Assembly (NCBI RefSeq): GCF_037975245.1
Contig: NC_092563.1
Location: 17,721,594 to 17,785,593, forward strand
DNA: 64,000 bases
Origin: Apostichopus japonicus
Taxonomy: Eukaryota; Echinodermata; Holothuroidea; Aspidochirotida; Stichopodidae
Reading direction: 5' to 3'
Shown here: in pieces, positions 1 through 64,000 of the stretch
Numbering within the stretch: the first letter of the stretch is position 1
How the letters are laid out: every line of letters begins with the position of its first letter
The notes under the pieces: generated by a model
Database searches by the model: none
Told to the model about the DNA's origin: nothing
Seen by the model: only the letters and a program-made list of their open reading frames with translations
Made by a program: the position numbers and the translations under genes

Positions 1-171
1 ATGCCCAATTTTGGAATCGTCATATTTCATGGTGCCATTTCGGAGGACCAAGGTATAGACAGGTATAACCCTCGAGTGTGGTACCCACAGACAGTGGAAA
101 ACTTGACACAACATTCTGCATGAAAAACAGCAGTTGCCATGGGTTACAGTGGTACCCCGTTTGAATCTCAC

Positions 172-319
172 CTGTCTAATGGGTTGCGGAGTATGGCATA
201 AACCTTAGCACCTGGTTGGACGGCATGGATGACATCAGCCAAAACATGGCTGGGTTCCGGATCGGTGTAATTGGCAATTCCGTCAGCAATCCCCCAAAGG
301 GCTGTAATGGATCCATCAC
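172..319 (-). CDS. Sulfotransferase exon: PAPS 3'-phosphate site
   Basis: 148 bases, phase 1 in, phase 2 out. Acceptor ataacgccag|GT, donor GACAG|GTGAG. Encodes DGSITALWGI, then EPSHVLADVIHAVQPGAKVY and AILRNPLDR; Arg and the following Ser/Tyr region normally bind the PAPS 3' phosphate. The next exon is not visible in the 170 bases left of it. Confidence 0.75.
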
Positions 320-3300
320 CTGGCGTTATAGAAGGAACATGGATTGCGGAATAAATCAAGGTCAATTAAGTCAGTTTTGAATAAGTATTTCAATGCCATC
401 TGTCAACTTCCTTTATACAATGACAATGGTCAATTGCCCGGTTTGGTCAAATTTCATACAAAAATTAATGAAATAAAAAAGCGATAAAAGTTTGAAATTT
501 TACCATGGCCAACTTTACTGTAAACTAAACCATCAAATATCACATACTGCTTCAACAAAACATACTGCTTTAACACAACAGGCTGCTTTTAACACAACAG
601 ACTGCTTTTAATACGACATACTGCTTCAATACAACGTACTGCTTTAAGTGCTCTAAACTTACCAATCACCTGATTTGGACTCATGTTTCCTGTTTGATGC
701 CTGAACCAGTTTAAGTACCAATCAAGAGAACTGTCGTCTCCTTTGCCAGTCAAGTCTCGTATTTTCAACACTAAGGGGAGCAAAAGAAGAATTGTTGTTC
801 TTTTTTCTTTTTCTAATACTTTTGTACCAGTACAACATGATAAATACATGCCACATCTAGCATCATACTTTCATTGTGTTACATTTGTGCTTTTCATTCC
901 ACTGACAAGTATTGCTGACAAAGGTCCCAGGGGAACGAACTTTCCAATATATTTTCTAAAACAATACTCCTTATTTGTCAATTATGATGAGTCATATCTT
1001 ATTTCTCTGCTATCGTCTAATAATATATATAAAAATATATTAACAAAACGGGATGGGGCAAACTGGAAACAACATTTTTCCCAGTAAAGAGATATTAAAA
1101 TCAAGTACACTTTAGGACACCCCATCTTACTCTACTAAACCACCTCCAGCCCCCTCCTCCCAGTCCCAAATATGTATTGACTCCACAAATAAAACATGTA
1201 AGTACTGTATGTCCATACTACATAGTCTAATGCTCGTTAATGTTAACTAGATTTCTGACAATGAATGTGTTGTCTTCATTTCTTTATTTACTTAGGTCGT
1301 TATATTTTAAACCTTTCAAGCAGTAAATACAATCAGCCACTTTTACCCATTTCATGATGACAAGGCAGCTCTTTGTAACCGAACCGTCTCCATGCCCACC
1401 AGTGCGGTTCCTTCAGAACAGGGACCACATCTGGGTGTTGCACCAACTTATCCCAGATATCAGAGGTACCAGACTTGTAGGAACCAATTTGGTAAAAGTA
1501 TGGCAGACATTTGAGTCCATCGGTTTCCTGCCAGCATGGACTACGATATGAGGGAAGGAACTTCTTTGGCACCCTCTGAGAGATCTGAAGATATAATAAC
1601 ATGTAGCATGATACGATAGAAGCTGAGGCAGCATTCAGTGTTTAGATGGGGAGTGATTCAAAAATCTATCGAATAGTTAAGTTGTGTAAAAGTAAGTTGG
1701 CCTGACGTTTCGATCCTAGCAGGATCTTCTTCATGGGCTAAATGACAAGTTACAGGAACAGAAGGGACAAAAACACGCACAGAATACAGACAGGTTAATG
1801 AGCATGGTGAACACAAAGAGATAGATGTAAGGGGATTAGTAGACAATGGATGGAGAGAAGAAAGAAAGAAACTAAAAGAAATAAATAAACATCGAACTGG
1901 ATTGTGGCTCAAAGATGTAAAGAGCATATGAAAGAAGTGCTGGATTGGAAAAAAAGCTGATTGGGATCAAATGAAACAGGAGTATGGACAGATAAATTGG
2001 GAGGATTATAATAACTTGTCGTTAAGCCAGTTATAGGGAGACTGGATGCAGCTGTATACCAATCATGTTAAGAATTGTGTACCTAAGAAAACAAACCAAA
2101 TGGAAAACAAAGAGGATCAAAAAGTTGATTCGCCGAAAGAGGAAAGCATGGAGGATACAGTGCAAACTTTTGATTACTAGGGAAGTAGAGGAGGAGGTTC
2201 GATTGGCAAAGAAAAACTTTGAATTATTATTGGCAAGTAAAATGAAGGGATGACCCTGAAACATGTTATTGATATGTAAGGTCAAAGCAACATACTAAAA
2301 GTCAAGTTGGGACCACTTAACTAAATAGGAACAGTAGAAGCTTTAAACACTTCTTTTAAGAAAGATTTTACGATAGAGGGTAGGAACGTGCCTGTCGCAA
2401 CAGAAATTTATGAAGGAGAAGAAGAAGATAGACTATGACTTTTTGGAAATAACGGAAGGAATGGTTTGTGGCAAAAGATGAGGATATTGAAGCAAGGGAA
2501 AGCAGCGGGGGGAACTGATGGACTGAGGCCGGATTATATCAAAGCATTACCAGAAGAAGTAGTCAAACCCCTTATGGGTCATATTGCAGCAGTCACTCTG
2601 TGAGACAAAACTTCCCAATGAATGGAAATGTGCCAATATAACACCATTATGTAACCAGAATGCAAAAATGCATAGTGGTTTCGATGATGTAACATGAGCT
2701 ATTTTCTTCATGAATCTGACAAAATGTATAGTGAGGGTGTACAACATACTTGATATTAGTGATACAGTGAAAAGCAGTGTGATGTAACAAACAATAAATT
2801 CACAATGACAGAGGCTTCTTGTACTAAAATGTGATAGATACATCAACATACTAAATATGACATCAGTCCTTGTTGAAATATTGTGTAAAACATGGTTTCA
2901 CAATCTGACCCCTGGTGAACTTGACCCTTGACCTCCATCCACAATATTAAGGCTTCTTGTACTCAATGTGGTATAATTACATACCAATGTGCAATCTGTC
3001 CAAGCTTCCCTTGCGATATTATGTTTAAGAATCTGTTAGTGTGGAGAGACAGGTAAGAGGGGAGTGAAATAAATGTTTGGCATTTGCTGACTTCAAATGA
3101 CCTTTGACCTCCACCAAAAGCAATAATAGGCTCCTTAAATGTAATGTGTTACATCTTCAAACCAATATGTGATCTGTCCAAGATTCCCTTACAATTTTAT
3201 ATTTAGGAAGATGTGTAAGTGTGGAGAGACAGGTAAGAGGGGAGTGAAGTAAATGTTTGGCATTTGTTGGCTTCAAATTACCATTGACCTCCACCAAAAG

Positions 3301-6300
3301 CAATAATATGCTCCTTAAATTTGATATGGTACATCTACAAACCAAATATGAGATCTGTCCTCTCATTATCATGTTTACAAGGTTGTCACGATTTGACCTG
3401 TTGTCCCCAAATGACCTTTGACCACACCAAAAACATAAGGCTTCCTGTACTCAATGTGGTACGTCTACACACTGAATATGAATTGGTCCGACCTTTCATT
3501 CTTGAGATATCTTGTTTACAAGGTTTTCAAAATTTGACTTCTGGTAACCCCAAAAGACCTTTGACCTCCACCAAAACCAAAAGGCTGCCTGTACTTAATG
3601 TGGTACTTTTACACAACAATTATGAGGTTTGCCCAAGCTTCCTTTCTTGAGCTATTGTGCTTACAAGGTTTTCACAATTTGACCCTGGTGACCCTAAATG
3701 AACTTTGACCACCACCAAAAACATTAGGCTTCTTGTACTCAATGTGGTATGTCTACACACTAAAAGTTAGGTCTGCCCAAGCTTCCCTTCTTGAAATATT
3801 GTGTATACAATGTTTTCACAATTTGACCCCTGGTGAACCCAAATAACCTTTGACCTCCACAGAGAACAATAAGCTTCTTGTACTCAATGTGGTACATCCA
3901 CACACCAAACATGAACTTGGTCCAACATTCCCTTCTTGAGATATCGTGTTTACAAGCTGGGCGTCACAAACGCACGCACACACACACACACGCCATCATG
4001 ATTACATTGGTTACGATATTCATCGAAAGCAAAAAGGGACCAAGTTCATATATATATCTAAATAGAGACCTGTGAATTTAACTTCAGTACCAGGAAAGCT
4101 CATGGAAAATATATTGAGAGTTGCAATTGTAAGACAGACACCCGGAGGCAAATAAATAAGTGACACACAACCAGGCTTGGGGTAATCGTAATCAGTAATC
4201 GTAATCGATTACAATCGATTACATTTTTTTAAGTAATCGTAATCGATTACTTTTGTGAAAATTACAAAGTAATCGTAATCGATTACAAGGGCAAAGTAAT
4301 CGTAATCGTATTACATTTATGATTACAGTGAAATTTGAATGAGAAGGGCAAAATCAGTAGAAATGATTAAAACTAATTCTTACTATTGGCTTTTAGTGTG
4401 ACCAAAGAAGTGTTCCTGCTTCTAGAATTCTCTAGCACAATAAACTTACACTAAGAAGTACTGGGGATTTGATCACCATATTCAAGGATTTTTTATCACC
4501 TGAATTATTCTGTTCAATGCTGCCTTTCAGCGTTTCTCTTTTTGCATACACAACTGGTTGACATTAGTTGACATGGTGTGCTGATTATAGAAAATTATTT
4601 CATTAGTATATTAAACACTTAACAAACAATAACAGTCAGGCTGACAAAATACACCCTTTAAATTCATTTAAGTAAGTAAATTTGATAAATAATTCCATTT
4701 GCCATGTTCAGTGGGCCACAAGGCTCAGGTGTAGCAGCTATTGAAAGCACATTGCTATTTATGTCAGTCTATTGTTCTCATAACCAGAGTTGACCACTTT
4801 TTGATGAAAATAATTTATATACTTTTACTTTGGCCTTCCATATCCCATGTACTGTGGAATCATTGGAATGCCCCATTTCAAAGCTGTTTAGTTTTATTTT
4901 GGTGTTATAATGTAAATGAGTTTTTAGTTTTGCTGCTATGCAGAAATTATTAGTTTACAAAATATAGTGTTGCATGAAAATCTTCATGTGTTTTACTTTA
5001 GTATTTGTCTGTTTACTCTTTGTCTGTTTAAATTGTATTTATTACTGGACTTATGAGTTACACATCTTAAACGTGTTAAGGCATAAATGTGTAATGCCTG
5101 GTAGGAACTGTAGATATACTTCCACAATTTTGTCCGTATATACTGTAAATGCCCTTCCTTTGCCCTATTTCATTGCCCTATTTCCCGGCAGAGAGTTATA
5201 TTAAACAGATATGCAGAGGATTGTGCAAGTAACCACAATGTAATCGTGATTGTAATCACGATTACATTACAATGTAATCGTAATCGATTACTTCAACTTT
5301 AGGCTGTAATCGTAATTGTAATCATACATTCTCAAGTAATCGTAATCGATTACATTCAGATGTAATCGCCCCAAGCCTGCACACAACACGGCTTTACCGT
5401 AGAAAAGCAAAATCGTGTGTGACTAATTTATTATTGTGTTGGAATGAGCTTACAGATTATATTGATAAAGGAATACTACAGTAGTGGATGTGGTGTACTT
5501 AGACCTACAGAATCCATACGATACAGTAGTCGTAGTCACCCAAAAGAGGCTAATATCTAAATCAAAGCATGTTTACAGATGACACGAATAATATTGGACC
5601 CATTTGGACTGAAAAGGATAAACATATTATGAAATGTTTTCAGTTCATTATTTGGATACTAATGTGGCAGGTGAAAATTTAATGTGTATAAAAGCTTGGT
5701 GTTACACTTTGGACACAACAACCTAATGTACAGATACGTGTCATGGATGACAGTAATTTACAGAGCAAGAAAGAAGGAAAAGGCCTAGGGGTGTATGTGA
5801 GTACAGCAATGAAATTTAGTAAGCAATGTGCAGAAATAAGTGGAAAAAAAGCTAGAATAGTGTGATCGGAATCGTTCAAACGTAATTGATTAACTTTGAT
5901 AATCTTGAATACATGCGCTTTGAAGTTATATATATTATAAATCCTTGGTGAGACCCCACTTGGATTATGCCATCCTCTTAGTATGTAAGCCAATCTTAAG
6001 GAACGATATAACTTAATGGAAAGAGTGCAAAGGGGGATGACAAGATTGATACCAGGAATGAAGGATAAAACGTTATATGAGGAAAGATTAACTGAGCTCA
6101 GAATAATGTCATTAGAAGTGAGGCATGCCAGTCAAGACATGCTATCTTTCTACAATACTATAAGAATTTCAATGTAGAATTGGATGGAATATTAGAAACC
6201 ATATGGAAGTGAGAAAACAAGAGGACATTTACTGAAAATTAAAACCCATGCAAGTATGCTAGATTAGAGGTCAGAAGGAACACATCTTATGAAAGCATAT

Positions 6301-6723
6301 TTGGAAATATTGGAATGAACTACCAGATGAAGTGGTGAAGGCAGATAGTGCTTCAACATCTTTAAAGATGGACTGCAACACACCATAATCTTAAAGGGTC
6401 ATTGGCCTTCTATCTATCAGCCAGCCTCTTCCAGGAGATGATCCCAAGAAGAGGGGGGCACTCTCATAAGCTTAAACACATGCTACAGTTTGATCATAAC
6501 TTACCTCTAATGCATACTTTTGCAAGATCGTTCCTTCCTTAGATAGAGGAAGACTTTTCATGTTGTCACTCCTAAACTTTGTTGTTCCATTAGTGGGGAT
6601 ACTATTCCCAACGGGTCCTCTTTCATGCTTTCGTTCAGGCTGAACCCTGTCAGAATTCCAATCGGCATTGAGAACACCTAACGTAATTATCACAGCAGCA
6701 ACTGCGATAGCGAGCAGATACTT
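172..6723 (-). CDS. Carbohydrate sulfotransferase 15-like gene (partial, 4 exons)
   Basis: Gene model joined from exons 6723-6505, 1575-1347, 770-663 and 319-172. All junctions have AG acceptors and GT donors, and intron phases agree (0, 1, 1). The product resembles GalNAc 4-sulfate 6-O-sulfotransferase (CHST15 family), a Golgi type II membrane enzyme that moves sulfate from PAPS to chondroitin sulfate. Visible marks: a hydrophobic anchor (KYLLAIAVAAVIITLGV), a 5'-phosphosulfate loop (GSYKSGTSD), a family signature (KEPHWW) and a 3'-phosphate site (AILRNPLDR). The start codon lies in an unseen exon further right, and the C-terminal exons lie beyond the left edge. The long third intron contains a LINE, a repeat element and a MITE, all plus-strand or unoriented, and the exons are not disrupted. 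Family assignment rests on remembered motifs; other PAPS-dependent Golgi sulfotransferases are the alternative. Confidence 0.72.
663..770 (-). CDS. Sulfotransferase internal exon
   Basis: 108 bases, phase 1 to phase 1, acceptor ctccccttag|TG and donor ATTG|GTAAGT. Encodes LTGKGDDSSLDWYLNWFRHQ and then NMSPNQVIG. Its single 3' base joins the next exon to give Gly, matching the 'IGE/IGD' turn expected before the PAPS-binding second half. Confidence 0.68.
1347..1575 (-). CDS. Sulfotransferase exon: PAPS 5'-phosphosulfate loop
   Basis: 229 bases, phase 0 in and 1 out. Acceptor atctctcag|AGGGTG, donor ATGG|GTAAAA. It encodes RVPKKFLP, then a Cys-containing stretch, CLPYFYQIGSYKSGTSDIWD with the P-loop-like Lys-Ser-Gly-Thr, HPDVVPVLKEPHWW and RRFGYKELP. 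This is the most diagnostic exon of the gene. Confidence 0.8.
2655..4010. repeat. Tandemly built interspersed repeat inserted in LINE
   Basis: About seven degenerate units of roughly 130-185 bp, each with a core like tgacctttgacctccacca, a second core like cttgtactcaatgtggtac, and a third like caagcttcccttcttgagat. The LINE reading on either side (…ITPL and KKGPSSYIYLNRDL) is continuous in sense, so this block was inserted into the LINE. The ends share a short inverted gtaacca/tggttac; edges are approximate. A diverged relative lies at 15385-15540. Confidence 0.6.
4172..5379. mobile_element. hAT-like non-autonomous DNA transposon (MITE)
   Basis: The ends are inverted copies: CAGGCTTGGGG at the left and CCCCAAGCCTG at the right, followed inside by arrays of gtaatcgtaatcgattac. 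The element is flanked by a perfect 8-bp duplication, CACACAAC (4164-4171 and 5380-5387). Eight-base duplications and CAG…CTG ends fit the hAT superfamily. The interior is AT-rich with no transposase homology seen, so it is non-autonomous. It interrupts the LINE relic. Confidence 0.85.
6505..6723 (-). CDS. Sulfotransferase exon: membrane anchor and stem
   Basis: 219 bases, 73 codons, phase 0 at both ends. A pyrimidine-rich acceptor (ctctttatctccag) precedes KYLL and a consensus donor (GAG|GTAAGT) follows. The first ~20 residues are hydrophobic, fitting a type II signal anchor; the rest is polar stem with one NGT sequon. It is not the first exon, since the frame runs into the acceptor without a credible start. 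Confidence 0.7.
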
Positions 6724-6747
6724 CTGGAGATAAAGAGAAGTGCACAA

Positions 6748-7477
6748 GTTAATGCCAATTTTATTGGTAAATTTATATGTACTGTTGTAAAGATGTCGAT
6801 TGGTGCAGTCTTTGGGACCTCATATGGTGATTTATGTTATATACAACACACTTTGACTGAGAAACTGATCAGAACATTTAGAACTGCTGCTATGATTACT
6901 ACAGTAAAGTTACTTGTTAGGCCTGGCCATAGGCTTATGCTGGTACAGCAGATGGGCCTACTTTGAGGCACTATTACTAATAGTATTACTAACTTGAACT
7001 ACCCATGTCACCCTTATTTTCAATTACTGAGATTTTCATGCTAAAACTAGTAAACATAATTTGAAAATGACAACCAACTTTTTTTCTGTTCAATTAACCA
7101 ACAAATAAACGAAACACTCCAAACGGCGAAATAAAGAGAGTTGATCCACTACCTACTGTAGCCTAGGCCCTATACTATAGACCTATGGATAAATCTGGTG
7201 TTCATTCAACCTGTGATAATTGAACTAGCCTAACCGTAAACGTTAGAATGGGCCTAGTTGTAGATTGATAACCCATTCCTCGACTGGTGAATAATTCACT
7301 TTAACTAACATGCATGCACTGCAACTTCAACATTTAGTCTAGATTTTCTTCACTGAAAAGGGTTTCGCAAAAAACTCAGGATTCGGCCTAACATGTACAG
7401 TAGCAGACCTAGTCAACATTTATTTGAAAGACGTTTCCAGAACTGACCCCACACAGTCGCCTCGTAGAAGGAAGCAG
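6748..7477. other. Non-coding stretch, upstream side of sulfotransferase exon
   Basis: No coding frame, RNA gene or recognised repeat is visible. It lies 5' of the membrane-anchor exon, so it is probably intron of that gene. Confidence 0.4.
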
Positions 7478-7481
7478 CCAC

Positions 7482-7555
7482 TAAGAGAAAAAGGACAGTA
7501 AGACATGACACACAGTACTGCCACGACGGTCGTGTGTGTTCCTCAATTTGTGCAT
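7482..7555. repeat. 74-bp direct repeat, copy 1
   Basis: Block beginning ctaagagaaa and ending ttcctcaatt; contains an inverted cacacagtactgcc/acgacggtcgtgtgtg-like segment. A nearly identical block is at 8178-8250, with a few bases inserted in its GTGTGT run. Confidence 0.75.
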
Positions 7556-7589
7556 AAATAAGAAAGGTATCGTTTTTTTGTTTACCAAC

Positions 7590-8030
7590 TTTGTCGATAA
7601 CTCAAATTAATCGATTTTGAAGAAAAAATTAAATCATATTTTTGATCGTTCCTTATACGTATATACCGCCCGGTTAGAGAGGTCCGTAACGGGGATAATT
7701 GCGTTTAGGAAACTTTTGGTCAAGAAATCGGCATTGTTACCGATAGTAGAAATATACCATGTGAAAGAGGAACCTTTCTACTTTAATGTGGTGCTATCCG
7801 GACCTCTCAAGTAGGTCGATGACTCAATTAATCGATTTTGAAGGAAAAAATGAATCATAACTTTGGATCATTACACATTAAGTTTATACCGCGCGTTTAG
7901 AGAGGTCCGTATCTGGGATAAAAATGTAAGGAAACTCTTGGTCAAAAAATCGGCGACAGTCGGAAATTCCGAGTCAAAAATTTCGACTGTCGCACTCAAA
8001 TTTTCCAACTATCGTCATTTTTACCAAGAT
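7590..8030. repeat. 221-bp repeat, first pair of units
   Basis: Units start near 7590 and 7811 with gtcgataactcaaattaatc, run through accgcccg-ttagagaggtccgta and end in tccggacctctcaa. The second unit is diverged after its first half. Confidence 0.7.
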
Positions 8031-8177
8031 TGGGGGGTGAGACACCCCCACCCCCCCCCCCCCTCTATAGCGACGTCCCTGACTATTGCACTCATAACCA
8101 TTCATTATTTGTATAATATCTAATACACAGTCGGCTCATTGAGGTATCAGCCACTATAAGAGACACGTGTTACAGCC

Positions 8178-8250
8178 ACTAAGAGAAAAGGGACAGTAAG
8201 ACAAGACACACAGTACTGCCACGACGGTCGTGTGTGTGTTCCTCAATTTT
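8178..8250. repeat. 74-bp direct repeat, copy 2
   Basis: Second copy of the block at 7482-7555. The two copies flank a 620-bp segment carrying two units of the 221-bp repeat. Confidence 0.75.
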
Positions 8251-8654
8251 CCATTTCATTTCATTATATATTTGATCCAATCACAAGAACAGTAAACAAA
8301 CAACAAAGCATGAAAACACAAAGCGGATCAGGATGTACAAAAGGAAACCAAATTTCTGTAGCCCAGAGGCCTGTACACCCTTACAATAAGAGACTTGGAA
8401 CTAAAATAAATATATAATATTAACAAATAAAGCCATAAGAAATATAAGAATTAAAATTGACAAATTACACATGTGATAACGCTAAGAAATGTTCCTTAAT
8501 ATTGCACACAATTAAATGACTGATAGGAACCACACAAGAGCAAATTCCTGGTCTCAGGGGGAAGTTCATACCAAATCCTAGGAAATTGGTTCAAAAAAGT
8601 CATTTTCAAAACATTTGTTCTTGCAAAAGCATGATTAAAATTTGTATTTACCAA

Positions 8655-8926
8655 CTAGGTCGATAACTCAAATGAATCGATTTTGAAGAAAAAAATTAAA
8701 TCATCTTTTGATCATTACACATTACGTACATACCGCCCGTTTAGAGAGATCCGTATCGGGGATAAAACTCTTTGTCAAGAAATTGGCTTTGTTACCGATA
8801 GTTGAGATATACCACGTGAAAGAGGAACCTTCTACTTCAATGTGGTTAATGTGCTGTTAATTAACCGGGCCTCTCAACTAGGTCGATAACTCAAATTAAT
8901 CGATTTTGAAGAAAAATTGGATCATC
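8655..8926. repeat. 221-bp repeat, second cluster
   Basis: Another full unit (8655-8875) and a 50-bp partial unit (8876-8926), with the same 221-bp spacing as at 7590/7811. The partial unit runs directly into a G-rich minisatellite. Confidence 0.7.
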
Positions 8927-8929
8927 TGG

Positions 8930-9095
8930 GGGTAATTGTCCGGGGGAAGTCGACCGGGAAAGAAATTGTCCGGGGGAGTTTTCTGGGGTGGGAACTGTCC
9001 GGGTGGGAATTGCCTGGGTGGGAATTTTCCAGGGGGTAATTTTCCAGGGGGAGTTGTCTGGGGGGGGGGTAATTGTCCAGGAGGGAGTTTCCCGG
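8930..9095. repeat. G-rich minisatellite
   Basis: About ten irregular 15-17-bp units of the type 'ggtaattgtccgggggga' on the plus strand, ending in a long G run. Both strands have open frames across it (Gly/Asn-rich and Pro-rich), which follow from the repeat and are not evidence of a gene. Confidence 0.8.
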
Positions 9096-9429
9096 ACACC
9101 ACGTACACTGTTAAAAATTGGTGTAAAAACGCGGTAGCCTGCCCTGGGCCTAACCTATTAGTACTGTAGCCTATGTTACTCTAGGCTATATCCAGAGAGT
9201 TCCATAACAACTCCCTGATTGGAGCGAATGAAGCCGATCTTTACTGTAGACTCTTGAAATGTTAATACTTTTGTTCAAGTGTTTAAAGACATTCAGGAGC
9301 TGAAATTCTAGAAATGTAATGGAAATCAATGGGAATATTGTTTATACATGGAGCGCAGGAACACCATATTTTTTATATGCTTGGCCCATCGGTATTTGCC
9401 GATTTAGATGGGGCTCTTTTTGTTAGCTC

Positions 9430-9528
9430 TACAATTCGAATTCTTGATATCTCTAATCCGAATTTTTGGATATCTCGAATTCAATTTTGGATATCTCTGA
9501 TTCAAATTCTTGATATTTCGAATTAGCC
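9430..9528. repeat. Short AT-rich repeat around GATATCTC
   Basis: Four or five units of about 20 bp built on 'ttttggatatctcgaattca'. Confidence 0.65.
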
Positions 9529-10640
9529 TTCCTTAATCCTTCTTTCATTACATATGGAACCATTGTATTCGCCAGCAAGGGTACCAGCGGTAGCGTTTTT
9601 ACACTAGATCTAGTGTTTTTTTCTTCACTTTTCTAGGGTTCTAGCGTACTGTTTTTTTTTTTCAAATTGGCGGGAATCTAACGTTTTTCGCCCAAAATTG
9701 ATCATTCACAAAATACTTACTCGTTTTCTTAAACTTTCGAGACCAAATTACCACTTGGTAACCCAATACAATCTATTGATAGGTTTCCGTGGCTTTTACA
9801 CTATAATACCGCGTAAACTGTATTCATGAGAGGCTTTTCAAACTTAGGGTATTTATTTAGCCTGAATCAGTCCGTTTGTTAAACCCATTGTTAATGTTCT
9901 TGTATTATTTCCGGAATATGATAAACCGTTATAACTTGTTATTAAACTTAACTTTTGTACTTAACTAGTGGCAGCATACTTCAGGTTCAGCTCTACAATC
10001 AAATAAAAGCAAGCAATTGTTACTAGGTCACCGTTCACTGAGCACATAAAATAATCAGAATAAAGAGATAATTTTTTCCAATTTTGTTGTATGAAACCCG
10101 TTTGACTACACTGTAAAAAAAAATCGTAAACGTTTCCTTGAAAATGGTTTAAAGTTGCTGCAACCAAAAGTCGGGTTTCCTCAGATTAATCCATGAGATG
10201 TTAACCGTATCTTGGTTAAACGTTCACCCTGTTTTGCGTGTTTCATCATTATTGAGTTGCTGCAACCGAAAACGGTGTTTTCTCCTTAAAAACGCAAGTG
10301 TTTCCTGAAATATTACCACTTTTAGAGTTACCTTCAACGGATTAAGTTTTAGTCTTCCTAATTTTAGAATTTAGAGAATATCTTTCAATTATCTTTTCAG
10401 AATACTATTGACACAGTACATGTATTTGCGTGGAAAATTATGTATATGATGGAATTCTCTGCCTTTTAAGATTGATGTACAGAATGATAACAATGAATAG
10501 TAAGAGCTGTGAAAATGATACAAACTTGATTTTAAAGTAAGAAATATTTATTAAAACCCAACAAATAATACCATGCAAAGATTATCAATCAAAATTTAAA
10601 AATGTACAGTTAAGTATTGTATATGTATCACTAAAGATAA
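9529..10640. other. Non-coding stretch
   Basis: No gene seen. A short 'gttgctgcaacc' palindrome recurs near 10154 and 10257 in loosely similar contexts, suggesting an old dispersed repeat. Confidence 0.35.
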
Positions 10641-11420
10641 CAACACATGGAACAAGCACCTATATGTGGTGAAGGGTGGGCTGCTTTTACAAGTGAAACT
10701 TAGAGAGTGAGTTTGAAACTTACAAAATTGGTCTCCAATACTTTTCTCCTTATTTTAACTCCGACCACCTTTAGCTCTAACACCCGTCTTATATCCCTTA
10801 AAACGAGGTGTAGGATGTGGTGACCACACAATCAAGAATTTGGAAAGAGCTTCTTGATTATAACATTGATTCATTTCAGGTCACATTATCACACCCAAAT
10901 CTCACATCTAAACACCTACTATAGCACGTCATGCCTAATCAACAATTGTTTCTTATTTACCCAAGACTACATGTAAACAAACACTATCATTTGAAGCAAG
11001 AACAAACAATCAATTACAATTAAACATTCACAAAGATTAGGTTTTAAGCATTATTTAATTAGTAAACAAAATGAAAAAGCTCCATATAGGGTGGAAGGTG
11101 GGAATGACAATACCACCGAACACCATTTAAATACCACCTGTCTACTCGCAACAATTTTCCTAGTTTAGTCAAGAGTACACCCTCTCCCCATAGACATATA
11201 GGTGTATACAACAAAGTATCATATGAAGCAAGAACAAACAATCAATTACAATTTAAAAATATACAAATATTATGTTACCATTATTTGAAATAATTAATCT
11301 CAACATCAAATAGCATCCCATGTGTACCGTCAGTCGACAAGCAACGATTTTCCTAGTGATCCAAGAGTGAAACCCCTGCCCCAGATTTAAAAGAATAGAT
11401 GTTGATCATGTCACCCTACC
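10641..11420. repeat. Degenerate tandem repeat, ~230-bp unit
   Basis: A 60-75-bp segment containing gaagcaagaacaaacaatca lies at about 10992 and 11223 (231 bp apart). The segment with 'gcaacaattttcctagt' at 11149 recurs at 11342, and ctatatgtggtgaaggtggg-like blocks lie near 10660 and 11085. Units are diverged. Confidence 0.55.
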
Positions 11421-11798
11421 TAAAGGTTTATTAAACCAAAGTGCAGTAAATTCTTGTTTTCTCATCAACTTTTTTAATTAAATTATGCCCATAGTATTAC
11501 ACATCTCTATCATATGTTATTTTCAAATAGCTGAGGGCAACCTGATGACTGACCACAGTTTTTCTTTTCTCACAGTTCATTATATGATAACTTTGCAATT
11601 AAAGGGCTTTTCCCATGGAGGAATATATTTTCAACAAAATAATTCCAAATCTTTAAAACAAACATGCAGTTAGATTGTGCTTCCAAGCTTTCGTATAGTC
11701 GCTTTTACATGCTAATTCTCTTTCCTGCTATCGTATAGTAGCTGTGCTGGATTTGCTTAATGTTGCATGTCCACGTGAGACCGCTTGGAGTTAATCAT

Positions 11799-12083
11799 CT
11801 ATTGGCTAGCGACTTTTGTTACAAAGGTAACCAACTTAGCCGGTACCTTTTTATTGTCAGTGATTTCAAAAATCTCCTTTTGTACATATGTCAATGTACA
11901 GTTACATGATCTCGGGTATTCGATATTGACAACATAAAACATACTGATGAGATGAATGAGACTGTCCACAGAATCACCTTCCTTGACCACTTGGGACTCA
12001 GCAGCAATGGCACATGTACTTTCACTGATTAGAATTTTTGGGGTTGACACTGACTCTGCAATCTTTTGAAATTCGTTTGAAGT
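11799..12083 (-). CDS. SAMD3-like last exon
   Basis: Begins at acceptor ttttattcatttcag|ACT in phase 0 and ends at TAG (11799-11801). Encodes STPKILISESTCAIAAESQV, DSLIHLISMFYVVNIEYPRS and KVPAKLVTFVTKVASQ. The order matches the C-terminal block of the family, where a hydrophobic helix precedes 'N-x-x-YP'. Confidence 0.65.
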   Translation of the reverse strand, partial: TSNEFQKIAESVSTPKILISESTCAIAAESQVVKEGDSVDSLIHLISMFYVVNIEYPRSCNCTLTYVQKEIFEITDNKKVPAKLVTFVTKVASQ

Positions 12084-15080
12084 CTGAAATGAATAAAAAC
12101 AATACATACATACAAAATGTCATAATGCAACAGGTTTATAATGACAGGATAAGACATGTCTTTCACTTTGCAGTGCATTACACTTGGTCCATGCGTGGAC
12201 AATTGTCCTTCCCATACCCCATATGTGCGCATTCCTATATGACTCAGTGCTTCTATGGTACGTTTCACCCATAGTAAGAGGATATACAAGCAACTAAACT
12301 TTAATCATAAAATGGGATGTAGTTCTTGTTGTCATGCTGGAAGACTATATATAAAGAATACGCAAGAAAGATTATGATTTACACACAAACGCTTTAAGTC
12401 ATTGAGGAGTTGACTACAATGGATGCAATAAGTATATTGTAATCCTTGATAACAACAGAAGCAACAAATTGGCTACAGTTGCAAAACATAAATCTCATAA
12501 ATATTACTTGCTAACTCATCTCACTGTAAGGAATAAGATGAGAGACAAAATCCCTTCTGTAAAGATTTAGTTTGCTTTGCTTTGATAATTGCTAATGACA
12601 ATTTAAGTAGGCCTGCTCTTAGGTGACAGAGACCATCTGCAGACCACTGGAACAGCACATCAAGTGGCAGCCTCATCAAAATGAACATAACTGGGCTTTC
12701 CTTTCAACCAATCAGCATAAGTCTTCAACAATCAATAGATTCACAACACATTTGGATATTAAATAACTAAATAAGATAATTAAATAAAGATGATCACTTA
12801 AGTGAGTTATATTATTAACTACAAGCATGACATGGCACTTGACATGACACACATCAGAGGCAGGTTCTGTAGAAAGTGATGGGTGGCCACAAGAGCACCA
12901 AAGACTTGCCTGTGAGTCTTCTGCCAGAATTTTGAAAGTAAAGAAGCCCATGTTACATGCAATTTCCTGGATACTGACTCATAATCATAATCAGGATAAT
13001 GAAACTTAAGGATTTTCATCAGCATGTGAAGGTGGAAGGGGCTTTGGATGGTTAATCCCACCCTGAATCTACACCTGCATAAGATATGCTATTTTACTCA
13101 GAACATGAAAACAGGTGATACCAAACATGCCATGAATGCCCATGATCACAAATATTCTTTTCCAACTTTGATCTTACATTTGTGTAGGAAACGAAGTCTT
13201 CTTCATTTTCCCGTAGCAGCAATGGTAGCAACTGTAATCCTGCTTTATTCTGTTCCTCTGTTCTGTCTACCTCAGAGCTTCTAATATTCCTGGAATAATA
13301 ACAATGGTGAAGAACACAATATGATAGTTTGCATCATGCATAGTTTTACGTTTGATACACGATTCATGAATTTAAGAAGGGTAAAAAATGTCATAAGTAC
13401 ATGCAATGAACATAGCAGCAGGTAGGCCCACAAAATAAAGAAATGTGGTCTTTGCCTTTGTAACGTTTTGGATTTCCTCAATCGCAACAAAAAAGGACAT
13501 TTTTGCACCCTTAGGGGACTAATATTTCATGTAAGGGATGATAGGTTTTTTGAAAGGTACTAGATCTGTTTGTGATTTAAGATAAAAATGAACGCAAAAG
13601 AACACTCTATTAAAGCATTCCTATTTATTAACCTTTGAACGATTTCTTTGGGTCTGTGGGGGTATAGTCTGTCCACACTGGAGTGGGGATCGTTGGGAGC
13701 GTAAAGCTTTTGAAGGGGGCATAAGGCTTAATACCCAAGCCTCCTGGTAGGTCTACAACACTGGTAGAGATTTAAACTGACTGAAATTAAAGTTGAAGAG
13801 TTACCTGTCACACCTGTGTAGAATTTCTTTGATCTTGTCATGTTTAGGACCACTCTTGACACTCTTGAGGTAACATTTTCCCAGTAAGGTGATACTTTTG
13901 GCCAATCTAGGAAACTTTAATGCTTTCTTGGTACAATCAATGTTCACCAGACGAGTCATCTCATTGCTAATTTCTTCTGTTAGCAGAAGGGCAGGATACT
14001 CTTGGAGTAAGTCTTTAACAAGTGGTTTATTGGTTAAATATGCTCTTCGTTGTGGATATGTTGTATCCATAAGTTTCTCGATCAAAATCAAGTTTTTGGC
14101 CCCTTTCTTAGACATCTCCTTTTTCATGGTTTCTTTATGTCCTTTCAGAGAGGTATCATCTTCAGTGGATGGTATCACTGGCAGGAAATTTAATTCCCCT
14201 TTGCAGGGCCTCTTGAAAACATCCTTTTGTAGAATGCTCTCTTTTCTTTTAAGAGGTGCATATTTTAATGAGAGACTTGAATCTTTCATCCTCAGTGATT
14301 TCAATTTATTGTTAAGGGCCGCAGTCCAAGCATCATAACCTGAGCCAATGCGCTCCCTTAAGTAAGGATATTTTGTTATTAGCTGTTCAGCTATTCTCCT
14401 TTTCATGTGTATATCTGGGTACTTGTTTTTTTTTTGTACAGAAAGTCTCCAAGATGATTGAGTAGTTCATGTGTTTGGACCCACTGTAGTTGCTCTTCAT
14501 TTTCAAGCTTGTTCTGCAAAGTCATGCTAAACTTGATAAAAAGTAACTGAATGTCCCAACTATTATCATCAGAACTGCCAGCTTTTTCAGTTACACTAAT
14601 CATTTTGTTTGATTCTTCAGTGGTCTCTTGTTTGGTATTTGGAACATCTTCAATCACACCTGCACAAAGTTCTGGTGGAGTCATATCTATTCCAAAATCA
14701 AGTGATCCAACTGTAAGCTCAATGGAAGCTTTATCACTCTCATCATCAGACACACAAGAACTAGATGCACTAGTTGCAGAACAATTGAAATTGAGTTTGT
14801 CAGTTCCTATCAAGGGCTCTATAGGTTGAAGAGTGCTTAGTTTAATCTTGCTCTTGTCTAAAATTTTGGTTCCAAGCTCAAGGTCAACCCATGACTTAAA
14901 ATCCTCATCAAAGTACTGGAAAAATGTTTCTTCTGATGAAAATGGAACACTCATCATTATGCAGAGAGTATTGTATAATGACTCAGTGAACAGTGTATCT
15001 TCATTTTCTAGTTCAATTACTTTCCTAGAATGACCATACTCAACAAGAATTTTCATGGTGGTGGGTAATGTTGATAACAC
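11799..15080 (-). CDS. SAMD3-like family protein gene, frameshifted
   Basis: Model: exon 15080-13805 (with a frame break), exon 13289-13178, last exon 12083-11799; phases 2 and 0 agree. The N-terminus reads MKILVEYGHSRKVIELE then FFQYFDEDFKSWVDLE, resembling the beta-grasp start of the large fish/invertebrate SAMD3-like family. RRIAEQLITKYPYLRERIG, GYDAWTAALNNKLKSLR, YPQRRAYL, LLQEYPAL, LQLLPLLLRENEEDF and the C-terminal MFYVVNIEYP follow in the usual order. Function is not established for this family. The break is at a run of 10 A near 14433: the upstream frame stops at 14403, and the downstream frame is already open before it. Either a real indel (pseudogene) or a homopolymer error. The translation start could also be Met-9 (15054-15056), which has the better context. 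Confidence 0.62.
13178..13289 (-). CDS. SAMD3-like exon 2
   Basis: 112 bases between acceptor ttattattccag|GAAT and donor ACAAAT|GTAAGA; phase 2 in, 0 out. Encodes EVDRTEEQNKAGLQLLPLLL and then RENEEDFVSYTN. It was too short to stand out as an open frame but fills the gap exactly in frame. Confidence 0.6.
13805..15080 (-). pseudogene. SAMD3-like exon 1 with frame break
   Basis: Two overlapping frames, 15080-14403 and 14406-13801, read as consecutive parts of one protein. The shift is in the homopolymer at 14426-14435. A change of +1 or -2 bases in that run would make them continuous. The acidic, Ser-rich linker (residues about 100-170) separates the beta-grasp-like part from the basic helical part. 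Donor GACAG|GTAACT ends the exon. Confidence 0.6.
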
Positions 15081-16500
15081 TTAAAGTGGTGATAGTTTTA
15101 GCTCCAACACCTGTTTTGGGAAACAAAATAAAACACCAAATTTTGAAATATACCTTGGCAAACTGACACCTCATGAAATACCAGCAGAAAGTCAATTCTA
15201 TGTTAAACATCAGCATTCTCCTATCAAGTTATTGCTTATTGTTACAAAATTATATGAAGCCACACCCCCTCATTAATATGCTAATATATCAAATTTAACA
15301 GATATCAACACACTAATGTTTTTACTTAACTACACGATAGCAACTTTCACTAGAATGGGAACTGTGGTTTTCGAGTAGGCTAACAAAATATATAGTTTTC
15401 AGGTTTGACCCAGTGACCTCATTAATATTCATGATATAACTACCAAAACAATAATGTTCTTGCACTCACTATACATAATACATCTACATAGTGAATGTGA
15501 TGAACATCGGGCATTCCCTAGTTGAGTCATCCTGACCCTTAGCTAGACTCAAACATGGGTACATATAGCCTACATGCATCCAAACACACGCAAATCTGAA
15601 TGCATAGTTTCCTTTTGCTTTCAGCAGCAAGAAACCATTGTAAGCCTAATCCTTATTTACTTTTAAGCCTCCATCCACATTTTATAAATTTTGAAAACAG
15701 GAGGACCTGCTTTCTTTGTACATTTTCATTACACTAGCCTTGACCTAGTTATATATGCACAATTACCTTTTGTTCACAAAAGTCTAACCATATAACTCCA
15801 AAACTAAGAGGGAGTATGTGTTTACTCTGACGTGATATTAAACTATAAAGGCTACACTTAGGCCTGCTTTATTTTAATAATAGATTAGCCTAACGTTTGT
15901 AATTGTATTATATTTATAATGTACTCTCATCGTAGTAAGCTGGCTACAGTATACGTTTCATTGTGAAGCATATATCCTAACAAGTAACATTGGGCTTAGT
16001 ATACGGGCTAAGATACCACAGATGCTGTACGCTCCTGCAAGCCTAGCCATCTCCACCGCATCAGCGAACCCGACGTGACGAAGTCTACCACGAAAATACA
16101 GAATTTATCAAATACTTCGAAAGAAATGCGATTCCCTTTTGTTGAGCATATCCTACTGTATCATGAAAGAGCTAAGTTACTTGATTTAATGGGTGCAAAC
16201 TGTTTGAAATTCAAGAAATTTACCTCGTTGGTATAACCAAGTTTGGTGCGAATGTGGCCGTTGGCGTGTATGTCGCGATCGATGGGTTAACGAAAACCGG
16301 GTTTACGTATTCTAGCGTGTGTTAACATTAATCGTATGTGCGCTTTTGTCAACACCAAAAAAGCTTGCAGAGATAAACATTACCTGTTGGACAGAGTAAC
16401 AGTAACTTTCCGGATAATCTGGTAAAACGTTTATCCGTATGTAACCCTTTGAAAGTGATGTGTTACTTTAATAATTGGTGGCGCTGTCTTAGAATTAATT
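15081..16500. other. Upstream region of SAMD3-like gene; candidate promoter near 16.05-16.45 kb
   Basis: No protein frame. Between 16030 and 16330 CpG is locally frequent, and two donor-like sites on the minus strand (CAACAG|GTAATG near 16384 and AACGAG|GTAAAT near 16222) could end a non-coding first exon. A diverged copy of the tgacc-type repeat lies at 15385-15540. Confidence 0.3.
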
Positions 16501-16544
16501 AGAGGGTTTACTGTTATATTATGCCACTGCACATGTCTAGGTTT

Positions 16545-16735
16545 TTGTTGCCTGGTATCATAAGCGTACGGGACCATTTCAGTTTGGGGGGGCAGAACTT
16601 TTTGTGCCCGAAAGTTCCCATGACACTATCTAAGCGGAGCGCCACCATCGGTTGGCGCGTAGCGTACAAGAAAATTTTTGGCAAACAATGCCTCTCAGAT
16701 TGCCGAAAACGGCACTTCTGAGGCCTTGCAAGTTG
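16545..16735. repeat. G-rich MITE-like repeat end, copy 1
   Basis: Contains a ~100-bp segment with 'cggagcgccaccatcggt' and 'gcgtacaagaaaatttttgg' that recurs at 17545-17645. Preceded by 'gggggggcagaactttttgt', a terminus style shared with other repeats here. Confidence 0.55.
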
Positions 16736-17125
16736 CATCTAAACATTCTTTATTTTATAATCTCACGTTTTAGAAATTTACACTTCCCCAAAAATTTGGT
16801 AAATTAGAAGAAGAAAATATGGTAACATCACTTTGAAGGGGAAAAATGAGACAGTATATTTTTTAAGCTCCTATTTAGTTACCTTATTTATTATTTTAAC
16901 ACAGTACTCAGCTACCCCGAGAAAAACATACATTCTTCAACGACACGTAGGCCAAATAATGTCGCTGTGTCGGGTGAGACTGCAATTTGTCTCACAAAAA
17001 AGTATAAAATATAACAAAGAATATGATAAACCTGTACTTCTAGGCTTGTAGGCACTCCCCCCCCCCCCCCACCATCCATGAAAAAGAATTTTTTTAAATA
17101 TACACTCATGTTGGGGATGTCCAGG

Positions 17126-17777
17126 TCAAGGGCGGCGGGAGCTCTTTTAATCTGGGGGGGGGGGGGGCTACCGACATCAATGGGAACTTCGCAGAAATTC
17201 GATTGGACTAATGCAGCCTTATTTTTAGTACCCTTTATAACTCTTATTGTATTATCTTATTTGTGTATACACATCACTCCATCAACCCCCCCCCCCCCAA
17301 GGAAAATATGCATACTAGCACTGCAATATCCAATGCGCAAATTGGGAAACAAGGAACAAGTTTTCTATTGAGACAAAATGAGGTGAAACCATGCTAGTTG
17401 CTAATGTAGGAATCTTCCGAATTAGAGCTTTTTTCTTGTTAATATCTTAACAAATTTTTTTCCATTTGAAATAGCTTTGAGTTTGACCCACAGAAATTCA
17501 TTATAAGTCACGGGCTTAGTCAGGATTTGCAAAGTTGTATGCACGACTATCTGAGCGGAGTGCCACCATCGGTTGGCGCGAAGCGTACTATAAAATTTTT
17601 GGTTTTACAAACCCCCTCAGATGGCCAGAAACGGTCCTTCCCGAGTGTTCATTCTGGTTCCCTGGCCTCTTGCTAACTTCAGGCACCTCAGTTTTTATGT
17701 AGAAAAATGGCATATTTTTAACCTAAGGAAAAGTGGGGCATGTTCCCCCTGTGCGCCCCGGTTCCGCCGCCCTGGGT
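17126..17777. repeat. G/C-run MITE-like element with weak inverted ends
   Basis: Left end caagggcggcggg and right end ccgccgccctgg are inverted copies. The interior has long G and C runs and the second copy of the 100-bp segment (17545-17645). No transposase frame. Confidence 0.45.
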
Positions 17778-17955
17778 CCAGGTATACAATTGACTAGTTA
17801 GAAAAAAATGATCGTGCAAAAAGCGTGGTAGCCCAGATGAACTGCGCTTACGGTGGTGTTACACGGAAATATTCGGGCATCATGATGCTAAATAAAAAAA
17901 AAACACATGGAATTGTCGGGCAAAAATTGGAAAAAGATTCGGGCAAGGTACTGCA

Positions 17956-17956
<1 letters not shown>

Positions 17957-18020
<64 letters not shown>
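17957..18020. repeat. (TA)n microsatellite
   Basis: About 32 TA units, abutting the left arm of the palindrome at 18021. Confidence 0.95.
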
Positions 18021-18022
<2 letters not shown>

Positions 18023-18166
18023 CCAGAGGACAAGAAATTCGGGCAAAAGTCCTGAAAAATTCGGGCAGCCTAAGAGGAGAAAAAATATATATATATTTTT
18101 TTTTTTTCTCCTCTTAGGCTGCCCGAATTTTTCAGGACTTTTGCCCGAATTTCTTGTCCTCTGGAA
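18021..18166. repeat. Near-perfect palindrome, 61-bp arms
   Basis: Arms 18021-18081 and 18106-18166 are reverse complements (ttccagaggacaag…ctaagaggaga). The 24-base spacer is A/T-only. It would form a long hairpin; the sequence type (cccgaattttt, followed by a G run) matches MITE ends nearby. Confidence 0.9.
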
Positions 18167-18222
18167 ATTTGGGGGGGCAGTCTGCCCCCTGCCCCCCGCC
18201 TCGTACGCCTATGCCTGGTATC
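18167..18222. repeat. MITE-like terminus
   Basis: G run then tctgccccctgccccccgcc and 'tcgtacgcctatgcc', the same end type as at 20660-20685. Confidence 0.5.
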
Positions 18223-19130
18223 CATCTTTACTCGTGCAGCCTTGTTAGCCTTGCTATCCTCTGTAAGGCATAGTTTACTTAGTTCCATTTGTCAGCTGGT
18301 GTTTTGTGGTTTTATCTTGAGACCTTCTGTAGCAGATTACTTGGCAGCTCTCCAGACTGGTGTTGAGGACCGGTGCTCCATACTTTGAGGGTCGCAGGAA
18401 CTTCGCCTGAGCCTGTGATGTCCGCGAACTGATCAGTTAGCGCGCGATATTAATTAGGGGAAATTTGTATAGTCTAGCTGGGGATAAGTGCATGCAACGG
18501 GGGGTATATTAATCTAGAAGGGGGTTTATCTCACTACTGTGGGGTAGCATTCATTGTTACTTTGTTTAAGCATTATCGTATTAAGCATTTAAGTGTATAC
18601 CACACCGTATTCAAACGGGGGAATTGATCTTTCCCGTCTCAATAATCGATTACCCTGACCGTATCAATTCAGTACGTGTTGGGACAATTTAATAACTTGG
18701 GTTTTGAGTCTTTATTTCTTCTGGGTTAGGGGGCTATTACTCTAACCTAAATAGAGGGCGGACGAACCACGGGTTACACGTATATTCAGTAATAGAAAAG
18801 CGTTCTGATAGATTTTCGTTCAACCAGCTAAAGTTTTCCTTTCTTACCCGTAAAATAGAGCAAACCTTGCGCTCGACGTTGGTTTTAGAACAATCGAATT
18901 GTGATCTTAACTGAGAAAAATCCTCTCCCTCTGTAAACAATAATCCAAATCAAGACAAACGTTAACGATTTTTTTTTACAGTTTACCGTATAGTCACACA
19001 TTGATGAATACTGATTGTAAAACGCTTCAGCCTTTGCACTGTGTTTGCAGTATAACTGTTGCTGATTGTCTTGTGGTGTTGTAAAATTGTTTGTAACATA
19101 CAGTTCTAGCTTCAGCTTACATCACAATGA
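18223..19130. other. Non-coding stretch
   Basis: No gene, RNA or clear repeat recognised. Confidence 0.35.
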
Positions 19131-19475
19131 ATACATGCAGAAATCATTGAAAATGACCAACAACCATCTTATTAGCTTTAATTGAAATATACATAAGCCA
19201 CCAAACTTGATGAACAAAGCAATGACAATCCCCATGCGTTCTATACGTCCATACTTTTATCAAGGATTTTCTTGTTGTGCTTGCAATCACTGGAGATCCC
19301 TTCAAAATTTGTCAAGATATGATTATCTCAGATGTGATGCTATTTGTCACTTTTAAAACATATTGTTCTGGCATTAACAAATAGCTAGTGAATAAATGAG
19401 GAAATTATTAAATAACACGAACAACTATCATCTATAAGCTTTCACTGGATATTAATCAAACGCCAAACTTGATGA
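19131..19475. repeat. Degenerate ~265-bp direct repeat
   Basis: 'gccaccaaacttgatgaaca' at 19198 and 'cgccaaacttgatgaaca' at 19461 are preceded by similar text (aagcttt…), giving two diverged units about 263 bp apart. Confidence 0.45.
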
Positions 19476-19478
19476 ACA

Positions 19479-20105
19479 ACTTAAGTAGAATTGCATTTTA
19501 CTTAAGCAGAATTGTATTTTACTTAAGCTTAATTGTTTAATTTGTTATCCACTTAAGCGGAATTCATATTAGCTTAAGTTCAAATGGTTTGTGTCTTTAT
19601 CGTATTTTACTGAAGTAAAATTCAATTTAGCTTTAGCTTAATTGAATTAAGCTTAAGTAAAATACAGTTCTACTTAAGTAAAACACAATTCTGCTCAAGT
19701 AAAATGCAATTCTACTTAAGTAAAGTGCTATTCTACTTAAGCAAAATGGCTTCTCAAGTTTACTTAAGGCTAAATTGCAATTACGTCCAAAATCAAAGTA
19801 ACTGTTCAGAGCGATGTCCCAAGCCATTGTATTTTACTTAAGTAGAATTGAATTTAACTTAAGTAAAATGCAATTATATTTAGCTTAAGTGCATTTTAAT
19901 TCTACCTAAGTAGAAATCAATTTATCTTAAGATAAATTCAGTTTCACTTAAGCTTAATTGTATTCTACTTAAGCTTAAAAGAAAGTTGTTATTTTACTTT
20001 ATTCTAAAACAATTAAGCTTAAGTACGTAAGTGCAATTAATTACACTTAAGCTTAATTCTATTATATTTAAGTGGAATTAATTCGACTTAAGTAGAATAA
20101 GACGG
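19479..20105. repeat. CTTAAG-rich ~20-bp repeat array
   Basis: About 19 copies of the palindrome CTTAAG in 630 bp, mostly spaced about 20 bp and joined by gtaaaatgcaattcta-like linkers in both orientations. Confidence 0.85.
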
Positions 20106-20306
20106 CTTATAGGTTTGTTTACAGAATTGTGGTGAATTAAATTTGACTCATTTGATCTATGAGGAAACATGCTTTGCCTTTATTTGAATCAAATGTTTAG
20201 ACCCTCCACTAAAACAATAGGATTCTTGTACCCTGTATATGAGACCCACTGACTTACTTGTTTGTGAGTCTGTTTTGTATCACGGCATCCTTAATAGCCG
20301 AATGGT

Positions 20307-20683
20307 CATAGGCGTAGGAGCCCAATTTGATTTTTTTTTTGGGGGGGGGGGGGGGGGCTGTAACGACTTGCCCGAAAAATATAACAACAATTTTTCGCGC
20401 GCTCCGAACGCGTTCAAGATGTTAAGGTACATATCATATAGGCATGCATCGGTTACTACATCGCGTGCCAATTACATACAATCATTTGCCATGTTATTAC
20501 CAGTTTTGGGGAAGCCGTTACAATAATAATATCAGTTTAACCATTGAAAAACACATTGCAATTTATTTTTCTTTTAGTAGGTGGCCGAAAAATTCTCAGC
20601 ATATTGCCCGAATTTTCACAAAAATATGTCATGGGGGGGCTGCAGCCCCCCCGCCCCCACCACCACCTCCTACGCCAATGCCA
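20307..20683. repeat. MITE-like element with GGCGTAGGAG ends
   Basis: Left end ggcgtaggag and right end ctcctacgcc are exact inverted copies, each followed inwards by a G-rich (or C-rich) run and 'ggggggctg'-like sequence. No coding capacity and no clear target duplication. Confidence 0.6.
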
Positions 20684-20699
20684 ATGCATGACTGAATAC

Positions 20700-21645
20700 A
20701 ATATTTCTACTCTAAACTAAATCATTAAAAAAAAAAAATTTAAACTTAAAATAAAAAGAATTTTTTTAAAGTTTTTAAAGAGTATTTTTGCAACGTAGGA
20801 GCCGTTTTATAAATAAAGGCTTTTTAAAGGTTAAAAGTTATAGGTTTCGCTGGGAATAAATTCATATATATATTTGACCAAGCAAACCCTGTTTGTTCTT
20901 CTTGACCTCTAACAATGTAAGTGGTATACAATGTAAATCCATCTTCGGAATGAATTGCCATTGCATTACAGTACATGTCATTACTTAAAGCACTCAAGTC
21001 CATCTAATATTTACAAGTAAACAAGACAATAAACTTACTAGAAAATACAGACGGACAGTTCAATTATTGTGCAATGCTGACTTCTTGTACCTCATAACAC
21101 ATGTTTACACACTTACTTGTGCAAAAAGATTGTATTAAACTGACAGGCCTGCCCAAGTCTCATCACTTAATTTCTTGCTGTTCTTGAAACATCTGCAGCA
21201 TTATAATGTTAATCAAGTAGCGCACACCTACTTGTGCCGTTGCTTTATTACTATGTTGCACTCCTTACCACACTATGTTGATCTTCTGAGGGAATGATGT
21301 TATATATGAATCCAAACACAGCTGTTTCCTGAATGGAACATTACTTTGCAGTAACCCGTGAGCTGTGAAGATTCACTTCATTTCCTATTAGGCTATGCTG
21401 TCTTTTCTTTGTTGTAATTTGACTAGCGAGTGACAGCCACGACAAACAAAGTCAGGGATACTAAACTGCAATATGCATGTCCTCCTTCCTCGTGTATCCA
21501 ATAGCAGAGACGGATACGATGCTTAACTAAAATCAACAGAGTTCGTCGATGGCAAGATCAGATTTCCGTATCTTGTTGCAAATTATTGTTATCAATAGGT
21601 AACCAATTCCTATCTACATAGTTTGTTTCATATATGATATGTTCA
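20700..21645. other. Non-coding stretch before BEL element
   Basis: AT-rich, with T/A runs near 20725-20800. No gene seen. Confidence 0.35.
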
Positions 21646-21650
21646 GGGAT
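21646..21650. repeat. BEL target-site duplication, left (GGGAT)
   Basis: Matches 28935-28939. The empty site would have read …ttcagggatcctttgg…. Confidence 0.93.
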
Positions 21651-22022
21651 TGTAGTGGCAGAGTTGCTTATTCGGCCTTCCATAGAAAAGTTATTTTTAT
21701 GTTTTCGGGTGTTGAAAGCCTACAAGCCAACACGGTATTTACGAGCTTAATTATCACCATTTGTGACCTACGAGTACGTTTATACGAGTACGTTTCGAGT
21801 ATATAACCATTCTATAGCGTTTAGAGTGTATCATTCAACAGTTATTTTGTTTCCTTGTTTTTCGTGTTTTTTGTGAGGAACGGTGTAAATATCTCTGTAA
21901 ATACAAGTTGTTTTATTACTTTACTACGGACTTTCGTCAGTGTGTGTTTTTACATTACGGATTTTCGTCTTCGTGTTCATCTAATTTTAGTCGGCTTTTC
22001 AGCTCCGTGCCCGGACATCACA
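21651..22022 (+). repeat. BEL 5' LTR
   Basis: 372 bp from TGTAGTGGCA to GACATCACA, identical to the 3' LTR by base-by-base reading. A TATA box (TATATAA, 21800-21806) lies about 25 bases before an initiator-like TCATTC (21831), a plausible U3/R border. Confidence 0.95.
21800..21836 (+). promoter_or_regulatory. Candidate BEL core promoter
   Basis: TATATAA at 21800-21806 and TCATTC at 21831-21836, with spacing normal for RNA polymerase II. The same pair is in the 3' LTR at 28712-28748. Confidence 0.55.
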
Positions 22023-22040
22023 TGGTAAATACCTTGGTTA
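22023..22040 (+). other. Candidate primer-binding site
   Basis: TGG follows the 5' LTR directly, as expected for pairing to the CCA end of a tRNA. The tRNA cannot be named from memory. Confidence 0.5.
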
Positions 22041-22364
22041 TGTGTTTACGAAACCTTACGATGGACTGTTTATTTTATATGTTAACAATACGTTATGATT
22101 ACGAACCTTTTTGTGACCCCTCGCTACTGATTGAAATGTGGATAGGCTATAGCGGAAGTAGGCAAAGCTATCTACTGTGTATGTAGTGCGCACAGTATCT
22201 AGGTTAGTTACAGTTCTCGTATAACGGGGCTACAGTTTTCAGTGAAAGCAGCGCGCGAGTGCTGCTTCTTGAACATTCTCTACGGAAGCCTATAAGGGCC
22301 ATCACTAAGGAATTTTAGAAGAGACATTATTTCGTTACTTTGATACGATACCTTAACCAACGAC

Positions 22365-25300
22365 ATGGAGGCTCTCAAAAATGAAAGAGCTAAGTTCTTA
22401 CGTACCTCGACTCGATTAAAAAATGAGATATCAAGTCTTATAACGCTACCGTCAGTTGAGGATGAGAAAATTCGAGAAAAGGTGTCTTTGTATGACAGAA
22501 ACTTTGTTGATTTTTCGGAAGCCCATAAGGCATACATTGCTATGTTGAATGAGGAAGAGGCCACAGAGGAGAACAGCACTTATTACCAACCGAAATCGGA
22601 GGAATATCAACAGTTTTCCAAGGCAATGTCTGAATGGATTAAAGGAAGAGAGGTCGACATAAAACCTCAAGATAGTATTTCTCAGGTTTCCAGTAAGGGT
22701 TCCAGAAATTCAAAGGCCTCATCAGTAAGGACTGTAGCATCCACAGAGCGTATGAAAGAGGAAGCCAAGTTGGAGGGACTAAAAGTTAGGGTTGAAATGT
22801 TGAGGAAAAGAAGAGAAATTGAAGAGAAAGAAAGATTGCTCAAACAACAACGGGAGGATTATGAGTTAGAAGTTGAAATGAAGTTGGCAGAGGCAAAGGC
22901 GAATGTGTTCAAGAAATATGACAACCCAGAATCAAGTGACGAAGAAAGCCTGCTGACAAAGTCTGACGACAAAGTTGATTCCAGTGGTGTACACAACTTG
23001 ATTCGATCCCAAACAGAGATCTCAAGAATGATGATAGACCAGCAAAAGCTTGTTTCACTTCCTAGGCGTGAGTTGCAAATTTTCGATGGTAAAGTTCAAG
23101 ATTACAGAGCTTTTATTGCTGCTTTTGAACACAACATTGAGCAACTCACAGACAACAACCAAGATAGGCTATACTACTTACAGCAGTTTACATCTGGTAG
23201 GCCTAGAGAGCTAGTAAGAAGTTGCATGGGGAAAGACCCAAAGAGAGGTTATGAGCAGGCTAGACGAGAGCTAGAGGAGGAGTACGGCGATGACTTTAGA
23301 ATCTTGAGTTCTTACAGAAAAGAAATAGAAATGATGCAACCTATTAAAGGAGAAAACTCAGCGGCTATGAAAGATTACCTTACATTCTGTGTTGTGTTTG
23401 GTAACGCTATTAATGAAAGTGAGATCCTCAGAAAAATGGACCAGACAGAGAGTATAATGAAGTTGGTTAGCAAACTTCCTTATAGACTACGAGAAAGATG
23501 GCGCTTGCAAGCCTACAGAATCAAAGGGAAGAGTCATAAGTTGGCAGGATTCCATGACTATGTTGAGTTTGTCAGAGAACAAGTGAAGATAGCTACCGAC
23601 TCGATTTACGGTGACATAAGTATGGAGAGTTCAAAGGACTGTAGTAAATTCAGGCAAAACAGAAAGTCCTTTAAAGGTTTCAGTACAATTATACAGGAGC
23701 AGAAATCAAGATCCAAGAACGAAGGAAAGAGTATGGAATATACTAAATGCCTGTATTGTGGCAATAACCACATGCTAGAAGTCTGCAGAGAATTGGGCTC
23801 CAAAACACATGAAGAAAAGTTGATCTTCCTACGTACTAAAGGACTGTGCTTCAGATGTCTTGATGGTAACCATATTAGTAAAGATTGCAAGCAGGATAGA
23901 CTTATTTGTAAAGTATGTCGGAAACTGCACCCTACAGTACTTCATTATGGTAAACAGCCCGAACGTAAGCCCACAAGCCAATTGGGTGACTGCTTAAATC
24001 AAGCACCCAGAGAAACAACCACTACAGTCAAGACGAGTTGTGTTAACACCCAACCAGGGACTAGTATCTGCATGGGGGCCGGAGTCAATAAGACATCCAT
24101 GCCTGTTGTGCCAGTGCGAGTGAAATCTAAGTCAACAAATAAAGATGTCGAGACTTATGCCTTCTTAGACACTGGTAGCTCTGACACCTTTATCTCAGAG
24201 AACCTTGCTAAGCAGTTGTGTGTCAGTGGACCTAAGACCAAAATACTGTTAAGTACACTGCCGAATGATGGACTGGTGGATAGCCGATTTGTTGTGAATT
24301 TAGAAGTGTGCGACCTACAAGGACTGAACTCCTTGCCATTGCCAACAGTGTACATCCAAAAACGGATTCCAGTTAACAAAGAAGACATTGTTACTCAAGA
24401 TGATTTGAGAAAATGGCCTTACTTGAGAAGAGTCTCAATACCAGACTCAAAGGCAACGGAAGTTGGATTGCTCATTGGACAAAATGCCCATAAAGCATTA
24501 GAACCATGGGAAGTGGTTAACAGCCAGGGAGATGGACCTTATGCTGTACGTACATGTCTGGGATGGACTGTGAATGGTCCAATAAAGAGTGGCATGAAGG
24601 TTCATGTCAACTACGTCAGTTTGCGGACCATAGATGAAATGTTAACTTCCCAGTTTAACTACGACTTTAGCGAAAGGATTTCAGAAGAGATACCTGAAAA
24701 ATCTAGAGATGATCATCAATTCCTCCAACAGTTAGATAAGTCAGCAAAGTTGGTGAATGGTCACTATGAAACAGCCCTACCTCTTAAACAAGAAGATTCT
24801 TGCATGCCAAACAATAAAGACTTGGCAGTGCAATGGGCTACCAACATGAAACGTCGTTTTCAGAAGGATCCAAAGTACTATGAGGACTACAAAGGTTTCA
24901 TGCAAGGGCTGCTGGATAAAGGCTATGCAGTTCCGATAACAGATGAAGAGACACATCGTGATGATGGCAAGGTGTGGTATGTTCCTCACCATGGAGTCTA
25001 CCATCCTCAGAAGAAGAAAATACGTGTGGTATTCAACTGTGCAGCCAAATTCAAGGGAGTATCATTAAATGACAAACTCCTGCAAGGCCCCGACCTTACA
25101 AATTCATTGGTTGGAGTCCTTCTTCGCTTTAGAATGGAGCCAATTGCCCTCATGGCAGACATTGAAGCGATGTTCTACCAGGTTCGAGTGCAAACGGAAC
25201 ATCGTGACCTCCTACGCTTTGTTTGGTGGCCAGATGGAAATACTGACCAACCCTTACGAGAATACAAAATGATGGTGCACTTGTTCGGTGCGGTGTCATC

Positions 25301-28046
25301 ACCGAGTTGTGCCAACTATGCGCTGCATAAAACTGCAGATGACTTTGGAGATGGTTTCGATAAAAGGACCGTAGAAGCTGTAAAGGAAAACTTCTACGTG
25401 GATGACATGTTGAAATCAGTAGGGACCGAAGAGGAAGCTATTATTCTGATGAAACAATTGAGAGAATTATTGGGCAGAGGAGGATTCCGTTTGACCAAAT
25501 GGGTCAGCAACAGTAGATTGGTGTTGGATACCATTCCCAAAGATGAAAGAGCAGAAGGGATCAGGAGTTTAGATATGGAGAAAGACAAACTACCAATTGA
25601 CAGAGCTCTTGGAGTCTCATGGTGTGTGGAATCAGATCAGTTTCAATTCCGAGTGACAGTGAATGAGAGGCCATACACTAGAAAGGGGATCCTATCGATA
25701 GTCGCTTCGATCTATGACCCGTTAGGATTTCTCGCCCCATTTGTCTTAGTTGCAAAAAGAATTCTCCAAGACCTTTGCAGAATGAAATTGGCTTGGGATG
25801 ACGATATTCCAGACGAGCATCTGAAATGTTGGAAAAGATGGCTGTTAGAATTGCCAAAGTTGAAAGACTTCAAGGTCAACAGATGTCTCAAGTCAGATGG
25901 TTACGACAATGTCAGAAACACCCAGCTACACCTTTTCAGTGATGCTAGTGAAAGCGGTTATGGTGTTGCTGCATATGTTCGTTTCGTGAATGAAGAAAAC
26001 CAAATTCATTGCGCATTTGTGATGGGGAAGGCAAGGGTTGCCCCCCTCAAACAAATCACCATCCCACGGTTAGAACTCACAGCGGCTACAGTGTCTGTGA
26101 GACTCTTCAAATCCTTGGAGAGAGACCTGCATATCAAACTGGACAGTGTGACATTTTGGACAGACAGTACCTCAGTAATTCGATACGTCAGTAATAGTTC
26201 AGCGAGATACCATACTTTTGTAGCCAACAGGGTTGCCATTATTACTGACACTTCCCAGCCAAGTCAATGGTCGTATGTGGAATCTTCAGAAAACCCAGCT
26301 GATGACGCATCGAGAGGTCTGTATGCAGACGATCTAATCCGATGCCATAGGTGGATCCTTGGACCAGATTTTCTTTGGCTGCATGAGAACGAGTGGCCCT
26401 TAAGACAGAAATTTGAACGAGATATATCTTTGAAAGACCCAGAGGTTAAAAAGACGGCAACGGTTGCTGCTACGTCTACCAACGTAGCCCAGAACACCAT
26501 GAATGAGTTGATCAGCAAGTACTCAAGCTGGTTCAAGCTCAAGTGTCACATTGCATGGATGTTGAAACTGATGTCAGTACTAAAGCAGCTGAGTGATCTT
26601 CGTAAGAGTTTGAAGGGTCAAGAGCCAAAGGAAATAGATGAGAAAATGAGACATGCCAGACAAAGGAGATTCAAAATGAATTTGTCTGTCTCCGACTTGG
26701 AAGAAGCAGAAGTTTCAGTTGTGAAATTTGTTCAGAATCAAGCATTTCCTGATGAAATTGCTTCCTTACGAGACAACTCTAAGGGCGGATCAGTTAAGAA
26801 AAGAAGCCCTATCTACAAGCTGGATCCGAGATACAAAGATGGAGTGCTGAGAGTGGGAGGACGACTCAGTCGGTCAGCCATGCCTGAATGTGAGAAACAT
26901 CAGTACATCCTTCCCAAGAAATCTATTGTATCTGAGATGATAATGAGAGAAATCCATACACAGTTACACCATGGAGGAAGAGCCCTGACTCTGTCGCATC
27001 TGCGAAGAAAGTATTGGGTTGTGAGTGCACATGCACTGGTACGTAAATGTATTAACCAGTGTGTAACATGTCGGCGTTTGCGAGCAAAGGCTGGTGAACA
27101 AAAGATGGCTGATTTACCGACTTCTCGTATTACTCCTGATGAGCCACCCTTTACAAGAGTGGGCGTGGATTTCTTCGGACCTTTCAATGTCAAACAAGGA
27201 CGTTCGTTAGTGAAAAGATACGGAGTGGTCTTCACGTGTTTTGCAATACGTGCAGTACACTTGGAGGTAGCGCATGCTCTCGACACCGATTCCTGTATCA
27301 ATGCACTCCGTAGATTCATCGCTAGGAGAGGACAAGTTGGTGAAATTTGGTCTGATAATGGAACCAATTTGGTGGCAACAGATCGAGAGTTGAAACGGAG
27401 TATTCAAGAATGGAATGACTCAAAGATTCGAAGTGAAATGTTACAAGTCAATGTTGACTGGAAATACAGCCCACCAACTGGTTCACACTATGGTGGAGTC
27501 TGGGAACGTCAAATCAGAACTGTGAGACAGATCCTAAATGTTCTATTGCGGTCACAAACATTAAGTGATGAGAGTTTGCAAACCTTTTTGTGTGAGGTGG
27601 AGGCAACAATAAACAGTCGTCCTTTAACTACTGTGTCCCTCGATCTCAACGATGTGGAACCCCTGACACCAAACCACTTACTTCTTCTGAAAGGCAAACC
27701 TAATCTCCCCCCTGGAGTCTTCGTCAAGACAGATGTCTACGTGCGACGACGTTGGAGACAAGCGCAGTTTCTTGCCGACCTCTTTTGGAAGAGATGGCTT
27801 CGGGAATACCTACCTCAACTTCAGCAGCGTCAAAAGTGGCTGAAACCAAAGAGGAACTTTGAGCCTGGAGACATAGTTTTGATAGTAGAAGATAACGCCC
27901 CGAGAAATTCTTGGTTGATGGGACGTATCACCTCAGTATTGTCAGATCAAAGGGGAGAGGTTAGGCGGGTTAAGGTAAAAACTGCTTCCAGTGAATTAGA
28001 GCGGCCAATAGCCAAACTGTGCCTGTTATTAGAGGCTGATGAATAA
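22365..28046 (+). CDS. BEL/Pao Gag-Pol polyprotein
   Basis: 1,893 residues in one frame. Residues 1-230: charged, coiled-coil-rich Gag start. From ~236 (ELQIFDGKVQDYRAF) a DUF1759-type Gag region. Zinc knuckles near 462 (CLYCGNNHMLEVC) and 495 (CFRCLDGNHISKDC). Aspartic protease, DUF1758/A17 type, at D602 (FLDTGSSD). RT with YVDD at 1011-1014. RNase H acidic residues near D1193 (FSDAS) and D1267 (WTDST). Integrase: HHCC finger from H1531, catalytic D1602 (DFFGPF), D1664 (WSDNGTN) and E1714 (GGVWE). A C-terminal region with PGDIVLIVED fits DUF5641. Protease, RT and integrase catalytic residues are all present and no stop interrupts, so the copy looks coding-competent. Start chosen at the first ATG of the frame (gacATGg). 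Confidence 0.96.
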   Translation: MEALKNERAKFLRTSTRLKNEISSLITLPSVEDEKIREKVSLYDRNFVDFSEAHKAYIAMLNEEEATEENSTYYQPKSEEYQQFSKAMSEWIKGREVDIKPQDSISQVSSKGSRNSKASSVRTVASTERMKEEAKLEGLKVRVEMLRKRREIEEKERLLKQQREDYELEVEMKLAEAKANVFKKYDNPESSDEESLLTKSDDKVDSSGVHNLIRSQTEISRMMIDQQKLVSLPRRELQIFDGKVQDYRAFIAAFEHNIEQLTDNNQDRLYYLQQFTSGRPRELVRSCMGKDPKRGYEQARRELEEEYGDDFRILSSYRKEIEMMQPIKGENSAAMKDYLTFCVVFGNAINESEILRKMDQTESIMKLVSKLPYRLRERWRLQAYRIKGKSHKLAGFHDYVEFVREQVKIATDSIYGDISMESSKDCSKFRQNRKSFKGFSTIIQEQKSRSKNEGKSMEYTKCLYCGNNHMLEVCRELGSKTHEEKLIFLRTKGLCFRCLDGNHISKDCKQDRLICKVCRKLHPTVLHYGKQPERKPTSQLGDCLNQAPRETTTTVKTSCVNTQPGTSICMGAGVNKTSMPVVPVRVKSKSTNKDVETYAFLDTGSSDTFISENLAKQLCVSGPKTKILLSTLPNDGLVDSRFVVNLEVCDLQGLNSLPLPTVYIQKRIPVNKEDIVTQDDLRKWPYLRRVSIPDSKATEVGLLIGQNAHKALEPWEVVNSQGDGPYAVRTCLGWTVNGPIKSGMKVHVNYVSLRTIDEMLTSQFNYDFSERISEEIPEKSRDDHQFLQQLDKSAKLVNGHYETALPLKQEDSCMPNNKDLAVQWATNMKRRFQKDPKYYEDYKGFMQGLLDKGYAVPITDEETHRDDGKVWYVPHHGVYHPQKKKIRVVFNCAAKFKGVSLNDKLLQGPDLTNSLVGVLLRFRMEPIALMADIEAMFYQVRVQTEHRDLLRFVWWPDGNTDQPLREYKMMVHLFGAVSSPSCANYALHKTADDFGDGFDKRTVEAVKENFYVDDMLKSVGTEEEAIILMKQLRELLGRGGFRLTKWVSNSRLVLDTIPKDERAEGIRSLDMEKDKLPIDRALGVSWCVESDQFQFRVTVNERPYTRKGILSIVASIYDPLGFLAPFVLVAKRILQDLCRMKLAWDDDIPDEHLKCWKRWLLELPKLKDFKVNRCLKSDGYDNVRNTQLHLFSDASESGYGVAAYVRFVNEENQIHCAFVMGKARVAPLKQITIPRLELTAATVSVRLFKSLERDLHIKLDSVTFWTDSTSVIRYVSNSSARYHTFVANRVAIITDTSQPSQWSYVESSENPADDASRGLYADDLIRCHRWILGPDFLWLHENEWPLRQKFERDISLKDPEVKKTATVAATSTNVAQNTMNELISKYSSWFKLKCHIAWMLKLMSVLKQLSDLRKSLKGQEPKEIDEKMRHARQRRFKMNLSVSDLEEAEVSVVKFVQNQAFPDEIASLRDNSKGGSVKKRSPIYKLDPRYKDGVLRVGGRLSRSAMPECEKHQYILPKKSIVSEMIMREIHTQLHHGGRALTLSHLRRKYWVVSAHALVRKCINQCVTCRRLRAKAGEQKMADLPTSRITPDEPPFTRVGVDFFGPFNVKQGRSLVKRYGVVFTCFAIRAVHLEVAHALDTDSCINALRRFIARRGQVGEIWSDNGTNLVATDRELKRSIQEWNDSKIRSEMLQVNVDWKYSPPTGSHYGGVWERQIRTVRQILNVLLRSQTLSDESLQTFLCEVEATINSRPLTTVSLDLNDVEPLTPNHLLLLKGKPNLPPGVFVKTDVYVRRRWRQAQFLADLFWKRWLREYLPQLQQRQKWLKPKRNFEPGDIVLIVEDNAPRNSWLMGRITSVLSDQRGEVRRVKVKTASSELERPIAKLCLLLEADE

Positions 28047-28065
28047 AGCTTGCTCTATGTATGTG

Positions 28066-28108
28066 CCAAGGTGAGCCTAGCGCCCTTGGATAAAGACCGT
28101 GAAGGTCT
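28066..28108 (+). other. Paired stem-loops in BEL 3' region, copy 1
   Basis: CCAAGG…CCTTGG (28066-28089) and AGACC-gtgaa-GGTCT (28094-28108). See copy 2 for paired base changes. Confidence 0.55.
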
Positions 28109-28244
28109 GATCTGATCTAAATTTACCTCTCCATGTGAAATTTCTTACTATTGTTATGTTAACCTGACATTTTTGACTTACTTTCAGTTGAGTATTGAGC
28201 CAAGTTTTGCATTCCTTTGTTCAATGTAATAATGCATGTAGCTA

Positions 28245-28287
28245 CCAAGGTGAGCCAAGCGCCCTTGGGTAAAGGTCGTGAAGACCT
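28245..28287 (+). other. Paired stem-loops in BEL 3' region, copy 2
   Basis: CCAAGG…CCTTGG (28245-28268) and AGGTC-gtgaa-GACCT (28273-28287). Relative to copy 1 two pairs of the second stem changed on both sides, keeping the pairing and the GTGAA loop. Confidence 0.55.
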
Positions 28288-28552
28288 AATTATCTCTTTT
28301 GTAAACACAAAGTTAATTATGTAATTTGTAAGCAAAAGATTAAGTTTTTGAGCTGTTATTTTGTTTAGAACTTTGTGTTATTTTGTTTGAGAACTTTGTT
28401 TTTTTTTTACTATGCTTTTTCTACATGTTTGGAAATAAGTGTGCTAGTTTGCTTTTAAAAAAAATGTTTAGTTTGTTATCCTTGTTGTATTATTCATTGT
28501 TCTACCAGAAAATGTTTAGGGTAATTGTCAAACATGCCTAGTTTGTACAATT

Positions 28553-28562
28553 AAGGGGCCGG
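28553..28562 (+). other. Polypurine tract of BEL element
   Basis: aaggggccgg touches the 3' LTR; primes plus-strand synthesis in this class of element. Two C residues interrupt it. Confidence 0.65.
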
Positions 28563-28934
28563 TGTAGTGGCAGAGTTGCTTATTCGGCCTTCCATAGAAA
28601 AGTTATTTTTATGTTTTCGGGTGTTGAAAGCCTACAAGCCAACACGGTATTTACGAGCTTAATTATCACCATTTGTGACCTACGAGTACGTTTATACGAG
28701 TACGTTTCGAGTATATAACCATTCTATAGCGTTTAGAGTGTATCATTCAACAGTTATTTTGTTTCCTTGTTTTTCGTGTTTTTTGTGAGGAACGGTGTAA
28801 ATATCTCTGTAAATACAAGTTGTTTTATTACTTTACTACGGACTTTCGTCAGTGTGTGTTTTTACATTACGGATTTTCGTCTTCGTGTTCATCTAATTTT
28901 AGTCGGCTTTTCAGCTCCGTGCCCGGACATCACA
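28563..28934 (+). repeat. BEL 3' LTR
   Basis: 372 bp, identical to 21651-22022; followed by the GGGAT duplication at 28935-28939. Confidence 0.95.
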
Positions 28935-29387
28935 GGGATCCTTTGGTAAATTTAGGGCTTTCACTCTGAAGATATTAGCCTACCCATCGTTCCACGTGGC
29001 CAATGGCCTGGCAGCCGGGTGAATGAAAATGTACACCCACTATTTGTATGGCAGTTAATTGAGCAATCAGAGAGCAGATCTAAGTAGGTGCAGAGTAACA
29101 CAGTTTCTGTACTTGTTGATTAAGTACCAAGCAATTAGGGATCAACATGATCGTTACTCACCGGGAAATCGTAGGGTGAATAACAGCTGCAGTACACTGG
29201 TCCAGAGCCGTATATAGAGAGAGTTTGGCCAACCATGTAACCGATTTGGATTGGTCGAGAGGGAAAACGCCCACACAGGGTGGTAAAATAGGTCCACTTG
29301 AAAACTTTATAGCAGACGACACGCATACTCACAGTGTATAGACTATCGTTTGTGTACACGAAAAAAGTACGAAATTATGAAAGAAAT

Positions 29388-29516
29388 GGTGCGGGGATGC
29401 TGCAATCGGTCAGAACATGGATATTGTTGTTTGATTATCCGACTGACCATAAAAGAAGAGGAATTTTTTGGAAGTAGAAAGAACAAGATGGAGATCTAAT
29501 GAAAAAAGTCTGTGTA
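29388..29516 (+). pseudogene. THAP zinc-finger relic of P-like transposase
   Basis: Reads MVRGCCNRSEHGY, then in a shifted frame YPTDHKRRGIFW, then shifted again VERTRWRSNEKSLC. The order and spacing (N-terminal Cys, basic Phe/Trp core, W-R-S…LC) resemble a THAP C2CH domain. At least two frame breaks. Confidence 0.55.
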
Positions 29517-31489
29517 GCCTAGGCCCATACTCAGGCTAGCCATAGGCCCTAGTGTAATACGAGTAATGTACAAGCAATGCGAGAATTTTACGTTCAGACT
29601 GGTTTCTGTAATTACATGCATGGCTATTCTCTCTCGTTTTACGATCCACAAATTCGATTTCATTATGCCAGCTCTCCTAATCATAGGCATGGCAGTTTCA
29701 GTCGCACATATAGTTATCCTAATTCCTAGTTATTGTATGCCTAGGCTATGCCTAGCCTAAAAAAGTATCACTTTTAGTTTAATGTAAAAGGGTGGGCTAG
29801 CCTCTAGGCATCACGTAAAGCCCTAATCCTTAGTTAAGCCCGAAGCATAAGTTAAGCCTGGGCTTAGTTAGACCTGGACCATTCCTTCTATTACTACAAC
29901 TGTTATAGCACATTACATAATATGGCACAGTATAAGGCCCAATTAAACTAGGTCTAAGGAAAACAAAGTAGCCTAGGCCTAAACTAGTTAGGCTAGGTCT
30001 ATACTCATTGGCAACTTGTGGGTTGTGTACACATACAGGCCTAATTATATAGACCCTTTTTAGTATGCCATAAACAAGTGCCCAAATGGTTAAATGATCT
30101 TGGTTTGTTTAATTGTCAGCATTGGCCTATCCTTTTTAGGCTAACATGAATTCAGCCTAATTTTTTCTTCTTCAAAAGTATAGCCTAGGCCTTGGTTTAA
30201 TTTGGATGCAGTCAACTATCATTTATCAAAGTTGCATCAGTACCTCCTTATTCCCTTAATTGACACCCACATTGATGATTGAAGTTAAAAAAAATCTTTT
30301 TAAATTATCTTTAGACAGTAAATTTTAACTCCCTGAATTTCAGGACTTTTTTTACAAATCAAAGGTGACATGTGCTCTGAAGAAAAACTCCTAACATAAA
30401 AAGCCACAGTTAGCAGACTGTGATAATGACAAACCTGGTGAGTGACTACTAGACTGAAATCCAGTTCCTGCAACCACAGCAATAAAGTCTTTGTTTTAAT
30501 CAATGCACTTGTGTGTTTGAAACTTTCAAATGGACACTCAATGGCAGTTGGTTAAGATATAAGGTTTTACCTTCATCATGGAGAGTTGAAGGGAATCTGC
30601 CTCATCATCTGAATAATGGACTCAAGGATAGCAACAAATCATGATTGGATAATGATTTTGAGCAAGTAAATATCTGGCAATTTGAAAGTTTGTATTATTT
30701 TTTTTACATATTATTTAAGCTGTTTAGCTCACACACAAGCAAATGATCAAGTGACAACAACCGATGCAGTATATTTAAAGGTATTGAAGACTTGCCCTAA
30801 ACCGCATGCCACGTTCTGAAAAAGTTTACTTTCCGTTGCTTGCAAGTGAAGTTTTTTTTGTGTCGCTACAAAATGCAGACAGTAATGAAACCTGATACCT
30901 TGTTATCTTTTATCTAGACCTGAGATGTCCACGCTGCTATGTGCACTGTGTTGTGGGTATTGACTGTGATGTTTGTATTGACTGTACACTAATGTCTATT
31001 TACAGATGGTAGCAAGCTGTATGTGTATTTTCTGGGATCAATGGTGGTGTCTAACACTAGTCTTCTGTTACACCGCATTCGAAACTAGGTCAGATAACCG
31101 GCATGAGACGTTTCTTTGTGCGGGAGTCTCCACACCCTTTAAGGAGAAGTATTTATATCCCATTAATAGAGAAAGAATTATGTTTCATTGGTAGCATGCA
31201 ACTTAAAATTTTGCAAACATTAGATACAATCAAACAATAACAAGGTTCATTTACAAGGTAATCTACTGCCCTTTATTTCACATTAGTCTGTCACATCAGA
31301 AGGTCACAGCTTTCAATAATTATACAAACAAATTCCCTTGATGGGTGCTTCGGTAGATTCCTGCAATTTTCAAGTTTATCAATGTAATAAGTTCTGAATG
31401 TGGCAATGTGGAGAAGCTTTGGGATAATCTGTGGATAAGACTGCCAGACTATCAACAAGATTCCACATCCATGCAACTCCAACTGCTTC

Positions 31490-31800
31490 CTTCACCTCCT
31501 TGCAGATGTACCACATGTCCCAAAAAAAGTCAGCATTGGTTAATGTAATTAAAATCTGGCTTCCTCCTGAGCTGGCAAATACACATGAATTGTCAAGTAC
31601 AGAGGTCAGTGTGAAACCACTGAAAGATCTTCTCAGCTTTCAAGAAAACAAAGACTTGAAGCCAAATTGACAGAGGCCACACTGATACCATTCCACTCTC
31701 ATAAGATGAAGGTATCACACACACTTCATTTTGCTTCTGCGATGCAGTGCCTGGTAGACTGTGAGGGTCACCCAATGGATGTTTTAACAACTGCCTGGTT
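31490..31800 (+). pseudogene. P-element/THAP9-like transposase relic
   Basis: Fragments LLADVPHVPKKV and LEAKLTEATLIPFHSHKMKV then HTLHFASAMQCL correspond to the 'DVPHLLK' and 'KLT-x-HL-P…KM-V-A-Q-FS' blocks I associate with THAP9/P transposases. Stops between fragments. The rest of the transposase could not be traced. Confidence 0.55.
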
Positions 31801-33471
31801 TATAGAGCTCTGCAACAGATAATTCATCCTAATGTGTAGTCGTCATCCTGTCATGGCCTTGAGCAAGTTGAACCCACTTCAACACAAAGCAGCTATTGAA
31901 TTCTTGTCTAGGTACTGTCAAATCCACATCACCGTCATTGCTGGTTCCAGCTACGCTGACCATGATGAAAGAGTACAATGAGGGTTTTTTAATTCACCCA
32001 ACAGACCTTGCATTCCAGTACCTTTGGGCAGCTGAAAAGATATTCAGAAATTGTTATATATGAGTGTGTTTGTATGCATGCATATGTGTGATTTTCTTGC
32101 TTTACAGAACAGCTCCATTTTGATAAGCTATGTAACGTGGAAACCTGCCAATCATATGTTTGAAATAGGACAGGCTGAAACGATTCTTAAATGAAAAGCT
32201 TAACGACTTCTTGCATTTTTATACATCACTGTTCAGGTAAGGCCAGTAAGGGCAGTATGAAGAATAAGTAACAATTAATAATTATCATTATGGCCATTTG
32301 CTGTCTGCATAATAACAAACTGAATGATGTCATGATTGTCATCAGCCCTGTGCTCAGTTGACAACACTGACAAGCAGGCACACTATGTCAGTGTGATCCA
32401 TGAAACCTTATTAAGGACATGACCGTATAGTATATATGTTAATGGAAAATACATAAGCTACAACATACACCAGTATTCAGTTGTTGCAGGTTTTTTTTTT
32501 CTCGACAGACCCATTCAATCTGTTGCACCTACTATAGCCTAGTACTACATTCCTGAGAAATTAACACCACAATATCAGTCTTAGGTTTGCCCACAGACTC
32601 CCAACTATTGCTAACTCCTACACTCAAGTATATAGTTTAGTTTAGTAGAAAAAAAGACCAGGGGAGACATTCAAGTCCCCATTAAGGACCCTAAGGCTAT
32701 ATGAGAGGAATAAAACCGAGGACATCAAATATCATACCCAATTACAATGCTTAATGTACTCATCCAAAGTATTCTTAAACCCATTCACACTACTTGCAAT
32801 TCAACCTTCTCAGGCAAACCATTCCATCCATTCGCAACCATTGTATAAGTTGTATTAGACTTTAGAGAAAAAGTTATGCCGAATATTAATCCTACTATGT
32901 AACTTCTGGAGTTTAATACAATGACCTCTGGTACAACTACTTTTTGGCAAACCTGAAAAGATCAGTGAAGCATAAATTGTCATTTTGTAGGCCTGTGTAG
33001 GCCTACTTTATTTAATTGAAGGATCTATTAATGTAGGCCTGATGCTATAGTTGTGCGTCTGTAATCTAGCCTAGCCAGGACTGTGATGTGTGCTTTTCGT
33101 TTGTATGACTAAAGTAGGACTAGTAGTATGAGGCGTAAAATAAAACAAGTGTAATGACAGGTTTTCAGCTAGTTTTCTATGCTTTTCAGGTGTGAAGATA
33201 AACGTAAATGTCATTAACTAACGCATACTCTAATTCATTACCTGATATCCATTTTGTTCCTCGTATGCCTGTCAAAATCTGACATTCTGAGTCGCTTCGT
33301 TTGTTCGCAACGAGCACAGTGTGCAAAGCTGCTATATATTGTGTGTGGTGTTTTTCGTGTTTCGCGCAACTGGTAACGACAACTGGACCTATTTTGATGC
33401 CCATGGTTTGCGTGTGACGTCACAAATCGCCAGTTGGCCAAACTCTCTCTATATACGGCTCTGCACTGGTC

Positions 33472-34000
33472 CTTCAATGAGCTCCCTCAGTGTTCTATCC
33501 AACACAACACTTGGCATCTTTTAGGAGAATATTTAAGATCAACCACATCCAAACATTACGATGATGAGAATTGACTCTCATCAGTTAAGGTGCCATTTTA
33601 ATAACCACGTGTGTCAACTGGCTCTTGTAATCCATATGTTAACAATTCTAAAAGGAACCGTTAGCTTCAAACTATGTGCAGAACATGCAGCGTTCAATGT
33701 GCGATTCCATTTTTGTCGAGATGCCGGGGAATAAGGAAATAGGTCATGTTATTCACTCAGCAGCTGGACGAACTACAAGGGCAATACGCCTTATATGTGC
33801 GGTTGCCGGGTGAATAATATGTTACGTTTTCTTATTCGCATGGAAGCATCGGGTGAATAAGTACAAGGGTTAGTCCTTATGCATCCGGCTGCCAGGGAAT
33901 AAGATTATCGATGCATTTCTTCTTCGCCTGGTAGTCCGATGAATTACTAATGCGTTTATCTTATTCCACTGGCTGCCACGCGAAAAGGCACGACCGTTAC
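33472..34000. repeat. Degenerate ~65-bp tandem repeat around GGGTGAATAA
   Basis: From about 33715, units with 'ggctgccgggtgaataa' and 'cttattcgcatgg' variants recur near 33720, 33805, 33870, 33895 and 33955. Related text lies at 29005-29025 and 29170-29185. Confidence 0.45.
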
Positions 34001-35505
34001 CCTTATTTAAATCTAGGTTAGGCAAGTTAGCCTTGCCTTTACAGATAAGTAATGCAACCTAGGCCTAGCTTTACTATAAGTCCAAGCCAACGTTAGAAAC
34101 ACATATTCGACAGCGTATGATATTTAGCCTAATTTAAGAAAGGCCTTGGCCTAACTTATTGGCAATACCTTAGCGTGTGCTACAATATATAATTTACAAA
34201 CACAAGTACAACGTCGCTAGGCCTATTAAAGTCTGTCCTAGCCTTAGTAAATCCTGAACAGTCCAGGTATTTTTTACTTTGGATTTTTTTAAACATTGAC
34301 TCGGGTTATATGAACCGTTGAATTGTTAATAGAATATTGAATAGAAGAAGTTTAGCAAAACCCGCTCAACGTACTTCATGTGGCGCATTTAGAAGCCTTC
34401 ATAAATCCGGTATCTGGTCAATTAATGGTAGATACTCATCAAAGATGAAGCGAAGAGGACGAGTAGGTTCTGGAAACACTGTCGTTGCGAAGGGATCAGT
34501 GTCATTCAAAAATTGCACTCGGCTATTCAAAGGCAGCCATTGCAGCCTGCTGCAAAGTCCAAGTATCCTTAACACTAAATCGAAACTTTGCTGGTTGGTC
34601 TAATCCAGTGGTTAGGGTTTTGACGTTAGTCAGTACCAGAATATACGGCTCTGGTCAGTTCCTTTCGGTAGCAGCTAAAAGAGTTGCCATCAATCGTACG
34701 CATCACTAGGATATGATCGTAAGATACCTTGTGCACTGCACTATTGTTAAAAATGAGAGGGGGCTATAGCGCTAATTACTTAATCAAAAATCTCCAAATG
34801 CTAATGATAAAAAATGTAAGTCGGATTTTGTTTGTGTTATCGCAGTACACAGGAATTTGATATTTGGTTAACTCAAGACCGTCCATTGCAATAACATGTG
34901 AACGAATTTCCAAAAATACTTAAGGTCCCAGCTCCGTGTAGAATTGCATCTTCCCCTGCCAATACCACCGCCGCAAACACATGTGACCCCAATCACATAT
35001 ATAGATACAGAGAGGCAAATATACGAAACTTTATTCAGCCATCGGGAAGCCTTCAAATCCCATCTTAAGTGGGTCCCAAGGCGTCCAGAAGCGTGTCCAC
35101 TTCGCCAATTTTAACCCATTGAAATTGCACGCAACACAACTTCGAAAAATATTTGAAGTCGTATATTGCCTTTATGTACCGATGGGAGATTGGGGCCAAG
35201 ATTTGAGTAGTCTCATATTGATTTTACATTGATAAGCGCTTTGACCCTACTAGTTGACACCATAGAAATTGAACTAGGAAGAACGCTGACACGGTGTATC
35301 ATCATGTGTTTAAGCTGTGAAGCCTTGAAAGTGAGGGCTCTTTGCGTAGTACGGCAAAACGGCAGATCATTTGTACGTCCTCATGCATACATTGTGCATT
35401 CTACTTTGAAATTGAATATGATTTTACCAGTTTCTTTTTCAAAAGAGTACATGTACTTTTCACAATAGAGACATGTTATGGCGACCAGAGTGGTAAGTAC
35501 TATGC
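34001..35505. other. Non-coding stretch with an isolated P-like terminus
   Basis: No gene recognised. At 34640-34657 'agaatatacggctctggt' contains the outer bases of the P-like terminal repeat in reverse orientation, with no partner seen. Confidence 0.35.
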
Positions 35506-35513
35506 TATTTTTA

Positions 35514-35749
35514 GGAGTGTTAGCTCAGTGGTTTACGCCGGTGCCTTTCAATCATAAGGTCCCGAGTTCGAATAATTCCAACATTAATATATGTTGCCCA
35601 GTTACAGAGTTGTTGACAATTCATAATCATGGACGTTAAATGTGAATCTAATAGACTGACTTCGGTCAGCTTGCGGCTTTGCAAAGTCAATGAGGCTTCT
35701 TCGCGAGTTCCTGCTTGCAGGAGGATCTAAAATACATACATACATACCT
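35514..35749 (+). mobile_element. tRNA-derived SINE
   Basis: The head has Pol III boxes: A box TAGCTCAGTGG (35521-35531) and a B-box-like AGTTCGAATAATTCC (35565-35579). A unique body follows with 'gacttcggtcagcttgcggc' and 'cgagttcctgcttgcaggag', and a short (CATA)n tail at 35730-35746. No clear target duplication. Confidence 0.72.
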
Positions 35750-36465
35750 ACTTAAGAACCAACTTTGAAAACTTTCTTTCTTCGCCTCTAATGACTCGAG
35801 CAAGAGGAGTGTTTACTATGCAACTTTTAATGTCTGTAAAGTGTCATTTCCGGTATCTGAGAGACATCAGTTTTCTTTCAGATAATGTCATATAGTTGTC
35901 CCTGGAAAATGCCGTGAAAGGCAACCCCCTCCCCCTTTTTGTTGTGTGTAATACTTCTATATTAGTCTGTGCCTGCAGTTAGTTCTGAGTTTAATGTTAA
36001 TGTTGCAAATTGGGTAGTATTTTATGCAGAATAACAGATCCCACCTTATGAATTTAGAGTGCAAAAGTTTGATGCATGTCTACATTCTTTCACAGTCATC
36101 AAAGGATGAGATGTTAGCACGAGTAGTGGCTCGAGTGTGTCGTTTTGCCTACAAAGCTTAATTTGTCCGAACATGGCTAGTGAATACCATTAGACATTAA
36201 AATCATAGTTGAGTAACTTTAGGCAAATGGTCTACAAATTTACTCTCCAGAACATACCTGGCTAGGCTGAGTAGGTTTTGGCCTATCTCAAACCTCAGAT
36301 TACTGGCTGGGCCTTTACAAGTTATGCCATTTTGCCATATTAACAGTGTTGGGAATATGTTGCATATGGAGGATGTGTTTGAATATGTTTACAGTTCTAG
36401 ATATGTTAATAGACTGAAATATACTAGGCATTTGTATTTGTATATTTATTTGTTTCATCACAATT
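35750..36465. other. Non-coding stretch
   Basis: No gene, RNA or repeat recognised. Confidence 0.35.
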
Positions 36466-36473
36466 TACAGTGT

Positions 36474-36526
36474 GACGGGAAGTCTCCTATAAAGCCTGCA
36501 AGGCTTAACAAAGTAGGAGACTCCCC
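36474..36526 (-). other. LINE 3' stem-loop, copy 1
   Basis: On the minus strand GGGGAGTCTCCTAC pairs with TAGGAGACTTCCC around an inner AAGCCT/AGGCTT stem. Copies at 42487-42536 and 44641-44690 keep the fold with paired changes. Confidence 0.6.
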
Positions 36527-36713
36527 AAAAAGAAAAAAGAGAGAAAAAACTTAAGAATAGAAAAAGAAAAGTTAATAGTAGCATCTACAATGATGAAATA
36601 ATCGTATTGACGCTAATTGAATTTAATAATCTTAATAATCAATCCTAACAATCTTTATAATGATCTTAATCACAAACACACACAAGAATAAATCCATCAA
36701 TAGTGAGAAATAA

Positions 36714-37334
36714 TTACAGTTTGGAGATTCCCTTTGAATACAGAGTAAGAAGGATTATTCTAAACATTATCCTGGAGATTATTCCACGTTTTATAGCACG
36801 AATACGAGGGCTTAAAGAACCCATAGTACTTCGATGGGATAAAACATGTGCGTTATTACAATGGCGTGTTTGATGGTTATGGATTAGTCTATTACTATAA
36901 ATAAAATCTTTAAAAGCCTCGGGTAGCAATCCATTCCATGCTTTATATGCAAATGTTGCAAGCTGGACTCTTATAATATCATTTAGTTTTAATAAATTTA
37001 ATCTTTTGAATAATGGGCTAGTATGATCACGTGGTGCAGCATGTGAAATATGGCGGATAGCTCTCTTCTGGAGGACACATAGGTGATTAAGATTTGTAGA
37101 ATAGGTTCCTGACCAAATAGTGGTGCAATAAGTTAATTGGGGTAAAATCAGAGTTATATACAGTGTTCTGAGTATATTTGGAGGTAAATAATGTTCTAAT
37201 TTGCATATAATACCAGTATTTCTAGCCACTCTGTTACAGACTGCTGATATATGATCACGCCACGAAAGTTGATTGTATATGTGTACACCCAAGAACTTAG
37301 TTGTGTTAACCCGATTAATAATTTTATCATTCAT
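36714..37334 (-). pseudogene. LINE ORF2 C-terminus
   Basis: NTTKFLGVHIYNQLSWRDHI, LPQLTYCTTIWSG, LQKRAIRHISHAAPRDHTSP and FAYKAWNGLLPEAFKDF. Joins the RT frame after at least two frame changes near 37350-37430. Confidence 0.85.
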
Positions 37335-37433
37335 GGTAATGTTGTGGTCCTATCTGAATGAGTGACTAGCATTAAACACCATATAATTAGTTTTTTCTAT
37401 GTTAAGAGATAATTTGTTTGCTGGAAAATTTAG

Positions 37434-37964
37434 TTAGTTCAGTAGAAACAGTTTTATGTGATGAGAATAGATTTTGGGAATCGAAGAAAATATTTGTGTC
37501 GTCGGCGAATAATATTGTTTAGCAATATCGGAGACATTGACGATATCATTGACATAAATTATGAATAGTAATGGACCTAGTATAGAACCCTGAGGAACTC
37601 CGCAAACGATTTTAGCAAGTTCAGATTTAGAATTTTTATATAACGTGTACTGGTATCTATTTGAAAGATAACTATCTAGCCAATTTAGGGTTGTTCCTCT
37701 GATACCATAAAAAGATAATTTACTTAGTAATATTTTGTGATCGATGGTGTCAAAAGCTTTGGATAGGTCGAGAAATACGCCTACGCAGGTATTATTCTTA
37801 TCAAGACTATTACATATATTGTTGACTGCATCTGCTAAAGCTAATTCTGTAGAATGGTCAGGACGAAATCCGTACTGTTCGTTATTAAGAATATTATATT
37901 TACACAGAAAACTGTATTTACGGTTAAACATTAATCGTTCAATAATTTTTGAAAAGACTGACAA
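37434..37964 (-). pseudogene. LINE reverse transcriptase core
   Basis: QYGFRPDHSTELAL, motif A VGVFLDLSKAFDTIDHKILL, and GVPQGSILGPLLFIIYVNDI. The frame is lost just before the usual F/YADD box, which is not intact. Confidence 0.88.
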
Positions 37965-38266
37965 TAAATATATAGGGCGGTAATTAATAAATAAATGACT
38001 GGGGTCTCCTTATTTAAAGATTGGTTTTACCTTTGCTATTTTAAGCTTATCCGGAAAAATGCCGGTGTTAAAAGAAATATTGCAGAGATGAGTTAAAGGT
38101 TTACAATGAATGGGATTACTTGTTTGATAATACCTGGCTTAAAGTCACCATAGCCTGCTGCTTTGTTTGGTTTCAAATTTGTGTGAGCAACTTTTAAAAC
38201 TTCTACTGTTACTGGATATGTAAATATGGAATGGCATACTTTGTCATTATTATGTAAAAATTGTTT

Positions 38267-38980
38267 TTACATAGTTTTCCCAATTTCAGAAGTGAAACTT
38301 TTTATATTATTATCACTGTAATTACGTGCATAAATGGGATTATTTTGTCGGCGATTAGTCTCGAGGGCATTGACAAACACTTGAAAGTGATCAGTGATAT
38401 CAGTTACAAAAATACCTGATGAAAGTTTAGAATTACTATTAGTTATAATATTGTCAATCAAAGTTGAAGAGGTACTGTTCACTCTGGTTGGTCTTGATAT
38501 TGTAGGATAGAAACCATTTGAGTAAAGGTTATTTAGAAACTCTGGTGATTTGATTTTATCTAACAAATCAATATTAAAATCCCCCATTATGTAGGAAGTA
38601 CAGTTTAGCTGATTAATGGTAGTACAAATATTTTGCATGTTATAATAAAATTGTTCTAAAGAACCATTTGGAGGTCTATAAACAATACCAATAATTATTT
38701 TCTCTTTAGAATTTGGCAAGTTTGCCTCAATAAATAAGGATTCAATGATATCGTTAAATGTTGATAGATCTGGTTGGTGTTTAAAGTTTAAACCATTGTG
38801 CACATATAAGCAGACACCGCCACCCCTTCTATTAACACGATGTTTTTCTATAATTTTGTAATTTTTCACATGAATAAGGGGTGATGGGTCGTCACTTGGG
38901 CGGTCACATATTATCGCATTCTCATCTTCGAGATTAGTCCACTGAGACTTATAAACAAAGTTGTAAAGGACGTATAACAC
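38267..38980 (-). pseudogene. LINE endonuclease domain
   Basis: Exo-endo-phos fold marks: RGGGVCLYVHNG, IIGIVYRPPNGS, YIMGDFNIDLL and STLIDNIITN. The N-terminal catalytic block is missing. Confidence 0.8.
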
Positions 38981-39161
38981 GTATCGAAAACTTAGTAACC
39001 GTAATTACAGTATTCAAATTTCAAGTGTAACTTAAAAAGCAACATTTGCGAGATATTACCATTAGATTTATTATTATTTTCACATTTTCTGTCAAAATTT
39101 ATTATATATAAAGTTTTGAGATGGGTGAGCCAGTGGGCTCGCCTACCAATAAAAGAGGGGG

Positions 39162-39220
39162 AAAAAGCATCAGACTTTTCATTTGAGGGTCGCGGGTTCG
39201 AGTCCCTCGTCGGGTGGCTA
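39162..39220 (+). pseudogene. tRNA-Lys fragment (3' two thirds)
   Basis: Starts near the anticodon arm; the loop reads CTTTTCA, so the anticodon is retained but the stem is broken. B box intact. The 5' part is replaced by unrelated sequence. Confidence 0.7.
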
Positions 39221-39311
39221 CAATTATTTTCTGTGTTGTTCTTTTCACCATCTTTTCTGAAAGTATCGGCTTAACAAGGATGATAAAGTTATTTTGTATA
39301 CAAGCATCTGA

Positions 39312-39384
39312 GCCCGATTAGCTCAGTCGGTAGAGCATCAGACTTTTAATCTCAGGGTCGCAGGTTCGAGTCCCTCTTCGGGTG
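39312..39384 (+). tRNA. tRNA-Lys(UUU), variant
   Basis: Anticodon stem has a C-C mismatch (AATCTCA); T arm GCAGG/CCCTC has two mismatches; T run follows. Confidence 0.75.
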
Positions 39385-39484
39385 GCTACAATATTTTTTC
39401 TATGTTATGTTGTTCTTACCTTCATCCTTTCTGAAAGTATCGGTCAAAGAGGGTGATAAAGAAATTTTGTATCAAAACATCTCA

Positions 39485-39557
39485 GCCCGGTTAGCTCAGT
39501 CGGTAGAGCATCAGACTTTTAATCTGAGGGTCGCGGATTCGAGTGCCTCATCGGGCG
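39485..39557 (+). tRNA. tRNA-Lys(UUU), variant T arm
   Basis: T arm reads GCGGATTCGAGTGCCTC, weakening the B box and stem; rest normal. Confidence 0.7.
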
Positions 39558-39652
39558 TCTACAATTATTTTCTGTGTTGTTCTTTTCACCATCTTTTCTG
39601 AAAGTATCGGCTTAACAAGGATGATAAAGTTATTTTGTATACAAGCATCTGA

Positions 39653-39725
39653 GCCCGATTAGCTCAGTCGGTAGAGCATCAGACTTTTAATCTGAGGGTC
39701 GCGGGTTCGAGTCCCTCATCGGGCG
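39653..39725 (+). tRNA. tRNA-Lys(UUU), array consensus
   Basis: Acceptor GCCCGAT/ATCGGGC fully paired, A box TAGCTCAGTCGG, B box GGTTCGAGTCC, G discriminator. Confidence 0.93.
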
Positions 39726-39820
39726 GCTACAATTATTTTCTGTGTTGTTCTTTTCACCATCTTTTCTGAAAGTATCGGCTTCACAAGGATGATAAAGTTA
39801 TTTTGTATACAAGCATCTGA

Positions 39821-39893
39821 GCCCGATTAGCTCAGTCGGTAGAGCATCAGACTTTTAATCTGAGGGTCGCGGGTTCGAGTCCCTCATCGGGCG
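39821..39893 (+). tRNA. tRNA-Lys(UUU), array consensus
   Basis: Identical to the copy at 39653. Confidence 0.93.
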
Positions 39894-39988
39894 GCTACAA
39901 TTATTTTCTGTGTTGTTCTTTTCACCATCTTTTCTGAAAGTATCGGCTTAACAAGGATGATAAAGTTATTTTGTATACAAGCATCTGA

Positions 39989-40061
39989 GCCCGATTAGCT
40001 CAGTCGGTAGAGCATCAGACTTTTAATCTCAGGTTTGCAGGTTCGAGTCCCTCTTCGGGTG
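39989..40061 (+). tRNA. tRNA-Lys(UUU), variant
   Basis: CTCAGGTTTGCAGG in the variable/T region; anticodon and T stems each mismatched. Confidence 0.7.
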
Positions 40062-40161
40062 GCTACAATATTTTTTCTATGTTATGTTGTTCTTACCTTC
40101 ATCTTTTCTGAAAGTATCGGTCAAAGAGGGTGATAAAGAAATTTTGTATCAAAACATCTCA

Positions 40162-40234
40162 GCCCGGTTAGCTCAGTCGGTAGAGCATCAGACTTTTAAT
40201 CTGAGGGTCGCGGGTTCGAGTCCCTCATCGGGTG
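40162..40234 (+). tRNA. tRNA-Lys(UUU)
   Basis: Acceptor GCCCGGT/ATCGGGT has G-U wobbles; internal boxes intact. Confidence 0.9.
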
Positions 40235-40336
40235 GCTACAATATTTTTTTCTATGTTATGTTGTTCTTACATTCATCTTTTCTGAAAGTATCGGTCAAAG
40301 AAGGGTGATAAAGAAATTTTGTATACAAGCATCTGA

Positions 40337-40409
40337 GCCCGATTAGCTCAGTCGGTAGAGCATCAGACTTTTAATCTGAGGGTCGCGGGTTCGAGTCCCT
40401 CATCGGGCG
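40337..40409 (+). tRNA. tRNA-Lys(UUU), array consensus
   Basis: Same sequence as the copy at 39653. Confidence 0.93.
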
Positions 40410-40504
40410 GCTACAATTATTTTCTGTGTTGTTCTTTTCACCATCTTTTCTGAAAGTATCGGCTTCACAAGGATGATAAAGTTATTTTGTATACAAGCAT
40501 CTGA

Positions 40505-40577
40505 GCCCGATTAGCTCAGTCGGTAGAGCATCAGACTTTTAATCTCAGGGTCGCAGGTTCGAGTCCCTCTTCGGGTG
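40505..40577 (+). tRNA. tRNA-Lys(UUU), variant
   Basis: Matches the copy at 39312: anticodon stem C-C mismatch, GCAGG T arm. Confidence 0.75.
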
Positions 40578-40677
40578 GCTACAATATTTTTTCTATGTAA
40601 TGTTGTTCTTACCTTTATCCTTTCTGAAAGTATCGGTCAAAGAGGGTGATAAAGAAATTTTGTATCAAAACATCTCA

Positions 40678-40750
40678 GCCCGGTTAGCTCAGTCGGTAGA
40701 GCATCAGACTTTTAATCTGAGGGTCGCGGGTTCGAGTCCCTCATCGGGCG
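40678..40750 (+). tRNA. tRNA-Lys(UUU)
   Basis: GCCCGGT acceptor with one G-U wobble; boxes intact. Confidence 0.9.
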
Positions 40751-40846
40751 TCTACAATTATTTTCTGTGTTGTTCTTTTAATCATCTTTTCTGAAAGTAT
40801 TTGGCTTAACAAGGATGATAAAGTTATTTTGTAGTAAATCATCTGA

Positions 40847-40919
40847 GCCCGATTAGCTCAGTCGGTAGAGCATCAGACTTTTAATCTGAGGGTCGCGGGT
40901 TCGAGTCCCTCATCGGGCG
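40847..40919 (+). tRNA. tRNA-Lys(UUU), array consensus
   Basis: Consensus gene; 5' spacer differs (gtagtaaatcatctga). Confidence 0.93.
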
Positions 40920-41014
40920 GCTACAATTATTTTCTGTGTTGTTCTTTTCACCATCTTTTCTGAAAGTATCGGCTTAACAAGGATGATAAAGTTATTTTGT
41001 ATACAAGCATCTGA

Positions 41015-41087
41015 GCCCGATTAGCTCAGTCGGTAGAGCATCAGACTTTTAATCTCAGGTTTGCAGGTTCGAGTCCCTCTTCGGGTG
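41015..41087 (+). tRNA. tRNA-Lys(UUU), variant
   Basis: Same CTCAGGTTTGCAGG variant as the copy at 39989. Confidence 0.7.
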
Positions 41088-41187
41088 GCTACAATATTTT
41101 TTCTATGTTATGTTGTTCTTACCTTCATCTTTTCTGAAAGTATCGGTCAAAGAGGGTGATAAAGAAATTTTGTATCAAAACATCTCA

Positions 41188-41260
41188 GCCCGGTTAGCTC
41201 AGTCGGTAGAGCATCAGACTTTTAATCTGAGGGTCGCGGGTTCGAGTCCCTCATCGGGCG
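41188..41260 (+). tRNA. tRNA-Lys(UUU)
   Basis: GCCCGGT acceptor; otherwise consensus. Confidence 0.9.
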
Positions 41261-41355
41261 GCTACAATTATTTTCGGTGTTGTTCTTTTAATCATCTTTT
41301 CTTAAAGTATCGGCTTAACAAGGATGATAAAGAAATTTTGTATCAAAACATCTGA

Positions 41356-41428
41356 GCCCGATTAGCTCAGTCGGTAGAGCATCAGACTTTTAATGTGAGG
41401 GTCGCGGGTTCGAGTCCCTCATCGGGTG
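41356..41428 (+). tRNA. tRNA-Lys(UUU), variant
   Basis: AATGTGA in the anticodon 3' strand adds a mismatch; terminal G-U wobble. Confidence 0.8.
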
Positions 41429-41528
41429 GCTACAATTTTTTTCTATGTTATGTTGTTCTTACATTCATCTTTTCTGAAAGTATCGGTCAAAGAAGGGTGA
41501 TAAAGAAATTTTGTATACAAGCATCTGA

Positions 41529-41601
41529 GCCCGATTAGCTCAGTCGGTAGAGCATCAGACTTTTAATCTGAGGGTCGCGGGTTCGAGTCCCTCATCGGCC
41601 G
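41529..41601 (+). tRNA. tRNA-Lys(UUU), variant acceptor
   Basis: 3' acceptor strand ATCGGCC leaves one mismatch; last full copy before the LINE insertion. Confidence 0.85.
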
Positions 41602-41663
41602 GCTACAATTATTTTCTGTGTTATTCTTTTAATCATCTTTTCTGAAAGTATCGGCTTAACAAG

Positions 41664-42415
41664 TTTTATTAACAAGCTACTAAGTTTTTAGGTGTTTATA
41701 TTGATAATAAGCTTTCGTGGCATGAGCACATTTCTACAGTATGCATGCAGGAAAGCAGCGAAAAGCGTTGGGATTTTATCAAAGTTGAAATTTCTCCTAC
41801 CAGAGCGCATATTAAAAAATCTCTCCACACAAACTTTGGTCGTTCCACACATCCCATATTGTTCAATTATCTGGTCCGGCACGTCAGAAACCAATCTTCG
41901 TCCTCTTATTATTCTCCAAACGAAAGCCATGCGCCACATTTCACGTGTTGCACCTCGTGAACAAACAAATCAACTTTTCAAGAATCTCAATTTATTAAAA
42001 GTTACCGACATTTTTCGTGTAAATCTTGCCACGTTTGCATATAAGGCATGGAATGGTTTATTGCCTAACACATTTCATGATTTTTTAACTAGTAACAGTG
42101 TTATACATCACCACAACACACGGAATGCTGATAATGCACATTACTTTTCTTATAAAACATCAATTGGGAGGCTTCGTCTTAGAAATCGTGCAATAAGACA
42201 TGGAATTCCATAACAGAGAGTTTCAAAACCAAAGTATCCAGTAAAATATTCAAAAAGCATCTGACCAAAGACGTTATATCCAGTTATTAATAAGTCATCC
42301 ATTCATTTGCACGATAACAAATTATTATCGTAAATATTATCACCATATATTGTAACACTTCACATTGTAACATTTATGTGAAAAAACAAATAAATGAATG
42401 AATGAATGAATATAT
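41664..42415 (+). mobile_element. LINE 3' fragment in tRNA spacer
   Basis: Encodes the ORF2 C-terminus of the family at 36.5 kb: KFLGVYIDNKLSWHEHIS across a frame change, HIPYCSIIWSGTSETNL, MRHISRVAPREQTNQLF and FAYKAWNGLLPNTFHDF. Ends in an (AATG)n-like tail. Begins after spacer text 'ggcttaacaag', so it is 5' truncated and sits between two tRNA units. Confidence 0.88.
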
Positions 42416-42592
42416 AGTATTCATTGATTGTCGAATTATTCTATTTTGTATTGTTATGTAAATACATTTCTTCTTTCCTTTATACAGGGAGTCTTCTACT
42501 TTGTTAAGCTGTTGTACGCTTTTTGGAAGACTTCCTTCACTCTGTAAATTTACACGTGAAAAACAAATAAATAAATCAAATCAAATCAAATC
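42416..42592 (+). mobile_element. Second LINE 3' end in tRNA spacer
   Basis: Only the 3' region: stem-loop gggagtcttctac…ggaagacttcc (42487-42536), then aaataaat and (CAAAT)n tail running into spacer tcttttctgaaagtatcggt. Confidence 0.75.
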
Positions 42593-42651
42593 TTTTCTGA
42601 AAGTATCGGTCAAAGAAGGGTGATAAAGAAATTTTGTATCAAAACATCTGA

Positions 42652-42693
42652 GCCCGATTAGCTCAGTCGGTAGAGCATCAGACTTTTAATCTG
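42652..42693 (+). pseudogene. tRNA-Lys 5' half
   Basis: Ends after the anticodon arm (TTTTAATCTG), then 'catcaga'-type duplications and the CATA microsatellite. A and anticodon regions intact, B box absent. Confidence 0.85.
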
Positions 42694-42791
42694 CATCAGA
42701 CATCTGCATCAGAATCTGCATCAGAGCATCAGACATACAATGTACATACATACAATGTACATACATATATACATACATACAATATGTACCT

Positions 42792-42838
42792 TACAATACA
42801 ATACATACAATATGTACATACATACATACATACATACA

Positions 42839-42870
<32 letters not shown>

Positions 42871-43357
42871 CACACACACACATACATACATACATACATA
42901 CATACACACACACACATACATACATACATACATACACACATACGCACATACATACATACATACATACATACATACATACATACATACATACATACATACA
43001 TACATACATACATACATACATACATACATACATACATACATACATACATACATACATACATACATACATACATACATACATACATACATACATACATACA
43101 TACATACATACATACATACATGCATACACGCATACACGCATACACGCATACACGCATACACGCATACACGCATACACGCATACACGCATACACGCATACA
43201 CGCATACACGCATACATACATACATACATACATACATACATACATACATACATACATACATACATACATACATACATACATACATACATACATACATACA
43301 TACATACATACATACATACATACATACATACATACATACATACATACATACATACAT
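42792..43357. repeat. (CATA)n microsatellite with CACG-variant core
   Basis: About 560 bp of CATA units, with CA-rich imperfections at 42868-42945 and a homogeneous stretch of CATACACG units at 43121-43212. Long open frames across it in both strands arise from the 4-base unit having no stop. Confidence 0.97.
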
Positions 43358-43359
43358 AC

Positions 43360-44082
43360 CTTTAATGAAGTGACGATTAAAAAGTGTTTGACTATCATTG
43401 TCAACAATCAGGGTATTACTAAAGATAGGTTGATTGAGGATGTCTTCTCTGGTCTCTGGTAGCCAGAAACGGCCTTGAATTAGCCGATCCCATGCTAACA
43501 TGAGTTCACAGTAATACGGGCTTAGCTTATGAACAGACTTGCGGTTAGGAGTAATTTGAAAGATACCACGCCCAAGGCTCATATCTTCATACATATTCAA
43601 AAAATACAACATTAATTTTTGTAATTTAATATTAATGTTATTGCTTAATATCTTACTACAAAATTTAATTCTAAGAGCATCTCTTGTTAATTCAATGTCG
43701 CTCAAACTGAATCCCCCTCTGTCGATTGGTAAAAGCAAGTTAAGATACTTAATAGAAGGTTTTTTACCTCTCCAGATAAAATCGACTACACTCTGACGCA
43801 ATGTGGTGATAACCCAATCAGGGATTGGTAAAACAGTGGTCACATATACTAAGCGAGTTACGATGAGCGAATTTATAATGAGAGATTTACCCTTAAAAGA
43901 TAATTTTCTACCTTTCCAGGTATTTAGTAATTTACGGCAGGAGGTAACTTTTTTCTTCCAATTTTCTTTTTCGATTGACTTTTTATCGTTACCAATAGCA
44001 ACACCTAATACAGTAATGAAGTCTTTCCTCACAGGAAAGTCGAAATTGCTGGGATTAACATGGCTGCACCGAATGCACCGAA
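43360..44082 (-). mobile_element. L1/Tx1-like LINE fragment
   Basis: Minus-strand ORF2 C-terminal part: TVLGVAIGNDKK, NWKKKVTSCRKLLNTWKGRK, LSFKGKSLIINSLIVTRLVY, VDFIWRGKKPSIKYLNLLL and GGFSLSDIELTRDALRIKFC. This order is typical of the L1/Tx1 group, unlike the other LINEs here. It is truncated at both ends; its downstream side runs directly into the microsatellite. Confidence 0.8.
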
Positions 44083-44086
44083 TGCA

Positions 44087-44121
44087 AAAGTCTGATGCTC
44101 TACCGACTGAGCTAATCGGGC
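44087..44121 (-). pseudogene. tRNA-Lys 5' half, opposite strand
   Basis: Minus-strand GCCCGATTAGCTC… to the anticodon loop CTTTT, then 'gcattcggtgcattcggt' and LINE. With 42652-42693 it gives two 5' halves facing each other. Confidence 0.85.
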
Positions 44122-44136
44122 TCAGATGCTTGTATA

Positions 44137-44260
44137 CAAAATAACTTAATTAAAAAATAACTTAATTAACAAATTAACTTAACAAAATTAACTTAATTTA
44201 CAAAATAACTTAACAAAATTAACTTAATTTACAAAATAACTTAATTAAAAAAATAACTAA
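44137..44260. repeat. AT-rich minisatellite grown from tRNA spacer
   Basis: Units like 'acaaaataacttaatt' derive from the spacer text tacaaaataacttt and precede the LINE fragment. Confidence 0.7.
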
Positions 44261-44261
44261 A

Positions 44262-44739
44262 TTAAATGATATTATAAGGCTACAACTTGCTGTATTTACG
44301 TATAAAGCATGGCATGGGCTACTTCCGGGTTCCTTTCATAATTTCTATACAATTAATGTAGAATTATACAATTATAATACCCGAAATAGACAAAATGCTC
44401 ATTGCAACTTCTATCACACGAAATTAGGTACACGCAGCTTCCGCAACCGTGCAACTAAGTTATGGAACTCATTAAGCAATACCGTTAAATCTAAGGCTAC
44501 AAAGAATTCATTTAAGAAATGTTTAAAAAAAGAATTGATATCATCATATTAAATTATGTAAATGAGTTATTTACTTCGGCAGTTTCTGTACATTATGTAA
44601 CCAACATTCAATTTGCATTTATTAATTAATTTTTTTCTTTATGGAGTCTTCCACTTTGTTAAGCTTTTAAGCTTTATGGAAGACTTCCCTCCGCTTTGTA
44701 CTTCTGTGGAAAAACAAATAAATGAAAATGAACTTTATC
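44262..44739 (+). mobile_element. Third LINE 3' fragment in tRNA spacer
   Basis: Encodes FTYKAWHGLLPGSFHNF, NYNTRNRQNAHCNF and FRNRATKLWNSLSNTVK with a proper TAA (~44550), then a stem-loop at 44641-44690 and an A-rich tail. Flanks read 'aaaataactt' and 'aactttatca', an overlap of aactt that fits a short target duplication. Confidence 0.85.
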
Positions 44740-44804
44740 ACCCTTGTTAAGCCGATACTTTCAGAAAAGATGATTAAAAGAACAACACAGAAAATAATTG
44801 TAGC

Positions 44805-44877
44805 CGCCCGATGAGGGACTCGAACCCGCGACCCTCAGATTAAAAGTCTGATGCTCTACCGACTGAGCTAACCGGGC
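44805..44877 (-). tRNA. tRNA-Lys(UUU)
   Basis: GCCCGGT acceptor (one G-U), boxes intact. Confidence 0.9.
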
Positions 44878-44978
44878 TGAGATGTTTTGATACAAAATTT
44901 CTTTATCACCCTTCTTTGACCGATACTTTCAGAAAAGATGAAGGTAAGAACAACATAACATAGAAAAAATATTGCAGC

Positions 44979-45051
44979 CACCCGATGAGGGACTCGAACC
45001 CGCGACCCTCAGATTAAAAGTCTGATGCTCTACCTACTGAGCTAATCGGGC
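44979..45051 (-). tRNA. tRNA-Lys(UUU)
   Basis: D loop AGTAGG instead of AGTCGG; G1-U72 wobble. Confidence 0.87.
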
Positions 45052-45146
45052 TCAGATGATTTACTACAAAATAACTTTATCACACTTGTTTCGCCGATAT
45101 TTTCAGAAAAGATGGTGAAAAGAACAACACAGAAAATAATTGTAGC

Positions 45147-45219
45147 CACCCGATGAGGCACTCGAATCCGCGACCCTCAGTTTAAAAGTCTGATGCTCTA
45201 CCGATTGAGCTAACCGGGC
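45147..45219 (-). tRNA. tRNA-Lys(UUU), degenerate
   Basis: AAACTGA anticodon stem (A-A mismatch) and GCGGATTCGAGTGCCTC T arm; likely a weak or dead copy. Confidence 0.65.
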
Positions 45220-45320
45220 TGAGATGTTTTGATACAAAATTTCTTTATCACCCTTCTTTGACCGATACTTTCAGAAAAGATGAAGGTAAGAACAACATAA
45301 TATAGAAAAAATATTGTAGC

Positions 45321-45393
45321 CACCCGATGTGGGACTCGAACCCGCGACCCTCAGATTAAAAGTCTGATGCTCTACCGACTGAGCTAATCGGGC
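45321..45393 (-). tRNA. tRNA-Lys(UUU)
   Basis: T stem GCGGG/CCCAC (C-A mismatch); boxes intact. Confidence 0.88.
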
Positions 45394-45488
45394 TCAGATG
45401 CTTGTATACAAAATAACTTTATCATCCTTGTTAAGCCGATACTTTCAGAAAAGATGATTAAAAGAACAACACAGAAAATAATTGTAGC

Positions 45489-45561
45489 CGCCCGATGTGG
45501 GACTAGAACCCGCGACCCTCAGATTAAAAGTCTGATGCTCTACCGACTGAGCTAATCGGGC
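45489..45561 (-). tRNA. tRNA-Lys(UUU), B-box variant
   Basis: B box GGTTCTAGTCC: the invariant CG becomes CT. Confidence 0.75.
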
Positions 45562-45662
45562 TCAGATGTTTTGATACAAAATTTCTTTATCACCCTTCTT
45601 TGACCGACACTTTCAGAAAAGATGAAGGTAAGAACAACATAACATAGAAAAAATATTGTAGC

Positions 45663-45735
45663 CACCCGATGAGGGACTCGAACCCGCGACCCTCAGATTA
45701 AAAGTCTGATGCTCTACCGACTGAGCTAACCGGGC
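45663..45735 (-). tRNA. tRNA-Lys(UUU)
   Basis: GCCCGGT/ATCGGGT acceptor, two wobbles; boxes intact. Confidence 0.88.
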
Positions 45736-45836
45736 TGAGATGTTTTGATACAAAAGTTCTTTATCACCCTTCTTATACCGATACTTTCAGAAAAGATGAA
45801 GGTAAGAACAACATAACATAGAAAAAATATTGTAGC

Positions 45837-45909
45837 CACCCGATGTGGGACTCGAACCCGCGACCCTCAGATTAAAAGTCTGATGCTCTACCGACTGAGC
45901 TAATCGGGC
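45837..45909 (-). tRNA. tRNA-Lys(UUU)
   Basis: CCCAC T-stem class, terminal wobble. Confidence 0.88.
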
Positions 45910-46004
45910 TCAGATGCTTGTATACAAAATAACTTTATCATCCTTGTTAAGCCGATACTTTCAGAAAAGATGATTAAAAGAACAACACAGACAATATTTG
46001 TAGC

Positions 46005-46077
46005 CGCCCGATGAGGGACTCGAACCCGCGACCCTCAGATTAAAAGTCTGATGCTCTACCGATTGAGCTAACCGGGC
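46005..46077 (-). tRNA. tRNA-Lys(UUU)
   Basis: A box has AATCGG for AGTCGG; near T run lost (attgtc). Confidence 0.83.
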
Positions 46078-46178
46078 TGTGATGTTTTGATACAAAATTT
46101 CTTTATCACCCTTCTTATACCGATACTTTCAGAAAAGATGAAGGTAAGAACAACATAACATAGGAAAAATATTGTAGC

Positions 46179-46251
46179 CACCCGATGAGGGACTCGAACC
46201 CGCGACCCTCAGATTAAAAGTCTGATGCTCTACCGACTGAGCTAATCGGGC
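46179..46251 (-). tRNA. tRNA-Lys(UUU)
   Basis: Consensus apart from G1-U72. Confidence 0.9.
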
Positions 46252-46346
46252 TCAGATGATTTACTACAAAATAACTTTATCATCCTTGTTAAGCCGATAC
46301 TTTCAGAAAAGATGATTAAAAGAACAACACAGAAAATAATTGTAGC

Positions 46347-46419
46347 CGCCCGATGAGGGACTCGAACCCGCGACCCTCAGATTAAAAGTCTGATGCTCTA
46401 CCGACTGAGCTAACCGGGC
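46347..46419 (-). tRNA. tRNA-Lys(UUU)
   Basis: GCCCGGT class, TTTT terminator present. Confidence 0.9.
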
Positions 46420-46520
46420 TGAGATGTTTTGATACAAAATTTCTTTATCACCCTTCTTATACCGATACTTTCAGAAAAGATGAAGGTAAGAACAACATAA
46501 CATAGAAAAAATATTGTAGC

Positions 46521-46593
46521 CACCCGATGTGGGACTCGAACCCGCGACCCTCAGATTAAAAGTCTGATGCTCTACCGACTGAGCTAATCGGGC
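46521..46593 (-). tRNA. tRNA-Lys(UUU)
   Basis: CCCAC class; first unit of the 1,370-bp duplicated segment. Confidence 0.88.
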
Positions 46594-46689
46594 TCAGATG
46601 ATTTACTGCGAAAACCTTTATCACCCTTGTTTGTCCGATACTTTCAGAAAAAAAATGATGAAAAGAACAACACAGAAAATAATTGTAGC

Positions 46690-46762
46690 CGCCCGATGAG
46701 GCACTCGAATCCGCGACCCTCAGTTTAAAAGTCTGATGCTCTACCGACTGAGCTAACCGGGC
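46690..46762 (-). tRNA. tRNA-Lys(UUU), degenerate
   Basis: AAACTGA stem and GATTCGAGTGCC T arm, as at 45147. Confidence 0.65.
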
Positions 46763-46863
46763 TGAGATGTTTTGATACAAAATTTCTTTATCACCCTTCT
46801 TTGACCGATACTTTCAGAAAAGATGAAGGTAAGAACAACATAACATAGAAAAAATATTGTAGC

Positions 46864-46936
46864 CACCCGATGTGGGACTCGAACCCGCGACCCTCAGATT
46901 AAAAGTCTGATGCTCTACCGACTGAGCTAATCGGGC
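46864..46936 (-). tRNA. tRNA-Lys(UUU)
   Basis: CCCAC class. Confidence 0.88.
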
Positions 46937-47031
46937 TCAGATGCTTGTATACAAAATAACTTTATCATCCTTGTTAAGCCGATACTTTCAGAAAAGATGA
47001 TTAAAAGAACAACACAGACAATAATTGTAGC

Positions 47032-47104
47032 CGCCCGATGAGGGACTCGAACCCGCGACCCTCAGATTAAAAGTCTGATGCTCTACCGATTGAGCTAACC
47101 GGGC
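47032..47104 (-). tRNA. tRNA-Lys(UUU)
   Basis: AATCGG D loop; near T run lost. Confidence 0.83.
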
Positions 47105-47205
47105 TCAGATGTTTTGATACAAAATTTCTTTATCACCCTTCTTATACCGATACTTTCAGAAAAGATGAAGGTAAGAACAACATAACATAGGAAAAATATT
47201 GTAGC

Positions 47206-47278
47206 CACCCGATGAGAAACTCGAACCCGCGACCCTCAGATTAAAAGTCTGATGCTCTACCGACTGAGCTAATCGGGC
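47206..47278 (-). tRNA. tRNA-Lys(UUU), broken T stem
   Basis: 3' T strand TTTCTC instead of TCCCTC; two extra mismatches and damaged B box. Confidence 0.68.
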
Positions 47279-47373
47279 TCAGATGATTTACTACAAAATA
47301 ACTTTATCATCCTTGTTAAGCCGATACTTTCAGAAAAGATGATTAAAAGAACAACACAGAAAATAATTGTAGC

Positions 47374-47446
47374 CGCCCGATGAGGGACTCGAACCCGCGA
47401 CCCTCAGATTAAAAGTCTGATGCTCTACCGACTTAGCTAACCGGGC
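47374..47446 (-). tRNA. tRNA-Lys(UUU), A-box variant
   Basis: TAGCTAAGTCGG in place of TAGCTCAGTCGG. Confidence 0.83.
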
Positions 47447-47547
47447 TGAGATGTTTTGATACAAAATTTCTTTATCACCCTTCTTATACCGATACTTTCA
47501 GAAAAGATGAAGGTAAGAACAACATAACATAGAAAATTTTTTGTAGC

Positions 47548-47620
47548 CACCCGATGAGGGACTCGAACCCGCGACCCTCAGATTAAAAGTCTGATGCTCT
47601 ACCGACTGAGCTAATCGGGC
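47548..47620 (-). tRNA. tRNA-Lys(UUU)
   Basis: Consensus apart from G1-U72; followed by a six-T run. Confidence 0.9.
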
Positions 47621-47716
47621 TCAGATGATTTACTGCGAAAACCTTTATCACCCTTGTTTGTCCGATACTTTCAGAAAAAAAATGATGAAAAGAACAACAC
47701 AGAAAATAATTGTAGC

Positions 47717-47789
47717 CACCCGATGAGGGACTCGAATCCGCGACCCTCAGTTTAAAAGTCTGATGCTCTACCGACTGAGCTAACCGGGC
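47717..47789 (-). tRNA. tRNA-Lys(UUU), variant
   Basis: AAACTGA stem and GCGGATTCGAGTCCCTC T arm. Confidence 0.7.
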
Positions 47790-47890
47790 TGAGTTGTTTT
47801 GATACAAAATTTCTTTATCACCCTTCTTTGACCGATACTTTCAGAAAAGATGAAGGTAAGAACAACATAACATAGAAAAAATATTGTAGC

Positions 47891-47963
47891 CACCCGATGT
47901 GGGACTCGAACCCGCGACCCTCAGATTAAAAGTCTGATGCTCTACCGACTGAGCTAATCGGGC
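47891..47963 (-). tRNA. tRNA-Lys(UUU)
   Basis: CCCAC class; first unit of the second 1,370-bp copy. Confidence 0.88.
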
Positions 47964-48059
47964 TCAGATGATTTACTGCGAAAACCTTTATCACCCTTGT
48001 TTGTCCGATACTTTCAGAAAAAAAATGATGAAAAGAACAACACAGAAAATAATTGTAGC

Positions 48060-48132
48060 CGCCCGATGAGGCACTCGAATCCGCGACCCTCAGTTTAAAA
48101 GTCTGATGCTCTACCGACTGAGCTAACCGGGC
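48060..48132 (-). tRNA. tRNA-Lys(UUU), degenerate
   Basis: Duplicate of the degenerate copy at 46690. Confidence 0.65.
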
Positions 48133-48233
48133 TGAGATGTTTTGATACAAAATTTCTTTATCACCCTTCTTTGACCGATACTTTCAGAAAAGATGAAGGT
48201 AAGAACAACATAACATAGAAAAAATATTGTAGC

Positions 48234-48306
48234 CACCCGATGTGGGACTCGAACCCGCGACCCTCAGATTAAAAGTCTGATGCTCTACCGACTGAGCTAA
48301 TCGGGC
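48234..48306 (-). tRNA. tRNA-Lys(UUU)
   Basis: CCCAC class; duplicate of 46864. Confidence 0.88.
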
Positions 48307-48401
48307 TCAGATGCTTGTATACAAAATAACTTTATCATCCTTGTTAAGCCGATACTTTCAGAAAAGATGATTAAAAGAACAACACAGACAATAATTGTAG
48401 C

Positions 48402-48474
48402 CGCCCGATGAGGGACTCGAACCCGCGACCCTCAGATTAAAAGTCTGATGCTCTACCGATTGAGCTAACCGGGC
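48402..48474 (-). tRNA. tRNA-Lys(UUU)
   Basis: AATCGG D loop; duplicate of 47032. Confidence 0.83.
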
Positions 48475-48575
48475 TGAGATGTTTTGATACAAAATTTCTT
48501 TATCACCCTTCTTATACCGATACTTTCAGAAAAGATGAAGGTAAGAACAACATAACATAGGAAAAATATTGTAGC

Positions 48576-48648
48576 CACCCGATGAGAAACTCGAACCCGC
48601 GACCCTCAGATTAAAAGTCTGATGCTCTACCGACTGAGCTAATCGGGC
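48576..48648 (-). tRNA. tRNA-Lys(UUU), broken T stem
   Basis: Carries the same TTTCTC lesion as 47206. Confidence 0.68.
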
Positions 48649-48743
48649 TCAGATGATTTACTACAAAATAACTTTATCATCCTTGTTAAGCCGATACTTT
48701 CAGAAAAGATGATTAAAAGAACAACACAGAAAATAATTGTAGC

Positions 48744-48816
48744 CGCCCGATGAGGGACTCGAACCCGCGACCCTCAGATTAAAAGTCTGATGCTCTACCG
48801 ACTGAGCTAACCAGGC
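48744..48816 (-). tRNA. tRNA-Lys(UUU), acceptor variant
   Basis: GCCTGGT acceptor adds a mismatch or wobble; A box is normal, unlike its duplicate at 47374. Confidence 0.82.
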
Positions 48817-48917
48817 TGAGATGTTTTGATACAAAATTTCTTTATCACCCTTCTTATACCGATACTTTCAGAAAAGATGAAGGTAAGAACAACATAACAT
48901 AGAAAATTTTTTGTAGC

Positions 48918-48990
48918 CACCCGATGAGGGACTCGAACCCGCGACCCTCAGATTAAAAGTCTGATGCTCTACCGACTGAGCTAATCGGGC
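48918..48990 (-). tRNA. tRNA-Lys(UUU)
   Basis: Duplicate of 47548, with the same six-T terminator. Confidence 0.9.
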
Positions 48991-49086
48991 TCAGATGATT
49001 TACTGCGAAAACCTTTATCACCCTTGTTTGTCCGATACTTTCAGAAAAAAAATGATGAAAAGAACAACACAGAAAATAATTGTAGC

Positions 49087-49159
49087 CACCCGATGAGGGA
49101 CTCGAATCCGCGACCCTCAGTTTAAAAGTCTGATGCTCTACCGACTGAGCTAACCGGGC
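49087..49159 (-). tRNA. tRNA-Lys(UUU), variant
   Basis: Duplicate of 47717. Confidence 0.7.
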
Positions 49160-49260
49160 TGAGTTGTTTTGATACAAAATTTCTTTATCACCCTTCTTTG
49201 ACCGATACTTTCAGAAAAGATGAAGGTAAGAACAACATAACATAGAAAAAATATTGTAGC

Positions 49261-49333
49261 CACCCGATGTGGGACTCGAACCCGCGACCCTCAGATTAAA
49301 AGTCTGATGCTCTACCGACTGAGCTAATCGGGC
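49261..49333 (-). tRNA. tRNA-Lys(UUU)
   Basis: CCCAC class. Confidence 0.88.
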
Positions 49334-49428
49334 TCAGATGATTTACTACAAAATAACTTTATCATCCTTGTTAAGCCGATACTTTCAGAAAAGATGATTA
49401 AAAGAACAACACAGAAAATAATTGTAGC

Positions 49429-49501
49429 CGCCCGATGGGGGACTCGAACCCGCGACCCTCAGATTAAAAGTCTGATGCTCTACCGACTGAGCTAACCGGG
49501 C
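49429..49501 (-). tRNA. tRNA-Lys(UUU)
   Basis: 3' T strand CCCCC (C-C at the usual mismatch); GCCCGGT acceptor. Confidence 0.87.
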
Positions 49502-49602
49502 TGAGATGTTTTGATACAAAATTTCTTTATCACCCTTCTTTGACCGACACTTTCAGAAAAGATGAAGGTAAGAACAACATAACATAGCAAAAATATTGCA
49601 GC

Positions 49603-49675
49603 CACCCGATGAGGGACTCGAACCCGCGACCCTCAGATTAAAAGTCTGATGCTCTACCGACTGGGCTAACCGGGC
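49603..49675 (-). tRNA. tRNA-Lys(UUU), A-box variant
   Basis: TAGCCCAGTCGG D arm; duplicate at 50629 lacks this change. Confidence 0.83.
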
Positions 49676-49776
49676 TGAGATGTTTTGATACAAAATTTCT
49701 TTATCACCCTTCTTTGACCGATACTTTCAGAAAGGATGAAGGTAAGAACAACATAACATAGAAAAAATATTGTAGC

Positions 49777-49849
49777 CACCCGATGTGGGACTCGAACCCG
49801 CGACCCTCAGATTAAAAGTCTGATGCTCTACCGACTGAGCTAATCGGGC
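49777..49849 (-). tRNA. tRNA-Lys(UUU)
   Basis: CCCAC class. Confidence 0.88.
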
Positions 49850-49944
49850 TCAGATGCTTGTATACAAAATAACTTTATCATCCTTGCTAAGCCGATACTT
49901 TCAGAAAAGATGATTAAAAGAACAACACAGACAATAATTGTAGC

Positions 49945-50017
49945 CGCCCGATGAGGGACTCGAACCCGCGACCCTCAGATTAAAAGTCTGATGCTCTACC
50001 GACTGAGCTAATCGGGC
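49945..50017 (-). tRNA. tRNA-Lys(UUU), array consensus
   Basis: Gene matches the consensus exactly; near T run lost. Confidence 0.91.
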
Positions 50018-50112
50018 TCAGATGATTTACTACAAAATAACTTTATCACACTTGTTTGGCCGATATTTTCAGAAAAGATGGTGAAAAGAACTACACAGAA
50101 AATACTTGTAGC

Positions 50113-50185
50113 CTCCCAATGAGGGACTCGAACCCGCGACCCTCAGATTAAAAGTCTGATGCTCTACCGACTGAGCTAACCGGGC
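50113..50185 (-). tRNA. tRNA-Lys(UUU), acceptor variant
   Basis: 3' strand ATTGGGAG gives two acceptor changes. Confidence 0.78.
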
Positions 50186-50286
50186 TCAGATGTTTTGATA
50201 CAAAATTTCTTTATCACCCTTCTTATACCGATACTTTCAGAAAAGATGAAGGTAAGAACAACATAACATAGGAAAAATATTGTAGT

Positions 50287-50359
50287 CACCCGATGAGGGA
50301 CTCGAACCCGCGACCCTCAGATTAAAAGTCTGATGCTCTACCGACTGAGCTAATCGGGC
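50287..50359 (-). tRNA. tRNA-Lys(UUU)
   Basis: Consensus apart from G1-U72. Confidence 0.9.
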
Positions 50360-50454
50360 TCAGATGATTTACTACAAAATAACTTTATCATCCTTGTTAA
50401 GCCGATACTTTCAGAAAAGATGATTAAAAGAACAACACAGACAATATTTGTAGC

Positions 50455-50527
50455 CGCCCGATGAGGGACTCGAACCCGCGACCCTCAGATTAAAAGTCTG
50501 ATGCTCTACCGACTGAGCTAACCGGGC
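50455..50527 (-). tRNA. tRNA-Lys(UUU)
   Basis: GCCCGGT class; near T run lost. Confidence 0.88.
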
Positions 50528-50628
50528 TGAGATGTTTTGATACAAAATTTCTTTATCACCCTTCTTTGACCGACACTTTCAGAAAAGATGAAGGTAAGAA
50601 CAACATAACATAGCAAAAATATTGCAGC

Positions 50629-50701
50629 CACCCGATGAGGGACTCGAACCCGCGACCCTCAGATTAAAAGTCTGATGCTCTACCGACTGAGCTAACCGGG
50701 C
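50629..50701 (-). tRNA. tRNA-Lys(UUU)
   Basis: GCCCGGT/ATCGGGT acceptor; spacer 'attgctgcaa'-type shared with 49603. Confidence 0.88.
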
Positions 50702-50802
50702 TGAGATGTTTTGATACAAAATTTCTTTATCACCCTTCTTTGACCGATACTTTCAGAAAGGATGAAGGTAAGAACAACATAACATAGAAAAAATATTGTA
50801 GC

Positions 50803-50875
50803 CACCCGATGTGGGACTCGAACCCGCGACCCTCAGATTAAAAGTCTGATGCTCTACCGACTGAGCTAATCGGGC
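50803..50875 (-). tRNA. tRNA-Lys(UUU)
   Basis: CCCAC class; duplicate of 49777. Confidence 0.88.
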
Positions 50876-50970
50876 TCAGATGCTTGTATACAAAATAACT
50901 TTATCATCCTTGCTAAGCCGATACTTTCAGAAAAGATGATTAAAAGAACAACACAGACAATAATTGTAGC

Positions 50971-51043
50971 CGCCCGATGAGGGACTCGAACCCGCGACCC
51001 TCAGATTAAAAGTCTGATGCTCTACCGACTGAGCTAATCGGGC
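50971..51043 (-). tRNA. tRNA-Lys(UUU), array consensus
   Basis: Exact consensus gene; duplicate of 49945. Confidence 0.91.
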
Positions 51044-51138
51044 TCAGATGATTTACTACAAAATAACTTTATCACACTTGTTTGGCCGATATTTTCAGAA
51101 AAGATGGTGAAAAGAACTACACAGAAAATACTTGTAGC

Positions 51139-51211
51139 CTCCCAATGAGGGACTCGAACCCGCGACCCTCAGATTAAAAGTCTGATGCTCTACCGACTGA
51201 GCTAACCGGGC
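51139..51211 (-). tRNA. tRNA-Lys(UUU), acceptor variant
   Basis: Same ATTGGGAG end as 50113. Confidence 0.78.
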
Positions 51212-51312
51212 TCAGATGTTTTGATACAAAATTTCTTTATCACCCTTCTTATACCGATACTTTCAGAAAAGATGAAGGTAAGAACAACATAACATAGGAA
51301 AAATATTGTAGC

Positions 51313-51385
51313 CACCCGATGAGGGACTCGAACCCGCGACCCTCAGATTAAAAGTCTGATGCTCTACCGACTGAGCTAATCGGGC
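51313..51385 (-). tRNA. tRNA-Lys(UUU)
   Basis: Consensus apart from G1-U72. Confidence 0.9.
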
Positions 51386-51480
51386 TCAGATGATTTACTA
51401 CAAAATAACTTTATCATCCTTGTTAAGCCGATACTTTCAGAAAAGATGATTAAAAGAACAACACAGAAAATAATTGTAGC

Positions 51481-51553
51481 CGCCCGATGAGGGACTCGAA
51501 CCCGCGACCCTCAGATTAAAAGTCTGATGCTCTACCGACTGAGCTAATCGGGC
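51481..51553 (-). tRNA. tRNA-Lys(UUU), array consensus
   Basis: Exact consensus with TTTT downstream. Confidence 0.93.
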
Positions 51554-51648
51554 TCAGATGCTTGTATACAAAATAACTTTATCATCCTTGTTAAGCCGAT
51601 ACTTTCAGAAAAGATGATTTAAAGAACAACACAGACAATAATTGTAGC

Positions 51649-51721
51649 CGCCCGATGAGGGACTCGAACCCGCGACCCTCAGATTAAAAGTCTGATGCTC
51701 TACCGATTGAGCTAACCGGGC
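51649..51721 (-). tRNA. tRNA-Lys(UUU)
   Basis: AATCGG D loop; both the near T run and the later TTTT are lost. Confidence 0.82.
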
Positions 51722-51822
51722 TCAGATGTTTTGATACAAAATTTCTTTATCACCCTTCTTATACCGATACTTTCAGAAAAGATGAAGGTAAGAACAACAT
51801 AACATAGGAAAAATTTTGTAGC

Positions 51823-51895
51823 CACCCGATGAGGGACTCGAACCCGCGACCCTCAGATTAAAAGTCTGATGCTCTACCGACTGAGCTAATCGGGC
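51823..51895 (-). tRNA. tRNA-Lys(UUU)
   Basis: Consensus apart from G1-U72. Confidence 0.9.
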
Positions 51896-51990
51896 TCAGA
51901 TGATTTACTACAAAATAACTTTATCATACTTGTTAAGCCGATACTTTCAGAAAAGATGATTAAAAGAACAACACAGAAAATAATTGTAGC

Positions 51991-52063
51991 CGCCCGATGT
52001 GGGACTAGAACCCGCGACCCTCAGATTAAAAGTCTGATGCTCTACCGACTGAGCTAACCGGGC
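51991..52063 (-). tRNA. tRNA-Lys(UUU), B-box variant
   Basis: GGTTCTAGTCC B box, as at 45489. Confidence 0.75.
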
Positions 52064-52164
52064 TGAGATGTTTTGATACAAAATTTCTTTATCACCCTTC
52101 TTATACCGATACTTTCAGAAAAGATGAAGGTAAGAACAACATAACATAGAAAATTTTTTGTAGC

Positions 52165-52237
52165 CGCCCGATGAGGGACTCGAACCCGCGACCCTCAGAT
52201 TAAAAGTCTGATGCTCTACCGACTGAGCTAATCGGGC
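52165..52237 (-). tRNA. tRNA-Lys(UUU), array consensus
   Basis: Exact consensus gene with a six-T run. Confidence 0.93.
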
Positions 52238-52334
52238 TCAGATGATTTACTGCGAAAACCTTTATCACCCTTGTTTGTCCGATACTTTCAGAAAAAAAAA
52301 TGATGAAAAGAACAACACAGAAAATAATTGTAGC

Positions 52335-52407
52335 CACCCGATGAGGCACTCGAATCCGCGACCCTCAGTTTAAAAGTCTGATGCTCTACCGACTGAGCTT
52401 AGCGGGC
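52335..52407 (-). tRNA. tRNA-Lys(UUU), degenerate
   Basis: AAACTGA stem, GATTCGAGTGCC T arm and CGCTAAGCTC at the acceptor/D junction. Confidence 0.6.
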
Positions 52408-52508
52408 TGAGATGTTTTGATACAAAATTTCTTTATCACCCTTCTTTGACCGACACTTTCAGAAAAGATGAAGGTAAGAACAACATAATATAGAAAAAAT
52501 ATTGTAGC

Positions 52509-52581
52509 CACCCGATGTGGGACTCGAACCCGCGACCCTCAGATTAAAAGTCTGATGCTCTACCGACTGAGCTAATCGGGC
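52509..52581 (-). tRNA. tRNA-Lys(UUU)
   Basis: CCCAC class. Confidence 0.88.
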
Positions 52582-52676
52582 TCAGATGCTTGTATACAAA
52601 ATAACTTTATCATCCTTGTTAAGCCGATACTTTCAGAAAAGATGATTAAAAGAACAACACAGACAATAATTGTAGC

Positions 52677-52749
52677 CGCCCGATGAGGGACTCGAACCCG
52701 CGACCCTCAGATTAAAAGTCTGATGCTCTACCGATTGAGATAACCGGGC
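52677..52749 (-). tRNA. tRNA-Lys(UUU), A-box variant
   Basis: TATCTCAATCGG: two changes in the A box. Confidence 0.77.
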
Positions 52750-52850
52750 TGAGATGTTTTGATACAAAATAACTTTATCACCCTTCTTATACCGATACTT
52801 TCAGAAAAGATGAAGGTAAGAACAACATAACATAGAAAAAATATTGTAGC

Positions 52851-52923
52851 CACCCGATGAGGGACTCGAACCCGCGACCCTCAGATTAAAAGTCTGATGC
52901 TCTACCGACTGAGCTAATCGGGC
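52851..52923 (-). tRNA. tRNA-Lys(UUU)
   Basis: Consensus apart from G1-U72. Confidence 0.9.
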
Positions 52924-53018
52924 TCAGATGATTTACTACAAAATAACTTTATCATCCTTGTTAAGCCGATACTTTCAGAAAAGATGATTAAAAGAACAAC
53001 ACAGAAAATAATTGTAGC

Positions 53019-53091
53019 CGCCCGATGAGGGACTCGAACCCGCGACCCTCAGATTAAAAGTCTGATGCTCTACCGACTGAGCTAATCGGGC
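53019..53091 (-). tRNA. tRNA-Lys(UUU), array consensus
   Basis: Exact consensus gene. Confidence 0.93.
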
Positions 53092-53186
53092 TCAGATGCT
53101 TGTATACAAAATAACTTTATCATCCTTGTTAAGCCGATACTTTCAGAAAACATGATTTAAAGAACAACACAGACAATAATTGTAGC

Positions 53187-53259
53187 CGCCCGATGAGGGA
53201 CTCGAACCCGCGACCCTCAGATTAAAAGTCTGATGCTCTACCGATTGAGCTAACCGGGC
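53187..53259 (-). tRNA. tRNA-Lys(UUU)
   Basis: AATCGG D loop; spacer gatttaaag as at 51613. Confidence 0.82.
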
Positions 53260-53360
53260 TCAGATGTTTTGATACAAAATTTCTTTATCACCCTTCTTAT
53301 ACCGATACTTTCAGAAAAGATGAAGGTAAGAACAACATAACATAGGAAAAATATTGTAGC

Positions 53361-53433
53361 CACCCGATGAGGGACTCGAACCCGCGACCCTCAGATTAAA
53401 AGTCTGATGCTCTACCGACTGAGCTAATCGGGC
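53361..53433 (-). tRNA. tRNA-Lys(UUU)
   Basis: Consensus apart from G1-U72. Confidence 0.9.
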
Positions 53434-53528
53434 TCAGATGATTTACTACAAAATAACTTTATCATCCTTGTTAAGCCGATACTTTCAGAAAAGATGATTA
53501 AAAGAACAACACAGAAAATAATTGTAGC

Positions 53529-53601
53529 CGCCCGATGTGGGACTAGAACCCGCGACCCTCAGATTAAAAGTCTGATGATCTACCGACTGAGCTAACCGGG
53601 C
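53529..53601 (-). tRNA. tRNA-Lys(UUU), B-box and D-stem variant
   Basis: GGTTCTAGTCC plus GATC for GAGC in the D stem. Confidence 0.68.
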
Positions 53602-53702
53602 TGAGATGTTTTGATACAAAATTTCTTTATCACCCTTCTTATACCGATACTTTCAGAAAAGATGAAGGTAAGAACAACATAATATAGAAAAAATATTGTA
53701 GC

Positions 53703-53775
53703 CACCCGATGTGGGACTCGAACCCGCGACCCTCAGATTAAAAGTCTGATGCTCTACCGACTGAGCTAATCGGGC
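53703..53775 (-). tRNA. tRNA-Lys(UUU)
   Basis: CCCAC class. Confidence 0.88.
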
Positions 53776-53870
53776 TCAGATGCTTGTATACAAAATAACT
53801 TTATCATCCTTGTTAAGCCGATACTTTCAGAAAAGATGATTAAAAGAACAACACAGACAATAATTGTAGC

Positions 53871-53943
53871 CGCCCGATGAGGGACTCGAACCCGCGACCC
53901 TCAGATTAAAAGTCTGATGCTCTACCGATTGAGATAACCGGGC
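53871..53943 (-). tRNA. tRNA-Lys(UUU), A-box variant
   Basis: TATCTCAATCGG, as at 52677. Confidence 0.77.
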
Positions 53944-54044
53944 TGAGATGTTTTGATACAAAATTTCTTTATCACCCTTCTTATACCGATACTTTCAGAA
54001 AAGATGAAGGTAAGAACAACATAACATAGAACAAATATTGTAGC

Positions 54045-54117
54045 CACCCGATGAGGGACTCGAACCCGCGACCCTCAGATTAAAAGTCTGATGCTCTACC
54101 GACTGAGCTAATCGGGT
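54045..54117 (-). tRNA. tRNA-Lys(UUU)
   Basis: First base A with U72: the terminal pair is restored as A-U. Confidence 0.87.
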
Positions 54118-54212
54118 TCAGATGATTTATTACAAAATAACTTTATCATCCTTGTTAAGCCGATACTTTCAGAAAAGATGATTAAAAGAACAACACAGAA
54201 AATAATTGTAGC

Positions 54213-54285
54213 CGCCCGATGAGGGACTCGAACCCGCGACCCTCAGATTAAAAGTCTGATGCTCTACCGACTGAGCTAACCGGGC
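54213..54285 (-). tRNA. tRNA-Lys(UUU)
   Basis: GCCCGGT class. Confidence 0.9.
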
Positions 54286-54386
54286 TCCGATGTTTTGATA
54301 CAAAATTTCTTTATCACCCTTCTTATACCGATACTTTCAGAAAAGATGAAGGTAAGAACAACATAACATAGAAAAAATATTGTAGC

Positions 54387-54459
54387 CACCCAATGTGGGA
54401 CTCGAACCCGCGACCCTCAGATTAAAAGTCTGATGCTCTACCGACTGAGCTAACCGGGC
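54387..54459 (-). tRNA. tRNA-Lys(UUU)
   Basis: ATTGGGTG end: its U pairs otherwise wobbled G differently; CCCAC T strand. Confidence 0.83.
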
Positions 54460-54560
54460 TCCGATGTTTTGATACAAAATTTCTTTATCACCCTTCTTAT
54501 ACCGATACTTTCAGAAAAGATGAAGGTAAGAACAACATAACATAGAAAAAATATTGTAGC

Positions 54561-54633
54561 CACCCGATGTGGGACTCGAACCCGCGACCCTCAGATTAAA
54601 AGTCTGATGCTCTACCGACTGAGCTAATCGGGC
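54561..54633 (-). tRNA. tRNA-Lys(UUU)
   Basis: CCCAC class; last minus-strand copy before the second inversion. Confidence 0.88.
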
Positions 54634-54689
54634 TCAGATGATTTACTGCGAAACCCTTTATCACCCTTGTTTGACCGATATTTTCACCC

Positions 54690-54735
54690 TCTTACTTTTT
54701 GATTTGATTTGCACGTGAAAAACAAAAATAAAGAA
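54690..54735. mobile_element. LINE 3'-tail remnant at inversion junction
   Basis: 'gatttgatttgcacgtgaaaaacaaa' in part matches the LINE tail at 42553-42590, partly in inverted order. Confidence 0.55.
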
Positions 54736-54756
54736 ATTTTGTATCAAAACATCTGA

Positions 54757-54829
54757 GCCCGATTAGCTCAGTAGGTAGAGCATCAGACTTTTAATCTGAG
54801 GGTCGCGGGTTCGAGTCCCTCATCGGGCG
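54757..54829 (+). tRNA. tRNA-Lys(UUU)
   Basis: AGTAGG D loop, otherwise exact consensus. Confidence 0.9.
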
Positions 54830-54924
54830 GCTACAATCATTTTCTGTGTTGTTCTTTTCACCATCTTTTATGAAAATTTTGGCCAAACAAGGATGATAAA
54901 GTTATTTTGTATACAAGCATCTGA

Positions 54925-54997
54925 GCCCGATTAGCTCAGTCGGTAGAGCATCAGACTTTTAATCTGAGGGTCGCGGGTTCGAGTCCCTCATCGGGTG
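54925..54997 (+). tRNA. tRNA-Lys(UUU)
   Basis: Consensus apart from G1-U72. Confidence 0.9.
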
Positions 54998-55098
54998 GCT
55001 ACAATACTTTTTATATGTAATGTTGTTCTTACCTTCATCTTTTCTTAAAGTATCGGTCAAAGAAGGGTTATAAAGTTATTTTGTATCAATGCATTTGA

Positions 55099-55171
55099 GC
55101 CCGGTTAGCTCAGTCGGTAGAGCATCAGACTTTTAATCTGAGGGTCGCGGGTTCGAGTCCCTCATCGGGCG
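55099..55171 (+). tRNA. tRNA-Lys(UUU)
   Basis: GCCCGGT class; last copy of the array. Confidence 0.9.
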
Positions 55172-55234
55172 ACTACAATATTTTTCTATATTATGTTGTT
55201 CTTTTCACCATCTTTTGTGAAAGTATCGGCCAAA

Positions 55235-56338
55235 CAAGGGTGATAAAGAAATTGCGTAGTTAATCATCTAATTTTGAGGTTAAAGTATATGCTCAAGAAT
55301 TTGTTTAAAATTATTTAACTAAAAATGTTAATAAAGAGAAGAATAAAGAATGCGAAACTTTACTGATGTTAAGAAAGTATATTGTATAGGAGTATCATTA
55401 AAACTACAAGTTTTTACCCTATTTAAAGTATAAAGATTAACACCCCTGAAAAAAATAACTTCCCGACCGGTTTCCTCCTGTTGGGACCGTAGTGAGTACC
55501 ACGTGACCACAGTGATTCAACTGTCATAAAATGATAAACCCTATACAATATACTGTCTTTAACATCAGTATAGGTTCGTATTCTTTACTTCTTTTTATAA
55601 ATTGTAAAAAATCATTTTAAAAGTCTAAATCAAATGTTCCTCATCAATATTTTTTGCTTTGACATATTTTGGCTATATGATATTTCAAAACCATGATTAG
55701 TCCAGCCCATCAGTAGCCACGGGAGCCTATACCAACAGCGCATGCGTACTATCCGTAGCAACGGCATTCCCGGCATATCTGAGATTATTGATACGAGGCA
55801 TCTTCCCGTCCATTGGCAGCGAAATATACAATGGATCCCTCACGTTGTGTATCGGAGTTATATTGACTGTTTGGTATCCCTGCCTCTTCTCATCTCTCGT
55901 ATCATAGTTATAAGTAAACTCATGATGTAACGATGAGGAACTGAAGTTGATCGACAGAGCGGTGCACTGAGAGAAGGCACCAACGGGACCCTTCCTGGTG
56001 ATTTGCAGTGAGTGTGTTGCTGTGACAGCGATGATGTAGGATAAATTGTATCAACCATGCAAAATTGACTCACAGAAACGAGATCCTCTGGTCATTTCAA
56101 AGAAAGAGAGCAATCTATATTTCATTTCTTCATACTACATTGCTCTGTAACAGAGTGTGTGTATAGGTCATCTTCTGCTGTTGTATACGTTGAAACGCAT
56201 CTGAATTCACCTACCCTTTCATCGCTTTATACTTGGATATTACGTACACCATCAGAGTCACCGTGTGTAGGCTACACCATGCGCCAGTTTGAAAATTATA
56301 CGGTGGAAACGATTGTGCAACTCTGAGAAAATACATTT
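55235..56338. other. Non-coding stretch after tRNA array
   Basis: No tRNA, repeat or convincing protein frame. Could include 5' sequence of the candidate gene at 56342. Confidence 0.35.
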
Positions 56339-56341
56339 CAG

Positions 56342-56398
56342 GCGAATATGTATGATATAGCAGAAAGGCGCAGACGACGGGAACAGAGGCACAAGGAG
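56342..56398 (+). CDS. Candidate short exon, basic peptide
   Basis: Acceptor aatacatttcag|G and donor AAGGAG|GTCAGT bracket ATG and 17 codons reading MYDIAERRRRREQRHKE, phase 0 out. The composition is strongly basic and helix-prone. Not recognised; could be chance. Confidence 0.25.
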
Positions 56399-57573
56399 GT
56401 CAGTAATTGATTAATAATGCATGATCAGTTATTGTAAGACAATTGCATGCTGTCAGTTGGCATTTTGAAAAGATAAACAAAATCTAACGATTGTGACTAT
56501 GTGTAAACTCAAACTTCCAGTTCTTCGAAACGCCTTAAGGTTGGTTTTGGACTTGCCATGGGGTCGGGGACAGGGCATGGGTGCAACTATACGTATACTT
56601 CAGGGGAGGGGAGGGGGCATTGACAGACAATATCATACAAATAGTCATATTGTACAGTCCATAAATATATACTAACATATACATGTATATGCGGTACAAC
56701 CTAAAAAGACGCAAATTCTTCAACATTGCTTTAAAAGTGGCAAATAATAGCACCATATTCTATATCTAAGAACCCTCCGTTTTTACCTAAATTTCTCCAA
56801 CGGTAGGTCATACACATATTATATATTTATGTACTGTTCGTCAGCATTTTTGGTAATTTTCTGTCTACCAGTGGTGGGGGTGGGGCTAACCCCCACCCCT
56901 CCGATTTTATTCTGGGGGCTAAAGCCACCTTCCGTCAGAAGTACTATTTTGTGCATCTGATCTCCACCAATCTCAACAAACCATAAACCAACTCTCAGTT
57001 GGCAAGAAAGGTTGCTTGATACATTACAATCCACCCATACGTTCCTTACAACACAGCATATATTCAGTCCTCTATATCGCTTAACACATTGTATATAGGC
57101 CTATTGCATGTATTTATATATATTGTCGAGTGCCAGGTCGGGCACCGGGGGGGGGGGGAATTACGTCCCCGCCCCCCTCTTTTAACTCTTCATTTCTTCT
57201 GCATCTTACAACAAAATGAGAATACACTAATCTGTATCCCAATATTGACCCAGTCGTCTCCACATTTTCCCGAGTCCACTAAATGCTCATCTGGCCTCAG
57301 AACTGTTACCTGACCCCTCCCCACCCCCGTCCCACTCACCGCTTTGCTCAGCCTGTATACGAGTAAAAAATCGTGATTTGATAGGAGGGAACGACCTTTT
57401 TCAGCTTTTAACCTTTATACTTCAAGTAAACTATATACATATAAGAGACATGATATAATTGGTCAATGCTAATTCAGTCGAATATATCAACACCTGCGTC
57501 ATAACAATGTCATAAAGCCATATATATCTCCTGAATATACAAACAGAAAACTATAATTAGTGCATAAATACAC

Positions 57574-57692
<119 letters not shown>

Positions 57693-59166
57693 TTATATGC
57701 ATGCGTGGGTATAATTTTGGATCACAAGAGACACGCATCGTACTTTTAGCAGGTCACATGTCACTTGTCAGAAACTCGACACCAATTCCGTGTTTGCTTG
57801 TCACATTGCATTATATATAGAGAGAGATTATGATAACAACCAAACACAAAGTGGGACACTTTTCTTTTAAATCTCATTGTTTTCACGTATAGCTATTAAG
57901 CTATTGATTGTACAATGTGCAATTGTATATGCAAACGTCAGCATTGAAGGGTTCCATTCGGCAGTTTGGACAAACTTTGAATATTGGTCATCCTCCAAAC
58001 AAAAACAAACACGAAATGGATACAAAAGTGAAAATGAACAAGAAGCGATTACCTCGTTAACCCTTAATCTCTGCGCCAATTTGAACTACTTTTAACAACT
58101 TTTAGCAAATGGTGGAACGCTATAAATTACAAATATTAAATCAACGACCCCTCTCCCTGCCATATATCATCCAACTAATTACCCCAACTAAGCCACACAA
58201 ATCTGAAGATGATGTAGATGCATATATATAACCATTTCTTTATACATAATTGTCTCATGAAATAGAGACTGTTCCGCTCACCACCCCTCCCTCCCCCTCG
58301 AGCCCTCCCTCCCTCCACCCCACTATCACCTCCCTGAAAATAGAAATGTTAGAAAAACTTTCCTTCATTTAGTATGACATTTTTAGTAAGATGTGACATT
58401 CTACGACCACGTAAGGCGATTGCGTAAATATAACCAATAGCATTTTGGAGGTCGTGGGTTCGAACCTTATAGAGACGCTCAAAGTATAAGGTAGGTTTTT
58501 CATCTAGAGCGAAATCCACGGTTCTCCCATCTGAATAATCTTCCAAATTGTGAAAACATCCAAAATGAGCTAAAATTGTCATCAATGGGATAGCCAACCC
58601 GCCACGAAGTGTAAGGATACCTGTCATTCGGCTTTTCCCACATTATAGGGACGTTTACATTTGGCTGCTAAACCTCGTCGTAAAAACACTGCCCTCAAAC
58701 CCAATAATGTATCCCGGTAGGTCTTGTAAACTTTCACTTCGCGGCAAACTTATAATTGAAACTCAATATTCATACATATATATAATCCGCAATGTATTCT
58801 CTTTCGATCAAGGTACAGACCAATTGATGTCACATGTAACAACCTATACATAATGGTTGGTCGATTTGGAATTACTATTGATAGCATACTGCCTGAATTG
58901 AGGGGGTGGGGGTGGGGGCGTGGTTTGAAGTAGCGTTTAAAGCGGATCAAGCTTTCATATTGGATCGAAGTACAGTATTTTATGTCCTGAGCAGAATTCC
59001 CCCTCCCCACCCACCCCCCCCCCCCTTCGACGTGCGAGCAAAATATTCCCTTTTTATCTTATAAACAAAGAAGTAAGTTCATGAGGAAAACAGAAAACAA
59101 TTCACATGTAGCCGTATTGTGGTGACTTCAGTTTAACTGTCTATGTTAATCATCATCACTTTCCAG

Positions 59167-59241
59167 GAATGTGTAGATAGCCTGCCACCGGAAAAATTGT
59201 TTGAAATTGTAGCACTATTTAATATGGAAAAAAAATATTAA
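59167..59241 (+). CDS. Candidate terminal exon
   Basis: After acceptor catcactttccag, 24 codons reading ECVDSLPPEKLFEIVALF… to TAA; phase 0, compatible with the exon at 56342. No known family. A 2.8-kb intron would separate them. Confidence 0.18.
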   Translation, partial: ECVDSLPPEKLFEIVALFNMEKKY

Positions 59242-60520
59242 GCGGTCGATACTGATGACATTTGATTAGAGTATCAATTAACCTTCAGGAAAATATTCAC
59301 GTGCAGTATAAACAGAGGAAAGGAGTTCCTGAAAGAAGCGACCCAAACATGTCAGATACTACAGAGATTTACAGAATGTTTACATTTATATAGGTTAATA
59401 AACAGCGGTATGCCTAACTAAGTGAATAAATGAACAAAAACTATATATAAGGATATTTTTTGCCTTCATACACACAGCAGAAGCGTAACTTGCTTATGAT
59501 AATTCAGCAAAGTCACAGTATGAAAGAAACAAATCAAACGTGACTATTCGGTGAAAGTCTGGAAGATGTATTGGGATAAATACTTACCCAGCTGACTTGC
59601 GCCATTTCGGACTTTCATAATTATGTACCGTTCAAGTATGTATCATGTGAAAACGCAATTCAAATTCTGGTCTAATTCGGAGGATATAACCCTGACAAAG
59701 GGCTGTATTGCCTGACCACAAATCTCCGAATGAAACAGTACTGTAGAAACTGTTTATCGAATCAAAGGTGACCCAAGCTCAAGTGGGACCTCAGTATTTA
59801 CGTACAAATAGTATATAATGTATAACAAAGGCATTTTAAATTAGGAACCTATAGGCAATGGTAAAAATGTCATATTTCTTAGAAAAATATCATACCCTTC
59901 TCTGTGCATTCACAGCGAAGAGGACAAAGAGAAATTTGTGAACATGATATTTTTCTCCTTCTTGGAAATAAGACTATAGCCCATTTTTTCAAATTTGCTC
60001 ATATCATAAAGTAACAGTATACGCGTGTTACACGTACACGTCATCACTTCTCAGCAAGAACTATATTGTTCATCGCGTAATAATATTGTTTTCAATATTA
60101 AGATGATACGCTATTCGTTGTTTGACCACGATATACCCCGCTGTGTGTGTACTGTCTAATAGTTTCAATACATTGGTTGCTGGCGGTTGTGGTTAAGAAT
60201 AGACGTGTTGCTATACTCACAAGAACATGAGTCATCGTCTTAGCAGGCCTATTTGGCTTTGGCTTTGATAACCTGTTAACCTTTTCCCAGCCTTTTCAAC
60301 TTACAGTATTACTTATGTATTACATAATTATTATTTAACGATGGCCCGACATCGACAATGTGCAGACATAGAAGGGGCTTTTTCGATGGCGATTTATATT
60401 GTTGATTTGATAAAAGTGACAGTTCCCATTACTGGTTAACACACCGTGCTAATAAATACATGATGTATGTGGCCAGGTGTTTTAGATAAGTCTTGTGATG
60501 AGTCTTGTGTGATGATGTAT

Positions 60521-60545
60521 ATATAAATATATATATATATATTTA

Positions 60546-60604
<59 letters not shown>
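60521..60604. repeat. (TA)n microsatellite
   Basis: TA units with tttatatttata interruption near 60540-60552. Confidence 0.95.
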
Positions 60605-60608
<4 letters not shown>

Positions 60609-62177
60609 GTATTTTTGTATATACACCATGATAAATTTGTTGGACACCCACCTTCACACGAGCGCAATGTGTATACATCTCAAAAAGATGAATCGTACAA
60701 CAGTCAAAATGCGGGACATAGGGCAACGATATATGAGCAACTGCGTTGTAACTTGACTTCTACTTGATTCAAGTCCTTAGAAGTTATCAAAACTTAAAAA
60801 ATGTCTTTTGTTGATCCATTAACCTTGTATATGATTCCTCATTTCACATGACTAATATGCTCTATACGTTGATATTGTTTATGTGAAAGCCATTAGTCAT
60901 TCACCCTTTTCAACTTGTGGTTTACTCAAACTGATTCTGCAAGTTTGGAAATTCCGACAGAACTGATTGCATCGTTATGATTATACGGTCTGTTTGCAAT
61001 ATCTTTTAGGAATATTGATTTTTTTTGTGGGCGGGCAAGGGGGGGGGGGTGGTGGTGGGGAGGGGCGATAGCCTTTCAACATTTTGGACATGAATGGCAT
61101 CGTTCTCCCATAATTCGCACTTCCGCGATTTTGGCTAGCGGAGTGATTAGCCTACTTTACATTATTTACCGAAACTAGGAAGTCATTATCACTGGGGCCC
61201 ACTCAATTTAAAAATTTAAAAGGAAAAAAGTATGATTTCAATGAGTCAAATCAGAATTTATCTGTAGTTTATTTAATTGCTGAGATACAAGTGTAAGATC
61301 TTTTTATATACATATCCAGTGCAGAGAATCTCAAATTACAACAATTAATAGTTGAATATTAGACGAAAAATTTAATCTAATCAAATTGTTGCTAAATACT
61401 AATTATCTGCTTCTTCGTTAATAAGCTAATTTTCCCAATTAACATGTTAAACGGTTGATATTACTCACTTATATTATTGTAAGAAACCCATCAGTTTACT
61501 TGAAATTGATAAACATGTTTACACCATAATTTTGATTTTATATTGTTTTCTATTATTCTTCATGATAATGAATGGTTCCATAAGTAAGACTTTAAGTTAA
61601 AGTTAAACGAAAGAACAAACAAACAAATTAATAAACAACAAGAGGGCTGTTGATCTTTGAGTATTTAACGGTTCGTCCTGTATGAGTATTATATAGACTA
61701 TTCCATTATTGTCATGTGGTAAAGTACCTTCAGGTCGAATAAGTTCCCTGTAATCATGACACACGAGGTATCAAATATCTACCTGGGATGAGATGGACGA
61801 GTCAACGTTCAATCAGATATAAACCGCTTACCATAAAACGATTTTTCATTCCAACCTATCTCATGTACAATAAGTTTTCATATATTATAACTATTGTAGT
61901 GTTTAATTGGATCAGATGCTGTAGTCATCTCTCCGCCTACGCCATTGGCTGACATTTTCAGACACCCTGCCAGTCGATTCATAAGCGATAGCCTTCAAAG
62001 ATAGGGGCCCACAAGTGGAAGAGTTTTCAAATCATAGAGTTGGATGTTGACCCGGTCATGTTACTGACTTATAGTGATATAATGACGCAGAACGTAGTAC
62101 ACGGCTTCCCGCGGATCATTCCTCTATTTGCAGCTGGTATATTTAACCGACTGTATCCAGTGTGGAGGTTATAATTG
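60605..62177. other. Non-coding stretch
   Basis: AT-rich, a G run near 61035-61065; no gene seen. Confidence 0.35.
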
Positions 62178-62189
62178 CATATATATATA

Positions 62190-62255
<66 letters not shown>

Positions 62256-62270
62256 CATATATATATATAA
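62178..62270. repeat. (TA)n microsatellite
   Basis: TA units with TG interruptions at about 62194 and 62240. Confidence 0.95.
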
Positions 62271-62349
62271 TCAACGTAATTATATGATGTTTTTATACCC
62301 TCTAAAATGAGCAATTAGAAGGCCAATCAGAGATGGCGATGACGATGAC

Positions 62350-62590
62350 GCGTTATTAAAACGTTTCGTCTTTTGTTTTGATAACGTTATTTTTGGTGTA
62401 ATAAATATGTCACGAAAACGTTTTCAGGCTATTATGTCAAAACATTTTTTCTTTAAAACATTAATATAACATTAATATCTCATGAAAACGTTATACCGAC
62501 GTTTTTATAACACCACATTTAATGTTATAAAAACATATTTTAGAGGCTCTTTTAAAAATGTTATGATAACTTTTTGTGTTTGCTGGGGAT
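62350..62590. repeat. AACGTT-type interspersed repeat
   Basis: Recurrent 'aaaacgttttcat', 'aacgttat' and 'atgttataaaaaca' motifs in both orientations, ending 'gtgtttgctgggga'. I associate this style with a widespread animal repeat family; no clear ends. Confidence 0.5.
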
Positions 62591-62599
62591 GACGGTGAC

Positions 62600-63860
62600 G
62601 TTGACTATGGAGCAAAAATTGATCATCGTGATTCCTGGGTTATACGTGACCCCTGGATTTTTAGGCAATGTAATTAACAAAACCATATACTCGAGTTGCT
62701 AACTGTCAAAGACAATCAAATTCTTGTACAGCAAACGGTCAAACGACGAAAAATAGTAGATGGTCACTATGCACGCCAGGCAGCTGTATATGAGGGTTAA
62801 TTAAGTTTGTTCTGAATCTCAAATATCCAATCAAATGACAGCTTGTGAAATAAATCAAATAGTTAAATTTATAGTTTAGATATGATACGTGGGCGTTACT
62901 TTGTAGCAATCTACACGCAGAAGCACTCAACCAATTCGAAGAAATAGCGTATACTCTCTTTACCAGCGATGTTCCTGGATAAGATATATTTGTTTATGTG
63001 TAGGTCTGTATTTATAGGTTATGGGACTCGGGGATCTCTCTTCCACTTCTAAATGAAGCCTAGACGGGCCTGGCTATAAAGCTAAATCACTTTACCTCAC
63101 ACAAAGACTTTTGCCAATGCCCTTTGAAGCATTCAGTATAACCCTGTTAATAACACTGTATACCTTTATCATAACTCTTTTTTTTGGGGGGGGGTTCAAG
63201 TTTACAGATGTACCTTTAAATGAGAAATTCCTAACAAATGAATCACTTTTGAACGAGGAGTCCCTGTCTCTTAATAAAGTCTTCATTGTTTACATTTTAT
63301 CCAGACTGTATTTACAGAGCTGCAATATTTGCTGTACACAGTTAGATACTTAACAGCTCCCTGCTGTAAGGATCAGCAATAAGTATTTAGTATTAGCTCT
63401 GACATTGATAAACACCACCCGCACCACAGAAACTTCTTTGAAGAAAACTTATCTGCGTGACTGAATAACGAAGGCAGGAATTAATCTAAGACAATTTATA
63501 TTATTCAGTAACCTCAAAACTATCTAATGCTCGATTTTTAAGTTAACCTTATTTATTATTTTATTTATTCCTTTAAAGTAAGTGAACAAAGGAACAGAGT
63601 TAGGAAGGAGTAATAGCATAAAAAGAAAAGGGGAAAAAAGGGAGTAAATAGATACTCCAATCTACAGGTACAATATGCTACTGTAAGAGTGTAGGTTATG
63701 TTATGTAAATTGTCTATATTGTCAAGTGAAGTTCATTTGCATATAGAAAGTATTTAAACGGCTGTGTATGTTATTTTTGTAACTAAGCTCGATTATATCA
63801 ACTTAGTCAACATCATGAAATACTTTCGCATACATGGATCTTCAGACGGGGCTAATAGAA
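62600..63860. other. Non-coding stretch
   Basis: T/G run at 63178-63194; nothing else recognised. Confidence 0.35.
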
Positions 63861-63871
63861 ATTAGACCCCC

Positions 63872-64000
63872 ACAGGGACGTAGCCAGGGGGGAGCAGGGG
63901 GAGCGACCGCTCCCCCCCTTTCAGTGTCGAAAAAAAATGTTTAAAAACTGTCCTTTTTTTTGGCATGGTATTTTGTCAGTGCTCTTTTGATCTTGAATAC
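63872..64000. repeat. MITE-like terminus cut by window edge
   Basis: 'gggacgtagccaggggggag' then gagcgaccgctcccccc, an inverted G/C pair, followed by T/A runs. This terminus style is shared by G-rich MITE-like repeats earlier in the window. Confidence 0.5.

Follow-up and report, generated by a model that had tools for sequence, protein, structure and literature searches.

In eukaryotes, homogeneous tDNA clusters are described as tDNAs of the same isoacceptor that lie less than 1000 nt apart and run mostly in parallel (PMC2888827, excerpts). Clusters of fifty and more members have been reported in Nematostella and in teleosts, with local duplication as the prime suspect (PMC2888827, excerpts). 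In plants, tandem arrays of 27 tRNA-Pro genes in Arabidopsis and 28 tRNA-Ile genes in maize are known, and a survey of clusters with non-identical copies gives sizes of 2 to 110 members (PMC12652284, excerpts). The tRNA-Cys cluster of Arabidopsis varies in copy number (PMC10701932, excerpts), and the tandem arrays of Entamoeba contain almost all of the tRNA genes of that genome (PMC2652664, excerpts). Transposons targeting small-RNA genes have also been described, among them Dada, as well as Dewa, which is found in tRNA-Leu spacers (PMC3706591, excerpts).

The tRNA-Lys(UUU) array described here lies in a 64-kb window (the whole stretch of DNA that was analysed) and is of this known kind, since large tDNA clusters of at least 50 members are already published for Nematostella and teleosts. 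Like the eukaryotic tDNA clusters in general, it combines a single isoacceptor, spacing below 1000 nt and mostly parallel copies, whereas Nematostella and zebrafish show mostly heterogeneous pairs (PMC2888827, excerpts) and the array has one isoacceptor on a two-type 170-bp monomer. The Arabidopsis tRNA-Pro and maize tRNA-Ile arrays are likewise formed by one isoacceptor in tandem, but are smaller (PMC12652284, excerpts). Single isoacceptor, edge pseudogene and marks of mobile elements are shared with the Arabidopsis tRNA-Cys cluster, which differs in having 4 units of ~0.42 kb with 2/4 genes silent and is called epigenetically silenced (PMC10701932, excerpts). Entamoeba arrays are also tandem tRNA units, but each unit carries as many as five tRNA genes and the spacers are microsatellite-like (PMC2652664, excerpts). 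Satellites with a tRNA-related segment have monomers of 150-180 or 300-360 bp and are derived from SINEs (PMC10702118, excerpts), whereas no SINE parent was found within the window. The initial annotation had placed the array far beyond ordinary tRNA clustering, which is too strong in view of clusters of at least 50 members in Nematostella and teleosts (PMC2888827, excerpts) and of up to 110 in plants (PMC12652284, excerpts). A literature search run without the species name and covering few subscription papers did not find the array described.

Copy number and strand layout

ARAGORN, run over the whole 64 kb, called 73 tRNA-Lys(ttt) genes and no other tRNA type. The Rfam tRNA model (RF00005) gave 76 matches at its gathering cut-off, namely the 73 of ARAGORN, two further full-length copies (45147-45219, 50.0 bits; 52335-52407, 43.1 bits) and one half copy (42652-42735; 31.7 bits, cut-off 29). 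The full-length count is thus 75, with coordinates taken from the Rfam match set, and chance is excluded by the E values of these copies (2.4e-13 to 8.1e-6). They extend from 39312 to 55171 in strand blocks of 14 (+), 58 (-) and 3 (+) copies (Table 1); with three part copies, the array spans ~39166-55270. The anticodon loop, CTTTTAA, is invariant in all 75, so that the whole array is of the single UUU isoacceptor. Periods, defined for the 72 units that adjoin another unit on the same strand, are 168 bp (30 units), 174 (30), 173 (5), 169 (5), 170 (1) or 175 (1). Distances within blocks (periods of 168-175 bp) are well inside the 1000 nt used for homogeneous tDNA clusters; the gap between full-length copies at 41601-44805 exceeds it, which strictly counted makes two clusters. 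The earlier description of 75 tRNA-Lys(UUU) genes in three strand blocks, spaced by 168-174 bp and accompanied by no other tRNA type, is borne out by these data, the 73 ARAGORN calls being completed by two from Rfam and the two ends of that spacing range being the dominant periods.

Table 1. Features of the tRNA-Lys(UUU) array, in order of position in the window
Feature	Position	Strand	Evidence
Left edge: tRNA copy without 5' part, and spacer	39166..39311	+	TRF array start; sequence reading
Block 1: 14 full-length tRNA-Lys(UUU) copies	39312..41601	+	ARAGORN, Rfam
LINE 3' part inside unit spacer; related to LINE at 36.7-37.3 kb	41664..42597	+	tblastx 58.4% identity over 125 aa; ORF; tail read
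5' half of tRNA-Lys copy, broken after ~nt 42	42652..42693	+	BLAST 100% over 42 nt; Rfam 31.7 bits (42652-42735)
(TACA)n microsatellite, 3' side of minus-strand LINE	42743..43359	+	TRF
L1-like LINE, 3' part; 5' junction falls in the anticodon loop of a minus-strand tRNA copy, past nt 36	43360..44085	-	PDB matches, junction sequence
5' half (nt 1-36) of tRNA-Lys copy	44086..44121	-	BLAST 100% over 36 nt
31-bp minisatellite, resembles expanded piece of unit spacer	44136..44265	-	TRF; likeness by eye
Second LINE, 3' part	44260..44732	+	tblastx to other LINEs (44253-44459); blastn to 44630-44726; ORF; end read
Block 2: 58 full-length tRNA-Lys(UUU) copies with two types of spacer and with exact duplications inside the block	44805..54633	-	ARAGORN, Rfam, alignment, exact-match scan
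LINE-tail-like scrap, second strand switch	54688..54727	+	by eye; spacer match stops near 54687 (BLAST)
Block 3: 3 full-length tRNA-Lys(UUU) copies	54757..55171	+	ARAGORN, Rfam
Last spacer; array stops about where next tRNA would start	55172..55270	+	sequence reading

Repeat structure and probable local amplification

The units form a two-type tandem repeat, with monomers mostly of 168 and 174 bp that largely alternate (A/B) and give a dimer of ~342 bp. An exact-match scan of the array found eight maximal exact direct repeats of 314-645 bp and no inverted exact repeats of 300 bp or longer. Offsets of the direct repeats are 1026, 1194, 1370, 1538 and 5134 bp, i.e. 6, 7, 8, 9 and 30 units, and exact duplications at such distances are taken as the mark of unequal exchange. 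The mean nearest-neighbour distance is 0.006 for minus units and 0.022 for plus units. The head-to-tail monomers and concerted homogenisation of a satellite are both present, as seen in the 58.2 copies counted by TRF in the minus block and in the exact duplicated segments.

Copy number, the two types, the exact duplicated segments and the strand switches with retroelement scraps are direct observations. Altogether, they are best explained by local amplification of a tRNA-Lys(UUU) gene into an array that is now satellite-like, a reading to which we give a probability of about 0.65. Amplification would have started with tandem duplication of one tRNA-Lys gene, and the daughter spacers A and B may then have diverged by ~20%, with little change in the tRNA bodies. 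The A-B dimer would have been multiplied by unequal exchange at offsets of 6-9 units and, in one case, 30 units, LINE insertions into the array may have followed, and a single inversion of the middle segment would account for the convergent switch at 42.7-44.1 kb and the divergent switch at 54.7 kb. Of the four roles offered initially, with none chosen, the best fit is a satellite in which the tRNA is incidental, given the ~170-bp monomers, largely alternating dimer and exact duplications.

On this amplification reading, the locus offers a compact and clearly marked example of how a tRNA gene becomes a satellite, and a single locus of this sort can inflate tRNA gene counts.

Promoter signals, terminators and stems

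Another of the four roles was dosage, in which many transcribed copies would supply a large share of the tRNA-Lys(UUU) of the cell, for example for a Lys-rich product. Besides the invariant anticodon loop, it is favoured by the signals retained: a consensus A box is present in 72/75 copies, a B box in 63/75 and a nearby T-run (terminator) in 64/75, with all three together in 52/75. Against it, the T-stem pair 50:64 is never standard, being C.U in 58 copies, C.A in 16 and C.C in one, so that the complete stem pairing of a functional tRNA-Lys(UUU) gene is found in 0/75. Stem pairs other than 50:64 are all intact in 55/75, and further pairs are broken in the other 20. All three signals plus every stem pair except 50:64 are thus combined in 42/75 copies at best.

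Among E. coli control genes, 4/21 carry one T-stem mismatch, at pairs other than 50:64. Such a mismatch is therefore not disqualifying, and the idea that it alone implies non-function was dropped; at 50:64 itself, 0/21 genes of this small, bacterial control set are mismatched. A hand-written cloverleaf came out 2.2-10.9 kcal/mol above the folding minimum in 75/75 copies, a result that covers array copies only and is given no weight. From these sequence features, Pol III could transcribe up to ~42/75 copies; the remaining copies would be pseudogenes undergoing drift, and translation could probably do without the array as a whole. With 29 distinct tRNA body sequences and 57/72 distinct units, expression can be tested copy by copy.

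Variation in tRNA bodies and spacers

Between the A and B consensus sequences, the spacer differs at 19/95 aligned positions (25/106 columns with gaps) and the tRNA at 2/73 (Fisher p = 0.0007), the types having been assigned from spacer columns of the same alignment and the units being non-independent. Both tRNA differences keep their pairs (A6/G6 opposite U67, C72/U72 opposite G1). Compared with alleles segregating within types (33 in the tRNA, 69 in the spacer), the 2 and 19 between-type differences also stand apart (p = 0.036). Gene conversion confined to the tRNA could also produce this A/B pattern.

Within types the contrast is weak, which speaks against dosage. Diversity in tRNA and spacer is 0.0386 and 0.0787 in one type (permutation p = 0.023), 0.0287 and 0.0468 in the other (p = 0.10), and the share of segregating columns within types does not differ between tRNA and spacer (p = 0.12, 0.29). 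Pooled diversity, a point in favour of dosage, is threefold lower in the tRNA (0.042) than in the spacer (0.133; p = 0.0006), and the pooled tRNA window has the 6th lowest value among 174, so some constraint may be present. Stems vary more than loops (19/42 variable columns vs 6/31). Leaving out pair 50:64, 14/21 stem alleles break a pair; the 7/21 that keep it, against 17.9% expected (p = 0.067), hint at remaining selection. The pair table holds no clear compensating change, the one A1-U72 copy being a single step from the common G1-U72. We read the A/B contrast together with the weak within-type contrast as past constraint and present relaxation; the older constraint between A and B and the weaker one within types can both be measured at one locus. 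Dosage is conceivable for up to 42 copies, but unlikely for the array given the mild drop in within-type diversity, the variable stems and the lack of clear compensation.

A more speculative proposal, which we consider improbable, is that the founder was a tRNA-Lys(UUU) variant with 50:64 permanently unpaired, yet selected during A/B spacer divergence. Dozens of copies would then express a tRNA-Lys with a specialised role, which might lie outside translation or involve charging under certain conditions.

It is more doubtful still that the array serves as a chromatin or tRNA-fragment platform, i.e. as a domain boundary bound by Pol III factors or a source of short RNAs, outside translation. Wide retention of promoter boxes despite the loss of pair 50:64 would suit it, and the human 1q23.3 tRNA repeat has been proposed as a boundary element (PMC4041453, excerpts), but the box columns show no extra conservation relative to the other tRNA columns (10/23 variable vs 15/50).

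Relation to mobile elements

Descent of the repeat from a tRNA-bearing mobile element, as the leftover tandem array of either a SINE or a Helenus-type TRIM (a family in which molluscan LTRs resemble tRNA-Lys-TTT), is very unlikely. Molluscan Helenus LTRs have been aligned with Aplysia tRNA-Lys-TTT, and tandem arrays are on record for LTR-11_DR, a Helenus member from fish (PMC10886601, excerpts). However, many Helenus tRNA-like sequences show anticodon/isotype disagreement (PMC10886601, excerpts), whereas the units have a full-length tRNA-Lys body with a Lys anticodon. In the units read by eye, neither a primer-binding site nor paired LTR ends, a tail or a 4-bp target duplication was seen, and a BLAST search with the two unit types gave 0/162 hits outside the array within the 64-kb window. 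For want of such anatomy and of copies outside the array within the window, a Helenus/TRIM origin was set aside. In a search of the genome, where the window itself lies at 17721594-17785593 of contig C3, at least 22 matches were listed, of which 18 fall in the array and four match the tRNA part elsewhere (C15, C3, C16 and C17; 80-90% identity over 52-71 nt); the 58 full-length minus-block copies and block 3 are absent among the matches listed, which therefore give no basis for confining the unit to one locus and say little on the genomic abundance expected of a satellite.

The array is interrupted by LINE pieces (Table 1). An assembly artefact, with the real chromosomal array much longer, shorter or not inverted, has hardly any probability: tandem arrays are hard to assemble and exact duplicated segments are present, but the 57/72 distinct units argue against simple assembly stutter, LINE sequence interrupts the array, and an assembly of 671.6 Mb in 35 contigs points to long-read data.

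Recalling the small-RNA-gene-targeting transposons (PMC3706591, excerpts), one tRNA copy of the array is split by a LINE; it is a single insertion, so target specificity cannot be claimed. The name 'L1-like' given to it is a loose label, because the LINE at 37 kb also has a PDB match to LINE-1 ORF2. Positions 43382-44068 have five PDB matches. The best, at E 5.9e-8, is 8c8j, named just 'RNA-directed DNA polymerase'; the other four are LINE-1 ORF2 sequences (E 1.2e-7 to 2.3e-7).

Organization of the array

The initial annotation had described 75 tRNA-Lys(UUU) genes at 39312-55171 in three strand blocks, and both the coordinates and the count were borne out. ARAGORN called 73 tRNA-Lys(UUU) genes across the whole 64-kb window and no tRNA of any other type, and the 76 tRNA matches obtained with Rfam correspond to 75 full-length copies and one half copy. 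The repeat period is 168 to 175 bp, as measured in the 72 units (one tRNA copy and its spacer) that have a same-strand neighbour. Distinct sequences number 57 among these 72 units and 29 among the 73-nt tRNA bodies, and the anticodon loop is identical in all 75 copies. A search of the genome (671.6 Mb in 35 contigs) gave four partial tRNA matches, with 80-90% identity, among the matches listed, which did not include the known minus-block copies.

Features of the 64-kb window, with positions in the window
Feature	Positions	Strand	Remarks
Tandem repeats	2978-3956		~180 and ~144 bp
Two overlapping open stretches	13801-15080	-	221 and 225 aa
BEL/Pao retrotransposon	21651-28939		full-length
LINE	36714-39004	-	adjoins left edge of array
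Block 1	39312-41601	+	14 full-length copies
LINE 3' part	41664-42597		
L1-like LINE and flanking tRNA halves	42652-44121		halves on opposite strands, one on each side
LINE 3' part	43360-44085	-	the L1-like LINE of the row above; frame matches five PDB sequences
31-bp minisatellite	44136-44265		resembles expanded piece of unit spacer
LINE 3' part	44260-44732		
Block 2	44805-54633	-	58 full-length copies
LINE-tail-like scrap	54688-54727		40 bp
Block 3	54757-55171	+	3 full-length copies

Clustering of the spacers separates two unit types, A and B, of 36 units each, which mostly alternate, and TRF recovers the same dimer with a period of 341-342 bp. Of eight maximal exact direct repeats, 314 to 645 bp long and displaced by 6, 7, 8, 9 or 30 units, the minus block holds seven and block 1 the remaining one. 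Together, the dimer and the displaced repeats form the pattern expected from unequal exchange followed by local homogenisation, a mechanism that we infer from the repeats. The scan for exact repeats yielded no inverted one of at least 300 bp; the strand switch therefore did not arise by recent copying of one block.

Constraint on the tRNA body

When all units are pooled, diversity is 0.133 in the spacer vs 0.042 in the tRNA (permutation p = 0.0006; this and the other p-values on constraint are optimistic because the units are related to one another), and the tRNA window ranks sixth lowest of 174. The A and B consensus sequences differ at 19 of 95 aligned spacer positions vs 2 of 73 tRNA positions (p = 0.0007), both tRNA differences keeping a standard pair. 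These three contrasts count for selection on the tRNA. Much of the pooled contrast reflects divergence of the two types from each other. Inside each type the tRNA is set off from the spacer only weakly (tRNA vs spacer, 0.0386 vs 0.0787, p = 0.023, and 0.0287 vs 0.0468, p = 0.10), and there are 73-column windows less variable than the tRNA, which ranks 30 of 168 and 13 of 174. Stems vary more often than loops (19/42 vs 6/31 columns), and 14 of the 21 stem alleles outside the T-stem pair 50:64 break their pair. The within-type values and the variation in the stems count against selection. Pairing is kept in the other 7/21, a slight excess over an expected 17.9% (p = 0.067), and the table of stem pairs holds no clear case of compensating change; one copy with A1-U72 stands one step from the common G1-U72. 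When tRNA and spacer were compared for their numbers of differences between types and of alleles within types, p was 0.036. We read this as a tRNA body that was constrained in the past and has been relaxed since amplification. The main alternative is that gene conversion confined to the tRNA, instead of past constraint, explains the A/B pattern.

Potential for expression

A consensus A box is present in 72/75 copies, a B box in 63/75 and a terminator-like T run (at least 4 T, beginning within 21 nt) in 64/75. All three occur together in 52/75 copies, 42 of which also keep every stem pair except 50:64. That pair is C.U in 58 copies, C.A in 16 and C.C in one, and is standard in none. A reading of this mismatch as a sign of dead genes was dropped: among 21 tRNA genes of E. 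coli K-12 taken as a control, a small and bacterial set (14 distinct sequences, with some duplicates), 4/21 carry one T-stem mismatch, none of them at 50:64, so such a mismatch alone does not settle gene function.

Strand switches and retroelements

Plus and minus genes are convergent across 42.7-44.1 kb and divergent at 54.7 kb, as would be expected if the middle segment had been inverted once. Retroelement pieces lie at or near both switches. The frame of the minus-strand LINE 3' part best matches 8c8j, 'RNA-directed DNA polymerase' (E 5.9e-8), followed by four LINE-1 ORF2 sequences (E 1.2e-7 to 2.3e-7). At the 5' junction of this LINE a tRNA-Lys copy is interrupted after nucleotide 36, in the anticodon loop; beyond its 3' end, 617 bp of (TACA)n precede a broken half copy of the tRNA in the opposite orientation. 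Insertion of this L1-like LINE was possibly coupled to the inversion. Stuttered GCATCAGA-like repeats occur at its 3' junction.

Comparison with known tDNA clusters

Genes for tRNA less than 1000 nt apart have been counted as clustered, with homogeneous clusters set apart, and clusters of fifty or more members are reported from Nematostella and teleosts (Bermudez-Santana and colleagues, PMC2888827). Plant arrays of 27 tRNA-Pro and 28 tRNA-Ile are described, as are plant clusters of 2 to 110 non-identical copies (PMC12652284). A small Arabidopsis tRNA-Cys array is reported to have a pseudogene at its edge, traces of mobile elements, a varying number of copies and some copies that are silent (PMC10701932). 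The tRNA-Lys(UUU) array fits among these clustered and tandem arrays; notable in it are the two-type, nucleosome-sized monomer, the mismatch at 50:64 that all copies share and the LINE lodged in an anticodon loop.

Other elements in the window

The window also carries a BEL/Pao retrotransposon, LINE frames and microsatellites, contents that make it look eukaryotic and probably animal. The BEL/Pao element is a young insertion, given its near-identical LTRs, flanking duplication and single uninterrupted 1900-aa frame. Its LTR alignment has one mismatch in 375, placed by eye just beyond the CA at which the LTRs presumably end, so that the two LTRs themselves may be identical; the 5-bp flanking duplication was likewise identified by eye. 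In the LINE beside the array, endonuclease-like and reverse transcriptase frames lie in separate open stretches. A Pfam search of the two overlapping open stretches, taken to E = 1, gave no match. Within the tandem repeats, the ~144-bp repeat carries a TGACCTTTGACC-like motif.
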